Assembly: GCF_030680395.1 (NCBI RefSeq)
Contig: NZ_JAUXVR010000009.1
Span: 165,931-229,930 of the forward strand
Length of the DNA: 64,000 nucleotides
Source of the DNA: Methylobacter sp.
GTDB lineage: Bacteria > Pseudomonadota > Gammaproteobacteria > Methylococcales > Methylomonadaceae
Direction of reading: 5' to 3'
The position numbers and the translations under genes were made by a program. The notes under the pieces are model-generated. The model did no database searches and was not told the origin of the DNA. It saw nothing but the letters and a program-made list of their open reading frames with translations. Shown one piece after another: positions 1-64,000 of the stretch; the first letter of the stretch is position 1; every line of letters starts with the position of its first letter.

Positions 1-219
1 TAAATAGCGATTCAAGGCACGCTTTTCACTGTTATGCATACCCGGTGTATCCATATAAATGGCCTGTCCCGCGTCAGTGGTGTTAATGCCGAGAATTCGA
101 TGCCGGGTTGTTTGCGGCTTACGTGAGGTAATGCTGATCTTCTGCTTCAACAAATGATTCATCAATGTTGATTTGCCGACATTGGGGCGCCCGATCAGGG
201 CGACGAAACCACAATTCAT
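1..219 (-). CDS. era: GTPase Era, N-terminal part (cut by window edge)
   Basis: Era is a GTPase that binds 16S rRNA and helps 30S subunit maturation. Read on the minus strand, the protein begins [18 protein letters not shown], so the G1/P-loop GRPNVGKS is at residues 10-17. It continues through the switch region ([13 protein letters not shown]) to the G3 motif DTPG. Only about 73 residues are inside the window. The ATG overlaps the rnc stop codon (ATGA), so translation is coupled to rnc, as in the standard rnc-era arrangement. The gene was read by eye from the DNA. Identity is firm from motifs and context. Confidence 0.95.
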
Positions 220-899
220 TTAGTGTCCTTATTTAATAATTCGAGCATAAGCTCTGCCGCCGACTGCTCGGCTTTTTTTCTGGAATTTCCGGTACCGGTG
301 CAAGACTCCGCGATTAATGATGTCGTACACTTAACTTTGAAAGTCTGTTCATGCGCAAGCCCGGACATGGTTATTAACGTGTAATCCGGCAACTCCATTT
401 TCTTGGATTGCATTAACTCCTGTAATTGAGTTTTAGGATCTTTCTGCCAATTATCCAGAGACAAACTTTTCAGTTTTTCCGCAAACAGCTGCAAGATCCA
501 CTGCTGACAAGCATCCATGCCTTGATCGTTATATAACCCACCTATAATAGCTTCCACTGCATCAGACAGAATAGAATCACGACGAAAGCCGCCGCTCTTC
601 AACTCCCCCGAACCCAGTAACAAATAATCGCCGATCTGATGTTTTCTGGCAAGCTCCGCCAGCGAACCCTGGTTGACCAAGCTCGCTCTTAACCGACTTA
701 AAACGCCTTCACAGGCACCGGGGAATAACTCATATAACTTCTGGGCGATAACAAAGCCCAAAATTGAATCACCCAAAAACTCCAAGCGTTCATTGTTGTT
801 CGAACTTGCGCTTCGATGCGTTAAAGCCGTGGTAAAAAGCTGAGGATTATTAAACGTCAAACCCAACTTTTTACACAACTCTTCAGGCTTTTTTATCAC
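216..899 (-). CDS. rnc: Ribonuclease III
   Basis: RNase III cleaves double-stranded RNA in rRNA processing and mRNA decay. The 227-residue length is normal. The family signature [16 protein letters not shown] is near residue 38, with the acidic metal-binding residues in place, and [11 protein letters not shown] lies near residue 112. A C-terminal double-stranded-RNA-binding domain follows from about residue 155. The start is GTG, overlapping the upstream DUF4845 stop codon by four bases (GTGA), and the end overlaps era. The operon order lepA-lepB-DUF4845-rnc-era is conserved in gammaproteobacteria. Confidence 0.97.
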
Positions 900-1273
900 T
901 CCTGACCAGCCTCGATAGTATCATGGAACTCGGCTAATGCACTCAGGTTACCGACCAGTTTCACGACAGTCTCATATTCAATGTCCACTTTCACATAATT
1001 GCCATGTTTGACAACTTTAATATCATCTTGTTTGACATCGTAAACATAATTGATATTAAAGCGCTTGTTTAAGCTGTCCCTGATTTCAAATTCGCCTTTT
1101 GTTGCAAGATCAGGGGTTGCTTTTAACGCTTCCAACGCACTCTTTACTTTGCCGTGATCCAGATAAATCGGAACTATCTTAAGTGTCAACAAGACAAAAA
1201 ACCCGATGAGCCCCAGAATAAAAACAAGCGAAATCAAGGTTAAACCTCGCTGACGGTTAGGCGATAAATTCAT
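896..1273 (-). CDS. DUF4845 single-pass membrane protein
   Basis: This 125-residue protein has a short basic N-terminus (MNLSPNRQRGLT), then a pilin-like hydrophobic segment at residues 12-32, and a soluble domain predicted to face the periplasm. It matches the DUF4845 family, which is typically encoded between lepB and rnc. Its function is not established. The type-IV-pilin-like N-terminus (RQRGLTLISLV) resembles a prepilin cleavage region, but the canonical Glu at +5 is absent. It sits 45 bases after lepB and overlaps rnc by four bases. Confidence 0.85.
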   Translation of the reverse strand: MNLSPNRQRGLTLISLVFILGLIGFFVLLTLKIVPIYLDHGKVKSALEALKATPDLATKGEFEIRDSLNKRFNINYVYDVKQDDIKVVKHGNYVKVDIEYETVVKLVGNLSALAEFHDTIEAGQE

Positions 1274-1317
1274 TTTTTTCTCCAGATGATTTATTAAAAG
1301 AAATAAGTATAGTCAGT

Positions 1318-2094
1318 TTATTTCAACACGGTGCCAATACGATCAAGGCCTACACCTTCATTTTGCCAATCCCAACTCATCCAGATAAAAAAAGCTTTTC
1401 CAACCAGATTTTCTTCAGGAACCGTACCCCAGTAACGACTATCGTTACTGTTATCACGGTTATCGCCCATCACAAAATAGCTCCCTTTCGGCACCACATA
1501 AACGCCTTCGGCAGAAGCCGCGCCATTTCTGATCAGAATACTGTGCTCAACGCCTGTCAAATCTTCTAACAAATGCTCATTCCCGGTCATATCCTCGCCT
1601 TGACCTACGCCCTGATAGCGCCCCAAAGAAACTTGATTGACAGGAACGCCATTAATATGCAGCTTTTTATCATAATAAGCGACTCGGTCGCCCGGCAAAC
1701 CAACCACTCGCTTGATATAATCAACAGTCGGGTCTTTAGGATAACGAAAAACGACAATATCCCCGCGCATGGGGTCATCCAACTCAATGACTTTTTTATT
1801 GATAACCGGCAACCGTATTCCGTAGGCAAATTTATTGACCAGAATAAAATCGCCTATCAGCAAAGTCGGCATCATGGATGCGGAAGGTATGCGAAAAGGC
1901 TCGGCTATGAATGAACGCAGCAATAACACAATCAGCACAACCGGAAAAAAAGAACGCGCATACTCTACCAGCCAAGGTTCGTTTTCTTCATCGAAAACCT
2001 CCCCTCTTGATTTGAGCACCAGCAAATATCCGCCCCAAATTACACCGGTAACCAGCGTAGCGACGACAAGAAAAAAGGAAAAATCGTAATCCAT
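1318..2094 (-). CDS. lepB: Signal peptidase I
   Basis: This inner-membrane serine peptidase removes signal peptides from exported preproteins. The 258-residue protein has two N-terminal membrane segments (residues 5-27 and about 47-64). The catalytic serine motif FRIPSASMMPTL is near residue 67 and the catalytic lysine box RGDIVVFRYP...DYIKRVVGLPGD near 111-137. The C-terminal box GDNRDNSNDSRYWG is near 210. All expected boxes are present. It is the second gene of the lepA-lepB-DUF4845-rnc-era operon. Confidence 0.97.
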   Translation of the reverse strand: MDYDFSFFLVVATLVTGVIWGGYLLVLKSRGEVFDEENEPWLVEYARSFFPVVLIVLLLRSFIAEPFRIPSASMMPTLLIGDFILVNKFAYGIRLPVINKKVIELDDPMRGDIVVFRYPKDPTVDYIKRVVGLPGDRVAYYDKKLHINGVPVNQVSLGRYQGVGQGEDMTGNEHLLEDLTGVEHSILIRNGAASAEGVYVVPKGSYFVMGDNRDNSNDSRYWGTVPEENLVGKAFFIWMSWDWQNEGVGLDRIGTVLK

Positions 2095-2200
2095 GTTTAT
2101 ATATTTCAGATAAAAGGTTTAAGGCTAAAGGAGAAGGGCAAATGGCTACGGGCGATGTAATTGAAGTTTGGTTTTTCGCCTTTTGCCGTTCGCCTGATCT

Positions 2201-4000
2201 TCATTCTTTGTTTAGCTGCAAAACTGCCAGGAACGCTTCTTGAGGAATCTCAATATTACCGACCTGCTTCATTCGTTTTTTACCGGCTTTTTGTTTTTCC
2301 AGCAATTTTTTCTTACGGCTAATATCGCCGCCGTAACATTTGGCAATTACATTTTTCCGCATCGCTTTAACGGTGGATCGGGCAATAACCTTGGAACCGA
2401 TGGCTGCCTGGATCGCAACCTCATACATTTGCCGCGGAATCAGGTCTTTCATCTTTTCAACCAGGTCCCGTCCACGATTATGACTCAGGTCGCGATGTAC
2501 GATGATAGACAGGGCATCGACCTTTTCAGCATTGATCAATACATCCAGCTTGACCAACTCGGCCGGCTGGAAACGCAAAAACTCGTAGTCAAATGAAGCA
2601 AAGCCTCGACTCACCGACTTTAAACGGTCGAAGAAATCCAGCACCACTTCACTCAAAGGCATTTCATAATGTAGCGACACCTGTCTGCCGACATATTGCA
2701 TGTCTTTCTGCACACCGCGCTTTTCTATACACAATGTGATGACGCCGCCCAGATAAGCTTGGGGAACCAGAATATTCGCCCGAATAATAGGTTCCCTGAT
2801 TTCCTTGATGGTGCCCATATCCGGCAGTTTGGCCGGGTTATCGATCATCAGAACCTGATCGTTATGGGTAATGACTTCATAGATAACGGTAGGTGCTGTG
2901 GTAATCAGGTCAACATCGTATTCCCTTTCCAATCGCTCCTGCACGATCTCCATGTGTAGCATACCGAGAAAACCGCAGCGAAAACCGAAGCCTAAAGCCT
3001 GCGACGTTTCCGGCTCAAAGTGCAACGAAGCATCATTGAGATTCAACTTGTTCAGCGCCTCGCGCAAATCTTCGTAATGATCCGAACTGACCGGATACAA
3101 CCCGGCAAAAACGCGCGGCTGCACCTTCTGGAATCCGGTAAGCTGTTCAGCAGCCGGATTATCGGTCCAGGTAATGGTATCGCCGACCGGCGCACCAAAA
3201 ATATCTTTGATACCGGCCACGACATAGCCGACTTCGCCGGTATTTAAAATTTCTTTTTCCAGCCGTTTGGGAGTAAAAACACCGACTTTTTCGGCGATAA
3301 ACGACTTGCCGGTGGACATGATAGTGATCTTTTGCTTTCTGCGTATGCTGCCATGCATGATCCTGACCAGCGACACCACGCCCAGATAACTGTCAAACCA
3401 GGAATCGATAATCAACGCCTGTAACGGACCTGCAGTGTTACCTTCAGGCGGCGGAACTTTAAGCACCAGTTGTTCCAGCACATCCTCAACGCCCAAACCG
3501 GTTTTAGCGCTGATCATCAGCGCCTCGTCGGCAGGAATGCCGATCACCTCTTCGATTTCAGCCTGCACCCGCTCAGGCTCGGCAGAAGGCAAATCGATTT
3601 TGTTCAGCACCGGCACCACTTCCAGTCCCTGCTCTATCGCCGTATAGCAGTTGGCAACGCTTTGCGCCTCGACACCCTGAGCTGCATCGACAACCAGCAG
3701 CGCGCCTTCGCAAGCCGCTAAAGACCTGGAAACCTCATAAGAAAAATCCACATGCCCAGGGGTATCGATGAAATTAAGCTGATAAGTCTCGCCATCTTTT
3801 GCCTTAAAATCCAGCGTGACGCTCTGGGCTTTAATAGTGATGCCGCGTTCTTTCTCAATATCCATCGAATCAAGTACTTGCGCGGACATTTCCCTGGCGC
3901 TTAAACCGCCGCAGATTTGAATAAAACGATCCGCAAGCGTCGATTTACCATGATCGATATGCGCGATAATGGAAAAATTTCTTATATGTTTTAAATCCAC
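2201..4000 (-). CDS. lepA: Elongation factor 4 (LepA)
   Basis: LepA is a ribosome-associated translational GTPase that back-translocates or remodels stalled ribosomes. The 599-residue length is typical. The G1 motif AHIDHGKST is at the N-terminus, followed by [16 protein letters not shown] and NKIDLP. The LepA-specific C-terminal domain ends in the basic stretch [18 protein letters not shown]. The start codon is GTG with only a weak ribosome-binding site. It is the first gene of its operon, and the 106-base gap before lepB holds no obvious terminator. Confidence 0.97.
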
Positions 4001-4426
4001 TTATATTTCAACTTGTTATGATAGTGTTAATGCATTGTGCCAAACATTGCCAATATACTAAGTATAAATAGAGACGCTCCGTGCAAGCTTCTGCCCCTGA
4101 CCTAAACCCGCATAGGCAACACCTCTATGATGCTTGCCGTTATCGTATTTGCACACCTTATTAGATAAATATTGTAACAGATTTAGGCCTGCTCAAAGCC
4201 TACTTTCATCATCACTCTTAAGGGGATTTGTCCTGATGCCTGCTGTATTTAACGCAGGTATAGACTTACTACGATGAAATTAATTTCTTGTTAAATCTCA
4301 CAACGCCTAGTATTTGCACCTATGTTTTTTCTCATTTTTTCTCATTAGAATGATTTTAAGGTGATTGGTTTCAACATGATACTCAAAGGGTAATATTTAG
4401 ACATAACAAGATACTAAGGAATTTAC
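4001..4426. other. Intergenic region between divergent lepA and amidotransferase operons
   Basis: These 426 bases separate two divergently transcribed operons and must hold both promoters. The half nearest the plus-strand operon is AT-rich. No ORF, structured RNA or clear operator is visible. A ribosome-binding site (AAGGA) sits just before the ATG at 4427. Confidence 0.5.
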
Positions 4427-6403
4427 ATGTGTGGAATTAATGGTATCGCAGCTCTCTCGGTACAGACCAAAGTTAGTGAGCAGGATGTCCGCAGCATGCT
4501 GCCCCCCCTGTACCACCGAGGCCCGGATGGTGGCGGTGTCTACCTTGATCCCGGCCAGCGCGTTGGATTGGGCCACACTCGCCTCAGCATCATCGACCTT
4601 GCCGGAGGCGCTCAGCCAATGCACAATGAAGATAAAACGGTATGGGTCACATTCAACGGCGAGATATTCAATTACGTCGAGTTACGCAAGACCTTGCTCA
4701 AAGAGGGACATCGCTTTCATACCCACAGCGATACCGAGGTCATCGTTCATGCCTACGAGCAGTATGGCGACGATTTTGCGCAACACCTGAACGGCCAATT
4801 TGCCATCGCTCTTTGGGATGACAGCCGCCAACGCTTACTGTTAGTGCGCGATCGAGTCGGTATTTTACCGCTTTTCTATACAAGCCAAGGCGATCGACTG
4901 CTGTTCGCCTCAGAAATCAAGGCCTTATTACCTCAGTTATCGGAAGCGCCGCGTATATCCCCGACCGCACTGGACCAAATATTCACTTTCTGGGCGGCAC
5001 GCAGCCCTAATACCCTGTTTGAAGACATCTTCGAAGTATCGCCCGGACACATGCTGGTGTTGGAAAACGGCCGTTTGCGCGAGTCAATTTATTGGGACTG
5101 GCACTTTCCCGAACAAGGCGACTATCACCAAGGTTCGGACAGCGATCTGGCCGAGCAGTTGTACGCTATCTTAGCCGATGCAACGTCCATTCGTTTACGC
5201 GCCGATGTACCGGTCGGCGCCTATCTCTCAGGGGGACTCGATTCCTCCGCACTGGTCGCCCTGATCCGTCGCCACTCAAACGCACCGCTCAGAACTTTCT
5301 CTATTGGCTTCGAAGAACAGTCGCTTGACGAATCGGTTTTCCAAAAGCAGATGATCGAACATCTTGGCGTTGAAAACAACCGAATATTCTGCCAAAACCG
5401 CGATATTGCCGAAAACTTTCCCGCCACTATTTTTCACGCCGAAACAGCTATTCTCCGCACTGCCCCCACGCCTATGCGGGAGCTGTCCGGCTTGGTGCGC
5501 GCTTCGGGTTACAAGGTAGTTCTCACCGGCGAAGGTGCCGATGAAGTATTGGGCGGCTATGACCTATTCAAGGAAGCCAAGATCCGCCAGTTCTGGGCTC
5601 GCCACCCTCAGTCCGAATGGCGGCCTCTACTGCTTAAAGCCCTGTATCCCTACCTGGAAACCTCCGGCGCCCAGGCTAAAACTTACTTGCACAATTACTA
5701 CAGCATCGGTTTGGACAAGCCTGATCAGCCGGGGTTCAGTCATCTTACACGATGGTTCACCACGTCCCAATGCAAGATTTTTTTCTCGCAGGAACTTAAC
5801 GCCAGGTTGAGCGAAAATGCTGTCGACCGGCTAACCGAGCAATTACCGGCAGCGTTCAACCACTGGCATTCGTTCAACCGCGCACAATATCTGGAAGCTA
5901 AAACGCTGATGGGCGATTATTTATTATGTTCTCAGGGAGACCGTATGCTGATGGCCAATTCAGTGGAGGGGCGTTTCCCCTTTTTGGACCATCGTGTCAT
6001 TGAGTTTGCCAATCGCATGAATCCACGACTGAAGATGCGTGCGCTCAACGAGAAATATCTATTTAAGCGAGCCATGAAAGACCAGTTACCCCGACAGATT
6101 CTTGAGCGTCACAAACAGCCGTATCGTGCTCCGGACATACCTGGCTTCTTCTCTGCTCATCCTCCAGCCTATGTGGATGATTTGCTAAGTGAAGAAAAGC
6201 TCAAGCGCTACGGTTATTTCGACGCTCAAAAAGTCGGTTTTTTGCTGAAAAAGGCGAGACGGGGTAATTCGATTGCCTACAAAGACAATATGGCGTTAGT
6301 TGGCGTTCTTTCCACTCAATTATGCCATTATTTTTTTATCGAACAATTTTCTCAAACTGCTCGCGAAACGGGTGCATCTTACCCTTCTTTAACCTCACAA
6401 TAG
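4427..6403 (+). CDS. AsnB-type glutamine-dependent asparagine synthetase / amidotransferase
   Basis: This 658-residue class II amidotransferase starts MCGINGI, so the N-terminal nucleophile Cys2 is exposed after Met removal. The glutaminase domain covers about residues 2-200. A synthetase domain follows, with the ATP-pyrophosphatase loop LSGGLDSSALVALI near 266-279 and the GEGADEVLGGY motif near 366. Family chemistry is transfer of glutamine-derived ammonia to an acyl-adenylate. The neighbours are an ACP, an AMP ligase and acyltransferases, so the substrate is more likely a secondary metabolite or polysaccharide precursor than free aspartate; that is inference. It is the first gene of a seven-gene plus-strand operon with a good ribosome-binding site. 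Confidence 0.85.
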   Translation: MCGINGIAALSVQTKVSEQDVRSMLPPLYHRGPDGGGVYLDPGQRVGLGHTRLSIIDLAGGAQPMHNEDKTVWVTFNGEIFNYVELRKTLLKEGHRFHTHSDTEVIVHAYEQYGDDFAQHLNGQFAIALWDDSRQRLLLVRDRVGILPLFYTSQGDRLLFASEIKALLPQLSEAPRISPTALDQIFTFWAARSPNTLFEDIFEVSPGHMLVLENGRLRESIYWDWHFPEQGDYHQGSDSDLAEQLYAILADATSIRLRADVPVGAYLSGGLDSSALVALIRRHSNAPLRTFSIGFEEQSLDESVFQKQMIEHLGVENNRIFCQNRDIAENFPATIFHAETAILRTAPTPMRELSGLVRASGYKVVLTGEGADEVLGGYDLFKEAKIRQFWARHPQSEWRPLLLKALYPYLETSGAQAKTYLHNYYSIGLDKPDQPGFSHLTRWFTTSQCKIFFSQELNARLSENAVDRLTEQLPAAFNHWHSFNRAQYLEAKTLMGDYLLCSQGDRMLMANSVEGRFPFLDHRVIEFANRMNPRLKMRALNEKYLFKRAMKDQLPRQILERHKQPYRAPDIPGFFSAHPPAYVDDLLSEEKLKRYGYFDAQKVGFLLKKARRGNSIAYKDNMALVGVLSTQLCHYFFIEQFSQTARETGASYPSLTSQ

Positions 6404-6412
6404 GCTATAGCC

Positions 6413-6673
6413 ATGAATATGAAAAAAATTATTCGGCAATACATTATGGAAAATCTCCTCTTCACCGAAGATGAATCAGTTTTACAGGATAGCGATTCCT
6501 TTCTTGACGGAGGCATTATAGATTCTACCGGCGTTATGGAGATCATACTTTTCATCGAAGAAACCTTTGGGATCAAAATAAACGACAGCGAAATGCTTCC
6601 GGCCAATCTTGATTCCGTAGATAAGCTGGCTGATTTTATTCAGCGTAAACAAGCCCAAGCGGTTGCTGCCTGA
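6413..6673 (+). CDS. Acyl carrier protein
   Basis: This 86-residue acidic helical protein carries the phosphopantetheine site in GGIIDSTGVMEI (Ser38), so it should carry an acyl or aminoacyl group as a thioester. It starts 9 bases after the amidotransferase gene and ends 3 bases before the AMP ligase gene. That spacing suggests the ligase loads this carrier. It is a standalone carrier rather than the fatty-acid AcpP, judging by sequence and context. The ATG at 6419 is a possible alternative start. Confidence 0.85.
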   Translation: MNMKKIIRQYIMENLLFTEDESVLQDSDSFLDGGIIDSTGVMEIILFIEETFGIKINDSEMLPANLDSVDKLADFIQRKQAQAVAA

Positions 6674-6676
6674 AAA

Positions 6677-8251
6677 ATGACGATCGTTACATCCCGACTC
6701 TTACAAGATACATTACTCACTACAGTCGCGCACTATCCTGATCATACAGCCTTGATCGTCGATGATGTGAGAATGAGCTACAGCGAGGTGGCTGATTACG
6801 CCTGTCGACTAGCCCATGCTTTGCGCGCGAGCGGGATACGTCGTGGTGACCGTGTGGCGATTTTCATGGACAACACTTGGCAATGCGCTTCGTCAATCTA
6901 TGGCGTGTTGTTGGCCGGTGGAGTTTTTGTCGTCGTCAATGTCCAAACCAAGCACGATAAGCTGGCATTCATCCTGCGTGATTCGGATACCCGGGTATTG
7001 CTTAGCGAGCCACATCTCGTACGAGTATTCGGCCCGGTAGCGGAGCAGCTGCCGACGCTACGGGTATTGTGTACATCTGCATCCAAAGCATTGCCGACCG
7101 GCATTGAAAGTCTGGACGCTGCATTGGCCGATATGCCGACCACGCCGCCGCCACAGTCAGCTATTACGCTGGATTTGGCGGCACTGATCTACACTTCGGG
7201 CACAACCGGCTTCCCCAAAGGGGTGATGCACACTCACCAGTCGCTATTGTTTGTGTTGGACAGTATCAATGAATATCTGGGTTTTTCCCAAAATGACCGG
7301 TTATTTTCTGCGTTACCGCTCAATTTCGGTTATGGCCTTTTCCAATGGTTATCCGCTGTACGCGCAGGAGCAACTCTAGTGCTGGCGCGCTCGTTTACTT
7401 ATCCCATGCAGGTATTCAATCGCATGAACAACGAAACTGTAACCAGTTTCGCCGGCGTACCTACCATATTCGCCATGATGTTAGCGCAGGATGCCAAGCA
7501 ACCGTTACATTTTCCCAGTGTGCGGATACTTACCAATGCTGCAGCGGTGCTGCCTGTGGAATTTATCCCCGGTATCCGGCGGATGTTTCCTCAGGCCGGT
7601 TTATACAAAATGTACGGGCAAACCGAGTGTATCCGTAGCGCTTACCTGAATCCCGCCCTGGCCGATATCAAACCGGAATCGGTGGGATGCGCCATACCCG
7701 GCACCGAACTATTGTTGCTGGATGAAGACGGACAACCGGTGGCGCCGACCGAGATTGGTAACTTATACGTACGCGGCCCGCATCTGATGCAGGGGTATTG
7801 GAAGCAACCGGAAAAAACCGCCGAGGTGTTGGTGCCCGGCCTGCTGCCCGGCGAGTTTCTGTTAAAAAGCGGCGATCTATTCCGGCGGGATGCCGATGGC
7901 GATTTCTATTTCGTCGCACGTAGCGACGAAATCATTAAAAGCCGCGGGGAAAAAGTCAGTCCTACCGAAGTTGAAAATGCAATCTACAGCCTTTCTTCTG
8001 TACAAGAAGTAGTGGTGGCCGGTATCCCTGATCCCATACTGGGTGAGGCGGTATGCGCCTTTGTGACTATCCGCGACGGCGAAAACCTGAGCATACAACA
8101 AATTAAGCATATCTGTAACGAGCGGCTGGAAAACTACATGGTACCTAAACACATCGTGTTGTTGCCCGAATTGCCACACACAGCCAACGGCAAGTTGTCT
8201 CGCAAACTGGTTCTGGAACAGTGCGTCACACTACTTGCCACATTAGAATAA
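6677..8251 (+). CDS. AMP-forming acyl/aminoacyl ligase (ANL superfamily)
   Basis: This 524-residue adenylating enzyme has the ANL core motif YTSGTTGFPKGVMHTH near residues 170-185. The A5 motif KMYGQTEC is near 311, the hinge region GDLFRRDADGDFYFVARSDEIIKSRGEKVSP near 400-430, and the catalytic lysine is in HTANGKLSRK near 508. Full length suggests an active enzyme that activates a carboxylic acid and transfers it to CoA or to the adjacent carrier protein. The substrate cannot be read from the sequence. It belongs to the amidotransferase-ACP-ligase operon. Confidence 0.85.
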   Translation: MTIVTSRLLQDTLLTTVAHYPDHTALIVDDVRMSYSEVADYACRLAHALRASGIRRGDRVAIFMDNTWQCASSIYGVLLAGGVFVVVNVQTKHDKLAFILRDSDTRVLLSEPHLVRVFGPVAEQLPTLRVLCTSASKALPTGIESLDAALADMPTTPPPQSAITLDLAALIYTSGTTGFPKGVMHTHQSLLFVLDSINEYLGFSQNDRLFSALPLNFGYGLFQWLSAVRAGATLVLARSFTYPMQVFNRMNNETVTSFAGVPTIFAMMLAQDAKQPLHFPSVRILTNAAAVLPVEFIPGIRRMFPQAGLYKMYGQTECIRSAYLNPALADIKPESVGCAIPGTELLLLDEDGQPVAPTEIGNLYVRGPHLMQGYWKQPEKTAEVLVPGLLPGEFLLKSGDLFRRDADGDFYFVARSDEIIKSRGEKVSPTEVENAIYSLSSVQEVVVAGIPDPILGEAVCAFVTIRDGENLSIQQIKHICNERLENYMVPKHIVLLPELPHTANGKLSRKLVLEQCVTLLATLE

Positions 8252-8272
8252 TTCATTATTGAGGAATTTACC

Positions 8273-9307
8273 GTGTCTAAAAATATTCATGCTGCGTTGA
8301 AAAGCGTACCTATAAATCTTACTGCCTCGCTCAAACTGGACGAGACTGCTGAAATCGCTAAAATTGCCGAGCGCCTGCGTGAGCTGTTACGCAGCCACTT
8401 ACACCGTCGTGGACTGATCGTTGCTATTTCGGGAGGCATAGACAGCGCGGTGTGTGCCGCATTGGCCGTGCGCGCGGTCGGATGCGAGCGTGTGTTTGGC
8501 CTGCTATTGCCTGAGCGCGATTCCGCCTCCGAAAGCTCTATCCGCGGCCGTATGGTGGCAGAACAACTCGGCATCGCCTACGAGGAATTCGATATCGCCC
8601 CCGTATTGGACGCTCTGGGCTGCTACCACTGGCGTGACGAGGCCATCCGTGCCGTTTTCCCGAGCTACACTAGCGAATGGAAAAACAAAATCGTTATCTC
8701 CGGTGGACAGGCAGGAACTTTCAACTATTTCAAACTGGTGGTGCAATCGCCGGATGGGCGACTATTCGAGGAGAGACTGGATGCGAAGCATTACCTGCAA
8801 ATCGTCGCCGCCACCAATTTCAAACAACGGGTGCGCAAAACGCTTGAATACTTTCATGCAGACCGTTTGCATTATGCAGTCGTCGGCACGCCCAATCGTC
8901 TGGAATACGATCAAGGTTTTTTTGTAAAAAACGGCGATGGCTCGGCCGATGTAAAACCCATCGCGCATTTATATAAGACACAGGTTTACGCTCTGGCACG
9001 CTATCTGGAGCTTCCGGAAGATATCTGCAACGCTCAGCCCACCACCGACACCTACAGCATGACGCAAGGGCAGGACGAATTCTATTTTGCACTACCTTAC
9101 GACAAGATGGACATTGCTTTGCTGGCTTACAACAACAGTAAACCATCCTCTCAATTAGCTGAGGAACTAGGTATTGGTCTTGATCAAGCGGAATTTATTT
9201 ACCGTGACATCCAAGCCAAGCGTAAAGCTACTGCGCCGCTACATTGGCCGGGGATTCCAATGGAGACAGTGGCCGGTCCGATGACTAAACCGCCGGTGCT
9301 TGGCTAA
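8273..9307 (+). CDS. NAD synthase-like PP-loop enzyme (no glutaminase domain)
   Basis: This 344-residue protein resembles ammonia-dependent NAD synthases. The PP-loop IVAISGGIDSAVCAA is near residue 49, and NadE-like elements KPIAHLYKTQVYALARYLELP and TTDTYSMTQGQDEFYF lie in the C-terminal half. It is longer than classical NadE (about 275) because of an insertion near residues 115-190. It has no nitrilase domain, so ammonia would have to come from elsewhere, possibly the upstream AsnB-type protein. It may be a paralogue that amidates an acyl-adenylate rather than making NAD; that is inference. The start is GTG with a GAGG ribosome-binding site eight bases upstream. Confidence 0.75.
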   Translation: MSKNIHAALKSVPINLTASLKLDETAEIAKIAERLRELLRSHLHRRGLIVAISGGIDSAVCAALAVRAVGCERVFGLLLPERDSASESSIRGRMVAEQLGIAYEEFDIAPVLDALGCYHWRDEAIRAVFPSYTSEWKNKIVISGGQAGTFNYFKLVVQSPDGRLFEERLDAKHYLQIVAATNFKQRVRKTLEYFHADRLHYAVVGTPNRLEYDQGFFVKNGDGSADVKPIAHLYKTQVYALARYLELPEDICNAQPTTDTYSMTQGQDEFYFALPYDKMDIALLAYNNSKPSSQLAEELGIGLDQAEFIYRDIQAKRKATAPLHWPGIPMETVAGPMTKPPVLG

Positions 9308-9352
9308 AAACTAGCGATTGAATCATGCTAAACGAAGACGAGGGGCAAGACG

Positions 9353-10186
9353 ATGACAAATATATGTGGATGGTGGTTGATTGCAGCGACGATGCTGATA
9401 CTGCCAGGATGTAATCAATCCAAACCTGAGGACACATCGATGGCGATAACAACGCAAATTAGCCAGCCGGAATGGCAGGCATTGGAAAAAAAACGAGTGG
9501 TTTTCGGTCACCAGTCGGTGGGTGGAAATATCCTCAACGGGGTAGAACGATTAGCCGCCAAGTACGGAGTCAATCTTGATATTCACGAGCAACGGACAGC
9601 ACCTGCTGCGAAGGGTATCAGTCACTTTTTCATCGGCAACAACGGTGACCCGTTATCCAAGATAAAGGATTTTGCGACCGCCATTGACGCTGGCGCAGCC
9701 CAAAATGCGGATGTGGCCATGATGAAGCTATGCTATGCCGATTTCAATGCCGCTACCGATGCCCGGCAAGTGGCGAACGCTTATATCACCAATCTGGAAT
9801 CCTTGGCTCAGAGGCATCCGGAGACAAACTTCGTGGCAATTACCGCGCCGTTGATGGCCGTGCAAACCGGGCCGAAAGCCTGGATCAAACGGCTCATAGG
9901 CAAGCAGCCAAATGGTTATGTCGATAATCTCAGACGTGCAGAGTTCAATACCCTGCTTCGCGAACGATACCTTTCGACGGGCCGCTTGTTTGACCTTGCC
10001 CGGGCCGAGGCCGGATCGACCGGCAAATACTGCATGGCGCAAGTGGGTGACCAAGCGGTCGAGACCTTGTGCCCTGATCTTACCAATGATGGCGGTCATC
10101 TCAACGAACATGGCCAGGAATTGGTAGCCACCAATTTTCTAAGTTTTATCAGTTCTCTCGCGACCAGACAGGTGGTGGCGAAATGA
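9353..10186 (+). CDS. SGNH/GDSL-like hydrolase lipoprotein
   Basis: The 277-residue protein begins with a lipoprotein signal peptide whose lipobox LILPGC places the modified Cys near residue 19. The mature part opens with VVFGHQSVGGNI, similar to the block I serine region of SGNH hydrolases. It ends with DGGHLNEHGQELV, resembling the DxxH block V that supplies Asp and His. It is therefore probably a periplasmic esterase or deacetylase. Neighbouring acyltransferases suggest it edits or removes acyl groups on the same product. The end overlaps the next gene by four bases (ATGA). Confidence 0.7.
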   Translation: MTNICGWWLIAATMLILPGCNQSKPEDTSMAITTQISQPEWQALEKKRVVFGHQSVGGNILNGVERLAAKYGVNLDIHEQRTAPAAKGISHFFIGNNGDPLSKIKDFATAIDAGAAQNADVAMMKLCYADFNAATDARQVANAYITNLESLAQRHPETNFVAITAPLMAVQTGPKAWIKRLIGKQPNGYVDNLRRAEFNTLLRERYLSTGRLFDLARAEAGSTGKYCMAQVGDQAVETLCPDLTNDGGHLNEHGQELVATNFLSFISSLATRQVVAK

Positions 10187-10941
10187 GCAAAATATCCAGG
10201 GAAAATAATATTACTCATCTACCTGAACGAATGCGGACAGTTGTTGATAGTAGTGTTCATCGTATTTCCAGGATTCAACCATTTCGTTGGGAAACAGGCG
10301 GCAAGATGAGCAAGGACATCGACGCTGCCCATGTGCGGCACTGGCCGGATCGCCGCATGAATCTGGCTTCACGCTTGTGGTTGCTGGCGATTTCTCCGGG
10401 TTTGCGGCTGATATTGATACATCGCGTGGATCAATGGTTGCATTCAAAGTGTGAGAATGACAGTAGGCGTTGGTGGCTCTGGCGCGCCGTGTCGATTCCT
10501 CTTGCACCGCCGAAGTGGGCGACTAAGATCAACGCCAAAAGCGATATTGACAAAGACTGTGAGATTGAGGGTGGCATTTTATTTTCCGATCAGGGAAATA
10601 TTATTTTCGGAGCCCAAAAAACAGGCTCCGGGACGGTGATTGGTACGCGGGTTACCGTAGGCATGAGCTTGATCGATAAAGGACGTCCGAAGATAGGGCG
10701 CAATGTGTGGATTGGTTCGGATTGTGTAATATATGGTGCGATCACTATCGGCGATGGCGCTACCTTATTGCCCGGCACCGTACTTACCAAAAGTATCCCC
10801 TCTGGCGTTGTAATGCAGGGCAACCCTGCACGGTTGGTGTTGCGAAACTTTGATAATTCCGAGTTGCGAAAACGCCAGAATGTAGATGCCGTACGGTATG
10901 TGCATGCAAAACCAGGCGAAGGCGGCGGTTTAAATGTTTGA
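10183..10941 (+). CDS. Left-handed beta-helix acetyltransferase, CysE-like (first copy)
   Basis: This 252-residue protein is of the serine acetyltransferase type. Hexapeptide repeats run from about residue 115 to 225 (IGTRVTVGMSLIDKG, IGRNVWIGSDC, IGDGATLLPGT) and end in the typical VVMQGNPARLV. An N-terminal extension of about 85 residues precedes the fold. The ATG overlaps the preceding stop codon (ATGA). A second Met at residue 42 is a possible internal start but lacks a ribosome-binding site. Its role is probably O-acetylation of a sugar or polyol in the operon's product rather than cysteine synthesis. Confidence 0.75.
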   Translation: MSKISRENNITHLPERMRTVVDSSVHRISRIQPFRWETGGKMSKDIDAAHVRHWPDRRMNLASRLWLLAISPGLRLILIHRVDQWLHSKCENDSRRWWLWRAVSIPLAPPKWATKINAKSDIDKDCEIEGGILFSDQGNIIFGAQKTGSGTVIGTRVTVGMSLIDKGRPKIGRNVWIGSDCVIYGAITIGDGATLLPGTVLTKSIPSGVVMQGNPARLVLRNFDNSELRKRQNVDAVRYVHAKPGEGGGLNV

Positions 10942-11494
10942 GAATATTCGTGCAGACACGATGCGTGTACATCGCCGGGAAGAATCCCTCCGAGCAATTG
11001 ATGTCCTGCGTTTACTATGGGAATACTATGGGCTTCGAGCGCTGGTGATCTACCGCTTTGGCCGCTGGTTAGGAAGCATACGCAAACAACCGTTTGGTTG
11101 GGCCGTTGCTGCTCCCCTTTATCCGGCTTATTGGATATTGTCAACTTTTGTCAATAAAGCTTATGGTATCAATCTGGAGCAAAATGCGGATATTGGAGCC
11201 GGTCTTTACATCGGTCACTATGGAGGGATTGAAGTAAGGAATTGCCGTATTGGGCCTTACTGCTCCATTCAACAGCAGGTCAAGTTGGGGGCGGCCGCGG
11301 CCAAGGGACCTGTGATTGGTGAACGAGTGTGGATCGGAGCTCATTCACGCATATGCGGCGATATCAATGTGGGGGATGGCGCCACCATTGCCGCCGGCAC
11401 TGTAATTGTTCAGGACGTCCCTCACCACTGCCTAGCGCTCGGCAATCCAAGCCGTATTGCTCAACGGGATTATGACAATCGCGCAATCTTGTAG
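10934..11494 (+). CDS. Left-handed beta-helix acetyltransferase, CysE-like (second copy)
   Basis: This 186-residue protein is closer to the serine O-acetyltransferase core than its upstream neighbour. It has an N-terminal helical region (LRLLWEYYGLRALVIYRFGR), then repeats including IGAGLYIGHYGG, IGPYCSIQQQV and IGERVWIGAHSRI, and the terminal element LALGNPSRIA. It overlaps the previous gene by eight bases and is the last gene of the operon. Two adjacent beta-helix acyltransferases imply two acylation steps or a hetero-oligomer. Confidence 0.78.
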   Translation: MFENIRADTMRVHRREESLRAIDVLRLLWEYYGLRALVIYRFGRWLGSIRKQPFGWAVAAPLYPAYWILSTFVNKAYGINLEQNADIGAGLYIGHYGGIEVRNCRIGPYCSIQQQVKLGAAAAKGPVIGERVWIGAHSRICGDINVGDGATIAAGTVIVQDVPHHCLALGNPSRIAQRDYDNRAIL

Positions 11495-11531
11495 GGTCCC
11501 TCTCCTGCCATGTTCGATTGTTAAACCCATC

Positions 11532-12389
11532 CTATGGGTGCGATCCCCCGCTCAAATCCATGTCCGAAATTTTCTTGCCATCTTTATCGGCTGCTGAAGC
11601 CGCCCCGACCGTTACCCCCAGCCAACTGTATATCCGTTTAACAAGCAAGCCCTCATCATGCAGATAAGCGTGACCTTCATCATTGATTTTAATCTGCCGG
11701 TAATCCGTATTATCTTTTGCAGCCAAGCGTCGTTCCCTGGCGCTTTTCGTAACATCCGGCACATCTAATGCGCCATAAATATCCAGCATCGGAATTTTGG
11801 TCTTCTTGATAAACTCCAGCGTTTGGGCGGCTTTGTTTTCGGTTATCGGCACCGGCAAACTAATGGTCACCAATGCTTTAATATCCATCGCCTGCTCACT
11901 CAGGGCATAAATGCCCATCAACCCTCCTAAACCATAACCGACTACAGCAACATCTCCGGCGCCATTGGCCTTTACATAGTTGATTCCCGCCTGAATCCGC
12001 GCCGCCGCCTCAGGAAACAACGCATAATATTCTTCCTTTTCAACACCCACTTCCCTCAGCGGCATTTGCAGCGAAAGCGTCGCCCAATTATGTTCCGGTA
12101 AAAAGACTCTCAAACCGTAAATCAATTGCTGCTGGTCGGGATGCCCATCCATATCATGGAGAATAATAACCACACCCTTGCCGAATGTTTTCTCTGTTTC
12201 CGTATAAAGACCAAGAAACTTTTTTCCTTCGGATTCCAGCCAGACCGCCTTACCCATCGTCAGAGTCTTGTTAATACCCTCGGCAAAATCGGCTTCCCGC
12301 TTTTCATCACCGGCCAAGCACGGATCGCCCAGCAAGGGCGTCATGCAAAGTACAAACACAACAGACCTGAGTAATTTCATCAGGCTCAT
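11532..12389 (-). CDS. DUF3530-type alpha/beta-hydrolase-fold exported protein
   Basis: From the ATG at 12389 (MSLMKLLRS) the protein is about 285 residues with a signal peptide. This start overlaps the upstream permease stop codon as ATGA, so I prefer it to the start 24 bases upstream. The fold is alpha/beta-hydrolase-like: VVIILHDMDGHPDQ near the oxyanion position, DVAVVGYGLGGLMGIYAL at the nucleophile elbow, and NDEGHAYLHDEG near the end. The elbow reads GYGLGG, so the expected Ser is replaced by Gly. Classical esterase activity is doubtful. Function is unknown. Confidence 0.75.
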   Translation of the reverse strand: MSLMKLLRSVVFVLCMTPLLGDPCLAGDEKREADFAEGINKTLTMGKAVWLESEGKKFLGLYTETEKTFGKGVVIILHDMDGHPDQQQLIYGLRVFLPEHNWATLSLQMPLREVGVEKEEYYALFPEAAARIQAGINYVKANGAGDVAVVGYGLGGLMGIYALSEQAMDIKALVTISLPVPITENKAAQTLEFIKKTKIPMLDIYGALDVPDVTKSARERRLAAKDNTDYRQIKINDEGHAYLHDEGLLVKRIYSWLGVTVGAASAADKDGKKISDMDLSGGSHP

Positions 12390-13441
12390 TGCCGTACATA
12401 AAAGTCGCTGCATCGATATAAATCATGCACATGCCGTAACAATACCATAACGACCGAAGCGACAGGCAATGCCAGCAGAATACCCAAAAAACCAAATAAC
12501 TGACCGCCTGCCAATACCGCAAACATGACAGCAACCGGATGCAAGCCGATTTTATCGCCCACCAGCATGGGCGTTAACACCATGCCTTCCAGAGATTGTC
12601 CGACTATAAAAACGATGGCGACCGGCACCAGCTGTATTAACTCATGAAATTGCACCAAGGCTGCCACACAGGCCATAACAATGCCGACGATTGACCCCAG
12701 ATAAGGCACAAAACTGACCAGTCCGGCCAACATGCCTATCAACAAAGCCAAATCAAGGCCGGTCATCCAAAGACCAATGCTGTAAATACAACCCAAGGCC
12801 AACATGACATAGAACTGCCCCCGAACAAAAGCCGCCAGCACCGTATCAACTTCGGCAGCAAGTTTGGCGGCCGTAGGCGCTATACGGCGGGGTAATAGAT
12901 CATGAGCTTTGGCAACCAGATTATCCCAATCGCGCAATAAATAGAAAGTGACTACGGGAATTAACAGCAAATTCATCAGCCACTCGGCTATTACTCCGCC
13001 GGAATGCGAAACCGAGCTCATTACCGTCGCGGCAATACCGCCCGCTTGCTCCCAGTGGCTTTTAACAAGATTAATGATCTGATTGAGGTTGATCGGCCTG
13101 ATGCCCAGATGAAATCGTCTCTGCGTCCAGGGGATGACGGTCTCATTCAACCACGCGACATAGGCAGGCAGATTGCTCACAAAATGCTCGACTTGATACT
13201 CCAAAACGGGGACGAGCAGCAGTAGAACCAACACAAAAACCAGCGTCATCGCAGAAAAAACTACCAGCACGGCCTTGGTTCTGGATAACTGGTAAGTTTC
13301 CAGCTTATCGGTTAGCGGATCGCCGAGGTAAGCCAACATCGCCGCAAATGCAAACGGCATCAACACCGGCGCCAACAGGTAAATCAGCCAGACTGAACCG
13401 GTAATAAAAGCGAAAATCAGCCATTTTTGTGAATCGGTCAT
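12386..13441 (-). CDS. AI-2E family (PerM/UPF0118) membrane permease
   Basis: This 351-residue polytopic membrane protein has about seven or eight hydrophobic segments. The long extra-membrane stretch in the first half (around residues 75-150) and the C-terminal signature YLGSIVGIVMA / SLEGMVLTPMLVGDKIGLHPV are typical of this family. Members are described as autoinducer-2 exporters or as sodium/proton antiporters, so the substrate is uncertain. It is co-transcribed with, and overlaps, the DUF3530 gene. Confidence 0.88.
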   Translation of the reverse strand: MTDSQKWLIFAFITGSVWLIYLLAPVLMPFAFAAMLAYLGDPLTDKLETYQLSRTKAVLVVFSAMTLVFVLVLLLLVPVLEYQVEHFVSNLPAYVAWLNETVIPWTQRRFHLGIRPINLNQIINLVKSHWEQAGGIAATVMSSVSHSGGVIAEWLMNLLLIPVVTFYLLRDWDNLVAKAHDLLPRRIAPTAAKLAAEVDTVLAAFVRGQFYVMLALGCIYSIGLWMTGLDLALLIGMLAGLVSFVPYLGSIVGIVMACVAALVQFHELIQLVPVAIVFIVGQSLEGMVLTPMLVGDKIGLHPVAVMFAVLAGGQLFGFLGILLALPVASVVMVLLRHVHDLYRCSDFYVRQ

Positions 13442-13486
13442 TACTAGTCCTCAATGCAATTAGGTATCTATGTGGATTAACATCCC

Positions 13487-14158
13487 TTAATCCCCGCCAC
13501 CGCCGCAACCGCTGCTGCAACCTGACGAGTCGCCGGAATTACCGGAGCAACCTGACGAATCGCTTGAACTGTCGGAAGAACCGCCGCAACCCGAAGAACA
13601 GCCGATATGGCTGGCGCAATAACTGCCCGATGAACTCTTTTTACAGTCTAACTGATAGGTAAAACCATTAGCTATATTTAGCAAGCCATCCATTGCAAAA
13701 ACAAGCGGCAATCGAACCGGCTTTTTAGGATTGATCTGTTCCAGCGCACAAGCCAAGCGCCATGATCGTTTAATGCCGTCCTTCGCTAGCGTCGGTGTAG
13801 ACATGGCCTCGGCGGGCGTGTGATGCAAAAAACGCCCCAGCGCCTTGGTGCAGAATTTTTCATAAATACGGGTAGAAAGAATAAACTCATGCCAAGCATC
13901 GTCAATGACTTGAGACGGCATCGACACCCTACGTTTTTTCGCCCGGTGACAAATACGGAAATAGTCTCTCAAACCCTGAAAAACCATATCAAGCTGCTGC
14001 TCGCTTAACTGCGGATGCTTCTGTGATAGTTTATGGCGAATGCCTTTATGAAAGTGATATTGCTCGATATATTTAAGTTGCCTGGCTTTATTAGCCTTGA
14101 TCGCAAAATAAATAAGGCTCAGCATGGCGGCGCCAATAAGAAGAAAATATAAATTCAT
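13487..14158 (-). CDS. GRDP-like membrane-anchored protein with Cys/Gly/Ser-rich tail
   Basis: The protein is 223 residues from the ATG at 14158; four upstream codons starting with TTG are less likely. It has an N-terminal membrane helix (residues 2-20). A conserved middle follows, with VIDDAWHEFILSTRIYEKFC near residue 90 and FLHHTP near 118, resembling glycine-rich-domain-containing proteins. The last 45 residues are almost only Cys, Gly, Ser and Asp, beginning CASHIGCSSGCGG and ending GCGGGGD. The tail could bind metal or be lipid or thiol modified; no function is known. It lies between the permease and the cold-shock gene. Confidence 0.72.
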   Translation of the reverse strand: MNLYFLLIGAAMLSLIYFAIKANKARQLKYIEQYHFHKGIRHKLSQKHPQLSEQQLDMVFQGLRDYFRICHRAKKRRVSMPSQVIDDAWHEFILSTRIYEKFCTKALGRFLHHTPAEAMSTPTLAKDGIKRSWRLACALEQINPKKPVRLPLVFAMDGLLNIANGFTYQLDCKKSSSGSYCASHIGCSSGCGGSSDSSSDSSGCSGNSGDSSGCSSGCGGGGD

Positions 14159-14231
14159 TGATGCAACCAACGGTTTATAAACAAGCCGATGCTTTGTGCT
14201 GCATCGGCTTGTAGAAAATATTCCGCTACGA

Positions 14232-14567
14232 TTAAGGCGCCAGGTTGAGCGCTACAACCACAGCGGCAATAGCCACTAAGGCCAATACTATCAGCACAAT
14301 GCCCTTCCTGGTATTAAGAAAACCTGCGGCTTTTTCTTCCAGAATTTCCACGCCTTCAATATAGGCATTAACCGCTTTATACTTGCCCCGATTATCTCTT
14401 GCCACCTGATAATAAATAACATCGCCCGTCACCGGGCGACGACTCGTTCCCTTGAGCGCCGAGATATGTATAAAAATATCTTTTCCACCATCATCAGGGC
14501 TAATAAAACCAAAGCCCCGATCTTCTTTCCATGTTTTTAAAACTCCTTTAATCATTGTTTTTGTCAT
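14232..14567 (-). CDS. Cold-shock domain protein with C-terminal membrane segment
   Basis: This 111-residue protein has an N-terminal cold-shock domain (residues about 5-68) with RNP1-like RGFGFISP and RNP2-like DIFIHISAL motifs, so it should bind single-stranded RNA or DNA. A short linker leads to a strongly hydrophobic C-terminal segment (GIVLIVLALVAIAAVVVALN, residues 89-108). Fusion of a cold-shock domain to a membrane anchor occurs in proteobacteria but its role is not established. Confidence 0.85.
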   Translation of the reverse strand: MTKTMIKGVLKTWKEDRGFGFISPDDGGKDIFIHISALKGTSRRPVTGDVIYYQVARDNRGKYKAVNAYIEGVEILEEKAAGFLNTRKGIVLIVLALVAIAAVVVALNLAP

Positions 14568-14768
14568 AAAAATTTCTTTTTTGTTATTTTAGCCTTGCCT
14601 ACATAACTGTAGATTAAGGGTGTTAGTCTTGTAGTGTTCAGTTTTAAAGCCGTTTTTCAGGTTCAATAAACAAGGCGTGTTTCAAGACGATGATAATCAT
14701 GCAATAAAACACTGACCTTGTCGCCTGATCAATCAATCTAATGGCTTATAAACCAGATTTCCATTAAC

Positions 14769-15140
14769 CTACATTTTTTTCTTTATGAGGACCTTATCAT
14801 CAATAATCAACTCCGAGATTCCACCCAAAGACGCGTGCAATGTACACGATGCGTTTTTGAATCCACCCTTATCAGCATTTTCACCTACCCACTTCAAAGT
14901 GACATAAGTTTCCTTGTCACCCTCTACTGCAGAAGGGAAAAATACTTGTTCTCCTGTTTCCTCCTTGATTTTCGGAGGACATTTTTCACTTGCCATCGTT
15001 TGCATTGCAACATTGTTTCTAATCTTTGCGGCGGCTTCTACTTGTTCAATAGGCTGATCTTCTTTGCTTAAACCCACCATAACAAAGCCTATTACAAAAA
15101 CAGCGGCAACAGCCATCATGATTTTTTGTGCTTCAGACAT
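14769..15140 (-). CDS. Small membrane-anchored hypothetical protein
   Basis: The start at 15140 (MSEAQKIMMAVAAVF) follows a strong ribosome-binding site GAGGAGA seven bases upstream, giving 123 residues. A hydrophobic helix spans residues 6-24. The remainder is a small soluble domain with two cysteines (EKCPPKIKEE and NASCTLHASLGG) that could form a disulfide in the periplasm. I do not recognise a family. It stands alone between the cold-shock gene and cobO. Confidence 0.65.
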   Translation of the reverse strand: MSEAQKIMMAVAAVFVIGFVMVGLSKEDQPIEQVEAAAKIRNNVAMQTMASEKCPPKIKEETGEQVFFPSAVEGDKETYVTLKWVGENADKGGFKNASCTLHASLGGISELIIDDKVLIKKKM

Positions 15141-15292
15141 TTTCTTCTCCTCGTTGTGACAATCGTCCATCATTTTACAGGTTGCCCGGCGTATTTACCT
15201 TAAAATTCTATACCCGCTATTTATCCTCAACGACTTATGTCGCACCGATTCAAAATATTGAGCCTTGCATCATCCGCTAAACGTAATATTTT

Positions 15293-15829
15293 TTAAAATT
15301 CAATCCCCTGTTCAGCCTTGATCCCCTGCTCATAAGCGTGCTTTATTTTGGTCATCTCGGTTACGGTATCGGCAATTTCTATAACCTCGGGCGCAGCATT
15401 GCGGCCGGTCATGATTAAATGCAGCCAAGCCGGTTTTTCATCACGAATAAAATCGGCTATTTCCTGACCGGAAATCCAATTATAGCCACAGCAATAATTG
15501 ATCTCATCCAGCAGCACCACATCGAATTCTTCAGACATAATCTTGGCTTTACTGAATTCCCAAATTTCCCGACTGGTTTTAATATCCTGTTCGGGATTTT
15601 TAGTATCCCAGGTAAAGCCGTCACCCAAGACATGCCATTCGATATTATCAAACCGTTCGGCGGCTTTTTGTTCGCCGGTTTGCCATTTCCCCTTAATATA
15701 CTGAATCACACAAACCTTCATATCCCAGCCTGCGGCACGAAACACCATGCCCAAGGCACTGGAAGATTTACCCTTGCCCGAGCCGGTATTGACCAAAACC
15801 AATCCCCGCCGTCTATCTCTGGATTTCAT
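15293..15829 (-). CDS. cobO: Cob(I)yrinic acid a,c-diamide adenosyltransferase
   Basis: This CobO/BtuR-type corrinoid adenosyltransferase makes adenosylcobamides from ATP and Co(I) corrinoid. The 178-residue length fits. The unusual P-loop NTGSGKGKSSSALG is at residues 16-29, and VVLLDEINYCCGYNWI (residues about 105-120) provides the Walker-B-like region. It has an upstream gap of about 200 bases. I looked there for a cobalamin riboswitch and did not find one. Confidence 0.93.
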   Translation of the reverse strand: MKSRDRRRGLVLVNTGSGKGKSSSALGMVFRAAGWDMKVCVIQYIKGKWQTGEQKAAERFDNIEWHVLGDGFTWDTKNPEQDIKTSREIWEFSKAKIMSEEFDVVLLDEINYCCGYNWISGQEIADFIRDEKPAWLHLIMTGRNAAPEVIEIADTVTEMTKIKHAYEQGIKAEQGIEF

Positions 15830-16041
15830 AACCGTTATTCCTTAATTTGAGCGAACAAAGAGCTCGCGCGTCTTATAGCAACCGGCATTATCGCCTGAAT
15901 TGGCGTCAAAACACGACAAGTCTTGGCAGGGATAACTTAAAAGTTGACCGGCTGCTAATGCAGCGGGTTTTAAATCATTGCTGCACGTATCGGTTAGGAG
16001 TAGACTGAAATTATCTGCATATCAAATGAGTGGATAAGACC

Positions 16042-17418
16042 ATGATTATACGGAACATTCGGTTTGTTTTTCTGGTTTTTCTGACTATTGTGGCAGCTGC
16101 TTATGCCGGGGAAAAGGATAGTCACCCCGTCCAAACGTCGATAATCATACAACTTGAAATTAACGATGTTATCGGTCCGGCAACAGCTGATTATATAGAA
16201 CGCAATCTGCAAAAAGCGGTTGACAGTGGGGCCGTGGCCGTACTGATTCGCATGGATACGCCAGGAGGCCTGGATATTTCCATGCGCCGGATAATCAAAC
16301 AAATCATTGCCTCTCCCATACCGGTGATCAGCTATGTAGCTCCCAGCGGTGCGCGCGCCGCCAGTGCCGGAACCTATATCCTCCTTGCCAGCCATATAGC
16401 CGCAATGGCGCCGGCAACCAATCTGGGGGCAGCAACGCCTGTGCAATTCGGTGGTTTTGGCGACGTTGATGACGACAAAGACAAGACGGATAAGAATGGC
16501 GATAAAGCCAAACCGTTCCCTGATTCAATGACTCAGAAAATGGTCAATGATGCCGCCGCATATATTCGCGGTTTGGCAAAAATGCACGGCAGAAACGAAC
16601 AATGGGCAGAAAAGGCGGTGCGTGAAGCGGCCAGCCTTTCTGCGGCTGAAGCGTTAAAACTGAACGTAATTGATATTGTGGCAGTGGATGTGACGGATTT
16701 GCTTACGTCATTGCAAGGCCGGAAAGTCAATGTTTCCGGCAAGGAAATCCTCTTAAATACCGCGCAGGCCGAAATAATAAGTACCCAGCCGGACTGGCGA
16801 AGTCGGTTTTTGGCTGTCATTACCAATCCCAGCATAGCCTACATTTTGTTGATGGTCGGCATTTATGGGCTGGTGTTTGAATTCTCCAATCCGGGCAGCA
16901 TTGTTCCCGGCACTATAGGGAGTATTTGTTTGTTGCTGGCTTTATATGCATTTCAGCTATTGCCGGTCAATTATGCCGGCATGGGCCTGATCCTGTTGGG
17001 GATCGCCCTGATGATTGCTGAAGCTTTTGTGACCAGTTTCGGGGTTCTCGGACTGGGCGGCATTGTCGCTTTTGTCATTGGCTCAGTGATATTGATGAAT
17101 ACCGATGCGCCGGGATTCGGGATAGATTTGGGCCTGATCGCCGGTTTCGCCTTGAGCAGCGCAGCATTTTTCATCATCGCTATCGGCCTGATATTAAAAT
17201 CAAGACATAAACCGATTGTCAGCGGTAAGGAAGAAATGATTGGCCTAGTAGGCGAGGTGATAGATGATTTTACCGGAACAGGGATGGTTCGTATTCATAG
17301 TGAAAACTGGCGGGCATCCTGTGACCAGCCCCTGCACAAAAATGAAAAAGTGAGGGTGACCGCGATCGATGGCCTGCTTTTACAGGTTATACCTATCCCA
17401 ACACAGGAGAACGAGTGA
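16042..17418 (+). CDS. NfeD-type membrane serine protease (ClpP class)
   Basis: About 458 residues. A signal peptide ([22 protein letters not shown]) is followed by a ClpP/SppA-like protease domain with catalytic-serine motif [17 protein letters not shown] near residue 100. Four or five membrane segments (about residues 255-380) and a C-terminal OB-fold domain follow. A GTG start at 16030 is possible. Family members cleave hydrophobic regions of stomatin-type proteins, and the next gene encodes such a protein, with overlapping stop and start. The pair is a classic NfeD-slipin operon acting in membrane-domain quality control. Confidence 0.92.
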
Positions 17419-18152
17419 TGGTTACAAATTTCTTTTTCATCCTCATCAGTATCGTGCTGTTACTGCTGATCAGTGCGTTCAAAATCCTCAGAGAATATGA
17501 GCGCGGCGTTATTTTTATGCTCGGCCGTTTCTACAAGGTAAAGGGGCCGGGGTTAATCATTTTGATTCCGTTGATTCAACAAATGGAACGGGTTGATTTA
17601 AGAACCGTCGTGATGGATGTGCCGACACAAGATGTGATTTCCCGCGACAACGTTTCCGTTAAAGTCAACGCCGTCGTCTATTTTCGTGTGATAGAACCGG
17701 AGAAGGCGATCATACAAGTGGAAAAATTCTACGAAGCCACCAGCCAGCTGGCACAAACGACCTTGCGTTCGGTATTGGGACAGCATGAACTGGATGAAAT
17801 GCTGGCGGAACGTGAGCGCCTCAATATCGACATTCAAACCAGTCTGGATCAGCAAACCGATGCCTGGGGAATTAAAGTGTCGAATGTTGAAATCAAACAC
17901 GTAGATCTGGATGAAAGCATGGTCAGAGCCATTGCCAAACAGGCGGAAGCCGAACGTACCCGGCGCGCTAAAGTCATTCATGCGGAAGGGGAAATGCAGG
18001 CTGCCGAGAAATTGTTGCAGGCGGCAAAAATACTGTCGGAACAACCCGAAGCGATTCAGCTGAGATACATGCAAACATTAACTGAAATTGCCGGCGATAA
18101 ATCTTCCACTATCGTGTTTCCACTGGAGCTATTGAAAAATTTAAAGCAATAA
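17418..18152 (+). CDS. Slipin (stomatin/SPFH-domain membrane protein)
   Basis: From the ATG at 17418 the protein is 244 residues. An AGGAG ribosome-binding site lies nine bases upstream and the stop and start codons overlap as TGATG. An N-terminal membrane segment (residues 3-22) precedes an SPFH domain ([19 protein letters not shown] to about residue 200) and a helical region that ends in LELLKNLKQ. It should oligomerise at the inner membrane. The preceding NfeD protease is its expected partner. Confidence 0.93.
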
Positions 18153-18212
18153 CAATGAGGTGGGTAATAGACGCTGATTCATCGAACATTTCCAAGACCA
18201 ACAAAAAGCGCG

Positions 18213-18587
18213 GTAGGATGGGCTTGGCCAAAACCCATCATGATTAGTTGCCGATGCGCTGGGCTTCGGTTCGTTTAACAAGTCGCGTTGCTCCATCCTG
18301 GTATCTTTACTTCCGCCATGGTTAGCTGCGTAGCCCGTATGCAGCTTGCAGAATACGGGCTATTCGCTACTCGCCGGCAAACAAAGCGGTTTTAAATCAG
18401 ATCTATTTAATCTGCCACCCAATTCTCGATCGGGCATACCCCCCCGCTTGGGATAGACAATTTAAGCGAAGTAGGGTGCGCACCGCGCACCATTTACGAA
18501 TGCCAAGCTATTACAAGCAATCCGTTTCGAACATCAAAATTTTCGGCACTGTTGGACACCGAAAAGGGGCGCGATGCGCCCCCCTAC
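18213..18587. repeat. Cluster of four REP hairpins with GTAG heads
   Basis: The 480-base gap after the slipin gene contains palindromes that each begin with GTAG. They are at 18213-18239 (plus; arms GATGGG and CCCATC), 18330-18362 (plus; arms GCCCGTAT and ATACGGGC), 18471-18492 (plus; GGTGCG..CGCACC) and 18565-18587 (minus; GGGGCGCATCGCGCCCC). A GTAG tetranucleotide next to an imperfect hairpin is the recognised format of REP sequences mobilised by RAYT enzymes. The RAYT gene starts 47 bases downstream. No gene is seen in this stretch. Confidence 0.75.
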
Positions 18588-18633
18588 CGGGCTACTAATG
18601 ATCCACCTTAGAGCGGTTACGAATTACGATCGA

Positions 18634-19161
18634 TCATTCCGAAACAGTCGGTAAATCATCTATATCACTGCACCAATCAGGCAGTAAAATACCATCGGCA
18701 ACATAACGGTGAAAAGTTGAATGCGGCCAATCGCAAACCCTTTGCACATAGCCATGTTTGAGTGGATTTACATGAATGTAGTCAATATGTTGGGCATAAT
18801 CCCGTTCGGTAACAATGGTATGTTCCCAATAGCGTCGCTGCCATATTCCTCGTTCAGCGCGCCGTTGCCGTGTCGCCGAGAGGCGTTCGGTGCGCGGCAA
18901 ACCTTTGGAGAAAAGTAATTTAATCAGACGCCAACGCATCGGGAAATCATCGGTATCGGGCGGCAATGTCCAGATGCAATGCATGTGATCGGGCAATACC
19001 ACCCAAGCGTCAATGTGAAAGGGATATAAACGACGCACCCGCCGTACCGAATTGCGCAGCAAATCAATATGCTCGGTTAGCAAGGTGCGTCGCCGTTCCA
19101 ACAGGTTAACGGTGAAAAAATAACAACCACCCGCGACAAAGTTACGTCGATAGTTGGGCAT
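18634..19161 (-). CDS. REP-associated tyrosine transposase (RAYT)
   Basis: This 175-residue Y1-type transposase belongs to the IS200/IS605-related RAYT group, which nicks and moves single-stranded REP elements. The metal-binding HUH-type motif is DHMHCIW (residues about 57-63). The active-site tyrosine region is DYIHVNPLKHGYVQR (residues about 128-142). The N-terminus PNYRRNFVAGGCYFFTVNL is also characteristic. The length is complete and no frameshift is seen, so it may be active. GTAG hairpins surround it on both sides. Confidence 0.93.
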   Translation of the reverse strand: MPNYRRNFVAGGCYFFTVNLLERRRTLLTEHIDLLRNSVRRVRRLYPFHIDAWVVLPDHMHCIWTLPPDTDDFPMRWRLIKLLFSKGLPRTERLSATRQRRAERGIWQRRYWEHTIVTERDYAQHIDYIHVNPLKHGYVQRVCDWPHSTFHRYVADGILLPDWCSDIDDLPTVSE

Positions 19162-19199
19162 ACCTCACTCCATATCAATAAATAAAATGTAGTATAGGC

Positions 19200-19229
19200 G
19201 TAGGGCGGTTTCGCGTCAGCAAACCGCCA
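19200..19229 (+). repeat. REP hairpin with GTAG head, just upstream of the RAYT gene
   Basis: GTAG is followed by GGCGGTTT, an eight- to nine-base loop region, and AAACCGCC. It sits 39 bases upstream of the RAYT start codon, where a REP flanking its own transposase would be expected. Confidence 0.7.
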
Positions 19230-19240
19230 ATCAACGCATA

Positions 19241-19370
19241 ATATCCAAGACAATCGAACATAAAAAATCCCCGCTTGGAAGAATCCGAGAGGGGATCAAG
19301 TTCAAGGCTCCGATCATGGCGGATTGCCTAACGGCGAATCCACCCTACAATGATCCACCTTACAGCGTTG
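19241..19370 (+). repeat. Direct repeat, copy 1 (about 130 bases)
   Basis: Bases 19241-19370 and 19509-19640 are near-identical. Both contain AATCCCCGCTTGGAA and end in CTACAATGATCCACCTTACA, with only a few substitutions between them. Each carries an ATTCCCC/GGGGA-type inverted pair. Together they fill most of the 500-base gap between the RAYT gene and the next ORF. They look like short non-autonomous or recombination-derived repeats. Confidence 0.8.
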
Positions 19371-19508
19371 CGTGGGAACAAGACAAGTTGGCGCGTATGG
19401 GCATGTTGCCCCGTCCGAAACGTAAGGCGTTGACTTAAATGTGCCCGTTTAGCTCAGGCATCGCAAAAGCGTTAAGAATGCACAATTCAAGACCTGACCC
19501 TGTGCTCC

Positions 19509-19640
19509 AATATCCAAAGCAATCGAACATAAAAAATCCCCGCTTGGAAAAATCCAAGAGGGGAATCAAGTTCAAGACTCCGATCATGGTGGATTGCCTA
19601 ACGGCGAATCCACCCTACAATGATCCACCTTACAGCGTTA
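19509..19640 (+). repeat. Direct repeat, copy 2 (about 130 bases)
   Basis: This is the second copy of the repeat at 19241-19370 in the same orientation. The 138 bases between the copies hold the end of an open frame (19371-19438) that I cannot assign and may be a gene fragment. Otherwise nothing is recognisable in the gap. Confidence 0.8.
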
Positions 19641-19659
19641 CCCAGCCTACGGCCCTTTG

Positions 19660-20274
19660 TTAAGCATTTTGTGTTGCGGTCGAATATAGAAGAAACCACC
19701 AAGAGCCAAAATCTTCATGATCTTTGCGTCTTTTAGCCAACACTTCCATTGGTTCAGTTTCTATCTGAAAATTGTAACGTTGCTCATTAAAAACTTTCTT
19801 ATTGCGATCATAGGCTTTTAATAACAGCTCATATTTTCCTGTAGAAAGTGCTACATCAGAGAAGCCATCTGATGTTTCTCCAATCCCCACCAACTTTATA
19901 TAGTGTTGTAACCCCGAATTCCCATGAACAAGAATTGGGGTTGCTGCTTTGCCGTCAGTCCAACCTTCGCCATTATGTGAATTATCTTCGGCGAAATTCG
20001 TCCAATAAAGCAGCCAAGACTGTCCTGTAGGAGATATAAGCTTCCCCTCAAAAGTAGTGATTGTCGCTGATTGATTACCTTCATTTGTTACCGTTAGGGG
20101 CAAGTACATACAAAAATTCTTCCTGAGGTAATAAACATTAATCTTGTTATCAATGTAGACACCTATTTTGGCCTTTTTATTATTTAGTCTTGCACCAAGA
20201 ATAACCCCGCCTATGGTTCCAATAATTGAACCTGTAGCTCCAATAATTCCAGCAATTAAAGTAGGATCTGACAT
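19660..20274 (-). CDS. Hypothetical membrane-anchored protein with beta-rich domain
   Basis: This 204-residue protein has a Gly/Ile-rich membrane segment at residues 6-28 (LIAGIIGATGSIIGTIGGVIL). The domain behind it looks like a beta-sandwich (LPLTVTNEGNQSATITTFEGKLI, residues about 58-80). I recognise no family. It lies next to the RAYT repeats, apart from any operon, and may be accessory DNA. The C-terminus ends in the charged EVLAKRRKDHEDF followed by an aromatic stretch. Confidence 0.6.
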   Translation of the reverse strand: MSDPTLIAGIIGATGSIIGTIGGVILGARLNNKKAKIGVYIDNKINVYYLRKNFCMYLPLTVTNEGNQSATITTFEGKLISPTGQSWLLYWTNFAEDNSHNGEGWTDGKAATPILVHGNSGLQHYIKLVGIGETSDGFSDVALSTGKYELLLKAYDRNKKVFNEQRYNFQIETEPMEVLAKRRKDHEDFGSWWFLLYSTATQNA

Positions 20275-20467
20275 GTTAATTCCTTATACGCCTAACATAA
20301 AGTAGACACCTAAGCAGATGTCTACTAGTTTTCAATCGCAGGCGCATAATGCAACTCCTGCAATCCGTTAGGCAAGATACTATAAATATTCAATTATCGA
20401 TAGCAGCCTTTTTAAGAAAACCCAACATACACCTTCAAAACATCCGTTCGAATTTACTTGAATTATC

Positions 20468-21385
20468 CTACTCAGGAATATCCATAACCCCCTCAACCAC
20501 CATAACCGCCGCGCCACCAACCCGAATGGCCAAAGTATTTTCCCCCTTATGATCCATTTCCAGATTCAGCACACTGCGCCGGTTACTCTGCTCACCACGA
20601 TCCACGGTAAACGTATAAGTCCCCTTTTGCATAAAATCAAATGAGCACAAATACGAGGCAAACGCTGGCATCGCGCTACCGACCGGCGGATCGTCGTGGA
20701 TGCCGATTCTTGGCCCCAGCAGACGGGCATTAAAATCGGCATCCGCATACGGCGTTTTCGGAGAAAACAGCAAAATTTCCTGCGCGGCGGTTTGCGGGGC
20801 GATCGATTGGCTCCATGCCGCGTAATTGAACTTTGCATTCCTGACGCTTTCGTAACGCCAAACCGGAACGATCAGGTATGGAACGCCGCAAGACACCAGA
20901 CGCATCGCATATTTTTTATGATCGAGTTCCGACGGCTGTATGCTCAGGAAACTCGCCAAGTCCTCATCGCTGGGCGTAAAGTAATCGATGACCGAAGTCA
21001 CTTTGCGGGTGAACTGCACAAAGCTGGGTTTGCCGTCTTCTGCGGAAATATTGACATTAACCGGGCCGGTATTTTGCTCGAAAACCATTGGCGTAATCCC
21101 GGCATTCAATTGAATATCGCCGCAACTTGCCAACACAAAGGCGGTAGCGATAATCGGATGTCCGGCAAAATCGACTTCGCCTAGCGGTGAAAAAATCCGC
21201 ATCACGCGGTTGGTGATTTGTTTATCGGGATGAAATACAAACACCGTTTCCGATAGGTTCAATTCCCTGGCCACCAGCTGCATTTGCTCTTTGCTTAAGC
21301 CTTCGGCGTTCGGGAAAACGGCTATTTGCGCACCGCTGAAAATCTGTTTGGTAAATGCATCGGCGATGTAATAGTTGTATTTCAT
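20468..21385 (-). CDS. PhzF family isomerase-like protein
   Basis: The 305-residue protein belongs to the PhzF/diaminopimelate-epimerase-like fold. It has the N-terminal block SGAQIAVFPNAEGLSKEQMQ, GEVDFAGHPIIATAFVLA near residue 71, and DDPPVGSAMPAFASYL near 235, where the second half repeats the fold. The natural substrate of most such proteins is unknown. It is the third gene after nirB and nirD, and its ATG overlaps the nirD stop codon (ATGA). It is therefore translated with the nitrite reductase, which is not its usual setting. Confidence 0.85.
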   Translation of the reverse strand: MKYNYYIADAFTKQIFSGAQIAVFPNAEGLSKEQMQLVARELNLSETVFVFHPDKQITNRVMRIFSPLGEVDFAGHPIIATAFVLASCGDIQLNAGITPMVFEQNTGPVNVNISAEDGKPSFVQFTRKVTSVIDYFTPSDEDLASFLSIQPSELDHKKYAMRLVSCGVPYLIVPVWRYESVRNAKFNYAAWSQSIAPQTAAQEILLFSPKTPYADADFNARLLGPRIGIHDDPPVGSAMPAFASYLCSFDFMQKGTYTFTVDRGEQSNRRSVLNLEMDHKGENTLAIRVGGAAVMVVEGVMDIPE

Positions 21386-21744
21386 AACGCTTGTGCTCCG
21401 TCCTGCGGCAATGATGAAAGGTTGACTTGAACGCTGCCGTTTTCAATACGAATGGCATAAACGGGGATTTTCACGGCTTCATCTTCCAGGCAAACGCCGG
21501 TTTCCAGATTGAAGTGTTGTTTGTATAAAGGTGAAGCTACAACAGGCTGTCCGCCAATATCGCCGATTAAACCGCGCGACAGGACATTGGCATTGCCAAA
21601 CGGGTCGTAATTACCGACCGCATAAGCCTTTGCATCGGGTTCCGGCATCCAAAAAATCGCCACCTGCTCCCCTTCAACCAGTGCGCACACGCCCGAATCA
21701 GGCTGTAAGTCATCAACACTGCAAACATCTATCCACCGAACCAT
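21382..21744 (-). CDS. nirD: Nitrite reductase (NADH) small subunit
   Basis: This 120-residue Rieske-like small subunit of assimilatory NADH-nitrite reductase matches NirD over its length (DLQPDSGVCALVEGEQVAIFW, then GLIGDIGGQPVVASPLYKQHFNLETG). As in other NirD proteins, the Rieske Cys-His pairs are not all kept, so it probably lacks a 2Fe-2S cluster. The ATG overlaps the nirB stop codon by one base, with GGAGG seven bases upstream inside nirB. Confidence 0.93.
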   Translation of the reverse strand: MVRWIDVCSVDDLQPDSGVCALVEGEQVAIFWMPEPDAKAYAVGNYDPFGNANVLSRGLIGDIGGQPVVASPLYKQHFNLETGVCLEDEAVKIPVYAIRIENGSVQVNLSSLPQDGAQAL

Positions 21745-24281
21745 TACGCGACCTCCACCAATTTAAAATGCTTGCGCTCGTTTTCATCGGCAGGACGAAT
21801 CTGACCGCGCTCTTCAACAAAGATTACATTATCATCGGATTGGTCGCTATTAATAAAGTGCCGGAAGCGTTTGAGCTTGGATTCATCTTCAATCGCGGTT
21901 TTCCATTCGCATTGGTAAGTGTCGATCACATACTGCATTTGCTGCTCCAGCTGATCGCACAGCCCCAGTTTATCTTCAATCACTACCGACTTCAGGTAAT
22001 CCAGTCCGCCTTCCATGTTTTCCATCCATACCGAGGTGCGTTGCAGACGGTCGGCGGTGCGTACATAAAAGCTCAAAAAGCGGTCGATATATTTAATCAG
22101 GGTTTCCTTATCCAAAGCGGTGGCGAACAAATCGGCATGACGCGGTTTCATGCCGCCGTTACCGCAGACATACAAATTCCAGCCGTTTTCGGTGGCGATA
22201 ATGCCGACATCTTTGCCCTGCGCTTCGGCGCATTCCCGGGTACAACCGGACACCGCAAACTTGATTTTATGCGGCGAGCGCAAACCCTTGTAGCGGTTTT
22301 CCAATTCTATCGCCAGACCTACGCTGTCATCGACGCCGTAACGACACCAGGTGCTGCCGACGCAGGACTTAACCGTGCGTAGCGATTTGCCGTAAGCATG
22401 GCCCGATTCAAAACCGGCAGCTATCAGTTCTTTCCAGATATGCGGTAATTGATCGACCCGCGCACCGAATAAATCCACGCGCTGGCCGCCGGTAATTTTG
22501 GTATAGAGTTTGTATTTTTTGCCGACCTGCCCCAAGGCAATCAGCATGTCGGGACTGATTTCGCCGCCGGTGATGCGCGGCACCACCGAATAAGTGCCGT
22601 CTTTTTGCATATTGGCTAAAAAGGTATCGTTGGTGTCCTGTAGCCCCAAATGGTCTTTTTCCAGAATATGCTCATTCCACTGCGAAGCGAGAATATTGCC
22701 GACGGTCGGCCTGCAAATTTCGCAGCCTTTACCCTTGCCGTGTTTGTGCAGTAAGTCGGGAAAAGTTTTGATTTGTTCAACCCGAATCAGGTTGTGAAGA
22801 TCCTGTCGGGTATAGGCAAAATGCTCGCAAAGGTCGGTATTGACTTCAAAACCCTGTTTCGATAATTCCGAATCCAAAACCGACTTAAGCAACGCAGAAC
22901 ATCCGCCGCAACCGGTTGCGGCTTTGGTTTCCGCTTTTAAGGCACCCATGGTCATGCAGCCGCCCTCAATCGCCGAGCAAATCGTGCCTTTAGTCACGTC
23001 GTAACAGGAACAAATTTGCGCCGACGCGGGCAAGGCATCCGGGCCCAATCCAACCGACTCGTCGGAGCGGTGCGGCAATATCAATGCATCGGGATTCTCC
23101 GGCAGTTCGATACCGTTCAGGCAATATTGCAATAAGGTGCCGTAACCCGATGCATCGCCGACCAGCACCGCGCCGAGCAATTGTTTTTTATCCTGACTGA
23201 CCACCAGGCGTTTATAAACTTCGCTTGCACCATTTTGGTACGTGTAAACCATCGCGCCCTGGGTTTTAGCATGCGCGTCGCCGATACTGGCAACATCGAC
23301 CCCCATCAGTTTCAATTTGGTGCTCATGTCCGCGCCGGTAAAACTGGCGGCATCGCCTGCCAAATCAGCCACCACAGTGCGCGCCATCGCATAGCCCGGA
23401 GCGACCAGTCCGTAAATCATGCCATTCCACAACGCACACTCGCCAATCGCATAAATGCTTTCATCAGAGGTGCGACATTGATTGTCGATAACGATGCCGC
23501 CGCGCTGGCCGACTTCCAGCCCGGAAGCCCTGGCAAGATCGTCACGCGGGCGAATCCCTGCCGAAAACAGCACGATGTCGGTTTCCAGCTCTTCGCCATC
23601 GGCAAAACACATTTTGTTGATGCACTGGTCGCCGTCGGTAATGATGCTGGTGTTTTTTCCGGTATGCACGGTTACGCCCAGATTCTCGATCTTGTGCCGC
23701 AACATCGCGCCGCCCGCGTCATCCAGCTGCACCGCCATCAAGCGCGGGGCGAACTCAACCACATGGGTTTCCAAGCCTAAATCCATGAGTGCCTTGGCCG
23801 CTTCAAGCCCCAACAAGCCACCGCCGACGACAGTGCCGATCTTGCCGGTTTTGGCAGCGGCGGCTATGGCTTCAAGATCTTCAATAGTGCGATAAACCAG
23901 ACATTGCGCACGATCATGCCCGGGAACGGGGGGCACGAACGGATAAGAACCTGTCGCGAACACCAGCTTGTCATAAGGTATCGTCAGGCCTTTTGCCGAC
24001 GTTACGGTTTTACCAACCTTGTCGAGACTTGCGACTTTATCGCCCAGATGAATGGTAATGCCATGCCGCTCAAAAAAACCGTCTTCGACTAAAGACAACT
24101 CCTGCGCAGTTGTGCCGGTAAAAAATGCCGACAAATGCACCCGGTCATAGGCGGCTCTGGGTTCTTCGCAAAAAGTAATGATTTCATACTGTTCTTTAAT
24201 GGCGCTTTCGACCAGACTCGCCAGAAAAGACTGCCCGACCATGCCATTACCAATGACGATTAATGTTTGTTTTACACTCAT
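21744..24281 (-). CDS. nirB: Nitrite reductase (NADH) large subunit
   Basis: This cytoplasmic enzyme reduces nitrite to ammonium with NADH, FAD, a 4Fe-4S cluster and sirohaem. I prefer the ATG at 24281 (MSVKQTLIVIGNGMVG, 845 residues) to the TTG two codons upstream because GGGG lies six bases before it. The order is an FAD/NAD oxidoreductase domain, a BFD-like 2Fe-2S domain (ICSCYDVTKGTI and TGCGGCSALL, near 420-460), and the sulfite/nitrite reductase domain with SCVGSTWCRYG and SGCTRECAEAQGKDVGI (near 640-690). It heads nirB-nirD-phzF. Confidence 0.96.
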   Translation of the reverse strand: MSVKQTLIVIGNGMVGQSFLASLVESAIKEQYEIITFCEEPRAAYDRVHLSAFFTGTTAQELSLVEDGFFERHGITIHLGDKVASLDKVGKTVTSAKGLTIPYDKLVFATGSYPFVPPVPGHDRAQCLVYRTIEDLEAIAAAAKTGKIGTVVGGGLLGLEAAKALMDLGLETHVVEFAPRLMAVQLDDAGGAMLRHKIENLGVTVHTGKNTSIITDGDQCINKMCFADGEELETDIVLFSAGIRPRDDLARASGLEVGQRGGIVIDNQCRTSDESIYAIGECALWNGMIYGLVAPGYAMARTVVADLAGDAASFTGADMSTKLKLMGVDVASIGDAHAKTQGAMVYTYQNGASEVYKRLVVSQDKKQLLGAVLVGDASGYGTLLQYCLNGIELPENPDALILPHRSDESVGLGPDALPASAQICSCYDVTKGTICSAIEGGCMTMGALKAETKAATGCGGCSALLKSVLDSELSKQGFEVNTDLCEHFAYTRQDLHNLIRVEQIKTFPDLLHKHGKGKGCEICRPTVGNILASQWNEHILEKDHLGLQDTNDTFLANMQKDGTYSVVPRITGGEISPDMLIALGQVGKKYKLYTKITGGQRVDLFGARVDQLPHIWKELIAAGFESGHAYGKSLRTVKSCVGSTWCRYGVDDSVGLAIELENRYKGLRSPHKIKFAVSGCTRECAEAQGKDVGIIATENGWNLYVCGNGGMKPRHADLFATALDKETLIKYIDRFLSFYVRTADRLQRTSVWMENMEGGLDYLKSVVIEDKLGLCDQLEQQMQYVIDTYQCEWKTAIEDESKLKRFRHFINSDQSDDNVIFVEERGQIRPADENERKHFKLVEVA

Positions 24282-24322
24282 ATACAACCCCGATAACGAT
24301 GTTTCCTGTTTGGAGTTCTAGA

Positions 24323-24337
24323 GCAATGCCTGTGCCA
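24323..24337 (-). promoter_or_regulatory. Sigma-54 promoter of nirB operon
   Basis: The minus strand reads TGGCACAGGCATTGC, with GG and GC exactly ten bases apart. This is a strong match to the -24/-12 consensus. It lies about 40 bases before the nirB ATG. An NtrC-like half-palindrome (GGTGCA on the plus strand, 24402-24418) is about 70 bases further upstream. No ANTAR-type hexaloop hairpin lies between promoter and gene, unlike the four other nitrogen promoters in this window. Confidence 0.75.
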
Positions 24338-24621
24338 CAATGGACAAGCCAGTGATTTTAATTACTTATTGAATCATCAACCTGAAAACAAAGCATCCTA
24401 ACGGGCCAATATGGTGCATACAAACAAGTAATGCTCCTTATGAGTGCAACAACAATTACATTTTTCTCGCCGCAGACAAGTTTGCGATCATACCGACACG
24501 CATCCGTATTATTCGGCACATCTATAGAAATCAATGGCGGCTTTATTTATTGAGCTGGTTACTTAGGCGATTAATTCAATCGGCTTCAATAAATGGCGTA
24601 GTTTGTGCTAATTATTTGAGA

Positions 24622-25197
24622 ATGAACACCTTAAATATATTACTTATTGAAGATGAAACGACAGACCAGTTCTTGGAAAAGATACTGATTACTAAAGGCT
24701 ATTCAGTCACAAACACGGTAACATCCGAAGTAAATATTGCATCCTTGGCGATGAACGACAAAACTGACCTGGTTATTTTTAATATTGACAGCCCCAAAAA
24801 ATATTTTCCGCATATACATTACCTTAACCAGAACCACCCGCTCCCCATCATTATCTTTGCAGCCGACGATACCTCCGACACCATTAAGCAAATCGTTAAG
24901 GCCGGCGTCAGCGCTTATGTTGTCAACGGTTTGGAAACCAGCCGCATTAACAGCATCATCAATATCGCTGTGGCCAGATTTAAGGAACAACAACGGCTGA
25001 CAAATGAGTTGGAAAAAACGAAATCCAGGCTTGAAGAGCGGAAGCTAATCGATCGGGCAAAAGGCATTTTAATCAAAACCCGCGGCTTTACCGAAGACGA
25101 TGCTTATCACACCCTGAGAAAACTGGCGATGGATCGCAATATTGCAATCGGCGAAATGGCGAAAAACATTATTGCCATGGCTGAACTTCTTAAGTAA
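24622..25197 (+). CDS. NasT-like ANTAR-domain antitermination regulator with degenerate receiver
   Basis: From MNTLNILLIEDE (24622) the protein is 191 residues; the longer frame from 24550 lacks receiver homology. A receiver-like domain (1-120) is followed by a coiled coil and an ANTAR domain (RKLIDRAKGILIKTRGFTEDDAYHTLRKLA, then IGEMAKNIIAMAELL). ANTAR proteins bind paired hexaloop RNA hairpins and stop terminator formation. The usual phosphorylated Asp is Asn54 (VIFNIDSP) and the conserved Lys is absent, so it is a pseudo-receiver, as in NasT. NasT is held by a NasS nitrate sensor, but no NasS is in the window. It is divergent from nirB. Candidate targets are the four leader RNAs between 33 and 50.5 kb. 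Confidence 0.88.
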   Translation: MNTLNILLIEDETTDQFLEKILITKGYSVTNTVTSEVNIASLAMNDKTDLVIFNIDSPKKYFPHIHYLNQNHPLPIIIFAADDTSDTIKQIVKAGVSAYVVNGLETSRINSIINIAVARFKEQQRLTNELEKTKSRLEERKLIDRAKGILIKTRGFTEDDAYHTLRKLAMDRNIAIGEMAKNIIAMAELLK

Positions 25198-25209
25198 TCG
25201 CATAAAAAT

Positions 25210-25237
25210 GCCACGAAGCGGAATAGAGCTTCGTGGC
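25210..25237 (-). terminator. Intrinsic terminator of the porin gene
   Basis: The ten-base stem GCCACGAAGC / GCTTCGTGGC is followed on the minus strand by ATTTTT. It sits 8 bases past the stop codon of the minus-strand porin gene. It also lies just behind the convergent ANTAR gene, although the plus strand has no T-run. Confidence 0.75.
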
Positions 25238-25245
25238 AAAAACGC

Positions 25246-26571
25246 TTAGCTATCGAATAAACCGAAAGTCATTGGCACCCTGAAATTAAGCGTAACATCT
25301 TGTGAATCTGACGTAGTGCCTATGCCTAAAGATAAATTGAAGGTAGTTCGTTTGGAATATTTGAACGAATAGCCAACCAACAGTTGTCCGATATCCAAGG
25401 TGCTTCCCTTAATTTCATTTCCATCAATTTCAGATTCCAAAACATGTTTGTGCGAGTATCCTAAACTATATGATGACCGTTCATTAATACCAAACCCCAT
25501 GCCAAAACTTAATCCTAGCGTATCCCCCGGGTTAATCTTACCGAAGTTGGTGCTGGTTTCAGCATTATAATTGTAGCTAAGATTACCGAAAAACACCGCT
25601 GGGTCTGTTGGATAAAGGGCTGTAATGCTGGGTTGAAAACTATAGTATCCGACGCCTGTCGGCAATTCGGTTGGAAATGTTGCACCAGGAACTCCTTGAG
25701 CCTGGACGGACGCAACGTCGAAAGGGCTTTCTCCGGTGGGTACCGTTGCGAGTATGTTGCCGACAAAAATCGGCCAGCCGCCGGACCCACTGTTAAGCTG
25801 ATAACGACTGGCAAATTCAAGATCGCCTATACCATTTCCGTTCGCATTAAAGGTTTCATCAATGCCCGCACCAATACTGACCGGCCTTGAGCGTTGAGTA
25901 TCATCACGATAGACATAAGGCACCCTGAACTCTACCTCCAGACTGTCAGTTATGCCATAACGAGCCCCCAGAGCGCCGATGAAACTGTGTCGCTTAACTG
26001 AGCGAAGATCAATAAGGCCAATGGCAATAGCAGGAATAAATGTAAAGGCATCAAGAAATACCCGGTCATTACTGGTATAGGCATAATAAAGTGAGGGTTC
26101 AACAACGATATTGCCTTTTCTGGTTAACACGCCGCCTACGGTTTGGCTTAATCGGGGTATTTCCGGCGGTCGTCGTTTTTCCGTTGTTCCGGGAGGCGCC
26201 TGGCCAACAGGCTTGGATGGAAGCTTATTAGAAGATGTCGACGGCTCATTGGTATTTTTCGCCGCAACAATTTGAGGCTTGTTTGCCGCCTGTTTGACCG
26301 GTGCCTGTTTATTCTCTGCGGTTTGATTTATCAACGCATCAAGACGTAATTTAAGTTGTTCCAATTCTTTGCCTTGCTCGGCAATAATCTGTCGTTGTAT
26401 CTGGAATTCTTTTTGCTGCTCGGCAATTAATTTCTTGTATTGTCCCGCAGAATTATCTTGCTTGGCTGTTTCTGCATAACTCCCATTTACAAAAAAAACG
26501 CAGCAGATAAAAACACTCCCCTTAATAGCCAAAAATAGAGGACATTTCCCGCTCCTAAATTTCATCTTCAT
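25246..26571 (-). CDS. FapF-like outer-membrane beta-barrel with N-terminal coiled coil
   Basis: This 441-residue exported protein has a signal peptide (residues 1-33). A charged coiled coil follows (about 40-85, EQQKEFQIQRQIIAEQGKEL), then a Lys/Pro/Ser-rich linker (90-135) and a beta-barrel of alternating amphipathic strands from about residue 140 to the end. This order is that of FapF, the trimeric porin that secretes Fap amyloid in Pseudomonas. The upstream genes include a C39 peptidase like FapD and small Asn-rich exported proteins, which supports the comparison. Direct homology to FapF was not tested. Known relatives are often annotated simply as transporter. The gene has its own 620-base upstream gap and may have its own promoter. 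Confidence 0.7.
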   Translation of the reverse strand: MKMKFRSGKCPLFLAIKGSVFICCVFFVNGSYAETAKQDNSAGQYKKLIAEQQKEFQIQRQIIAEQGKELEQLKLRLDALINQTAENKQAPVKQAANKPQIVAAKNTNEPSTSSNKLPSKPVGQAPPGTTEKRRPPEIPRLSQTVGGVLTRKGNIVVEPSLYYAYTSNDRVFLDAFTFIPAIAIGLIDLRSVKRHSFIGALGARYGITDSLEVEFRVPYVYRDDTQRSRPVSIGAGIDETFNANGNGIGDLEFASRYQLNSGSGGWPIFVGNILATVPTGESPFDVASVQAQGVPGATFPTELPTGVGYYSFQPSITALYPTDPAVFFGNLSYNYNAETSTNFGKINPGDTLGLSFGMGFGINERSSYSLGYSHKHVLESEIDGNEIKGSTLDIGQLLVGYSFKYSKRTTFNLSLGIGTTSDSQDVTLNFRVPMTFGLFDS

Positions 26572-27194
26572 ATTATTATTTCCATTTTTTATGGTATAAG
26601 ATTAACAGCTATTAAATTCCCTACGTTACCATTTAGCTGCAGCAATTAATAACCATAGAGGACTTATTAATTGTTTTTTTAACAGCACTTTTTACTCAAA
26701 AAACGTATCAGTTTAAAATGCCTTTAATTCATTAAATAACAATAAGTTATTATTTTTTAAGAGTTAGACGGTTTTTTGCTCAGATGGGAGTAGTTTTTTA
26801 TATAAATAAATCGCCCATAAAGACAGGTACGAATAAATAAGCTATTTCGTTGACTTTATAAATTATTAACTTCGTCAGGACAATTAGTATAAATACGTAA
26901 GTTATATATTATTAATTGGTAAATGATGGCGTTTTTATATTTATTACCGGTATAAGCGCTTAACAACAAGTCAGCATGTATCCATGCTGGCGTCCAAGGC
27001 CTCAAACAAACAACACACGCCGACTTTTTGTTAAAAACTTAAATCAGTTCCATAAAAAACCGGAATACTGATGCAAGGCTATAAATTTTTTAAAATGCCC
27101 GTTTTGCACGAGAATGACTTGATACGATTTATGAAGATTTATTAACAACGCTACAGAGTGGACAATTATCGATCACTGCACGCCTTATAATTGA
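26572..27194. other. AT-rich intergenic region inside the Fap-like gene set
   Basis: These 623 bases between the porin and the next upstream gene are strongly AT-rich and contain no credible ORF. A short palindrome CAGCATGTATCCATGCTG lies near 26972. The region probably holds the porin promoter. Confidence 0.4.
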
Positions 27195-27683
27195 TTAATG
27201 CACATTGGGCACGATCAGGTTATTAAAAACCGCGCCATTATCATTTAAATCTAAACCTTTTAAGTGACTAATCGCTATATTAATATCGGTAACAGTTCTA
27301 ATAACCTGATTATCAACGTTATTCTGAATAACAGAACCCAACCCCGACATTCCCAAATCCGGAGCTTGATTCAGGACTCCGTTCTGAAACAATGAAGCAT
27401 TCTCCGGTAATTGGAAAAATGAGGAATAAACTACAGCGCCATTCAAAGAAGTGATTCTCTCCAGGTTAAAATCGATGTTTGTCCCATTTGGAAGTACAAA
27501 CCCGCCTCTTAGTTGATCCAACTCGTTGTCAGACGCACGATGCCAATTATCAAATCGTTGGGCGGCCATGTTTGACATTTCATCCGCTAATACCTGACAA
27601 GTGAAGCAGGAACCGCCAAAAGCAGCTATCCATAGCGCAATCTTCATGAGTTTTTGGCAGTCGTTAAATTTATATGTTTTCAC
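27195..27683 (-). CDS. Exported protein with double-glycine-type motif, Fap-like set
   Basis: I choose the GTG at 27683 (CGGAG eight bases upstream), giving 162 residues. A hydrophobic export segment lies near residues 14-33. The motif SDNELDQLRGGF follows, with the Gly pair at codons 27501-27506. It fits the double-glycine leader pattern (ELxxLxGG) cut by C39 peptidases, and the adjacent gene encodes a C39 peptidase. The mature part is Asn/Gln-rich and ends with SGLGSVIQNNVDNQVI..., a pattern shared with the other small protein of the set. It is probably a secreted subunit or chaperone comparable to FapE. Exact function is unknown. Confidence 0.65.
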   Translation of the reverse strand: MKTYKFNDCQKLMKIALWIAAFGGSCFTCQVLADEMSNMAAQRFDNWHRASDNELDQLRGGFVLPNGTNIDFNLERITSLNGAVVYSSFFQLPENASLFQNGVLNQAPDLGMSGLGSVIQNNVDNQVIRTVTDINIAISHLKGLDLNDNGAVFNNLIVPNVH

Positions 27684-27701
27684 GTTAAACACTCCGCTTG
27701 A

Positions 27702-28394
27702 TTAAAAATCCCAACGTCCGGGTTGCAACATATTAAACAGACCTAAACTGGCCCGATCGACAGCGGAACCCAATGGCGCTTTGACCCGAAGCACCCACTC
27801 TTGCTGATCTTGAAAATGTTTTGCTGCTATATCCTGTTTGTCATGAATTAGAAATAAAATGCGGTTTTCCCACATTGCTTCAAACTCATCGCGGGGCATT
27901 GCCTTTATGCCTACAGCGGGATCTCCTACCAAAACTTCCTGCTCATTAAGTCCTTTAATAATAACGAAATGTAAGTAACCGTTATTATTGATAATAGTGA
28001 TTGCAGGTACATTGGCGGTAATCAATTGATCTAACTTGATCTTGAATCCGTCGGAGCGATAGCCCCGTCTTTCCAGATAAAGTTTAATATCCAGTAATGA
28101 AAATCCCTGTTTTTGAATCTTTTGCTGATCGCCATTTTGATACATATCAACAAATACACTTTGTTCGTCTACGACATCGTCATAGTGATAGGTAAGCAGA
28201 CTGGCCAAAGTTGCCGAGCCGCAACTGAAATCGTACTGCTGCTTGTATACAGTTTTAAATCGACGCTCTGAAAAAGTCGTGACAGGGACGTCATAATTAC
28301 CGGCACCCGCTATACCGTTAAAATTCAGAGAACCTGCATTGCTACAAAATGCGGGTAGTATGAGAAGAACACATTTAACAAAAAATCGTATCAT
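27702..28394 (-). CDS. C39 family peptidase, FapD-like
   Basis: This 230-residue protein has a signal peptide and a papain-like C39 domain. The oxyanion Gln and catalytic Cys are in QQYDFSCGSATLASLL (Cys near residue 58), the catalytic His in LHFVIIKGL and the Asp in VLVGDPAVG. Unlike bacteriocin exporters it has no ABC transporter domains, which is how FapD of the Fap amyloid system is built. The ribosome-binding site GGAAG precedes the ATG. It sits between two small exported proteins carrying ELDxxRG motifs, its likely substrates. Confidence 0.82.
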   Translation of the reverse strand: MIRFFVKCVLLILPAFCSNAGSLNFNGIAGAGNYDVPVTTFSERRFKTVYKQQYDFSCGSATLASLLTYHYDDVVDEQSVFVDMYQNGDQQKIQKQGFSLLDIKLYLERRGYRSDGFKIKLDQLITANVPAITIINNNGYLHFVIIKGLNEQEVLVGDPAVGIKAMPRDEFEAMWENRILFLIHDKQDIAAKHFQDQQEWVLRVKAPLGSAVDRASLGLFNMLQPGRWDF

Positions 28395-28419
28395 GTCGCA
28401 CTTCCACTAAATAAAATTA

Positions 28420-28791
28420 TTAAGGTACGATCGTTACATTCACGATAGTCGAATCCTGAATGATGACGTTGTTACCGCTGTTTTGAATAACACTGGTAAT
28501 GCCGCTTGCCTGCGCAAATGAACCGTGATCGATAACGTTGTAACCGTTGACGTTATTATTTGCTTGATTGCCACTGAGTGTAGCTCGCACATTCATGTTA
28601 TTAAGAATTGTCGTATCGACACCTTCACGGCCCCGGGCATTATCCAATTCATCCAACAATACTGTTTCAGTTGAAGAAAAAAGCAATTTGTCCTGATCTT
28701 GAGCAAGATCAGCTTTTGCCGCCTGACTTTGCATAATAACGACAAGTAAAGTTAAAAAGCCGCCCTTTAAAATCTTTAAAATCGTTCCCAT
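28420..28791 (-). CDS. Small Asn/Gln-rich exported protein with ELDNARG motif
   Basis: The start at 28791 follows a strong AAGGAGG ribosome-binding site, giving 123 residues; the longer frame from 28869 is unlikely. After a signal peptide (residues 1-28) comes LLDELDNARGREG (near residues 45-57), similar to the putative cleavage motif of the neighbouring protein. The C-terminal half is rich in Asn, Gln and Val and ends SGITSVIQNSGNNVIIQD.... This resembles the Gln/Asn spacing of amyloid subunits (curli, Fap). I infer a structural or nucleating subunit. Confidence 0.65.
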   Translation of the reverse strand: MGTILKILKGGFLTLLVVIMQSQAAKADLAQDQDKLLFSSTETVLLDELDNARGREGVDTTILNNMNVRATLSGNQANNNVNGYNVIDHGSFAQASGITSVIQNSGNNVIIQDSTIVNVTIVP

Positions 28792-28894
28792 AGCGTCCTC
28801 CTTATATATTTGATGATATGCAGTTAAAAACCGGAGAGCGATTACTCGCTCGCCGGCAAAGATCATCAACTACAATTGATTAACTTATGAACAT

Positions 28895-29986
28895 TTAAGG
28901 AGCTACAGTTGGTTGATTAACATTTACGTTGCCTTGAAAAGATACCTGTTGCTGCGCCAGAGAATTATGACCAAGGTTTTGAACGTTTTGATTAATACCC
29001 GCGCTGCCGTTGAAAGTATTATCCATATTGTTATTGGCTGCATAGGAAGTGCGCGTATGTGGTACATCACCGCCAAAGCTGACTGCTGCACCTGTTACAG
29101 TGCCTGACAAAGATGACTCATTCACCTTGTAGTCGGTAGCAATATTGCCGTTCTTGGATACTGCAGCAGCGTTTCCAATCGCAGTTAATACGCTGTTGTC
29201 AGAGTTATTGGTGTTGTCCGTAGTTGCGACACCATTACCCGTAGCCGCTGCTGATCCGGTTCCATTTGAATATGCCTGACTATTGTCATTAGTTGCAGAT
29301 GCAGTGCTGCCATTATTAGCGGCTGCAGAGCCTTGAGCGCTAGCACTAGCCAAGCTGTTATCAGAGCGATCCGAAGTAGCAGTACTACCGTTATTAGCCG
29401 CCGCATCGTTTGCAGTAGCATAGCTTTGGTCAGAATGATCTGAACGATCTGACGTAGCGGTGCTACCGTTATTAGCCGCAGCATCCGCTGCAGAAGCTGA
29501 GCTATTATCCGTAGCTGAGTTATCGGAGCTATCAGGTGTATTAATGCTGTTATCCGTAGTTGAGTTGTCAGAGCTATCGGATGTATTAATACTGTTATCC
29601 GTAGTTGAGTTGTCAGAGCTATCAGGCGTATTAATGCTGTTATCCGTAGCTGAATTGTCAGAGCTATCGGATGTATTAACACTATTATCCGTAGCTGAGT
29701 TATCGGAGCTGTCGGATGTATCAATACTGTTATCCGTAGCTGAGTTATCAGAGCTATCGGACGTATTAACACTGTTATCCGTAGCAGTTGAGTTGTAACT
29801 GTCACTAATAGCAGATGAAGCTTCATTTGCGGCTGTACCAGCCCCATTCTGGTCGCTGTTTGCTGTCGCAGTCTGTTTATAAGCGGAATCAGTCGCAGTA
29901 TTAGTAGGATTTGCCCAAGCACTAGAAGCTGAGCCCAATGCAAGAAGAATACTCGCCGTTAATATTTTTTTATTAAATTGTTTCAT
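28895..29986 (-). CDS. Secreted low-complexity repeat protein, candidate major amyloid-like subunit
   Basis: This 363-residue protein has a clear signal peptide (residues 1-25, ending SSAWA). It is built of low-complexity repeats: about six 15-residue units of the type SSDNSATDNSINTSD (about residues 66-160), then Ala/Asn/Gly/Ser units with AAANNGSTATSDRSD. The C-terminal segment GINQNVQNLGHNSLAQQQ has the Q..N spacing of amyloid repeats and resembles the ends of the two smaller proteins. It is acidic, with no Cys. A GGAG ribosome-binding site precedes it. It is the first gene of the set and the likely fibre or matrix component, by analogy with FapC or FapB. Repeat copy number is probably variable. 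Confidence 0.7.
   Translation of the reverse strand: MKQFNKKILTASILLALGSASSAWANPTNTATDSAYKQTATANSDQNGAGTAANEASSAISDSYNSTATDNSVNTSDSSDNSATDNSIDTSDSSDNSATDNSVNTSDSSDNSATDNSINTPDSSDNSTTDNSINTSDSSDNSTTDNSINTPDSSDNSATDNSSASAADAAANNGSTATSDRSDHSDQSYATANDAAANNGSTATSDRSDNSLASASAQGSAAANNGSTASATNDNSQAYSNGTGSAAATGNGVATTDNTNNSDNSVLTAIGNAAAVSKNGNIATDYKVNESSLSGTVTGAAVSFGGDVPHTRTSYAANNNMDNTFNGSAGINQNVQNLGHNSLAQQQVSFQGNVNVNQPTVAP
29500..29790 (-). repeat. 45-base tandem repeat encoding 15-residue units
   Basis: About six copies of a 45-base unit lie inside the secreted repeat protein. On the plus strand each reads roughly TTATCCGTAGCTGAGTTATC plus 25 more bases. Copies differ mainly at synonymous sites. The array leaves long open frames on the other strand and frames, which are shadows. 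Confidence 0.85.
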
Positions 29987-30934
29987 TGTTATTACTCCAT
30001 GAATATATTTAAAAAATATAATCAGATGCCGTTCAATAAAAATATCTGATGAGGATGTAACAACCGCCTATCTCTCTATTTCGGAGAGTTAACCCAGCCA
30101 TCACAAAAACAGTATCCTTAACTCATCCTTAAATTTCCATAGAGACAATATCAATAAATCATTAAATATCAGCAATATACGCATAATCACCTAGATAATC
30201 GAATGTATATTTAAGAGAAGCACTGAAAATTCAATGCTTCGACAAAGTCAACACGAACGGAGGATGTTATCGGTGGCTCCCCATCCATGCGGTAGCTAAA
30301 TTAGTACGCGATATGCAGACGAACATTATTCGATCTGCGTCGGTTTGCGTAACTGATATTACGCAAGTCAGAGAAAATTTCTTAACTATTGCTAATATCA
30401 GTAAGTAATATCCTGCTTAAAAAATTGACGACATATCTAACGTCATACATCAACGGCTCTGATTGGCCGCCGCGCCTTTGCCTCATCGCCTAAACTACGT
30501 TGCTTAATGAAACTTTCGATAGACAGGATTCTTTAATTCGCAGGGATTTACAGGGAATGTTGTCGGAAGCGCGGAAATGGGTCGTCGACTCACCCGCCAA
30601 AACAGAAATCATTGCTTTGCACTGAGCGTACGTAAAACCCTGCTGGAAAGTTCTGATTACTACAAATCAATTAAACTTTGATAGTGAATGCGGCCATCGC
30701 ATTAACAACCGCTTTAAAATAAAGAGGAGCGTTTAAAAAACCAAACGCACATTCACAATCGGGAGTGACCGGGTCTTGACCGGCATTAGCCGGAAAATTG
30801 CAGACGCGCCATTTCTATCATTACGATAAAAACGGCGCGGTCAATGGAGAATCAGGTTAAACCTGAAATGTAAATACCACCGATAGTCGGTGATTTGTTT
30901 GTCTAAACCGTTACGAACTGACTGCCCGCAATTC
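29987..30934. other. Intergenic region upstream of the Fap-like set
   Basis: These 948 bases carry no credible gene. The first 200 bases, next to the repeat-protein gene, are AT-rich and should hold its promoter. I looked for a c-di-GMP riboswitch and saw none. Confidence 0.4.
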
Positions 30935-31849
30935 CTAACTACGGTATTTTTTTACCCAATCTTTAACAACAGGCCAGCCGCGCGTTAACCATTGCTCGGT
31001 CACAAAAGCCGCTGACCGTTTAACCTGTTTAGCCAGCGCTTTGCTGTAAAACCATACCTTATCGGCAACCGACACTGCCGAGCTATCGCGCCACTGTAAA
31101 TACCGCGAACCCAAGCCATTAATAAATATAGGTTTAAAAAACCACATTTCCAAAAGAGAAGTCACCCACATAAACAAGAATGAAACAGCCATGCCCATAC
31201 CGGCAAGAATAACCAGCCAGGCAAACATCGGATGAATTTTAGTCAGCCACCATGACAATATATCGGCAATCAGAAACACATAGGGCATGCCGATAGCAAT
31301 ACACTTATATTGTGTTGTCGTGGTTTCCGCAAAACTGAAAATGAGCCCTACAAACATGAAAATGAAACTGATCCCGAACAAATGAATATGTGAAACGCGA
31401 ATTAACGAGCTGAACGTAGCACCTGTATCTTGCGTCGACAAGGCTTTTAGCGAGTCGAAATTGGTAAAATCCGGTATACCGGATGCGTCTTTGTTATGGC
31501 ACATCACACAACGGCTCTCAATTATTTTGTCGACACCGTCATTTTTATAATCATCAATATCTGCGCCTTCTCTGACCCATTCCATGATCTTAAATCGCTC
31601 CTGTTCCGGCGCCTTATCCTTCATCGAACCATTCAGTTTCTGCTCCAAAACCGTGCCTGAACGGTTACCGTAGTAACTGTAAACAATATCATCAACAGAC
31701 AAGCCGAATTTTCCGTCCGCCATACCATGCGTAAACAATATTTGGATTAATGCGAAAAGATAACCTATGCCAACCGTACACAAATAACCGGTAAACAGTA
31801 CCTTGACAGGAGTATCGTGATCTTTTAGGGGAATGTATTTTGTTGTCAT
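30935..31849 (-). CDS. Membrane protein with one c-type haem motif
   Basis: From the ATG at 31849 (MTTKYIPLKDHDTPVKVLF) the protein is 304 residues; an upstream TTG could add 12. A first membrane helix (about 16-38) is followed by a periplasmic segment with SRCVMCHNKD (CxxCH) near residue 113, then three or four more helices with HIHLFGISFIFMFVGLIFSF near 155. It is a haem-containing membrane protein of unknown role. It lies next to a Cache sensor gene on the same strand, 130 bases downstream of it, so the two may work together. Confidence 0.75.
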   Translation of the reverse strand: MTTKYIPLKDHDTPVKVLFTGYLCTVGIGYLFALIQILFTHGMADGKFGLSVDDIVYSYYGNRSGTVLEQKLNGSMKDKAPEQERFKIMEWVREGADIDDYKNDGVDKIIESRCVMCHNKDASGIPDFTNFDSLKALSTQDTGATFSSLIRVSHIHLFGISFIFMFVGLIFSFAETTTTQYKCIAIGMPYVFLIADILSWWLTKIHPMFAWLVILAGMGMAVSFLFMWVTSLLEMWFFKPIFINGLGSRYLQWRDSSAVSVADKVWFYSKALAKQVKRSAAFVTEQWLTRGWPVVKDWVKKYRS

Positions 31850-31982
31850 AATGTCAATTGATAATGTGTTGTGTTTCAGGCTCAATCATGAACCCATGAT
31901 TTCATGTCTGGCGCGTAGCACCCGTTAATGACCGAACTGCAAGATTATACGTTGTCTTGATTACGTTATTATTGCCGCTCTA

Positions 31983-32951
31983 TCAACCCGACTTCTGCTT
32001 ATCGCGATTATTCAACAGCATTCCCTCTGCCTTGCTGCCCAAATAAACGTAAATTCCCAGCGACACCAACAGCAACGCTACCGCAATAATAATCCAGACC
32101 GCTTCAATAATATGTTCGCTATCACTCTTTAACGCGAACTTAAAGATCATCAGCAACGATTCGATGGACACGGCGATAATAATTACCGAAATAAAACGAG
32201 TAATCGTCCGCCGGGTTGAGCTATGCCTGAGTACATCCTTATATAACAGCACCTCTTCCTCCAGCGTTGTTTTGCCCAAATCAAAAATCGCCAGACTCAA
32301 GGTCAGATAAATAACGACACTCAACGGCATTTCCAACCGCTTTTCGGGAGTCATCATTGAATAGATCACGTCCAAGCCCTCAATTCCGGCCTCGTAAAGC
32401 AGCATCAACGCAACAGTAAACAAACCCAGTACAATCAAGGTATACATGGTTTTAAAATAAGGTTCGAAATGAATGCGCCGATTATCGCCGGTTAATATTG
32501 CCAGCATGGAACCAAGATCGATATCCAGCACAACGATACCTTTTGCCGAAACGTCATCATTACTGATTTTCATACTGGCGGACAAGCATAACTCCCGTCT
32601 GACACTGGACAAATAAGGCTCGGTTACCACGACGCCATCGGCTTTCATCGCGGCCGAATAATAGGGCCGGTTGCTGCGGTCTGCATCCATGCCGATTTTG
32701 GGGTGATGCTTAAAATGGCTGCCCGGCACATTCAGGCAGATTTGCCTGCCTTTTACATCAAGCAGGTAAAGCAGGCTTACAAACGGGTAATAAGCACACA
32801 GAGAATTGAGCAACTCGGTAAGTTCCTCGTGACTTTTCTCAAACATTTTTTCATCGGCAAAGCAGCTCAAAATCGAAGAAAGAAGGTTATGAATAGCTAC
32901 GCGATGCTCCTCGTATTTTTCAATAACATTGATATGACTCATTTTAGACAT
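31983..32951 (-). CDS. Cache/PDC-type sensor-domain membrane protein
   Basis: This 322-residue protein has an N-terminal helical stretch (MSKMSHINVIEKYEEHR). A PDC/Cache-like sensor domain follows (about 50-160), with the signature NRPYYSAAMKADGVVVTEPYLS and CLSASMKI...VVLDIDL. The C-terminal half has four membrane helices (about 170-190, 210-232, 255-280, 288-310). No output domain (kinase, GGDEF or MCP) is present. AGGAT precedes the ATG. It is divergent from the EAL gene. A truncated relic of its N-terminus lies at 36457-36552, so this region was once duplicated. Confidence 0.75.
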   Translation of the reverse strand: MSKMSHINVIEKYEEHRVAIHNLLSSILSCFADEKMFEKSHEELTELLNSLCAYYPFVSLLYLLDVKGRQICLNVPGSHFKHHPKIGMDADRSNRPYYSAAMKADGVVVTEPYLSSVRRELCLSASMKISNDDVSAKGIVVLDIDLGSMLAILTGDNRRIHFEPYFKTMYTLIVLGLFTVALMLLYEAGIEGLDVIYSMMTPEKRLEMPLSVVIYLTLSLAIFDLGKTTLEEEVLLYKDVLRHSSTRRTITRFISVIIIAVSIESLLMIFKFALKSDSEHIIEAVWIIIAVALLLVSLGIYVYLGSKAEGMLLNNRDKQKSG

Positions 32952-33089
32952 GCTCTGGATCCTGAGAGTTCATGATAACTATCATGTTCCAGCAGGTTTT
33001 ATGCCAGATAGCCAAAACAGTCGACTAACGCTCCTGTATGCCACATTACACATCAAAAGAACCTGATTGGTGCAGTGCGCAGGAAAATC

Positions 33090-33104
33090 GCACCCATTAG
33101 GTGC
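33090..33104 (+). promoter_or_regulatory. NtrC-like palindrome upstream of the EAL promoter
   Basis: GCACC-CATTA-GGTGC is a perfect inverted repeat with a five-base spacer. It matches the core of the NtrC site (TGCACC-N5-GGTGCA). It is about 100 bases upstream of the -24/-12 promoter, a normal enhancer distance. Another half-site (TTGGTGCA) lies near 33067. Confidence 0.65.
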
Positions 33105-33202
33105 GCCCCCTTAAGAGACCAGACTATCCTTGTTACATAAAAGATAACGCATAACTACTTATATTTATTAAATAATTAACATAAATAATTTATATAAAAA
33201 TC

Positions 33203-33218
33203 TTGGCACAACGATTGC
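33203..33218 (+). promoter_or_regulatory. Sigma-54 promoter, EAL leader
   Basis: TTGGCACAACGATTGC has GG and GC ten bases apart and matches the -24/-12 consensus almost perfectly. The predicted start is near 33230, seven bases before the first ANTAR hairpin. Confidence 0.85.
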
Positions 33219-33236
33219 AGTTCAACACTATAGAGA

Positions 33237-33344
33237 CTCCAATGGCGGAGCACACAGGAATTCCGGTTTAATGGCGAACCATATTGGCAAAGGCGTCTAC
33301 TAAACGGAATGCATTGAGCATTCCGTTGGGAGACGTTTTTTTTT
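33237..33344 (+). ncRNA. ANTAR-type antitermination leader, EAL gene
   Basis: Hairpin 1 is CTCC-AATGGC-GGAG (33237-33250). Hairpin 2 is GGTTT-AATGGC-GAACC (33265-33280). Both loops are six bases with A at position 1 and G at position 4, the rule for ANTAR target RNAs. An intrinsic terminator follows: stem CGTCT/AGACG with inner AACGGAATGC/GCATTCCGTT and nine T (33294-33344). The gene or relic behind it would be read only if the terminator is prevented. Confidence 0.85.
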
Positions 33345-33388
33345 GTCTGATCCAAGACGATTTCCAGGGATAAATACCCTGTGTAAAT

Positions 33389-33532
33389 AAATCAAGACGA
33401 AGTTGAAGAGTGGAAACGGGTAGATCAATTAAGACGATATTTACCACACAACCAAAACTGGCGATGAACAGCAATATAGTAATCGGGGAAATCGCAAAAA
33501 CTGTTATTTCCATGGCTGAACTCACTAAATGA
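33389..33532 (+). pseudogene. Relic of a second ANTAR regulator gene (C-terminal end)
   Basis: The last 23 codons read MNSNIVIGEIAKTVISMAEL-TK-stop and align with the end of the intact ANTAR protein (MDRNIAIGEMAKNIIAMAEL-LK). DNA similarity extends upstream (GACGATATTTACCACACAAC versus GACGATGCTTATCACACCCT) but with a two-base frameshift and a deletion of about 40 bases. The N-terminal receiver is gone. Its TGA overlaps the EAL start codon (ATGA), so the EAL gene was once translated together with an ANTAR protein behind its own ANTAR leader. Confidence 0.75.
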
Positions 33533-34818
33533 ATACCCATATTATGAATCCTGAAAAAAAACTATTCTCTTATTTTGGGCCTATTATTAGCACTGTCAGC
33601 GGCTCTATCTGCAGCCATAAAGCATTAGCCAAACAACGCCAATCCATGAGCCCGGAAAAAAAACTATTTCCTTATTTTCAACCTATTATTGGCGCTGCCA
33701 GCGGCACCATCATCGGTTATGAAGCATTAGCCCGGCAACATGACGCAAAGGGTCGGATTATTTCAGCCGGTGAATTATTCTCTTCGACCGACATTGCCAC
33801 CGACCAGCTGATAGCATGGGATCGCATGGTTCGGCGTCAGGCTTTGGAGCAATTCAGCCGATCAAATTACAAGGGCTATTTAACCATCAATATTTCAGCG
33901 GCATGGATCGACCAGATTGCCGACTTTAAATCATTACCGACACTGCTAATGCTGGATGAGTTTAATGTTGACAGAAACCGCGTTATTATTGAAATAACCG
34001 AATCAAAAGGCGACCTGGACAAACTGGTTGAAATTGCCAGACTGTATCGCCAACACGGTTTGAAAATAGCAATTGATGATTTTGGCGCCGGTTTTTCTCA
34101 GCTGGAAAGAGTCATGGCTATACAACCCGATATCATCAAACTGGACATGCAATTGTTCCAGAGCGCGGCAAAAGGCGGTATCGCCAGCGATGTCGTGCAT
34201 TTGATATCGCGTCTGGCGAAACGCACCGGTTGCCGTATCGTTTGCGAAGGCGTGGAAACCGTTGAAGACTTCCACTTCGGTTTAAGCTGCGGCGCCCAAT
34301 ATATGCAAGGCTATCTGTTTTCGCCCGCCACAGCGGAATTTAAAGAACCGCTGCATTATCAAAAACAAATCAGCACACTCAGAAAGACTTTCCTGAAAAA
34401 GACCCTCGCCAAAGAAGAACACAAGATACAGTTTATCGCCAATATTAAGGGCTTGATCGAACTCCTGAAAAAAGCCCTGGAAAGCGACTTCAACCTCAAA
34501 AAATTATCGGCGCACCCGTTTGAAAAAAGCGGCATTTTACGATTCTATTTATGCAATAACGAAGGCGACCAAATCTCATCGAATTTTAATTTTGCCGATA
34601 GCAATTGGTTCGAGGACCCCGCTCAAATTGGCTTTAACTGGGCATGGCGACCTTATTTTTATCAATTGCTGGCGCTTGAGTCGGCAAAAGACAGTTACCG
34701 CTTGGTCACTTCGGAACGCTATCGGGATTTTAACAGCGATATGCTTTGCAAAACCCTATCGCTTAGACTGGACGAGGAGCGTATTTTATTAATCGATATT
34801 GCCGCCGAGTGGCTATGA
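33529..34818 (+). CDS. EAL-domain c-di-GMP phosphodiesterase with C-terminal sensor domain
   Basis: The protein is 429 residues from the ATG at 33529. The EAL domain (about residues 45-285) has the key motifs: YEALARQ, NIS, EITES, DDFGAG, IKLD and CEGVET. It should therefore hydrolyse c-di-GMP. The C-terminal 140 residues resemble the YkuI-type PAS-like domain found after some EAL domains. The first 70 residues are a tandem duplication of the EAL N-terminus; the first copy has HKALAKQ in place of YEALARQ. No ribosome-binding site is visible because the start was coupled to the decayed ANTAR gene. It lies behind a sigma-54 promoter and ANTAR leader. Confidence 0.88.
   Translation: MNTHIMNPEKKLFSYFGPIISTVSGSICSHKALAKQRQSMSPEKKLFPYFQPIIGAASGTIIGYEALARQHDAKGRIISAGELFSSTDIATDQLIAWDRMVRRQALEQFSRSNYKGYLTINISAAWIDQIADFKSLPTLLMLDEFNVDRNRVIIEITESKGDLDKLVEIARLYRQHGLKIAIDDFGAGFSQLERVMAIQPDIIKLDMQLFQSAAKGGIASDVVHLISRLAKRTGCRIVCEGVETVEDFHFGLSCGAQYMQGYLFSPATAEFKEPLHYQKQISTLRKTFLKKTLAKEEHKIQFIANIKGLIELLKKALESDFNLKKLSAHPFEKSGILRFYLCNNEGDQISSNFNFADSNWFEDPAQIGFNWAWRPYFYQLLALESAKDSYRLVTSERYRDFNSDMLCKTLSLRLDEERILLIDIAAEWL
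33544..33753 (+). repeat. Tandem 105-base duplication at the start of the EAL gene
   Basis: Bases 33544-33648 and 33649-33753 encode two versions of the same 35 residues. Both begin M(N/S)PEKKLF.YF.PII and end with (K/Y)(E)ALA(K/R)Q-like sequence. The first has lost the catalytic Glu. Both are in frame. Confidence 0.85.
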
Positions 34819-35092
34819 TCTTCAGGGCAATTTAATCGCCCCTCACTTTCGGACGCTCCTATAGGCATAATCGACACATAACGATTGAACATAAAAGGCT
34901 TGCACACCAAACCGGTACTGGCATCAATCGGCTTATACAGATCAATGAAATTGCTGAAAGAAGAGGTGTCGGCAAAAATTGACAGTTACACCCCGCTGCT
35001 AATGACGCATGGAAAGCGCTTTAATGCCTATTGATTAACTAAAAGCAGTAAAATTAAACTTTTTTACTGCGCCTTATTCTTGATAAATAGCC

Positions 35093-35482
35093 ATGGACAT
35101 CACCATCACCACACCTGCCCTGTTATTTCCCGCCATTTCGGTTTTGTTTTTGGCCTATTCCAACCGTTTTCTGGCGATTGCCAGCCGGATTAGAGAGCAG
35201 CACAACCTGTTTAATAAAACCCACAGTCCGGTTGCCAAAAAGCAGATCGACAGCTTAAGGCTCCGCATCCGCTTTATTGTGGCGATGCAAGTGCTGGGAG
35301 TCGTTGGCATTATCTGCTGCACCCTGGCTATGGGGCTGATTTTTTACGGCTTGCAATATTACGGCAACATTACTTTCGGCTTCAGCATGGTATTTATTGT
35401 TTTATCGTTGTTAGCCTCAATAAGCGAGTTATTGCTTTCAACAAAAGCGCTCAATATCGAGCTGGAAGATATGGAAGAATAG
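35093..35482 (+). CDS. DUF2721 membrane protein
   Basis: This 129-residue protein has three membrane helices (about residues 8-24, 60-88, 93-115) and the DUF2721 pattern LLFPAISVLFLAYSNRFLAIASRIR near the N-terminus. Function is unknown. Pieces of a second copy lie at about 39661-40134, so this gene was part of a duplicated block. The convergent GAF gene ends 55 bases away. Confidence 0.85.
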   Translation: MDITITTPALLFPAISVLFLAYSNRFLAIASRIREQHNLFNKTHSPVAKKQIDSLRLRIRFIVAMQVLGVVGIICCTLAMGLIFYGLQYYGNITFGFSMVFIVLSLLASISELLLSTKALNIELEDMEE

Positions 35483-35537
35483 CCCACCATTTTAGGCTAT
35501 TCTTTTTGCACCGATTTGAGGCGGATACAGCGGTCGA

Positions 35538-36455
35538 CTAAAACAGAAAAGTGACTACCGCTTTCAACTTTCCGCCATCAATGACAGGCATTGCAAGCAT
35601 GGAACTCAAGCGTCCCTCTACAAGGGCAACTTCCGAGTTATTTCGGATGGCAGGAACGCCGGTTAGCCACACTCTGCCCAATATACCCTCGCCTTTGCGT
35701 ACCGAGATGGTTTCAAACATTTCTGCCAGCTCATCGTTTTGTTTACTGTATCCTGACTGGCACACCAGCCGCTGACCGCTTTCGTCCGGCACCCATATCT
35801 GTATGCGTTTGGCAATTGGCGTAGCCTTAGCCGACAGAAATGTCATGATATAAACCTGATTCGCAACAACTGAAACCGGGATACCCAGCGCCGTCGTTAT
35901 CCCGGCTTTTCTGGCATCCGGGCTTCTGATAAAAGCAGGGGCTTGGCCCAGGTCCTCTATGAGCACGGGCATGCCTGTTGCCCATACCTGTCCGGGCAAA
36001 CCGGAACCCTTGATGAAGCTCATCCTTCTGGATATGCTTTCAAAGGCATCCAGCGTACTGTAATACCCGTCAATAACCGTCAGCTCAGTATTTTTCTCCA
36101 AACTGTTGCTCCACACTTCTATAGCGCCGGCATGATGCTGATCGTCTCCACACAAAAAAACCACCACGGCCATTATAAATTCACCTGAAAACACAGGTAT
36201 GGCAATACCGCTGGTTAAACCTGCCTTTTTGGCCGATTTTGTCCGCTTAAAATAAGAATGATCAAATTCCGTTAATATGACAGGATGACCTGCGGCCCAG
36301 GCTTTACCGGGCAAACCTTCATCATACGCGAAGGATTCTTTTTCACTGGCGACTCTGAATTCATTTAAAGCGCCATACAGTCCTGCGCTAAATCCCAAGC
36401 GGGTACGCTCTTTTGTAGGCACCCATATTTCCGTTACCTTAATAAATGTTTTCAT
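35538..36455 (-). CDS. Triple GAF-domain protein
   Basis: This 305-residue soluble protein is made of three tandem GAF-like units. Each begins with an (E/Q)(I/V)W pattern (EIWVPTKERTR, EVWSNSLEKNT, QIWVPDESGQR) and carries a G(L/I)(P/L)G(K/Q/R).W..G.P core near residues 47, 148 and 254. There is no output domain, so it must signal through a partner. GAF domains bind small ligands or cNMPs; the ligand here is unknown. It is the only intact gene behind the relic at 36457-36552, which precedes its start by one base. Confidence 0.75.
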   Translation of the reverse strand: MKTFIKVTEIWVPTKERTRLGFSAGLYGALNEFRVASEKESFAYDEGLPGKAWAAGHPVILTEFDHSYFKRTKSAKKAGLTSGIAIPVFSGEFIMAVVVFLCGDDQHHAGAIEVWSNSLEKNTELTVIDGYYSTLDAFESISRRMSFIKGSGLPGQVWATGMPVLIEDLGQAPAFIRSPDARKAGITTALGIPVSVVANQVYIMTFLSAKATPIAKRIQIWVPDESGQRLVCQSGYSKQNDELAEMFETISVRKGEGILGRVWLTGVPAIRNNSEVALVEGRLSSMLAMPVIDGGKLKAVVTFLF

Positions 36456-36456
36456 A

Positions 36457-36552
36457 TCAAGGCGTTTTCTTTATACAAGAACGCAGCTTATGCGTAGCTG
36501 ATCGACGTTCTTCATATTTTTCAAAAATATTAAGATAATTTATCTTGGACAT
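36457..36552 (-). pseudogene. Relic of a Cache-sensor gene N-terminus
   Basis: A 31-codon frame begins MSKINYLNIFEKYEERRS. It corresponds to the start of the intact sensor at 31983-32951 (MSKMSHINVIEKYEEHRV) and then stops. The stop lies one base before the GAF gene start, so the remnant may now act as a coupled leader peptide. Flanking sequence up to the sigma-54 promoter is also similar to that of the intact copy. Confidence 0.75.
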
Positions 36553-36832
36553 AACCAGAATACCTGAGAATTAATAATGACTATCCAATGTATAAGCAGA
36601 TTCTATGCCGGATTGGAGAAATGGTCCGGATGGCTGAAACGAGCACTCCATGCGATGCTCTGCACGCGGCATAATCCACAGGGATGTGGTGAAAGCTTCC
36701 GCTCTCCGGCAACGCAGGAGCAATTACCGAGGAGCGAATATCTACCCATGCCATCGTAAGCGCCTAATTTTGGTGCGGCCACTTCTATAATGCACATCAA
36801 GAGAACTTAATTGGTGCGGCACATAGCAGGAT

Positions 36833-36849
36833 TGCACTCATTCGATGCG
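36833..36849 (+). promoter_or_regulatory. NtrC-like site upstream of the chemoreceptor promoter
   Basis: TGCACT-CATTC-GATGCG keeps the two half-sites and five-base spacer of an NtrC palindrome with three mismatches to consensus. It is about 100 bases before the -24/-12 promoter, the same placement as at the EAL and nrtA promoters. Confidence 0.5.
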
Positions 36850-36947
36850 TTATTTTCAGAAACTCAACTATCCTTGCCACCCAAAAGACAATTGATAACT
36901 AATTGTAATTATTAAAAAATATCCGTATAAAAAACAATATGACCATT

Positions 36948-36963
36948 TTGGCACAACGCTTGC
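36948..36963 (+). promoter_or_regulatory. Sigma-54 promoter, chemoreceptor leader
   Basis: TTGGCACAACGCTTGC matches the -24/-12 consensus with correct ten-base spacing. It differs from the EAL promoter by one base. Confidence 0.85.
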
Positions 36964-36979
36964 GTTAAACACTATAGAA

Positions 36980-37088
36980 GCCCCAATAGCGGGGCACTAA
37001 AAATCCTGGTTTAACGGCGAACCATGCTGACAAAGGCGTCAACAGACTGAATGCATGCATGGCATTTAGCTTGGGGGCGTTTTTTTTT
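36980..37088 (+). ncRNA. ANTAR-type antitermination leader, chemoreceptor gene
   Basis: Hairpin 1 is GCCCC-AATAGC-GGGGC (36980-36995); its loop has A at position 4 in place of G. Hairpin 2 is GGTTT-AACGGC-GAACC (37008-37023) and follows the A1/G4 rule. The terminator has an outer stem CGTC/GGCG and inner CTGAATGC/GCATTTAG, followed by nine T ending at 37088. The chemoreceptor ATG is 266 bases further on, and that gap holds no gene. Confidence 0.8.
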
Positions 37089-37353
37089 GTCCATTTAAGG
37101 GCAAAAACCTGACATGAATTAATAAACGGACGCGCCTTATATAGGCTGTTACTGTTAAACAGCCATGATTTTGAACGTTCGCAGCAATTTAAGCATCCGT
37201 TACATTTTAGGCGTCAATACCTCCTGAGATTTAACATAGCCGGCGCATAACAATCGTAACAGCCTTATGACCGGCCGGCCGGAATATGGATCTAATCGAA
37301 ACATTGACTATTTAACAATCCCAATCATAAATATAGAAACAGGAGATTGCATC

Positions 37354-39594
37354 ATGCTAAATAACTTGAAAGACTTTGGACAGTTAACGATCAAAATGCG
37401 TTTTACGATAATTGTCAGCACTTTGGTCATCGGTTTTTCGCTGTTCGGCTTTGCAACATTCAAGGCCATGAATACCGTTAATGTTAATGGCCCCATTTAC
37501 CAACGCATTGTCCAGAGTAAAGATATTATTGCCGATGTTCTGCCGCCGCCTGAATATATCATCGAATCTTATCTGGTGGCGCTGCAATTAAGCCAAGCCG
37601 TCGACCCTGCCGAAATCAGCGCATTAGTAACACGTTTCCGAACACTAAAAACGGAATTCGAGTCCCGTCATCATTATTGGTCGGAGCAGTCTTTGGAGCA
37701 GGAACTTCAGGTTTCTTTACTTGACCGCTCTTACCGGGCGGCGCAAACCTTTTATAACGAAGCCGGTCAGCATTTTCTGCCGAGCATCCAGGCGGGCGAC
37801 CGCGACGGTTCATCGGCAAGTCTGGTGCAAATGCGCCGCGCTTATGAAGACCATCGCGGCGCCATTGATGACGTAGTGAAACATACAACAGCCCGCAACA
37901 TAGAAGATGAATCACAGGCACGAAATACAATACAGGAGTACAAAATCTTCCTGGCCGGTATTTTCGTATTCAGTGTTGCTATGGCCATAGTATTGACCGT
38001 ATTGATCAGTCGCGGCATTTTACGCTCACTCAAAACCGCCCAACAGATAGGAGCAGCGATCGCCGCCGGCAACCTGAATTCCAACATTGATATCCATCAA
38101 AAAGATGAGATAGGAGACCTGTTACGCTCCATGAAAGCCATACAGGATCCTATCAACACCTTCGTTACCGACCTGGACAATATGGCGCAAAAGCATTCTG
38201 AAGGCTGGGTCAAAGAACAGCTCGATGCTTCAAAGTTTTCCGGTATTTATGGCAAAATGGCGCACGAAGTTAATGAGTTGATTCAATCGCGCATCGCTAT
38301 AAACAGAAGGCTGATCAGTATCGTCAACCAGTATGCAAAAGGTGACTTTTCTATTGATATGGATATTCTGCCGGGCGAAACAATTGCCATTACCAATATT
38401 ATGGACAATGCAAAAAAGACCTTCCTGGCAGTTAACAACGAAATCAAGATACTCATAGAAGCCGGCGCTCAAGGCGATTTCTCAAAGCGTAGCGATCCGG
38501 ATAAATTTGAGTTCATGTTCAAAGGCATTTTGACTAATCTCAATAACCTGATGGAAACCTGCGATGTCGGCTTCAACGATGTGCTGCATGTCGCTGATGC
38601 CTTGGCTCAAGGTGACTTAACCCAAACTATCGACAAAGACTATCCAGGCACTTTTGGTGAAGTGATTGTCGGCATGAATAGTATTGTAGAAAACCTCAAA
38701 GGCCTGGTAAGTAACATCAAAGACTCCACCGACAGCATTAGCACAGCCTCCAAAGAAATCGCCGCAGGCAACAATGACTTGTCTCATCGCACCGAGGAGC
38801 AAGCCGCCAGCCTGGAACAAACCGCCGCCAGCATGGAAGAACTGACCTCCGCCGTACAGCATAATGCCACCAACGCCCAACAGGCCAACCGGCTCGCCGT
38901 CGACGCCTCCGACATCGCGGGCAAAGGCGTAGAAGTGGTCGGCCAAGTCGTCGTAACCATGAATGAAATCAATGAATCCTCACGTAAAATCGGGGACATT
39001 ATCTCGGTGATCGATGACATCGCTTTTCAGACCAATATTCTTGCCCTCAACGCTGCGGTAGAAGCCGCCCGTGCAGGGGAACAGGGCCGGGGCTTTGCCG
39101 TGGTCGCCGTGGAAGTGCGCAATCTTGCGCAACGCGCCGCGACGGCCGCAGGGGAAATCAAACACCTGATTCATGATTCGGTGGACAAAGTATCGGGAGG
39201 CAGCAAATTGGTTGCCCAAGCGGGACTGACGATGGAAGAAATCGTCGCCTCCGTCCGCGGCGTTACCGACATGATGGCCGAAATCACCGCCGCCTCCGCA
39301 GAACAAAGCTCCGGCATTGAGCAGGTTAATCAAGCCATTGCTCAAATGGATGACGTAACCCAACAAAATGCCGCCCTGGTAGAACAAGCCGCAGCGGCAG
39401 CGGAATCGCTGGAAGAACAAGCGCAAAACCTGGTGATCACCGTGAGCAGCTTTACAGTGGCTGGTAGCTCAGGTAATTCAAACAGCTATTTTCATATGCC
39501 GGCCGCGAAAAAAGAAACAACACGATCCGCAACAAACGCCGTTAAGAAGTTACAGTTACAACTTGCTGATAATGATGATTGGGATGAGTTTTAA
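37354..39594 (+). CDS. Methyl-accepting chemotaxis protein, HAMP-rich, with CheR-tether end
   Basis: The ATG at 37354 has AGGAG eight bases upstream and gives 746 residues. The first membrane helix (about 16-38) and second (about 204-226) enclose a periplasmic four-helix-bundle sensor with the [13 protein letters not shown] element. A HAMP domain and further HAMP-like segments extend to about residue 440. The signalling tip has the conserved [20 protein letters not shown]. The C-terminal DNDDWDEF matches the xWxxF pentapeptide that tethers CheR/CheB. The stimulus is unknown. The sigma-54/ANTAR leader suggests a nitrogen-related attractant, which is inference. Confidence 0.92.
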
Positions 39595-39660
39595 GCCTTG
39601 CTTATTATTTGAAAATGATAAAACCGGATCTTATTTTGCGGCATATTGACCTGATAAGCC

Positions 39661-40134
39661 CTTATAAATAGGCATGCACACCACACCTGCCCTGTTATTT
39701 CCCGCCATTTCGGTTTAAGCGGGTTCCCAAGCTCCAGCTCTCGTTTTTATACACATCTCGACGTAGGCCGGAATAAGCTGGTTCGAGTGACAGCGAGAAC
39801 TGGCGTTTCCGGCAAACACTTCCCGAACTCGCCGAAAACGCCAGCTCACGCTACGCGCTGCCTTGTTATTTCCCGCCATTTCGGTTTAAGCGGATTCCCA
39901 AGCTCCAGCTCTCGTCTTTATACCCATCTCGACATAGGCCGGAATAAGGCTGTCCGTAGATACCTATAGCTATGGGGCTGATTTTTTTACGGCTTGCAAC
40001 ATTACGGCAACATTACTTTCGGCTTCAGCATGGTGTTTATTGTTTTACCGTTGTTAGCCTCAATAAGCGAGTTGTTGCTTTCAACAAAAGCGCTCGACAT
40101 CGAACTGGAAGATATGGAGGCGCATGAGTCATAG
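39661..40134 (+). pseudogene. Broken copy of the DUF2721 gene
   Basis: Bases 39661-39716 match the start of the DUF2721 gene at 35093 (CACACCTGCCCTGTTATTTC). Bases 39970-40134 match its last third (CTATGGGGCTGATTTTTT to GATATGGA). The middle has been replaced by repeats. The reading frame is lost. Confidence 0.75.
39691..39948 (+). repeat. Two direct copies of an 87-base segment inside the broken DUF2721 copy
   Basis: Copies at 39691-39777 and 39862-39948 differ at only a few positions and start within the DUF2721 remnant. They carry TTCCCAAGCTCCAGCTCTCG, a sequence also found in the hairpin at 41858. The 84 bases between them contain the inverted pair GAACTGGCGTTTCCGG / CCGAAAACGCCAGCTC. 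Confidence 0.75.
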
Positions 40135-40156
40135 TTGGTGCAAATTAACAGGTGAA

Positions 40157-40173
40157 TGCACAAAATTGATGCA
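40157..40173 (+). promoter_or_regulatory. NtrC-like site upstream of the nrtA promoter
   Basis: TGCACA-AAATT-GATGCA is a 17-base near-palindrome with two mismatches to TGCACC-N5-GGTGCA. It is about 100 bases upstream of the sigma-54 promoter. A GGTGCA half-site lies at 40137. Confidence 0.55.
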
Positions 40174-40270
40174 TTGCAGATATAAACCCATTTCACCTTA
40201 TCCTGCCCAATACACGCCATAAGCCCTTATATTCATTAACTTAAGCTCACGAAATAAGCATTTTAAAAAT

Positions 40271-40286
40271 TTGGCACAACGATTGC
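40271..40286 (+). promoter_or_regulatory. Sigma-54 promoter, nrtA leader
   Basis: TTGGCACAACGATTGC is identical over 16 bases to the EAL leader promoter. Confidence 0.87.
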
Positions 40287-40302
40287 TTTAAACAATACAG
40301 GA

Positions 40303-40414
40303 GCTCCAACGACGGGGCGCCAAAAAAATATCGGTTCAATGGCGAACCACAACAGACAAAGGCGTCTACCAGACTGAATGCATTACGTATTCCGTTAGGT
40401 GACGCTTTTTTTTT
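40303..40414 (+). ncRNA. ANTAR-type antitermination leader, nrtA operon
   Basis: Hairpin 1 is GCTCC-AACGAC-GGGGC (40303-40318). Hairpin 2 is GGTTC-AATGGC-GAACC (40333-40348). Both loops have A1 and G4. The terminator stem GCGTC/GACGC encloses a second pairing (GAATGC/GTATTC) and ends in nine T at 40406-40414, 30 bases before the nrtA ATG. NasT/NasR-type leaders before nitrate assimilation operons are well established. Confidence 0.9.
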
Positions 40415-40444
40415 GCTGATTTTTTCAAACCTGCTGAGGTCAAT

Positions 40445-41845
40445 ATGAAACAAACCGGACGATTTACTATCAAAAAACTGGTTACAGCACTGGTTGCTGT
40501 GGCTGCGGTATCAACCTTTTCCTTTGCAACCAGTGCCTACGCAGCTGAAAAGCTGGAAAAAGAAAGCTTAAAACTCGGTTTTATCAAACTGACCGATATG
40601 GCGCCCTTGGCGGTTGCCTTTGAAAAGGGCTATTTCGAAGATGAAGGCCTCTCCGTGCAAGTAGAAGCACAAGCCAACTGGAAAGTGTTATTAGACCGTG
40701 TCGTCAGCGGCGAACTGGACGGCGCGCACATGCTGGCAACCCTGCCCTTTGGTACCGCCATCGGCTATGGCACCAAAGCCGACATTATCAGCGCCTTTAC
40801 CCTGACCTTGAACGGCGATGCGATTACCGTATCTAATGATGTTTGGAATCAAATGAAGCCGCAGATTCCGGTAAAAGACGGCAAACTGGTGCATCCGGTT
40901 AAAGCGGATACCTTGAAGCCAGTGCTGGAAAAATACAAAAGTGCGGGCAAACCTTTCAATATGGCGATGACCTTTCCGGTCGGCACGCACAACATGAAAT
41001 TACGTTACTGGCTGGCGGCCGGCGGCATTAAGCCCGGTTTTTACGCACCGCCTGAAGACACTTCCGGTCAAATTGATGCCGAAGCGATGCTGTCGGTAAC
41101 GCCGCCGCCGCAAATGCCTGCCACGATGGATTCAGGCACGATTGTCGGCTACTGCGTAGGCGAACCGTGGAATCAGCAAGCGGTATTCAAAGGCATTGGC
41201 GTACCGGTAATCAGCGATTACGAACTGATGAAAAACAGCGCTGAAAAAATCTTTGGCGTGACTAAAGAATGGTCGGATAAAAACCCCAATACCCACAAAG
41301 CGGTGATAAAAGCCTTGATTCGCGCATCGATGTGGCTGGATGCTGAAAACAACAAAAATCGTAATGAAGGCGTGGAAATGTTGTCGCAAAAACAATATGT
41401 CGGCGCTGATTACGAGGTTCTTGCCAACAGCATGAACGGTACTTTTGAATATGAAAAAGGCGACAAACGCGACTTGCCCGATTTCAACGTGTTCTTCCGT
41501 CATAACGGCTCTTACCCTTATTACAGTGATGCGGTCTGGAGTCTGACTCAAATGCGCCGCTGGGGACAAATCAACGAATACAAAACCGATGCCTGGTACC
41601 TGGAAACCGCTAAAAAAGTTTATCGTCCTGATATCTACATGGCTGCGGCCAAGGCGCTGATTGCCGAAGGCAAGGCGAAAGCCAGTGATTTTCCTGCCGA
41701 CAACGAAACCGGCATTAAACCACCTAGTGCAGACTTCATTGACGGCATCAGTTTCGACGCCACCAAGCCCAATGATTACCTGACTAAGTTTCCTATCGGT
41801 CTAAAAGGTAAGCAAAAAGTGGTCGGCGGCAAGATTGTCGAATAA
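40445..41845 (+). CDS. nrtA: Nitrate/cyanate-type ABC transporter solute-binding protein
   Basis: This 466-residue NrtA/CmpA-family periplasmic binding protein has a signal peptide ending in ATSAYA (about residue 33). Family motifs include LKLGFIKLTDMAPLAVAFEKGYFEDEGL, HMLATLPFGTAIGYG and VGTHNMKLRYWLAAGG. It should bind nitrate or nitrite; cyanate is possible because cyanase is encoded in the same locus. It is the first gene behind the leader RNA, and a strong hairpin (41858-41887) follows it. That hairpin would favour high expression of the binding protein relative to the rest of the transporter. Confidence 0.92.
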   Translation: MKQTGRFTIKKLVTALVAVAAVSTFSFATSAYAAEKLEKESLKLGFIKLTDMAPLAVAFEKGYFEDEGLSVQVEAQANWKVLLDRVVSGELDGAHMLATLPFGTAIGYGTKADIISAFTLTLNGDAITVSNDVWNQMKPQIPVKDGKLVHPVKADTLKPVLEKYKSAGKPFNMAMTFPVGTHNMKLRYWLAAGGIKPGFYAPPEDTSGQIDAEAMLSVTPPPQMPATMDSGTIVGYCVGEPWNQQAVFKGIGVPVISDYELMKNSAEKIFGVTKEWSDKNPNTHKAVIKALIRASMWLDAENNKNRNEGVEMLSQKQYVGADYEVLANSMNGTFEYEKGDKRDLPDFNVFFRHNGSYPYYSDAVWSLTQMRRWGQINEYKTDAWYLETAKKVYRPDIYMAAAKALIAEGKAKASDFPADNETGIKPPSADFIDGISFDATKPNDYLTKFPIGLKGKQKVVGGKIVE

Positions 41846-41857
41846 TCGCTAGATTCG

Positions 41858-41887
41858 CCGGTTCCCAAGCTCCGGCTTGGGAACCGG
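41858..41887 (+). terminator. Strong hairpin between nrtA and the rest of the operon
   Basis: CCGGTTCCCAAGC / GCTTGGGAACCGG forms a 13-base perfect stem with a four-base loop. There is no T-run behind it, so it is more likely a 3'-end stabiliser or attenuator of the nrtA message than a full terminator. Confidence 0.6.
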
Positions 41888-41920
41888 CCCGAGGTAAATG
41901 TATTTAGGGGAAAGTTAAAC

Positions 41921-42274
41921 ATGACAACGCCAAGAATATTAAACAGCATCGCATTTTTTCAACCGACTGATGACGGTGAACCAATACGTTCGGTTGTAAC
42001 CCAATCTAAAGATGCTGTGGTAGTGGCTTGGTATATTCAACAGGGACAGCAAATTCCCCTGCATGTTCATCCTCAGGGACAGGATACCTGGACCGTATTA
42101 ACCGGCAAAGGCCACTATTATCTGGACAATAATGGAACTACCAAACCGATTATGGCAGGCGATGTCGTCGTCGCCCATACCGGTGAAGTCCATGGGGTAT
42201 TTAACGATAACCCCGAACCGTTGGCGTTTATTTCGGTTGTCTCGCCTGCTGACGCCGGATATCAACCTATTTAA
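41921..42274 (+). CDS. Small cupin-domain protein
   Basis: This 117-residue single cupin has metal-binding histidines in IPLHVHPQGQDTWTV (residues about 45-59) and HTGEVHGVFND (about 86-96). Its position inside the nitrate transporter operon, between the binding protein and the permease, is unusual. It may sense or process a small nitrogen compound. Function unknown. Confidence 0.8.
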   Translation: MTTPRILNSIAFFQPTDDGEPIRSVVTQSKDAVVVAWYIQQGQQIPLHVHPQGQDTWTVLTGKGHYYLDNNGTTKPIMAGDVVVAHTGEVHGVFNDNPEPLAFISVVSPADAGYQPI

Positions 42275-42339
42275 CAAAGCAACGATGCGTAAAACAAATG
42301 CACCCATTATTACAGTCGGTGAAAATTTAGGAGCCAAGC

Positions 42340-43356
42340 ATGTACAATAAAATCATCAAATTTCTTAATATAACCGGGCTAACCTGGTTTGTTCCTTTCG
42401 TAAAAATAGCCGCCGGAGAAAATGCCTCGCTGCAAATCCGGCAACTTTGGCTGATTATGGGCGTGCCCATACTCGCTTTTATGATCTTCCTGGGACTTTG
42501 GAGCTTCTCCGCATCCAAGATCAACACCAGCTTGGGCGCCATCCCCGGCCCAATCGCGGTATGGCACGAAGCAGCCGGATTATTGGACGATCATTTCGCC
42601 GAACGGGCTAAAGAGTCCGAATATTACCAACGCCAGCAAGCCCGTAATGATCAGAAACACGCTGAAGATCCGGCTGCTGAAATCAAAACCCGCCCCTATA
42701 ACGGCCAAGCCACCTATATGGATAAGATTTTCACCAGCCTTTACACAGTCTTTGCAGGCTTTGTGATTGCCACGCTGATCGCCATACCGCTTGGCCTGTT
42801 CTGCGGCATGAGTCCGATCTTTAACTCGGCCATCAACCCGCTGGTGCAGATTTTTAAGCCGGTATCGCCATTAGCCTGGCTGCCCATCGTCACGTTGGTG
42901 GTCAGTGCCGTCTATGCAGCCGGCGATGATGCCTGGTTTGAAAAATCCTTTCTGACTTCCGCAATTACCGTCACGCTGTGTTCGCTGTGGCCGACCCTTA
43001 TCAATACCGCCGTCGGCGTGTCATCGATAGATAAGGATCTGATCAATGTCGGCAAAGTATTGCGTCTTAACTGGAGCACCCAAATCAAGAAAATCATCTT
43101 GCCGTCCGCATTGCCTTACATTTTCACAGGCATGCGTCTATCCTTGGGCGTAGGCTGGATGGTGTTAATCGCTGCGGAAATGTTGGCGCAAAATCCGGGG
43201 TTGGGCAAATTCGTCTGGGATGAGTTCCAGAACGGCAGTTCCAACTCCTTGGGCCGGATCATGGTCGCGGTATTTACCATCGGACTGATCGGCTTTGCAT
43301 TGGACCGCATCATGCAGTCCTTACAAAACATATTCTCTTTCGGTAGAGCGATTTAA
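42340..43356 (+). CDS. nrtB: Nitrate ABC transporter permease
   Basis: This 338-residue permease has five or six helices and the EAA-type loop LPYIFTGMRLSLGVGWMVLIAAEML near residues 254-278, typical of the NrtB/SsuC/TauC group. It is longer than most NrtB proteins. The extra sequence is an N-terminal helix pair with a charged loop (residues about 85-125) before the transport domain. It forms the membrane channel for the adjacent binding protein and fused ATPase. Confidence 0.92.
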   Translation: MYNKIIKFLNITGLTWFVPFVKIAAGENASLQIRQLWLIMGVPILAFMIFLGLWSFSASKINTSLGAIPGPIAVWHEAAGLLDDHFAERAKESEYYQRQQARNDQKHAEDPAAEIKTRPYNGQATYMDKIFTSLYTVFAGFVIATLIAIPLGLFCGMSPIFNSAINPLVQIFKPVSPLAWLPIVTLVVSAVYAAGDDAWFEKSFLTSAITVTLCSLWPTLINTAVGVSSIDKDLINVGKVLRLNWSTQIKKIILPSALPYIFTGMRLSLGVGWMVLIAAEMLAQNPGLGKFVWDEFQNGSSNSLGRIMVAVFTIGLIGFALDRIMQSLQNIFSFGRAI

Positions 43357-43368
43357 TCAGGAGCCGTG

Positions 43369-45210
43369 ATGTCCGTCGTAAATCTTAACATTGTGAACAC
43401 GCGCACGCAGAACAAGTCGCCTGCGCCATCGAATGACGCCCATCAGCCTTTACTGGAATTAAAAGCTGTCTGCAAAAGCTATGGCGCGACATCCATACTC
43501 AACAACATCAACCTGAGCATTAAAGAAGGCGAGTTTATCGCTATCGTCGGCTTTTCCGGCAGCGGCAAAACCACGCTGATTTCAACCATTGCCGGGTTAA
43601 TCCAGGCCGATAGCGGCGAGGTGCTAAAACAAGGCCAACCGATTACCGAACCGGGACCGGATCGCGGCGTAGTGTTTCAAAACTACTCTTTGATGCCGTG
43701 GCTGACCGTGTTTGAAAACGTGGCATTGGCGGTGGATGAAATTTTTAAGGACTGGCCTGCCGAACAACGCAGAGCGCATACCGAAAAATACGTCAGGATG
43801 GTTAATCTCGGCGCGGCCATGGATAAAAAACCCGCCGAACTTTCCGGCGGCATGCGCCAACGGGTCAATGTCGCCAGAGCCTTGGCCGCCAATCCCGATA
43901 TTTTGCTGCTCGACGAACCGCTCAGCGCACTGGATGCGTTGACGCGCGGCAACTTGCAGGATGAGATTTTGCAAATCTGGGCGCAGGAAAAGAAAACCGT
44001 CATTCTGATTACCAACGATGTCGATGAAGCGATTTACATGGCGGATCGGGTTATCCCGCTTAATCCCGGCCCCGATGCGACCTTCGGCCCGGATTTTCAT
44101 ATCAATATCGAACGCCCCAGAGACCGGACGGCATTAAACCATAACGCCGAGTTTAAAAGATTACGCGCCGAAATAACCCGTTACTTGATGGATATCGGCA
44201 TCGAAAAAAATCTGGGCTCAAGCGCTGATAAAATCGTCCTCCCTAATGTTAAACCCAATACCAGTAATGACTGGGATCGTGAGCGTCCTGCCGTTGCCGC
44301 GCCTGCTCCCGACAGTCTTACGGCATACACACCATCCCTGGCAATTGCCGAGACTGCTCCCGGCAGTCTTACGGCATACACACCATCCCTGGCGATAAAA
44401 CCGGCGCAGGATGATTTAGCCCGTCCCCGTTACGTGGAATTTTCACAGCTGTCTAAAATCTACCCGACCCCCGACGGCAACAGCACGGTTAAAGTCGTGG
44501 ACGGCTTCGACCTGAAAATGAAAAAAGGCGAATTCATCTCGATCATCGGCCATTCCGGCTGCGGTAAATCGACAGTGTTATCGATGACCGCCGGTCTAAA
44601 CAGCGTATCAGAAGGCGTTATTATTTTAGATAACAAGGAAGTTTCCAGCGCCGGACCTGATCGCGGCGTGGTGTTCCAGGCGCCCAGCCTGTTTCCCTGG
44701 TTGACCGCGTTTGAAAACGTCATGCTGGGCGTTGATAAAGTCTATCCGCACGCCTCCAAATCGGAGCGTGACGACATCGTCGAATATTATCTGACCCGCG
44801 TCGGCTTGGGCGACTCACTCCGCAAAAAAGCCGGTGACATGTCCAACGGCATGCGCCAACGGGTCGGTATTGCCCGCGCCTTTGCCTTGTCGCCCAAACT
44901 GCTGTTGCTGGATGAACCGTTCGGCATGCTGGATTCCTTGACCCGTTGGGAATTGCAGGAAGTGTTGATGGAAGTCTGGGAAAGAACTCATGTCACCGCC
45001 ATTGTGGTCACCCATGATGTCGATGAAGCTATCCTGCTGGCAGATCGGGTGGTGATGATGACCAACGGCCCGCACGCCAAAATCGGCAAAATAGAAAACA
45101 TTGATTTACCTAGGCCGCGCAGTCGCAAAGCCCTCCTGGAGCATCCTGACTATTATAAATACAGGGAAAGCATATTGAGCTTTCTCACCGAGTGTGATCA
45201 TACTCATTAA
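43369..45210 (+). CDS. Fused tandem nitrate-transporter ATPase (two ABC domains)
   Basis: The protein is 613 residues from the ATG at 43369 (GGAG five bases upstream). Two complete ABC ATPase domains are joined. Domain 1 (about 25-265) has Walker A GFSGSGKTT, signature LSGGMRQRV, Walker B ILLLDEP, but Asn in the H-loop (ITNDVDEA). Domain 2 (about 345-600) has GHSGCGKST, signature MSNGMRQRV, LLLLDEP and an intact H-loop (VTHDVDEA). The linker holds a 17-residue tandem repeat (SLTAYTPSLAI). It replaces separate NrtC and NrtD subunits and has no NrtA-like regulatory domain. Confidence 0.9.
   Translation: MSVVNLNIVNTRTQNKSPAPSNDAHQPLLELKAVCKSYGATSILNNINLSIKEGEFIAIVGFSGSGKTTLISTIAGLIQADSGEVLKQGQPITEPGPDRGVVFQNYSLMPWLTVFENVALAVDEIFKDWPAEQRRAHTEKYVRMVNLGAAMDKKPAELSGGMRQRVNVARALAANPDILLLDEPLSALDALTRGNLQDEILQIWAQEKKTVILITNDVDEAIYMADRVIPLNPGPDATFGPDFHINIERPRDRTALNHNAEFKRLRAEITRYLMDIGIEKNLGSSADKIVLPNVKPNTSNDWDRERPAVAAPAPDSLTAYTPSLAIAETAPGSLTAYTPSLAIKPAQDDLARPRYVEFSQLSKIYPTPDGNSTVKVVDGFDLKMKKGEFISIIGHSGCGKSTVLSMTAGLNSVSEGVIILDNKEVSSAGPDRGVVFQAPSLFPWLTAFENVMLGVDKVYPHASKSERDDIVEYYLTRVGLGDSLRKKAGDMSNGMRQRVGIARAFALSPKLLLLDEPFGMLDSLTRWELQEVLMEVWERTHVTAIVVTHDVDEAILLADRVVMMTNGPHAKIGKIENIDLPRPRSRKALLEHPDYYKYRESILSFLTECDHTH
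44304..44398 (+). repeat. 51-base tandem duplication in the ATPase linker
   Basis: Two nearly identical copies (TGCTCCCGACAGTCTTACGG and TGCTCCCGGCAGTCTTACGG at their starts) have a period of 51 bases. They encode 17 residues of Ala/Thr/Ser/Pro-rich linker twice, in frame. Confidence 0.85.
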
Positions 45211-45272
45211 TAGCAGGACGATTCTCGAAAAACATTATCAACAATCGCGTTACTTCAATAAAAGGAGGCTTT

Positions 45273-46541
45273 ATGCCGCAGAAAAAAACCAAACATCCCT
45301 TGTCCTCAGCTTCACTGCTGGCACTCTCTGTTGTGAGTGGATCGGCCTTGGCCGACATTAACCAGAAAGTTGAAGACGCGCTCAATTTCTATCATTACGG
45401 TAAAAATGGCGCAGTCAAGTTTGACCTGAACACTCGCTGGGAAAACGTCGACCAAGACAGGGGCCCGCAAAAAACAGCCAATGCCGTCACCTCGCGTTTA
45501 CGGGCTGGTCTGCTGTCGCCGGTATTTCATGGTATTCAAGGTTATGCCGAATACGAAGGCAATCTTGCCATGGTGGAGGACTTCAATAGCTTACGCAACG
45601 GCAATACCGGTTACTCAACGATTCCCGATCCCGAAAAAAGCGAACTCAACCAACTCTGGATCAGCTATGCCGGCATCCCCGATACGTTAATTAAAGGCGG
45701 ACGGCAACGCATCAAGCTTGATGACGACCGCTTTATCGGCAACGTCGGTTGGCGGCAGATGGAAACGACTTTCGATTCGGTGTTGCTCACCCACAACAAT
45801 CAGCAGATTTTCGGCCTGACCGTTAATGCAGGTTATATCGGCAACGTACAAACCTTTACCGCCACAAACGAACACATCGAAGCCCCGATTCTTAACGTCA
45901 ACTATAAAGTCGGCGATTACGGCAACCTGGTCGCTTACGGCTACTGGCTGGATTACACCGAGCGGGAAAACTATGAAAAATCGAGCCAAACCTATGGCTT
46001 GCGCATGAGCAACTGGCAAAAACCGGGGGATTCGCTCAAACTTAGCGATAACTACGGCTTGGTGTATACCGCCGAATGGGGACATCAGGAAGATTACGGG
46101 CACGGCGCGACCAACTATGACACAGACCGCATCAACCTGATGGGCGGCTTTACCGCTTATAACTTTACTTTCCAAGGAGCAGTGGAACAACTTGACGGCA
46201 AGGGGGTCAATAAAACGTTTGATACGCCGCTAGGCACCAACCATGCATTCCAAGGCTGGGCCGACTTATTCCTGGTTACGCCTAGAGACGGTATTCGCGA
46301 TGTATCCGGTGCCGTGTTTACCACTCTGGATCGCGGCAGTGTCGTATTAAGCGGGATTTATCATGATTTTACCGACGATACCGGACGCTTTCATTACGGT
46401 AAGGAATATGATTTCTCGGCGCTTAAGAAATTCGGCAAACATTATTCAGTGTTAGCCAAATACGCTTATTACGATGCGAATACCTTTGGAGGAACAACCG
46501 ATACTCAAAAAATATGGATACAAGGAAATATAAATTTCTAA
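45273..46541 (+). CDS. Alginate-export-family outer-membrane porin
   Basis: This 422-residue protein has a signal peptide ending near VVSGSALA (about residue 28) and beta-barrel strands to a C-terminal aromatic residue (QGNINF). It contains RWENVDQDRGPQ and KGGRQRIKLDDDRFIGNVGWRQ, matching porins annotated as alginate export family. Such porins often accompany nitrate uptake genes and probably let anions cross the outer membrane. AAAGGAGG precedes the ATG. Confidence 0.85.
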   Translation: MPQKKTKHPLSSASLLALSVVSGSALADINQKVEDALNFYHYGKNGAVKFDLNTRWENVDQDRGPQKTANAVTSRLRAGLLSPVFHGIQGYAEYEGNLAMVEDFNSLRNGNTGYSTIPDPEKSELNQLWISYAGIPDTLIKGGRQRIKLDDDRFIGNVGWRQMETTFDSVLLTHNNQQIFGLTVNAGYIGNVQTFTATNEHIEAPILNVNYKVGDYGNLVAYGYWLDYTERENYEKSSQTYGLRMSNWQKPGDSLKLSDNYGLVYTAEWGHQEDYGHGATNYDTDRINLMGGFTAYNFTFQGAVEQLDGKGVNKTFDTPLGTNHAFQGWADLFLVTPRDGIRDVSGAVFTTLDRGSVVLSGIYHDFTDDTGRFHYGKEYDFSALKKFGKHYSVLAKYAYYDANTFGGTTDTQKIWIQGNINF

Positions 46542-46584
46542 AATTTACCGTTTTTCTTTGCACCAAAATAATACACTTCCTGGC

Positions 46585-46619
46585 GCACCATGATAATGCA
46601 TGACGCATTATTATGGTGC
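46585..46619 (+). terminator. Hairpin after the porin gene
   Basis: GCACCATGATAATGC pairs with GCATTATTATGGTGC over 15 bases with one wobble, followed by TTGTTTGTCC. It is 43 bases past the porin stop codon and is a likely end of the nrt operon. The outer arms (GCACC..GGTGC) also resemble NtrC half-sites. Confidence 0.6.
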
Positions 46620-46841
46620 TTGTTTGTCCTTTCCTTTCAGTTTTATAGTGTTCAGCCCCTTGCCATACATTATCTATATAGATCCGGGTAAGAAATGCGG
46701 ACAATACAGCAGGCGAGCGATGCAAAAGTAAATACCGCTGAACATAAGCTTATTTAAAGCGCCTTCTTTTGGTGCTTTATGCCCTCAATTTCCAACTGCC
46801 TGCACCGTAAATAAACAGTATTGCGACGGTCTCAGTCTATA

Positions 46842-46856
46842 TGGCATGCAACATGC
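46842..46856 (+). promoter_or_regulatory. Sigma-54-like promoter of narK
   Basis: TGGCATGCAACATGC has GG and GC ten bases apart, but the -12 triplet is preceded by A. It is 40 bases before the narK ATG. No paired hexaloop hairpins or terminator follow, so narK seems to lack the antitermination step. Confidence 0.5.
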
Positions 46857-46895
46857 TTTTGCTAATCCAGTAATCTTTATAACTGGAAATCTATC

Positions 46896-48374
46896 ATGTC
46901 ATCTCAACGCCTTAACCTGCTCTCCTTTTCGGGAAAAACCAAAATTCTCCACATGACGTGGATGGCTTTTTTTATCAGCTTTGTGGTGTGGTTTAATCAT
47001 GCGCCTTTAATGATGGTGATCGCTAAAACGCTGGGCATGAACAACTCGGAAATAAAAACCATCTTAATCCTGAATGTCGCCTTGACCATTCCGGCGCGCA
47101 TTGTGATCGGTATTCTGGTCGATAAATTCGGCCCTAAACGCACTTATTCAACACTGTTGGCGGCAGGTAGCATTCCCTGTTTTATGTTCGCTTTTGCCAC
47201 CAGTTTTGAACAACTGGCCCTGGCCCGTTTCTTGTTAGGCTTTATAGGCGCCGGTTTTGTGATCGGCATACGCATGGTTGGCGAATGGTTTCCGGCCAAA
47301 CAAGTGGGTATTGCCGAAGGTATTTACGGCGGCTGGGGAAACTTCGGTTCAGCCGCTGCGGCTGGGGCCTTGCCTGCTCTCGCACTGATCTATGGCGGTG
47401 ACGAAGGCTGGCGCTATGCGATTGCAACGACAGGCGCTATTTCACTGATTTATTCGGTCATCTATTTTTTCAGCGTGTCCGACACGCCCAAGGGTTCGAC
47501 TTACTTTAAGCCTAAAAAAGCCGGGGCGATGGAAGTCACCAGTATCTGGGACTTGTTCTTCTATATTCTGATGAGCGTGCCTTTGTATGCCACCTTGAGC
47601 CTGTTAACCTGGAAATTATCGCCAACCGGCGCCAACCTGTTATCGAACGCCGCCGCCCTCTGTATTTATATCGGCATTTGGGCTCTATTCCTCTATAACG
47701 TCTATAAAATTATCCACGTCAACGAGGAACATCTCCAACACCCGATAGAGGAAATTCATAAGTACAAATTCAAACAGGTTGCCATTCTGAATCTGGCGTA
47801 TTTCATTACCTTCGGCTCGGAATTAGCCGTTGTTTCGATGTTGCCGCTGTTTTTCTTCGATACTTTCCACGAGTCGCATGGCATTACCATGGTCGAAGCA
47901 GGCTTGCTGGGAGGTAGTTTTGCCTTCATTAACCTGATTGCGCGGCCTGCAGGCGGATGGGTCAGTGATAAATTCGGCCGTAAATTGTCGTTAAGCATTT
48001 TTGTCTTGGGCTTGTCGGCGGGTTATTTCTGCATGTCGCTGATTGATTCGGAATGGCCCATTGCCTTGGCGGTATTGATAACCATGGCCTGCTCTTGCTT
48101 TGTATCCGGCGGCTGCGGCGCCGTGTATGCGATAGTTCCGTTGATTAAGCGGCGCATGACCGGACAGATTGCCGGCATGGTCGGCGCTTACGGCAATGTC
48201 GGCGGCGTCCTGTTTCTGACCATATTATCGTTCGTCACACCGGCGGTATTTTTTGTGGTCATCGCGGCGGTGGCGTTATCGGTGTTGATCGCCGTACAGT
48301 TTATCGATGAACCGAAAGGCCACATGGCCGAAGTTCAGGAAGACGGTACCGTGGAAATGATTGAGTTGAATTGA
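46896..48374 (+). CDS. narK: Nitrate/nitrite MFS transporter
   Basis: This 492-residue major facilitator of the NNP group has 12 predicted helices. Nitrate-signature elements are ARFLLGFIGAGFVIGIRMVGEWF..., GIYGGWGNFGSAAAAG (first signature, near residue 146) and GAYGNVGGVLFL (second, near 432). It supplements the ABC transporter for nitrate or nitrite uptake. It could equally be named nasA-type. It lies between the porin and the kinase-phosphatase gene. Confidence 0.92.
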   Translation: MSSQRLNLLSFSGKTKILHMTWMAFFISFVVWFNHAPLMMVIAKTLGMNNSEIKTILILNVALTIPARIVIGILVDKFGPKRTYSTLLAAGSIPCFMFAFATSFEQLALARFLLGFIGAGFVIGIRMVGEWFPAKQVGIAEGIYGGWGNFGSAAAAGALPALALIYGGDEGWRYAIATTGAISLIYSVIYFFSVSDTPKGSTYFKPKKAGAMEVTSIWDLFFYILMSVPLYATLSLLTWKLSPTGANLLSNAAALCIYIGIWALFLYNVYKIIHVNEEHLQHPIEEIHKYKFKQVAILNLAYFITFGSELAVVSMLPLFFFDTFHESHGITMVEAGLLGGSFAFINLIARPAGGWVSDKFGRKLSLSIFVLGLSAGYFCMSLIDSEWPIALAVLITMACSCFVSGGCGAVYAIVPLIKRRMTGQIAGMVGAYGNVGGVLFLTILSFVTPAVFFVVIAAVALSVLIAVQFIDEPKGHMAEVQEDGTVEMIELN

Positions 48375-48414
48375 ATCGGATGAAATATTCAGTCCATTAA
48401 TGTAAATAGATTAA

Positions 48415-48487
48415 TTCACCACGAAGACACGAAGGGCACGAAGTTTTATCTTGTTTTTTCTTCGTGAACTTCGTGCCTTCGTGGTGA
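48415..48487 (+). repeat. Long inverted repeat after narK
   Basis: TTCACCACGAAGACACGAAG... pairs with ...CTTCGTGCCTTCGTGGTGA around a T-rich centre. This is a common mobile-looking intergenic palindrome built on CACGAAG units. It may end the narK transcript. Confidence 0.7.
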
Positions 48488-48521
48488 TATGCCTTTTGTA
48501 CCCGGATATAAACTATAAACC

Positions 48522-50258
48522 ATGCCCAAACCAACACTCAAAGTCAGCATCGGCTATGCCAGCGATAAAGGCATCAAGCCGGATAATGAAGATTTTTTCG
48601 GTTCGTTAATACCGGAAGGCCCGCAACTGACTCATAAAGGCATAACCGTTGCCATTGCCGACGGCATGAGCGGCAGTGACGCCGGGAAACAGGCCAGCCA
48701 CTGCTGCGTCGTCAGCTTTCTAAGCGATTATTACAGCACCCCCGACTCCTGGTCGGTCAAACATGCCGGACAAAAAATTCTTTCCGCGACCAATTCCTGG
48801 TTATACAGTCAGGGGCAAAGCCGCTATGAATCGACCAAAGGCATGGTCAGCACGCTTAGCATTATTGTCCTGAAATCGACCACCGCGCATATTTTTCATA
48901 TCGGCGATTCGCGCATTTATCGTTTACGGCAGGGTAATTTTGAGCAGATAACCCGCGATCACCGCATCTGGGTTAAAGAAAAAAATTACCTTAACCGGGC
49001 AATGGGCATAGAACCGCATCTGGAAGTCGATTACCGGGCGCTTTCTTTAGAAACAGGCGACCTGTTTTTAATGACCACTGACGGGATACACGACTTTATC
49101 GATGAAAAAACCCTGAAAAAACTGCTAGACCAAGATGCGGACTTAACCCTGATTGCCGAAAAAATCATGCAGCAGGCCGAAGGCAACCACAGCGATGATA
49201 ACCTGACCTGCCAACTGGTCAGAGTCGATGAACTGCCCGAGGCCGACGAAGACGAGATTATTCGCCGCCACACCAACCTGCCATTTCCGCCCCCGTTGGA
49301 ACCCGGCATGGTGATCGACGGCTACCGGATTGAATCGGAATTGCATGCCAGTAAGCGCACCCAGATTTATCGGGCATTCGATACGAGAACCGATACGCAG
49401 GTTATTTTGAAGACCCCGTCTATTCTCTATGATGACGATCCCCATTACATAGAACATTTTCTACATGAAGAATGGGCGGGGAAACGCATTCGTCACGAAA
49501 ATGTACTAAAAATCCTCAGCCCTAACCGGGAAAAAAGCTGCCTTTATTACGTCACCGAATTTCTCGAAGGACCGACACTGAGACAATGGATAAGCGCTAA
49601 TCCCAAGCCTGATATTAAAGAAGCCAGGAAAATAGTTGAACAGATTGCCAAGGGACTGCGCGCTTTTCATCGCATGGAAATGCTGCATCAGGATTTGAAA
49701 CCCGAAAACATCATGTTCGATAACAACGGCATCGTTAAAATCATCGATTTCGGCTCGGTTAAAATCGCCGGTATCGCGGAAATTACGCCACTGGAACACA
49801 GCGGGGCGGACAACGTACTCGGCACCTTAAATTACACAGCGCCTGAATATCATCTGGGGCAGCACGGCACGGTAAAATCCGACCTGTTTTCACTGGGCGT
49901 CATCACTTATGAAATGCTAAACAGCGCCCTGCCTTTTGGTCAGGATATGCCTGAAAAGCCCAACAAAATGAACCTGGCAAAACTCCAATATATACCCAGT
50001 TTTCATCACAATGCCATGGTTCCGATCTGGATTGACGGTGCCTTAAAAAAAGCCACCGCAATAACCCCGCAATTTCGCTATGACGATTTATCGGAGTTTC
50101 TCTATGACCTGTCCACGCCCAATCCCAGGTTTTTGAGTGCTGAAGAGGCCATCCCTTTAATACAACGCAATCCGTTATTATTCTGGAAAGGCTTGTCGAT
50201 AATACTGCTGTTTACAAATTTGGTTTTGATGTATTTTTTGGTGGACGGGAAAAACTGA
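48522..50258 (+). CDS. PP2C phosphatase-Ser/Thr kinase fusion with C-terminal membrane helix (first paralogue)
   Basis: This 578-residue protein has an N-terminal PP2C phosphatase domain (about 5-235: SDKGIKPDNEDFF, IADGMSGSDAG, HIGDSRIYRL, HSDDNLTC). A protein kinase domain follows (about 270-535) with Lys in VILKTPS, catalytic loop HQDLKPEN, DFGS and YTAPEYHLG. The glycine loop is degenerate. One membrane helix (about 552-574) anchors it. Proteins of this architecture are a regular companion of nitrate assimilation genes in Pseudomonas-like bacteria. Their target is unknown. A second copy lies at 52059-53780. Confidence 0.9.
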   Translation: MPKPTLKVSIGYASDKGIKPDNEDFFGSLIPEGPQLTHKGITVAIADGMSGSDAGKQASHCCVVSFLSDYYSTPDSWSVKHAGQKILSATNSWLYSQGQSRYESTKGMVSTLSIIVLKSTTAHIFHIGDSRIYRLRQGNFEQITRDHRIWVKEKNYLNRAMGIEPHLEVDYRALSLETGDLFLMTTDGIHDFIDEKTLKKLLDQDADLTLIAEKIMQQAEGNHSDDNLTCQLVRVDELPEADEDEIIRRHTNLPFPPPLEPGMVIDGYRIESELHASKRTQIYRAFDTRTDTQVILKTPSILYDDDPHYIEHFLHEEWAGKRIRHENVLKILSPNREKSCLYYVTEFLEGPTLRQWISANPKPDIKEARKIVEQIAKGLRAFHRMEMLHQDLKPENIMFDNNGIVKIIDFGSVKIAGIAEITPLEHSGADNVLGTLNYTAPEYHLGQHGTVKSDLFSLGVITYEMLNSALPFGQDMPEKPNKMNLAKLQYIPSFHHNAMVPIWIDGALKKATAITPQFRYDDLSEFLYDLSTPNPRFLSAEEAIPLIQRNPLLFWKGLSIILLFTNLVLMYFLVDGKN

Positions 50259-50392
50259 TATAGAAATTTAGAACTCTATTTTGCTCGATTTATCCCATTT
50301 TGGTGCATATGCCATTCATTTCAGTGCAAAGAATCCGGCGCTGTTTTAGCTAAAGTCTCGCTGAATCACGCTAAGTAGTTGGATTAATATGA

Positions 50393-50408
50393 TTGGCACA
50401 ATCTATGC
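50393..50408 (+). promoter_or_regulatory. Sigma-54 promoter of the formate/nitrite channel gene
   Basis: TTGGCACAATCTATGC has correct GG-N10-GC spacing and a strong -24 half, with a weaker -12 half (ATGC). A GGTGCA half-site (TTTGGTGCAT) lies near 50300. Confidence 0.7.
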
Positions 50409-50423
50409 TCTATTCAGAAAGAT

Positions 50424-50467
50424 GGTGCAATGGCGCATCCTCTCTTCCCTTCAACAACGGCGTTGAA
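50424..50467 (+). ncRNA. ANTAR-type paired hexaloop hairpins before the channel gene
   Basis: Hairpin 1 is GGTGC-AATGGC-GCATC (50424-50439, one G-U pair). Hairpin 2 is TTCAAC-AACGGC-GTTGAA (50450-50467). Both loops fit A1/G4, and stems differ from the other copies while loops are kept, which is covariation evidence. No clear T-run terminator follows. A seven- to eight-base stem GCTTATTT/AAATAGGC lies at 50473-50489, and AACGAG/CTCGTT near 50550, so the downstream mechanism may differ. Confidence 0.75.
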
Positions 50468-50674
50468 AAATCGCTTATTTTAAATAGGCGGAGATAACTT
50501 TACTCGTCTGTTGTTCACGTCTTGATTTCAATTAGGCCGCTACAAAGAACGAGTAAAAAACGCTCGTTTCAAGGGGATCGACAGCTTGCAAAAAACAGGC
50601 TTAATTAAACGAATCAAGGTGTTTTTGATCCGGCACCTCTATTCGTTGTTTATCTAACTTTTTAAAGGTGCGTT

Positions 50675-51484
50675 ATGTCCTATCTGATTCCTTCAGAATT
50701 TGTCACAAAGATGGTCGATGCGGGTGAATCCAAAATCTTCATGTCAACCAGAGATACCTTGATCAGGGCTTATATGGCCGGTGCGATTCTGGCGTTGGCT
50801 GCGGTATTTGCGGTCGCTGTTGCTGTCCAAACGAACTCTCCAATTTTTGGTGCAATTTTATTCCCCGTTGGTTTTTGCATGCTGTATTTGCTAGGCTTCG
50901 ATCTTCTGACCGGTGTTTTTGTTTTAACGCCGCTGGCATGGCTTGATAAGCGCCCAGGCGTGACCATTAACGGTATTTTCAGGAACTGGGGCTTAGTCTT
51001 TACAGGTAATTTTCTGGGAGCGTTAACCGTGGCGGTTATGATGTCCATTGTCTACACCTACGGTTTTTCCGTTGCACCTAATGATGTGGGCATAAAGCTG
51101 GCCGGTATCGGTGAAGCGCGTACGCTGGGCTATGCAAAATATGGCGTGGCCGGCTGGTTTACGATCTTTATCAGGGGCATGCTGTGTAACTGGATGGTAT
51201 CTACTGGTGTGGTTGGAGCGATGATTTCCACGTCCGTTAGCGGCAAGGTGATCGCCATGTGGATGCCGATCATGCTGTTCTTTGGCATGGCCTTCGAGCA
51301 CTCGGTCGTGAATATGTTTCTGTTTCCAGCCGGTTTGATCATGGGAGGAAATTTTTCGATTATGGATTACTTTATCTGGAATGAGATTCCGACTGTTTTG
51401 GGCAATCTGATTGGCGGGCTTGCGTTTACCGGATTGACCCTATATTCCACGCATATAAAAACCGCGCCTAAACGTACCTTTTAA
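50675..51484 (+). CDS. Formate/nitrite transporter (FocA/NirC) family channel
   Basis: This 269-residue protein has six helices. It matches the pentameric FNT channel family, with AYMAGAILALAAVFAVAVAV, FPVGFCMLYLLGFDLLTGVF and MPIMLFFGMAFEHSVVNMF. The locus argues for nitrite (NirC type) rather than formate; cyanate is a further option because cyanase follows. AAAGGTG precedes the ATG. A 200-base untranslated leader separates it from the ANTAR hairpins. Confidence 0.9.
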   Translation: MSYLIPSEFVTKMVDAGESKIFMSTRDTLIRAYMAGAILALAAVFAVAVAVQTNSPIFGAILFPVGFCMLYLLGFDLLTGVFVLTPLAWLDKRPGVTINGIFRNWGLVFTGNFLGALTVAVMMSIVYTYGFSVAPNDVGIKLAGIGEARTLGYAKYGVAGWFTIFIRGMLCNWMVSTGVVGAMISTSVSGKVIAMWMPIMLFFGMAFEHSVVNMFLFPAGLIMGGNFSIMDYFIWNEIPTVLGNLIGGLAFTGLTLYSTHIKTAPKRTF

Positions 51485-51508
51485 TTAATCCGAATTAAAA
51501 AATAGAGT

Positions 51509-51529
51509 CTCAGCCCATAAGTGGCTGAG
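51509..51529 (+). terminator. Hairpin between channel and cyanase genes
   Basis: CTCAGCC / GGCTGAG form a seven-base stem with a seven-base loop, followed by GCTTATTAAC. The T-run is weak, so read-through into the cyanase gene is likely. Confidence 0.5.
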
Positions 51530-51570
51530 GCTTATTAACAATCACCGTTTAATGTGTAAAAGAGTTCATC

Positions 51571-52014
51571 ATGACACGCAACGAAGTTACCGAATTGATC
51601 ATCATCCACAAACTGCGCAAACAACTGACATGGCCTCAACTGGCCGATGCCATCGGCCAGAGCAAGGAGTGGACGACAGCCGCCCTGCTGGGACAGATGA
51701 CGCTTAACGCCGAACAGGCCGCCAAGGTCGGTGCTTTGCTGGAGTTGCCCGCCGATGCTATCGAACAACTGCAAGTTGTTCCCTACAAGGGTTCTCTAGT
51801 CACCGCGGTACCGACCGATCCGTTGATTTATCGTTTCTACGAACTGGTCAACGTCTACGGCACCACCTTTAAAGCGCTGATTCACGAAGAGTTCGGTGAC
51901 GGCATCATGAGTGCCATCGATTTCAGCATGGATCTTCAACGTGAACCCGATCCCAAGGGAGACCGCGTCAAGATCGTGATGAGCGGCAAATTTCTTCCTT
52001 ATAAAAGTTACTGA
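51571..52014 (+). CDS. cynS: Cyanate hydratase (cyanase)
   Basis: Cyanase converts cyanate and bicarbonate to ammonia and carbon dioxide. The 147-residue length is typical. The catalytic triad is visible: Arg and Glu in LIYRFYELV (near residues 91-96) and Ser in GDGIMSAIDF (near 117). The N-terminal helical DNA-binding-like domain is also present. It lies within the nitrogen uptake locus between the FNT channel and the second kinase-phosphatase gene, so cyanate is probably one of the imported nitrogen sources. Confidence 0.96.
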   Translation: MTRNEVTELIIIHKLRKQLTWPQLADAIGQSKEWTTAALLGQMTLNAEQAAKVGALLELPADAIEQLQVVPYKGSLVTAVPTDPLIYRFYELVNVYGTTFKALIHEEFGDGIMSAIDFSMDLQREPDPKGDRVKIVMSGKFLPYKSY

Positions 52015-52058
52015 GCGTTTTAGCCCTGTGATTGGCTGCGCCCGTCCGGCTTGAAAAA

Positions 52059-53780
52059 ATGTCCGGTCAATTAGAAATCTCCGTAGGCCAATATTCCGAC
52101 AAAGGCCGTAAGGAAATCAATCAGGATTTTCACGGCGTTTATATCCCCAAGGAACCGCAGTTGAGCTCGAAAGGCATTGCTATTGCCCTGGCCGACGGGA
52201 TCAGCAGCAGCGATGTCAGCCATATTGCCAGTCAAGCCGCTGTGACAGGCTTTTTGGAAGATTATTTTTGTACTTCGGAAGCCTGGTCGGTAAAAAAGTC
52301 GGTGCAGCGGGTTTTGACAGCAGGCAACTCATGGTTATATGCCCAAACCCGGCAAAGCCGGTATTGTTACGATAACGACAGAGGCTATGTCTGTACCTTA
52401 AGCGCGATGGTCATCAAATCCACCACCGCGCATATTTTCCATGTCGGCGATACACGGATCTACCGCTTACGTAACAATGACCTGGAACAGCTCACCGACG
52501 ATCATCGGCTTTGGGTTTCGCAGGATAAAAGCTACCTTAGCCGCGCCTTGGGGATAAGCTCCCATCTTGACATTGATTATCAAGCCCTGCCGGTGACGAC
52601 TGGCGATATTTTCCTGTTCGCGACCGATGGCGTTTATGAATCTGTCAGTCCGCGTTTTATCGTCCATACCGTCAACCAGGCCGGGGATGATCTCGATGCC
52701 ACGGCCAAAACGATCGCCGATGAAGCTTACCGACAAGGCAGTACGGATAACCTGACGATCCAGATCGTCAAGGTCGAAAACTTACCCGGACAGGATGCCA
52801 ATGAGCTTTACCGCTCGTTAACCGAGCTACCGTTCCCGCCTGTATTGGAAGCGCGGGCTCTGTTTGACGGCTACACCATTGTCAGGGAGTTACATGCCAG
52901 CAGCCGCAGTCACATTTATCTGGCGGTAGATGACGAAACCGACTCGCAGGTCGTTATAAAAACCCCTTCCATCGACCTTCGGGGCGACCCGGCTTATCTG
53001 GAACGCTTCCTGATGGAAGACTGGATCGCCCGGCGTATCAATAATGCGCATGTACTCAAACCGTGTGCACAGACGCGCAAACGCAACTTTTTATACGTCG
53101 TCACGGAATTCATTGACGGACAGACCTTGACGCAGTGGATGATCGACAATCCGAAACCGGACCTGGAAACCGTGCGAGGGATTGTCGAACAAATAGCGAA
53201 AGGCTTAAGAGCTTTTCACCGGCTGGAAATGCTGCATCAGGATTTGAGACCCGACAATATCATGATCGATAGCACCGGCACGGTAAAGATCATTGATTTT
53301 GGTTCTACCAGAGTCGCGGGTATTATGGAAATTGCCACACCGCTCAGGCACAACAATATACTTGGCACCGCGCAATATACCGCTCCGGAGTATTTTCTGG
53401 GGGAACAGGGTTCCGAGCGTTCGGATATGTTTTCATTGAGTGTGATCGCTTACCAAATGCTGACCGGCAAGCTGCCTTATGGCGCCGAAGTGGCTAAATG
53501 CAAGACAAACGCCGCGCAAAACAAATTAATGTATGACTCTATGCGTTATGAGAATCGCGAAATTCCGGCCTGGGTTGATGACGCCATCAGGAAGGCAGTG
53601 CATCCGAACCCTTACAAGCGTTACGAAGAGCTGTCCGAGTTCATATTCGATCTGCGTCATCCGAATCAAGCGTTTCTAAACAAGACTCGCCCCCCTCTTT
53701 TGGAACGAAATCCGGTGGCTTTCTGGAAAGGCGTTTCCTTTATCCTGACCATTATCATCGTAGTATTATTGAATAAGTAA
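52059..53780 (+). CDS. PP2C phosphatase-Ser/Thr kinase fusion (second paralogue)
   Basis: From MSGQLEISVGQYSDKG (52059) the protein is 573 residues and aligns with its paralogue end to end. The longer frame from a TTG is unlikely. PP2C motifs are SDKGRKEINQDFHG, LADGISSSDVS, HVGDTRIYRL and STDNLTI. Kinase motifs are VVIKTPS, HQDLRPDN (Arg where the catalytic-loop Lys is usual), DFGSTR and YTAPEYFLG. A C-terminal membrane helix follows. It starts 44 bases after cynS. Divergence from the first copy suggests separate regulation or a heteromeric pair. Confidence 0.88.
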   Translation: MSGQLEISVGQYSDKGRKEINQDFHGVYIPKEPQLSSKGIAIALADGISSSDVSHIASQAAVTGFLEDYFCTSEAWSVKKSVQRVLTAGNSWLYAQTRQSRYCYDNDRGYVCTLSAMVIKSTTAHIFHVGDTRIYRLRNNDLEQLTDDHRLWVSQDKSYLSRALGISSHLDIDYQALPVTTGDIFLFATDGVYESVSPRFIVHTVNQAGDDLDATAKTIADEAYRQGSTDNLTIQIVKVENLPGQDANELYRSLTELPFPPVLEARALFDGYTIVRELHASSRSHIYLAVDDETDSQVVIKTPSIDLRGDPAYLERFLMEDWIARRINNAHVLKPCAQTRKRNFLYVVTEFIDGQTLTQWMIDNPKPDLETVRGIVEQIAKGLRAFHRLEMLHQDLRPDNIMIDSTGTVKIIDFGSTRVAGIMEIATPLRHNNILGTAQYTAPEYFLGEQGSERSDMFSLSVIAYQMLTGKLPYGAEVAKCKTNAAQNKLMYDSMRYENREIPAWVDDAIRKAVHPNPYKRYEELSEFIFDLRHPNQAFLNKTRPPLLERNPVAFWKGVSFILTIIIVVLLNK

Positions 53781-54533
53781 TCAAGCAAATTGCTTGTTGC
53801 TATCATAATGGCAGTGCGTTATTTGCTCCAATCCCGCCTGTCAATGAAGCTAAAAATACTTTCTTTGAATAGCGGATCAAAGTCAGATACCTGTCGGTGG
53901 CGAAAAAAGATACATTTCAGCAAATTAGCCGCCAACCATCTGATCATGATATTGAATGCTGTAATGGCAAACAAAAATAGCCTCCCATTCAGGCCGCATT
54001 TCTAAAAAAATCCCGTTCGAATTCGAGTGGAGATTGATACCTCAATCTTTTAGTGCGATCGGCGACCCTTGTAAAAAGTCAAATAATCGATCACGCCCAG
54101 CGTCGCAGATGCTTTAGTCAGTTAAGTTACTTATTCTTAAAGCTGTAAAAAAACGTTATGCTCCCAACTGTCATCTTTTGTCCAGCAACGGCTCATCGAC
54201 ACGGTGATCGGTCAATTGACTGAACGCTTTAATATCGCTTAGGTTCGTACCGGAGACTTCTAACATTCGACCCATCGCTTTGTTCGCAAATTGCCGGTCC
54301 ATACCGTGGCGTTTTTTTGAACACTGGCCTGCATCGGGAGCCTTTGCAGTGTGAAGGATTAGTCCAAACTTAAAGGTGAGCATCGCGTATATATCGGCAT
54401 TTTGAATACGATGGAAGTCGCACATGTGATTAATCAGCAGCTGGAAAGTGTGCGCTGAACGATTTATTCAGACTCTTTAAGCTACCCGATCATTGCATCA
54501 TTCCGTTCAGTTAAAAACATAGAATATATTTGG
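53781..54533. other. Intergenic region with degenerate sequence
   Basis: These 753 bases separate the second kinase-phosphatase gene from the GAF-PAS gene. Short open frames occur but look decayed. The right half contains a likely transposase remnant (see 54160-54360). No structured RNA is evident. Confidence 0.4.
54160..54360 (+). pseudogene. Possible transposase C-terminal remnant
   Basis: A plus-strand frame reads QQRLIDTVIGQLTERFNIA, then stop-interrupted pieces similar to the C-terminal ends of DDE transposases of IS982-like type (HRFVRKLPVHTVAFF). Several stops interrupt it and no terminal repeats were seen. The assignment is weak. Confidence 0.3.
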
Positions 54534-55421
54534 ATGAGCCATAAAAATAACAATAAACTGATCGGACTGGAAGACCTTCTGAAGTTTCAGTCTTTGCTGG
54601 CGGAACTTTCCGCCAAGTTAATACGTGTCTCACCCGACATGGTGGATCATGAAATTCAAGAGGGTCTGTGCCGAATTGCCGAAAATCTGGATTTGGATAG
54701 TGTCAGCATAGGCCTCCTCACAGCGGATGGCCAAGACTTCTACTCAAGATACCAGTACTCCAAAACCTCTGTCAAAGCGTGGCAGGATGCTTCCTTAATG
54801 GCCGAAGGTCCTTTGCTGACGCAAACAATCCTGGCGGGTAAACCCTTCATCATGCATGACGTGGATAAATTACCTCCCGAGGGCGCAGTTGATCGGGAAA
54901 GTTTCTTACGTTACGGAATACGAGCCAATTTAGCGTTTCCTTTCATCGTAGGAGGGCGCTTGTGTGGTGGCATCGGCTTTGCTTCGATACACCCGCGCCA
55001 GTGGCACGATGACGTGGTGCGAGGCCTTGGACTTATGTCCGATGGATTTGCCAATGTTTTGGAACGCCAATATGCCGTACAAGCCCTCCAATCCAGAGAG
55101 GAGCAAATGCGCCTAGCCGCCGACGCTGCTAACGTCGGCCTTTGGGTTTGGAATATTCGGCAGGATACGATCTGGGTAACGGATAGAGCCCGAAAACTTT
55201 ACGGTATTGAGGATCACGATACACTGAACTTGCAACGGTTTTTGGACTGTCTCCATCCAGAGGATAAACAACGGGTCAGAGAAACATTGCAAAGGATATT
55301 GCCCGGCGAAAGTGAGTTGCGGGATGAGTATCGCGTAGTGCATCCTGACGCCAGTGAACACTGGATCTGTGCCAGTGGCCGTTGCCTCCTTGGCGCTGAT
55401 GGTCAATGGGGGCCAGTCTGA
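54534..55421 (+). CDS. GAF-PAS sensory half of a frameshifted sigma-54 activator
   Basis: This 295-residue frame has a GAF domain (about 15-185, with MAEGPLLTQTILAGKPFIMHD and ANLAFPFIVGGRLCGGIGFAS). A PAS domain follows (about 190-293), with AADAANVGLWVWNI and RDEYRVVHPDASEHWICASGR. It stops at CLLGADGQWGPV, just where a PAS domain normally continues into the strand MGASLNIT, which is found in the overlapping downstream frame. A few residues are missing at the junction, so a small deletion has split the gene. It is an inactivated regulator or a sequencing error. Confidence 0.75.
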   Translation: MSHKNNNKLIGLEDLLKFQSLLAELSAKLIRVSPDMVDHEIQEGLCRIAENLDLDSVSIGLLTADGQDFYSRYQYSKTSVKAWQDASLMAEGPLLTQTILAGKPFIMHDVDKLPPEGAVDRESFLRYGIRANLAFPFIVGGRLCGGIGFASIHPRQWHDDVVRGLGLMSDGFANVLERQYAVQALQSREEQMRLAADAANVGLWVWNIRQDTIWVTDRARKLYGIEDHDTLNLQRFLDCLHPEDKQRVRETLQRILPGESELRDEYRVVHPDASEHWICASGRCLLGADGQWGPV

Positions 55422-56509
55422 ATATCACCGAGATCCGGCGCACCCAGTTGGCGCTCAAGCGGTCCAACATCGACCTCAGCACCGCGCTTGAAGAAATTAT
55501 TAGCCTTAAAGACCAGTTACAGCAGGAGAATATTTACCTGCGCCACGAAATATCGGGGCATCAGGATTTTGGGCAAGTCATCGGTGGTAGCGCGACCATG
55601 CGAGGTATTTTGACGCAGATCGAGCAAGTCGCACTGACTCCGGCTACGGTGCTTATCCTGGGCGAAACCGGAAGCGGTAAAGAACTATTGGCAAACGCTA
55701 TTCACGAGGCCAGTCCGCGCAAAAACCGGTCGATGATTCGAGTGAACTGTGCAGCCATTCCTGCCGCGCTGATAGAGAGCGAACTGTTCGGGCGTGAGAA
55801 AGGCGCTTACACCGGCGCGCTTTCCAAGCAGATAGGACGCTTCGAATTAGCCCACGGTTCAACCCTTTTTCTCGATGAGGTCGGGGAGTTGCCGCTGGAC
55901 TCCCAGGCCAAGCTGCTACGGGTGTTGCAGGAAAAAGAAATCGAGCGTTTGGGGAGTCCGAAGCCGATCAAGGTGGACATCCGGATCATCGCCGCTACTA
56001 ACCGAAACCTCTCGCAGGAAGTGGTCGAGGGGCGTTTTCGCGAAGATCTCTATTACCGTCTGAACGTTTTCCCCATCCAGGTACCGCCGCTCCGCGATAG
56101 GCGGGAAGACATCCCCAAATTGGTCGAGATCTTCATCCAAGAGTTTTCCAGAACCATGGACAAATCGATTGATGTCGTGGCCAAAACCAGTTTGCAGGCT
56201 CTCTGCAATTATGATTGGCCGGGCAACATTCGTGAATTGCGCAATGTCATCGAACGGGCTGTGATTCTTGCCACAGGTCCAGTGCTCAAAATCAACCTGC
56301 CCTGCGACGCGTTGACCACGACGAGGCCTGCGAAATCTAATTTGCTCTCGCTGAAGGAGGTTGAATGCGAGCATATTCTGCGCGTATTGGAAGTCTGCGG
56401 CTGGCGAATTCGCGGTCAAGGCGGTGCGGCTGCGATTCTTGGACTCAATCCCAGTACACTCGAAAGCCGCATGGCTAAGCTTGGCATTCGCCGGCCGTCT
56501 TCGTCCTAA
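55406..56509 (+). CDS. AAA+ and Fis-type DNA-binding half of the sigma-54 activator
   Basis: This 367-residue frame begins with the end of the PAS domain (MGASLNITEIRRTQLALKRS) and a coiled linker. The sigma-54 interaction domain follows: Walker A GETGSGKELLANAIHE, the GAYTGA loop (a functional variant of GAFTGA), LFLDEVGELPLDSQAKLLRVLQ and an arginine-finger region. A Fis-like helix-turn-helix (GGAAAILGLNPSTLESRMAKLG) ends the protein. It overlaps the sensory frame by 16 bases in another frame. Whether it is translated on its own is unclear; no good ribosome-binding site is visible. Confidence 0.8.
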   Translation: MGASLNITEIRRTQLALKRSNIDLSTALEEIISLKDQLQQENIYLRHEISGHQDFGQVIGGSATMRGILTQIEQVALTPATVLILGETGSGKELLANAIHEASPRKNRSMIRVNCAAIPAALIESELFGREKGAYTGALSKQIGRFELAHGSTLFLDEVGELPLDSQAKLLRVLQEKEIERLGSPKPIKVDIRIIAATNRNLSQEVVEGRFREDLYYRLNVFPIQVPPLRDRREDIPKLVEIFIQEFSRTMDKSIDVVAKTSLQALCNYDWPGNIRELRNVIERAVILATGPVLKINLPCDALTTTRPAKSNLLSLKEVECEHILRVLEVCGWRIRGQGGAAAILGLNPSTLESRMAKLGIRRPSSS

Positions 56510-56687
56510 AGCAGCTTTCTGGTAAATACTCTGCCTCGGGTTACCCGGAGTGCTTTTCTGCTTAGAAATGAGCACGAAACAATTTGAACAACTCGCGGCG
56601 TAAGTTTTCAGCGGGAGCGGAAGCTTCGTCTGCAAGCGCAAGCAAAGCCTGCACTCCAGCTATTGGCAACTTGCTCAAGTTATTTCT

Positions 56688-56742
56688 TGATTAGCAAGAT
56701 GCTTCAGCTAGCACCGTCATACTGGCAGGGATGCCAGTATCC
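56688..56742 (+). repeat. Hairpin-bearing repeat, left flank of the intron
   Basis: GATTAGCAAGATGCTTCAGC is followed by a perfect hairpin ATACTGGCA-GGGA-TGCCAGTAT (56719-56740). A near copy in inverted orientation lies at 58771-58836 on the other side of the intron. Confidence 0.75.
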
Positions 56743-56866
56743 AGAGCCAGGGATGGTAACTTTCCGATACCGCTGTGGCATGATTTAGGCTTGATGCCAA
56801 GCCATAGCCTCACATCCATGTGACTGATAGGGGTAGAGAAGAGCCTCTCGACTCTCCCCTCCCTCC

Positions 56867-56899
56867 GAACCGTGCGTGCGGTTTTCCCGCACACGGCTC
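56867..56899 (-). ncRNA. Group II intron domain V
   Basis: The minus strand reads GAGCCGTGTGCGG-GAAA-ACC..., a 33-base hairpin closing with CGCACGCACGGTTC. GAGCCGT...ACGGTTC with a GAAA tetraloop is the diagnostic catalytic domain of bacterial group II introns. Confidence 0.9.
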
Positions 56900-56916
56900 T
56901 CCAGTCGAGAATTTCC

Positions 56917-58245
56917 TCATCGGGATTGACGAGCCGTACTATGAGCCTCTTTCATGGTGAAAAGCCCAAGGTTAGCAAAATACGCATTTGGCATAAGTTG
57001 ACTCAGGTGTATTGAACGTCCAAAACCCGATTGTCCGGTTCTTTGTTTATTTCTTAGGCTTCGCAAGCGTCGCCTAATGAAACCGTCAATCTTTGGAAAC
57101 GTCCATTCATGAGCGTGTTTAAAGTAGTTGAACCAGCCTATAAGCATAGGATTAAGGTCTTTTATTATCGTTTCCATGCTGTCACCACGCGTCCTTTTGG
57201 TCTTGCTTCTGATTTTGTCTTTTAACGCTTGCAGACTTTTCTTTCTCACCCAACGTTTACCCGCCTCAAACCTATAACCCAGAAATTCAAAACCTTGACC
57301 TTCTTCCAAACAATTACCCACATGGGTTTTGTCTGGATGCAAGGTCAAACCCCTGTCATTGACCCATTGCTGAACCAATTCCAAGGCGTTTTGAGCTGCT
57401 TCCCGGCTTTGACAGAGAATCACAAAATCATCCGCATACCTAATCATCATGTAACCTGCTTGCACCATCTTCTTATCCAATGAATGCAAATACAAGTTAG
57501 CCAACAACGGGCTAATGACCGCCCCTTGTGGCGTTCCCGCGTTGGGTGTCCAGCGTTCCAGTCCAGCCAAGATGTCTTGTTTCAAATACGCTTGTATCAG
57601 TTTCAGAACTTTACCATCGCTAATGAGATTTTCAACTTCAGCCATTAGCGGCGCATGAGGAATGGTATCGAAGAAACTTTTCATATCCGCATCCACTACC
57701 CAGGTTTGCCCTGCTTTCAGGCATTCATCGACTATTCTTAGCGCATCTTTACAGCCTCTTTGTGGTCTGAATCCGTAACTGTGTTCGACAAACTCGTTCT
57801 CAAAAATAGGTTCAATCACCCTTTTCAGAGCTGTTTGCACAATTCGGTCTTTAACCGCTGGAATTCCAAGTGGTCGCTCTCCACCTCCTGCTTTAGGGAT
57901 AAACACCCGTTTGACCGGAAGTGGTTGATAACTACCTTCCTTTAACGCTTGTTGAAGCTCTTGCAAATAATGCTCCTGCTTCAGTGCAAAACGTTCCACA
58001 CTCATCCCGTCTACGCCATGACTGCCCTTGTTTCTTTGCACTTGTTGCCAAGCCGCTTGTAAGGTTGCCATCGCATACACTTTATCCATCAAACTAAACC
58101 ATTTGCCGCCTTTTACGCCGTTTTCCAGCGCTGTCAACATCGGTTTCGTCCATATTGATGCTTCTACCCACAACCAACGGTCATAGATGTCTGTTTCTTG
58201 TTTAGTTGTTTCCAACACTGACGAAATAGCTTGTCTCAACTGCAT
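56917..58245 (-). CDS. ltrA: Group II intron reverse transcriptase/maturase
   Basis: This 442-residue intron-encoded protein helps splicing and copies the intron RNA into DNA. Reverse transcriptase motifs include FIPKAGGGERPLGIPAVKDRIVQ, YGFRPQRGCKDAL, GTPQGAVISPLLAN and the catalytic YADD at residues 270-273. A maturase X domain follows (LKDKIRSKTKRTRG..., MLIGWFNYFKHA). The end (AYFANLGLFTMKEA) shows no HNH endonuclease domain, so insertion would rely on other nicks, as in endonuclease-minus introns. The frame is intact. Confidence 0.95.
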   Translation of the reverse strand: MQLRQAISSVLETTKQETDIYDRWLWVEASIWTKPMLTALENGVKGGKWFSLMDKVYAMATLQAAWQQVQRNKGSHGVDGMSVERFALKQEHYLQELQQALKEGSYQPLPVKRVFIPKAGGGERPLGIPAVKDRIVQTALKRVIEPIFENEFVEHSYGFRPQRGCKDALRIVDECLKAGQTWVVDADMKSFFDTIPHAPLMAEVENLISDGKVLKLIQAYLKQDILAGLERWTPNAGTPQGAVISPLLANLYLHSLDKKMVQAGYMMIRYADDFVILCQSREAAQNALELVQQWVNDRGLTLHPDKTHVGNCLEEGQGFEFLGYRFEAGKRWVRKKSLQALKDKIRSKTKRTRGDSMETIIKDLNPMLIGWFNYFKHAHEWTFPKIDGFIRRRLRSLRNKQRTGQSGFGRSIHLSQLMPNAYFANLGLFTMKEAHSTARQSR

Positions 58246-58770
58246 AATATGGTTTTCTCCTATTTCTCTTCCTGCCCCCCTTCGCTCGTCACGGCTTTGC
58301 TAACCGTGATTTCTTCAGTCTATTGGACGTGTAACAGAGATGGGTTTCACACAACGTCTTGTTGTTGGAGATTTTTTTTCCGCTTCTCCAGGGAGCGAAA
58401 TTTTTTTTCTCTGCAATCTACTGAGTCACTACTATAAGGGCTCTGACTCCTGCCACCGTCACCTCAGCGGCAGGTCTCCCCACTTACTTCAACTTACCTT
58501 CCAGACATTCCGCTCCCAACCACTTGGTAGGCCCAGTTATCGTTTCATTCGCCATGACAACGTAACTGATGATTTTCAGGCTTCATCATGGAATCGCAGA
58601 CTCGCCGCCTTGCCCTGCCGAATCGGATTCGTTATCCTACGGACTGCCTTTTCGCTTCCAGTTGCTCTCCACCCCATTTCACAATGACGCAGTTACTTTC
58701 AGCTACGGCGTTATGGCATACGCCGACAGGGACTTTCACCCTGTTGATAAGTTGCCCTTGTGGGCGCACG

Positions 58771-58836
58771 ATTCCGGCATCCCTGCCAGAATGACGAGCT
58801 TTTTGGCGCTAGCTGAAGCAGCTTGCTAATCAGGAG
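58771..58836 (-). repeat. Hairpin-bearing repeat, 5' exon of the intron
   Basis: On the minus strand GATTAGCAAGCTGCTTCAGC leads to the hairpin ATTCTGGCA-GGGA-TGCCGGAAT, which ends two bases before the intron 5' end. It is the inverted partner of 56688-56742, with about 13 extra bases in the middle. Confidence 0.75.
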
Positions 58837-59110
58837 TTATTTTGTGCACATTCCTTAGTAAATATTTCGGCAAGCTCAACCCGAACGGAATACCGAGTGG
58901 TCTGACAGCCGGATTAAATTCGGTCTCCGTCGTTGCCTATCGTCATCAAAGATGCTCATTTTCGTGTAATCCACGAAATACCGGAGATCACCCGCTTATT
59001 TCCAATAAGCTTATTTTCCCGGAATTATATGCAAGCAATTGTTTTTATTTACACTTTTTACTCTTCTTGACTCTATTTTATATTGGCACAATTGCTGCTC
59101 GTATTAAATC
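58837..59110. other. Gap before the monooxygenase-like gene, with a sigma-54-like site
   Basis: No gene is convincing here. At 59083-59098 the plus strand reads TTGGCACAATTGCTGC, which has GG-N10-GC spacing. It lies only 13 bases before the ATG at 59111, so a transcript from it would be essentially leaderless. Either the gene starts further in or the match is fortuitous. Confidence 0.4.
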
Positions 59111-59443
59111 ATGATTGAACTACACCTCGTTCTCAAGGTTACCCCCGGTAAAACTCGATCGATGATCGACGCGCTGCAAGCACTTGCCAAAAATGCGGGT
59201 GCTGCACCTGGTTGCATGGCGGTCGAGGTTTACAAGGCGGTTGGCGAGCGAGGCAGCATTTGCTACGACGAAATTTGGGAATCGGAAACGGTGCTACGCA
59301 ACATGATTGTATCCCGGCATTTCAGCCAATTGGCCTCTTTGATGGAGTTATCCTACGAGCCACCGGATTGTCAATTCCGGTTCATTAGCAAAACGCTAGG
59401 ACTCGAATTTGCCGAGCAAGTAAGGGGGTACCCTCGCGACTAA
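59111..59443 (+). CDS. Antibiotic biosynthesis monooxygenase (ABM)-like small protein
   Basis: This 110-residue dimeric alpha/beta-barrel type protein has the ABM pattern LHLVLKVTPGKTRSMIDALQ at the N-terminus and EIWESETVLRNMIVSRHFSQLASLM in the middle. ABM proteins include haem-degrading and quinone-forming oxygenases and many of unknown role. No ribosome-binding site is visible. A sigma-54-like site lies immediately upstream and a broken sigma-54 activator gene is on the other side of the intron. Confidence 0.75.
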   Translation: MIELHLVLKVTPGKTRSMIDALQALAKNAGAAPGCMAVEVYKAVGERGSICYDEIWESETVLRNMIVSRHFSQLASLMELSYEPPDCQFRFISKTLGLEFAEQVRGYPRD

Positions 59444-59634
59444 CAGAATGCGATCGGAACCATACTTTATTAAACCTTTGGCTCAGAAAATGACTGATAA
59501 ACAGGCATAAATCGTCTGCCTTTTTCCTGGCTTTGAGTTTATCGATGGCTGGATAATCGAGAAGTTATTTCAAGCCATATTCCTAAGTAACCGAACCAGC
59601 TTTTAAACCACTATACATCACCAAGGAACGAACT

Positions 59635-60255
59635 ATGAAAACTCTGCAATCCATATCCGGCATATCACTTCCAGTCTTAAAGCGTCCATATTTCAGACCA
59701 GGCATGTGTCTGTTTCTGATGGTACTAACGATGCTGACCGGCTGTCAGTCCACCGGCGGCTCCCAGTCTGACTCAATGGCCAACGCCGCCCAGATCGATC
59801 ACCAAGTCACTGCCGCACTGGCCAGACTTTACGAAACCACGCCTGCGGCCAAGTCTCTGGCGGCAAATGCCAAGGGGATACTGGTGTTTCCGAACGTGAT
59901 CAAGGCCGGTTTTATCGGCGGTGCCGAATACGGCAAAGGCGCCATGCGTAAAAAAGGCCGAACCACCGGTTACTACAACATCGTTGCCGGATCTTACGGC
60001 TTACAGGCCGGGGTGCAGCAATCCTTTGGCTATGCGATGTTTTTCATGAACGATGGCGCACTGGCCAGCCTCGATAGTGATAGAGGATTTGAAGTCGGCG
60101 TGGGACCGAATATCGTGGTTCTGGATGAAGGCATGGCCAGGACAGTCACCAATACCACGCTACGCGACGATGTCTATGCCTTCGTATTCGGCCAGAAAGG
60201 CTTGATGGCCGGCCTGGGTTTGCAGGGTTCCAAAATCACCCGGATCAATCCTTGA
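59635..60255 (+). CDS. SYLF-domain (YSC84-like) lipoprotein
   Basis: This 206-residue lipoprotein has the lipobox MLTGC (Cys near residue 37) after an extended basic N-terminus. The SYLF lipid-binding domain covers about 65-206, with AKGILVFPNVIKAGFIGGAEYGKG, GYYNIVAGSYGLQAG and the C-terminal VFGQKGLMAGLGLQGSKI. SYLF proteins bind phosphoinositide-like lipids in eukaryotes; the bacterial role is unclear. GGAACG precedes the ATG. It stands alone on its strand. Confidence 0.88.
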   Translation: MKTLQSISGISLPVLKRPYFRPGMCLFLMVLTMLTGCQSTGGSQSDSMANAAQIDHQVTAALARLYETTPAAKSLAANAKGILVFPNVIKAGFIGGAEYGKGAMRKKGRTTGYYNIVAGSYGLQAGVQQSFGYAMFFMNDGALASLDSDRGFEVGVGPNIVVLDEGMARTVTNTTLRDDVYAFVFGQKGLMAGLGLQGSKITRINP

Positions 60256-60471
60256 ATGAGGAGATCCGAGTGTATTTGTTCAAAACCAGCCGTTATTTAA
60301 ATGCACCCCATTTTTTTTAACAAGCGGGAAATTTAAAGATGACAGGTAATATCAATTGTTTCCGGATCGCTAACAGCGGTGGCGACACCGCGAAGCATCG
60401 GTTTCTGCGTTGTGCAGCTATCCATCCCTGGCACCTTATTGGTGGAACCGGGGCGCCTTATCCACGATTTC

Positions 60472-62406
60472 TCAATGTGCATTTAGCACATTCTGAGCTG
60501 CCAAGTGTTCCAGCAGAATACGTCGAACTTCCTCGATAACCTCGGGCTGACCTTGGCAGGAATGATCCCAGCGAACCACTTTCTCCGAAATCGCCTCCTC
60601 GATGTGGGCGCTTTGATAAGTAACCACCCCGTCATCCCCTTCTTCCTTGGGTCCGTCACCTTTGACTGCGATGATCGAGTGCGCCGGTATTTGAGGCGGA
60701 ATCGGTATGGCTGCCAGTATCTTCAGGCCCGGATTATTTGGATTCATATTGTCGATTGCCGTCGGCAGTCTATCCAATATCGCAGTTAATTTTTCGTCGC
60801 CTGTGGCGGTAGCGGCTTCAGCAATGCCACGGATCACGGTTTGGGGTAGGGTAACGAATCTGGCGGCAAGACCCGTCACCCATTGTCGGGCTGCCAGCAT
60901 GGCGCCGTGATGAGGCGTGGAGATGAATATCACCCGTTTGACGAAGGGTAAGGGTTTGAAAAACAAGGAGCGCTGCAACAGCGCCCGTGTTTCGGGATCG
61001 ACATGGATTTCGTCGAACGATTTGTTGCTGATATTGTTCCAAAAGCGTACTCCGTTATCGATCGCCGTCATTTTGGTCAGCAATCCACCTTGACTGTGGC
61101 CGACGACCACCATGTTTTGCAAAGCCGGATCTTTACCCTCGGGATCGAACTCGTGCAGCGCATTCGTCAATGCACCCCGCAATAGGCCGGCCGAATACGA
61201 AATCGGATTCCCGGAGTCGTAAAGAAAGAGCCAGATTTCAAATTTCTCGCGGATACGGGGGTCGCCTTCGAGTTCGTTTATTAACTCGGCCCAGCGTGCA
61301 GGACTCGATGCTGTGCCGTGTACCAGAACCAGTGGAATCTTGCCGGTTCGGTAGGGATGGAGCGTAAACAAACCGTCCTGAGTCCGATCTTTGAGAAGCT
61401 GGCCTGTGATCGTACCGCCACTCAAAAAGTTGGAAATTTCCAGGGCATACAGCGGACTGTCATTCAGCTGGTAAGCAAGCGCTGCGGTGGGGTCGGATTC
61501 GATAGGTTGTTGTTTGCCATCAACGTTGATAGTTCTGACTCGATCATTTGCGTATACCTCAAGCTGAGCATCAAGTTTTCCGCCGGCCAAACCGGCTCGC
61601 GCTTGCCTGAAACGTAATATCGCAGTGACCGGCACCTTGGTGCGGGGGCCGAGGCGCTCCGAACCGACTACTTTAGCCGATGCCGGTCCGGTCGAAATGC
61701 TCGCTGCAAGGGCGGCACCCAGTCCCGGGCTGCGATAGCGGTTTCTCAAGCCTCGAATGGCGAGGGATGTCGTTGAGACGAACCGTTCCAGCTGGTATCC
61801 GCCCCACGATAGTCCTGATTTGTCGAGTGTTATATTCAATGTCCCGAACGGGAGTTTGTATTTTCCAGGTTTTAGCTGAACTTCAATCTCTTCGCCCTCT
61901 CTTGAAGTCGCCAAACCTTGGGCGAGTCCCTGATTATACAAGTCATAAGTCAACCGAAGTCGAGGGTCGGAAGCTGCAAGTTGAACACCACTGTCGTCAC
62001 CCGGAAACAACAGCGACCAGGCATAGACCGCCGAAGCCAGGAAATAGCTTCGATCACCGGTATTTTTGGCGTGCAACAATGACAGTTCAGCCAACGCGAA
62101 CAGTTGGTTTTCGTCGCCCACGGGTTCAAGTCCTGCATGCAGTTCAGCCAGCACTACCGCCGGTTCGGTCTCGAATCGGTCCATCAGTCCATTTCGCCTG
62201 AGTACCGTTTTTGAAGCCTCGGAGGGTTGACCCGCCGAGAGGGCGCTGACTGTATTCAGCTGATAACCCGTCTGGATGGATACTGGCTTGATGCCCACCG
62301 GGGTAGCACAGCCCTGGACTACCAGCGCGATCAAACTGATTACGATCAGTTTTGAAAAGTCGGCAAAGATGTGGCTTTTTTTGAGTGAAAAGGCAAATTT
62401 TGTCAT
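60472..62406 (-). CDS. Large alpha/beta-hydrolase lipoprotein
   Basis: The 644-residue protein starts with a lipoprotein signal peptide; the lipobox LVVQGC puts the Cys near residue 33. The N-terminal half (about 40-350) is a domain of unknown function. The C-terminal half is a lipase-like alpha/beta-hydrolase with KIPLVLVHGTASSPARWAELI (oxyanion region, near 357) and the nucleophile elbow VVGHSQGGLL (Ser near 437). A catalytic His is plausible in RWDHSCQGQPEV near 612. It is probably an outer-membrane-attached esterase facing the periplasm or surface. Confidence 0.8.
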   Translation of the reverse strand: MTKFAFSLKKSHIFADFSKLIVISLIALVVQGCATPVGIKPVSIQTGYQLNTVSALSAGQPSEASKTVLRRNGLMDRFETEPAVVLAELHAGLEPVGDENQLFALAELSLLHAKNTGDRSYFLASAVYAWSLLFPGDDSGVQLAASDPRLRLTYDLYNQGLAQGLATSREGEEIEVQLKPGKYKLPFGTLNITLDKSGLSWGGYQLERFVSTTSLAIRGLRNRYRSPGLGAALAASISTGPASAKVVGSERLGPRTKVPVTAILRFRQARAGLAGGKLDAQLEVYANDRVRTINVDGKQQPIESDPTAALAYQLNDSPLYALEISNFLSGGTITGQLLKDRTQDGLFTLHPYRTGKIPLVLVHGTASSPARWAELINELEGDPRIREKFEIWLFLYDSGNPISYSAGLLRGALTNALHEFDPEGKDPALQNMVVVGHSQGGLLTKMTAIDNGVRFWNNISNKSFDEIHVDPETRALLQRSLFFKPLPFVKRVIFISTPHHGAMLAARQWVTGLAARFVTLPQTVIRGIAEAATATGDEKLTAILDRLPTAIDNMNPNNPGLKILAAIPIPPQIPAHSIIAVKGDGPKEEGDDGVVTYQSAHIEEAISEKVVRWDHSCQGQPEVIEEVRRILLEHLAAQNVLNAH

Positions 62407-63065
62407 GCAAACAGGCCTATTAAAAGTGGTTTAGGGCGGATTAAAAGACTCGGGTAGCTATCCAGGTGTATTGGTCGAATACCCACTTTTCAAAATCTCT
62501 TTATTTTAAAATAGCGAATTTCTATCTATTCGCCAAATTTTTTCAAAATCAGCTCAAGATATTTACCAAAACCCCGGATAAATCCATAGCTGAGTCACGA
62601 AAACTAATAGGCTGCTATTCGACGAATATGAATGTCGAGGTATTTTCATGCGTCTTTATTTCATTTAACCGGTTTTTCGGGGAATCCACGAAATATCGGG
62701 TTATTTTGAAAAAGTTTATTTGATGACTTTTCTTTAAATGAAATCTATCTATCTATTTAATATGGTTTTTTTGTCTTCATTCAAAATAATCCAATATTGG
62801 CGCATTTTATGCTGACCTATTAGGCATGACCGGACTGCATCTACCACTTAAAGTCGCGCCAAAGGATCTAGTACTCAGTCAATTCTATTTTGACGGGTAA
62901 AAGTAAATCCGTTCGTCCTGAGCCTGTCGAAAGCCTGTCATGAGCTTGTCGAATGAGATGAGCGGATTTACGCTGAGCTAAACAATCTTTACACGACATA
63001 ACAAGACTGACTGAACACTAGGTTTCAAACAATAACCCAACTTTAATTTATAGGGACAACACATT
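62407..63065. other. Intergenic region with palindrome
   Basis: This 659-base stretch has no credible gene. At 62905-62971 an inverted pair TAAATCCG / CGGATTTA flanks CGTCCTGAGCCTGTCGAA, an element often dispersed in gammaproteobacterial genomes. TTGGCGCATTTTATGC at 62797 has sigma-54 spacing but is a weak match. Confidence 0.45.
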
Positions 63066-63269
63066 ATGAAGAGTTATCAATTTTTTCCGGTGATGCTGGC
63101 TCTAATCGCAGCCGCTATGGGCTGCAGTTCGATTCGCACCGGCACTAATGACGTTAAAGCCATGGCCGTAGAGCCCGCAGCTGATGCCGGTTTTATTCAA
63201 CATCCCGAGTTGCAGAGCAAACACGCCGATTTACCGTTTCAAAAAATCCGGATCACTGCCATTACGTAG
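63066..63269 (+). CDS. Short lipoprotein, probably truncated by a REP element
   Basis: This 67-residue frame has a lipoprotein signal peptide with lipobox AAMGC (Cys near 20). A short mature part follows, with AGFIQHPELQSKHADLPFQK. Its stop codon TAG (63267-63269) is part of the GTAG head of a REP hairpin that begins at 63266. The sequence therefore suggests a longer lipoprotein whose C-terminus was cut off when the REP arrived. The original family may be DUF3313-like; this is not certain. Confidence 0.6.
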   Translation: MKSYQFFPVMLALIAAAMGCSSIRTGTNDVKAMAVEPAADAGFIQHPELQSKHADLPFQKIRITAIT

Positions 63270-63346
63270 GAGCGGGCCGCGCCCGCGATGATGAAGCGCA
63301 ACTTATAAATTACGGCCCCAATATCGCGGGCATGGCCCGCTTCTAC
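63266..63346. repeat. Pair of inverted REP hairpins with GTAG heads
   Basis: The plus-strand copy GTAGGAGCGGGCCGCGCCCG (from 63266) and the minus-strand copy GTAGAAGCGGGCCATGCCCG (from 63346) face each other. This is the usual BIME arrangement, of the same GTAG-headed type as the elements next to the RAYT gene at 18.2-19.2 kb. Confidence 0.8.
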
Positions 63347-63489
63347 AGCGCTTAACTTAACGCCATTGAGTCAGGCCGCATTCACACGACAGACTGTAGC
63401 AACGGTGTGTTCAGGCTTCGGGAAGTTATTCCCTGCCAACTCCCGACCCAGCCATCCTTGAAAAGTTTTCCGAACAAAGGACAGAAAAT

Positions 63490-64000
63490 ATGAACAAGTA
63501 TTTATTGGTAAATGCGAGTGTACTGACGTTGGCATTGATACATAACCCAATGGCTATCGCCAAAACCAAACCTGCCAACGGTGACGGTCCCGATCGCACG
63601 ATTCTTCCCCTTGCCGAACCTAAAGTTGCGGCCGTCAAGGAACTCGATGTCCGTAACGCCAAGGCGCCGCCACGTTTCGAAGTGAAAGCGCCGAACGGCG
63701 CGCCCAATGTGTTGCTCGTGCTCCTTGATGACTTGGGCTTCGCGGGAACCAGTTCATTCGGCGGCCCGGTCAGCACGCCATCCTTCGAGCGCATTGCCAA
63801 CGAGGGCGTGCGTTACAACAACTTCCACACCACCGCCGTTTGCTCGCCGACGCGCGCAGCGCTCAAAAGCGGACGCAACCATCACGTCAATAACATGGGC
63901 GCGATTATCGAGACGGGGACTGCTTTCCCCGGCAACACCGGACAGATTCCCAACAACGTCGCGCCGGTCGCAGAGATGTTGCGTTTAAACGGGTATGCGA
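63490..64000 (+). CDS. Arylsulfatase, N-terminal part (cut by window edge)
   Basis: The frame opens at the ATG at 63490 with a signal peptide (MNKYLLVNASVLTLALIHNP, cleavage near residue 24). It continues as a sulfatase: metal-binding NVLLVLLDDLGFAGTSSFGG (near 73-92) and the signature CSPTRAALKSGR, whose Cys118 would be converted to formylglycine by the maturation enzyme. About 170 residues are visible. It should be periplasmic and remove sulfate from an organic sulfate ester. The substrate is unknown. Confidence 0.93.
   Translation, partial: MNKYLLVNASVLTLALIHNPMAIAKTKPANGDGPDRTILPLAEPKVAAVKELDVRNAKAPPRFEVKAPNGAPNVLLVLLDDLGFAGTSSFGGPVSTPSFERIANEGVRYNNFHTTAVCSPTRAALKSGRNHHVNNMGAIIETGTAFPGNTGQIPNNVAPVAEMLRLNGYA

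Follow-up and report, generated by a model that had tools for sequence, protein, structure and literature searches.

Antitermination by ANTAR proteins is known chiefly from nitrogen metabolism. The question raised by the locus analyzed here is whether leader RNAs of this type also precede genes for a c-di-GMP phosphodiesterase and a chemoreceptor, and which protein might read them. The locus belongs to a stretch of 64,000 nt of Methylobacter sp. (GCF_030680395.1, NZ_JAUXVR010000009.1, positions 165,931 to 229,930, forward strand), which is referred to as the window. The original prediction placed here four sigma-54 promoters, each followed by an RNA with two hexaloop hairpins and, in three cases, by a terminator, all controlled by the same ANTAR protein.

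Promoters, hexaloops and terminators of the leaders

The promoters and the half-sites upstream of them, which by consensus are candidate NtrC sites, are the following:

33067..33074, + strand: NtrC-type half-site TTGGTGCA, 5' of the EAL promoter (NtrC consensus)
33203..33218, + strand: sigma-54-type promoter, EAL leader (motif match)
36813..36817, + strand: GGTGC half-site, 5' of the chemoreceptor promoter
36948..36963, + strand: sigma-54-type promoter, chemoreceptor leader (motif match)
40135..40142, + strand: NtrC-type half-site TTGGTGCA, 5' of the nitrate transport promoter (NtrC consensus)
40271..40286, + strand: sigma-54-type promoter, nitrate transport leader (motif match)
50300..50307, + strand: NtrC-type half-site TTGGTGCA, 5' of the FNT promoter (NtrC consensus)
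50393..50408, + strand: sigma-54-type promoter, FNT leader (motif match, one mismatch)

All four promoters (33203, 36948, 40271 and 50393) were found 5' of hexaloop hairpins as predicted, the -24/-12 element TGGCAC-N5-TTGC being exact at 33204, 36949 and 40272 and carrying one mismatch at 50394. When two mismatches were allowed, this motif was not enriched across the window (77 observed versus 71.8 expected); since it occurs there at chance density, the promoter matches are no proof on their own. GGTGC or GCACC half-sites accompany 27 of 31 promoters, against a mean of 4.8 and a maximum of 11 in shuffles that ignore common descent.

The hairpins downstream of the promoters, followed by the FNT gene, are:

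33237..33250, + strand: EAL leader hexaloop H1, loop AATGGC (pattern search, fold)
33265..33280, + strand: EAL leader hexaloop H2, loop AATGGC (pattern search)
33286..33297, + strand: EAL leader hexaloop H3, GGC-AAAGGC-GUC, putative antiterminator with a 3-bp stem including one G-U pair
33289..33345, + strand: EAL leader terminator, nine T (fold, covariance model)
36980..36995, + strand: chemoreceptor leader hexaloop H1, loop AATAGC, with A4 and not G4 (pattern search, fold)
37008..37023, + strand: chemoreceptor leader hexaloop H2, loop AACGGC (pattern search)
37028..37041, + strand: chemoreceptor leader hexaloop H3, UGAC-AAAGGC-GUCA
37032..37089, + strand: chemoreceptor leader terminator, nine T (fold, covariance model)
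40303..40318, + strand: nitrate transport leader hexaloop H1, loop AACGAC (pattern search, fold)
40333..40348, + strand: nitrate transport leader hexaloop H2, loop AATGGC (pattern search, fold)
40354..40367, + strand: nitrate transport leader hexaloop H3, AGAC-AAAGGC-GUCU
40358..40414, + strand: nitrate transport leader terminator, nine T (fold, covariance model)
50424..50439, + strand: FNT leader first hexaloop, loop AATGGC (pattern search, fold)
50450..50467, + strand: FNT leader second hexaloop, loop AACGGC, aligned with H3 (pattern search, fold, alignment)
50675..51484, + strand: formate/nitrite transporter family protein (FNT)

The presence of two six-base-loop hairpins per leader is borne out: pairs of the observed loop class with stems of at least 4 occur four times in the window, always at the predicted sites, and never in 30 first-order Markov sequences, with a loop class drawn from the data themselves and a control that ignores relatedness. 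The generic A..G.. loop rule with stems of at least 5 returned three pairs in the window, two of them at these sites (control mean 0.27, maximum 2). Likewise, the nine-T terminator was recovered in the EAL, chemoreceptor and nitrate transport leaders. The rule of A1 and G4 in each loop holds for seven of the eight loops listed originally and fails in the first chemoreceptor loop, AATAGC, which has A4 and reads GATAGC in two sister species; with this exception, the leaders carry the two or more short A1/G4 hexaloop hairpins expected of an ANTAR-target RNA.

The double-hexaloop layout itself was incomplete, in that both listed hairpins exist but a third hexaloop, overlapping the terminator, had been missed in each full leader. 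Indeed, H3 of the EAL, chemoreceptor and nitrate leaders is the distal hexaloop overlapping the 5' arm of the terminator that is typical of such RNAs; since its loop and 3' arm are the terminator 5' arm, H3 and the terminator are mutually exclusive. Competition of the two listed hairpins with the terminator could be ruled out, as all three form together in the fold of the nitrate leader, and the competing hairpin is H3. Minimum-energy folds of the nitrate and FNT leaders contain both listed hairpins, and those of the EAL and chemoreceptor leaders contain the first hairpin and the terminator and lack H2. On the whole, the hexaloop pairs, the overlap of H3 with the terminator and the covariance model described below support the idea that these are ANTAR-type antiterminator leaders behind sigma-54-type promoters.

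The FNT leader appears to be a weaker and less secure relative of the full leaders. It has two hexaloops and no clear terminator in sequence or fold, and for this reason was not classified as an attenuator; it was misaligned by MAFFT and therefore kept out of the clade covariance model, which does not match it. In related genomes, its second loop is decayed (G022) or no leader was found upstream of the FNT gene (G013).

Conservation and distribution of the leaders

The H3 consensus GAC-AAAGGC-GUC is present in 134 of 137 leaders, found with a search anchor that fixes A1, A2 and G4. The fourth stem pair, which lies outside this anchor, is formed in 102 of these 134 (shuffles: mean 62, maximum 83); the outer stem pair of H3 covaries. 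In the H1, H2 and terminator helices 93.2% of the cells are paired, and their covariation score exceeds that of 500 out of 500 shuffles.

The absence of a covariance hit had been named as a refuting outcome, and the search gave a divided answer. At gathering score, the Rfam search of the window returned two group II intron parts and no leader. In a lax search the narK RNA (RF03032) and P11 (RF00625), families with different targets, matched the same leader region below their gathering scores, the former with 30.4 bits at the nitrate leader and 21.3 bits at the chemoreceptor leader against a threshold of 43.2; a single leader retrieved by the clade model (L292) attained the narK RNA gathering score. 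With the clade covariance model, the full leaders of the window attain 131, 116 and 101 bits; all three are among the 28 genus leaders of its seed, common descent not being accounted for. A narrower pattern, the AAYGGCG double loop, which misses the chemoreceptor and nitrate leaders, matched 16 times in the genome versus 27 in the reversed control, and only the EAL and FNT leaders among these matches have a promoter and both stems paired over at least 4 bp.

Three hexaloops are common in the family Methylomonadaceae (88 leaders, L053 and L056 being left out by choice of list) and two elsewhere in the class, in a comparison whose control ignores relatedness. This layout raises the question of whether two ANTAR dimers bind each leader or a choice is made among sites. 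Outside Methylobacter, both in other genera and in other families, nitrate and nitrite genes are preceded by the same leader. The survey within the family covered 90 matches down to 33.2 bits, without weaker matches and opposite-strand echoes; three of these matches are unassigned, and for two of the three (L071 and L077) an NMT1_2 match is located at the site. The nitrate transport leader of the window is an ordinary nas leader. The Klebsiella oxytoca nasF leader is similar, in that it serves nitrate assimilation and has two A1/G4 hexaloops, a distal hairpin overlapping an intrinsic terminator and an ANTAR reader (NasR); the differences reside in the reader, which is a single NIT-ANTAR protein there and a NasT-like protein in Methylobacter, and in the additional upstream hexaloop and the EAL and chemoreceptor targets of the Methylobacter leaders.

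The ANTAR protein and its possible partners

Two genes of the window are relevant to the reading of the leaders:

24622..25197, + strand: NasT-like ANTAR protein, pseudo-receiver (Asn54), proposed to read the leaders
35538..36455, - strand: triple-GAF protein, candidate nitrate-sensing partner of NasT

The protein at 24622 has the receiver-ANTAR architecture of NasT, and Asn takes the place of the receiver phospho-acceptor in 52 of 58 sequences. Among 151 family genomes, 81 contain both the leader and an ANTAR gene, 2 the leader only, 6 an ANTAR gene only and 62 neither; hence the gene is present in 81 of 83 leader-bearing genomes. The prediction that this protein controls all four leaders is favored by its NasT-like nature and by this co-occurrence, and weakened by the less secure FNT leader and by a second ANTAR protein, encoded on another contig (C33) beside a kinase-like gene, whose ANTAR domain lies above the Pfam cut-off. 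Given this second protein, the 24622 protein can be called no more than the likely regulator of all four leaders.

In the NasS-NasT systems of Paracoccus denitrificans, Bradyrhizobium and others, a NasT-type receiver-ANTAR protein also acts on the leaders of nitrate genes. In contrast to these, no NasS-type gene (soluble NrtA-like sensor) was found in this genome, where NMT1_2 matches the 40445 binding protein and no other; the triple-GAF gene lies directly 3' of nasT in most related loci. The triple-GAF protein is a candidate nitrate sensor for NasT. It comprises three GAF stretches, scores 24.5 bits with NCBIfam NreA (cut-off 175), and in Foldseek retrieves NreA (6izj) at rank 44, amid many GAF folds. 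No nasT match was found beside Bradyrhizobium GAF homologues in 13 of 13 loci, so that the association of the GAF protein with NasT is not a general one. In all six GAF-lacking genomes chosen for inspection, nasT lies directly 3' of a NarK homologue sharing 53-60% identity with the NarK of the window, and at least five others (G004, G036, G086, G108 and G125) have a NasS-like NMT1_2 match no farther than 1 kb from the ANTAR match. A NasT lacking NasS and having a GAF or NarK neighbor hints at other types of partners.

The EAL and chemoreceptor genes as probable targets

The genes downstream of the three full leaders are:

33440..33528, + strand: decayed nasT-like gene tail between the leader and the EAL gene
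33529..34818, + strand: EAL phosphodiesterase with catalytic motifs and a YkuI_C domain
37267..39594, + strand: methyl-accepting chemotaxis protein with several HAMP domains
40445..41845, + strand: NrtA-like nitrate-type ABC transporter binding protein

Gene position and leader homology bear out the EAL and chemoreceptor genes as probable leader targets, and these two leaders appear to be recruitments, made in Methylobacter, of the nitrate-uptake leader, some of which have since decayed. Compared by fold, the sensor region of the chemoreceptor (model mean pLDDT 75) matched helical bundles only, and nothing at E 0.001 or better.

The reading that we consider probable is that of an AND gate, in which NtrC/sigma-54 and NasT jointly act on three leaders, two of them recruited to the EAL and chemoreceptor genes, the FNT leader being a weaker case. 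Under nitrogen limitation, NtrC and sigma-54 would start transcription of the leader, as suggested by the promoter and half-site sequences; RNA polymerase would then reach the terminator, whose 5' arm AAAGGCGUC can alternatively form H3, an alternative based on sequence conservation and covariation. In the presence of nitrate, NasT would be freed and would occupy H2 and H3, H1 serving as an additional site; by analogy with the EutV and NasR models, NasT holding H3 would permit read-through. As Methylobacter would have copied the nitrate-uptake leader, promoter included, to the EAL and chemoreceptor genes, their products might be made only under nitrogen shortage plus nitrate. The "nitrogen status" invoked originally should then be split into nitrogen limitation, sensed via sigma-54/NtrC, and a separate nitrate input via NasT.

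It could be argued that duplication of the nitrate promoter carried passive, now decaying leader copies to the EAL and chemoreceptor genes, where only sigma-54 control is selected. Indeed, among 11 copies of the EAL gene the terminator is lost in four (G010, G012, L198 and the second G018 copy), and both hexaloops and terminator are gone in two (G008 and G011), where the promoter is kept; G011 also has a degraded chemoreceptor leader, and in the window the H1 loop of the chemoreceptor leader breaks the A1/G4 rule. Nevertheless, full leaders are retained in five of the 11 EAL copies and before the chemoreceptor in five genomes, with scores of 79-118 bits, even though the stretch that separates leader from gene has decayed (the upstream regions of the G022 EAL gene and the G013 chemoreceptor were left out of this survey), and we regard passive copying as unlikely.

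A still less probable idea is that the terminated leaders act in trans, as short RNAs titrating NasT, so that the EAL and chemoreceptor copies would adjust the nitrate operon rather more than the genes behind them. The occurrence of three similar terminated leaders in a span of 7 kb, and the description of the related family P11 in Rfam as a small RNA, would fit such a role, but all three leaders precede long open frames on the same strand, and where the chemoreceptor gene has no leader of its own it stands closely 3' of the EAL gene. As for the C33 protein reading the leaders instead, the existence of this protein with an ANTAR domain above the Pfam cut-off is outweighed by a gene unlinked to the nas region, by the single ANTAR match in many leader-bearing family genomes, among the matches listed, and by the location of nasT inside the nas cluster of those Methylobacter loci that cover this region; we consider it very improbable.

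If the AND-gate reading is correct, attenuators on a c-di-GMP phosphodiesterase and on a chemoreceptor would make movement and surface life depend on nitrate through the control of transcript elongation. Methylobacter is a methane oxidizer of wetlands and lakes, habitats with a changing nitrate supply. A more extended scenario, which we advance tentatively, is that a non-phosphorylatable NasT, held by the GAF protein (elsewhere perhaps by NarK), acts on three-hexaloop leaders, and that in Methylobacter its regulon spread to c-di-GMP breakdown and chemotaxis, so that nitrogen hunger together with nitrate might free the cell from surface life and steer its movement. The gain, truncation and loss of leaders at the same gene among Methylobacter species provide natural variants for tests.

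Finally, the EAL and chemoreceptor genes had been described as non-classical ANTAR targets, and for the latter such a target has been proposed before. In the work of Ramesh et al. 2012 (PMC3369931), an RNA upstream of a chemoreceptor gene, putatively of ANTAR type, overlaps the ribosome-binding site and was suggested to act on translation; the target is shared, whereas the Methylobacter version, with its promoter, hexaloops and terminator, would be an attenuator.

Leader architecture and a third hexaloop

The leader system described here is real, conserved and mostly like known systems; its newer sides are the motility-type targets, a third hexaloop and, likely, a different sensor, and regulation by the leaders is proposed from the sequence. 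Ramesh et al. 2012 (PMC3369931) list ANTAR RNAs upstream of numerous nitrogen genes and of a single chemoreceptor gene, suggesting translational control for the latter; further background comes from PMC3795266, PMC6759348, PMC8164766 and PMC8396549. No title listed by the literature searches, which left subscription papers mostly outside, reports EAL genes as targets, a leader with three hexaloops or a GAF protein as NasT partner. The window belongs to contig C6 (genome size 4.36 Mb) and contains the nitrate assimilation region, which comprises:

21744-24287, minus strand: nirB
24622-25197: NasT-like ANTAR protein
33529 (start): EAL gene
35538-36455, minus strand: triple-GAF protein
37267 (start): chemoreceptor
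40445-45210: nitrate-type ABC transport genes
46896: narK
50675: FNT
51571: cyanase

The original prediction listed four promoters (33203, 36948, 40271 and 50393), each followed by two hexaloop hairpins, and inspection of the sequence together with promoter motif and hexaloop-pair scans found all four as stated. The EAL, chemoreceptor and nitrate transport leaders share one layout, namely the promoter, a first and a second hairpin (H1 and H2), AAAGGCGUC, and a long terminator with nine T at its end. A covariance model was seeded with 28 leaders of the genus Methylobacter; its only high-scoring matches in the whole genome were these three leaders, all members of the seed, and two weak signals below them, at 22-26 bits, are their echoes on the opposite strand. 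Across the alignment of the 28 leaders, 93.2% of the cells in H1, H2 and the terminator are paired, and the covariation score exceeds that of 500 out of 500 shuffles. At FNT, a promoter with a single mismatch is followed by a leader with two good hexaloops but no clear terminator. This leader is kept at the FNT homologue of genome G018; in G022 the first loop is retained on a stem that is altered yet paired, and the second loop is decayed; the leader was not found at the homologues of G013 and of the more distant L147-L150.

According to the published ANTAR model, as set out in PMC3369936, PMC7496416 and PMC8934654, the distal hairpin overlaps the terminator. The second hairpin of the original prediction, H2, has no such overlap. 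Between H2 and the terminator sits a further A1 and G4 hexaloop, GAC-AAAGGC-GUC (H3), whose loop and 3' arm form the 5' arm of the terminator. H3 is present in 27 of 28 leaders of the genus, 88 of 90 of the family Methylomonadaceae and 19 of 19 elsewhere in the Gammaproteobacteria. The anchor of the search holds A1, A2, G4 and the closing pair constant and leaves the fourth stem pair untouched; 102 of the 134 leaders form this fourth pair, with six standard pair types (shuffle mean 62, maximum 83). When A1/G4 and a stem of at least 4 are strictly required, two further hexaloops lie 5' of H3 in 19/28 genus and 48/88 family leaders, and one in 13/19 leaders elsewhere in the class; these counts indicate that H2 and H3 together make up the usual dual motif, with H1 often added in the family.

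Targets and history of the EAL and chemoreceptor leaders

The survey of targets covered 90 further family matches, 88 of them in other genera. The first downstream gene encodes the nitrate binding protein in 67, NirB in 16, an EAL protein in 2, NarK in 1 and a chemoreceptor in 1, with three unassigned; outside the genus, one EAL and no chemoreceptor target occurred among them. As for the 19 matches in other families of the class, 14 stand at nitrate binding protein, NirB or NarK genes and five have no assignment. The sole EAL case in another genus (L109, G176) concerns a different EAL protein (29% identity) adjoining a triple-GAF gene, and its ANTAR-like leader has only the first hexaloop, H3 and the terminator clear; a second recruitment of the leader to an EAL-type gene is possible.

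Both the EAL gene and the chemoreceptor gene of Methylobacter sit inside the nas cluster, the chemoreceptor match coming after the EAL match with a gap of 50 bp in G010, 126 bp in G018 and 101 bp in G008. Eleven EAL copies were examined: the leader is complete in five (the window, Methylobacter tundripaludum SV96, G021, G013 and one G018 copy), hexaloops are kept but a T-run terminator is missing in four (G010, G012, the other G018 copy and L198), and two keep the promoter alone (G008, G011). A chemoreceptor leader of its own is clear in five genomes (the window, SV96, G021, G001 and G006) and degraded in G011. What is left of the 3' end of a decayed nasT-like gene (33440-33528) separates the EAL leader from the EAL gene and recurs in the relatives L021, L024, L027 and L031, with only the last codons left in L028, which suggests an earlier position of EAL immediately behind a nasT gene.

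The start of the EAL gene (33529-33720) holds an in-frame near-repeat, MNPEKKLFSYF... followed 39 codons later by MSPEKKLFPYF..., and relatives align from residue 40 onward. One complete leader, scoring 104 bits at L138 (G018:C5), precedes no more than a piece of an EAL-associated C-terminal domain, and no ORF longer than 100 aa was found directly downstream.

Promoter input, the proposed NasT reader and its candidate partners

GGTGC or GCACC half-sites, putative NtrC sites by their consensus, occur within 190 bp 5' of the promoter in 27 of 31 cases, commonly near -135, against an average of 4.8 and a maximum of 11 in shuffled sequences. Some 40 bp upstream of the nirB start lies an exact -24/-12 element, leaving no room for a leader, so that the nas cluster also includes a sigma-54 element that lacks the RNA layer.

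Of 151 family genomes, 87 carry an ANTAR gene and 83 the leader, with both in 81, the leader only in 2, ANTAR only in 6 and neither in 62. The other ANTAR protein of this genome is encoded on a different contig beside an ORF that we read, by its sequence, as a putative PAS kinase. The NasT of the window lacks the phospho-acceptor aspartate, having Asn54 (Asn in 52 and Asp in one of 58 aligned sequences), which makes control by a protein partner likely.

As to which partner this might be, a NasS-type gene is absent from the genome, the NMT1_2 profile matching only at the binding protein of the transporter. The triple-GAF protein, for which three GAF domains are predicted (mean pLDDT 85), occurs in 50 of the 151 family genomes, all 50 of them ANTAR-positive, and among 80 named loci that encode it, 53 have nasT 5' of its gene, sharing its strand and at most 500 bp away (52 at 15-58 bp); no nasT was found in the 13 Bradyrhizobium loci. 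Foldseek with this model returned many GAF proteins, with NreA at rank 44. We infer that the triple-GAF protein would sense nitrate and hold NasT. In all six GAF-lacking family genomes inspected (L269-L274), nasT follows narK directly, at 0-3 bp or with a one-base overlap, a hint that NarK may be the partner there. We suggest that NasT partners vary between genera.

The triple-GAF protein of Bradyrhizobium (L256-L268) has about 50% identity, and the L256 gene adjoins an NMT1-type ABC transporter. Immediately 5' of the nitrate transport promoter lies a second DUF2721 gene, a fragment (39976-40119). A pair of proteins bearing PP2C phosphatase and Ser/Thr kinase domains (48522-50258 and 52032-53780) flanks the FNT and cyanase genes. 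Two overlapping ORFs in different frames (54534-56509), perhaps a split regulator gene, hold GAF-PAS and sigma-54 activator domains, and at 56827-58688, on the minus strand, parts of a group II intron surround a 442-aa ORF.
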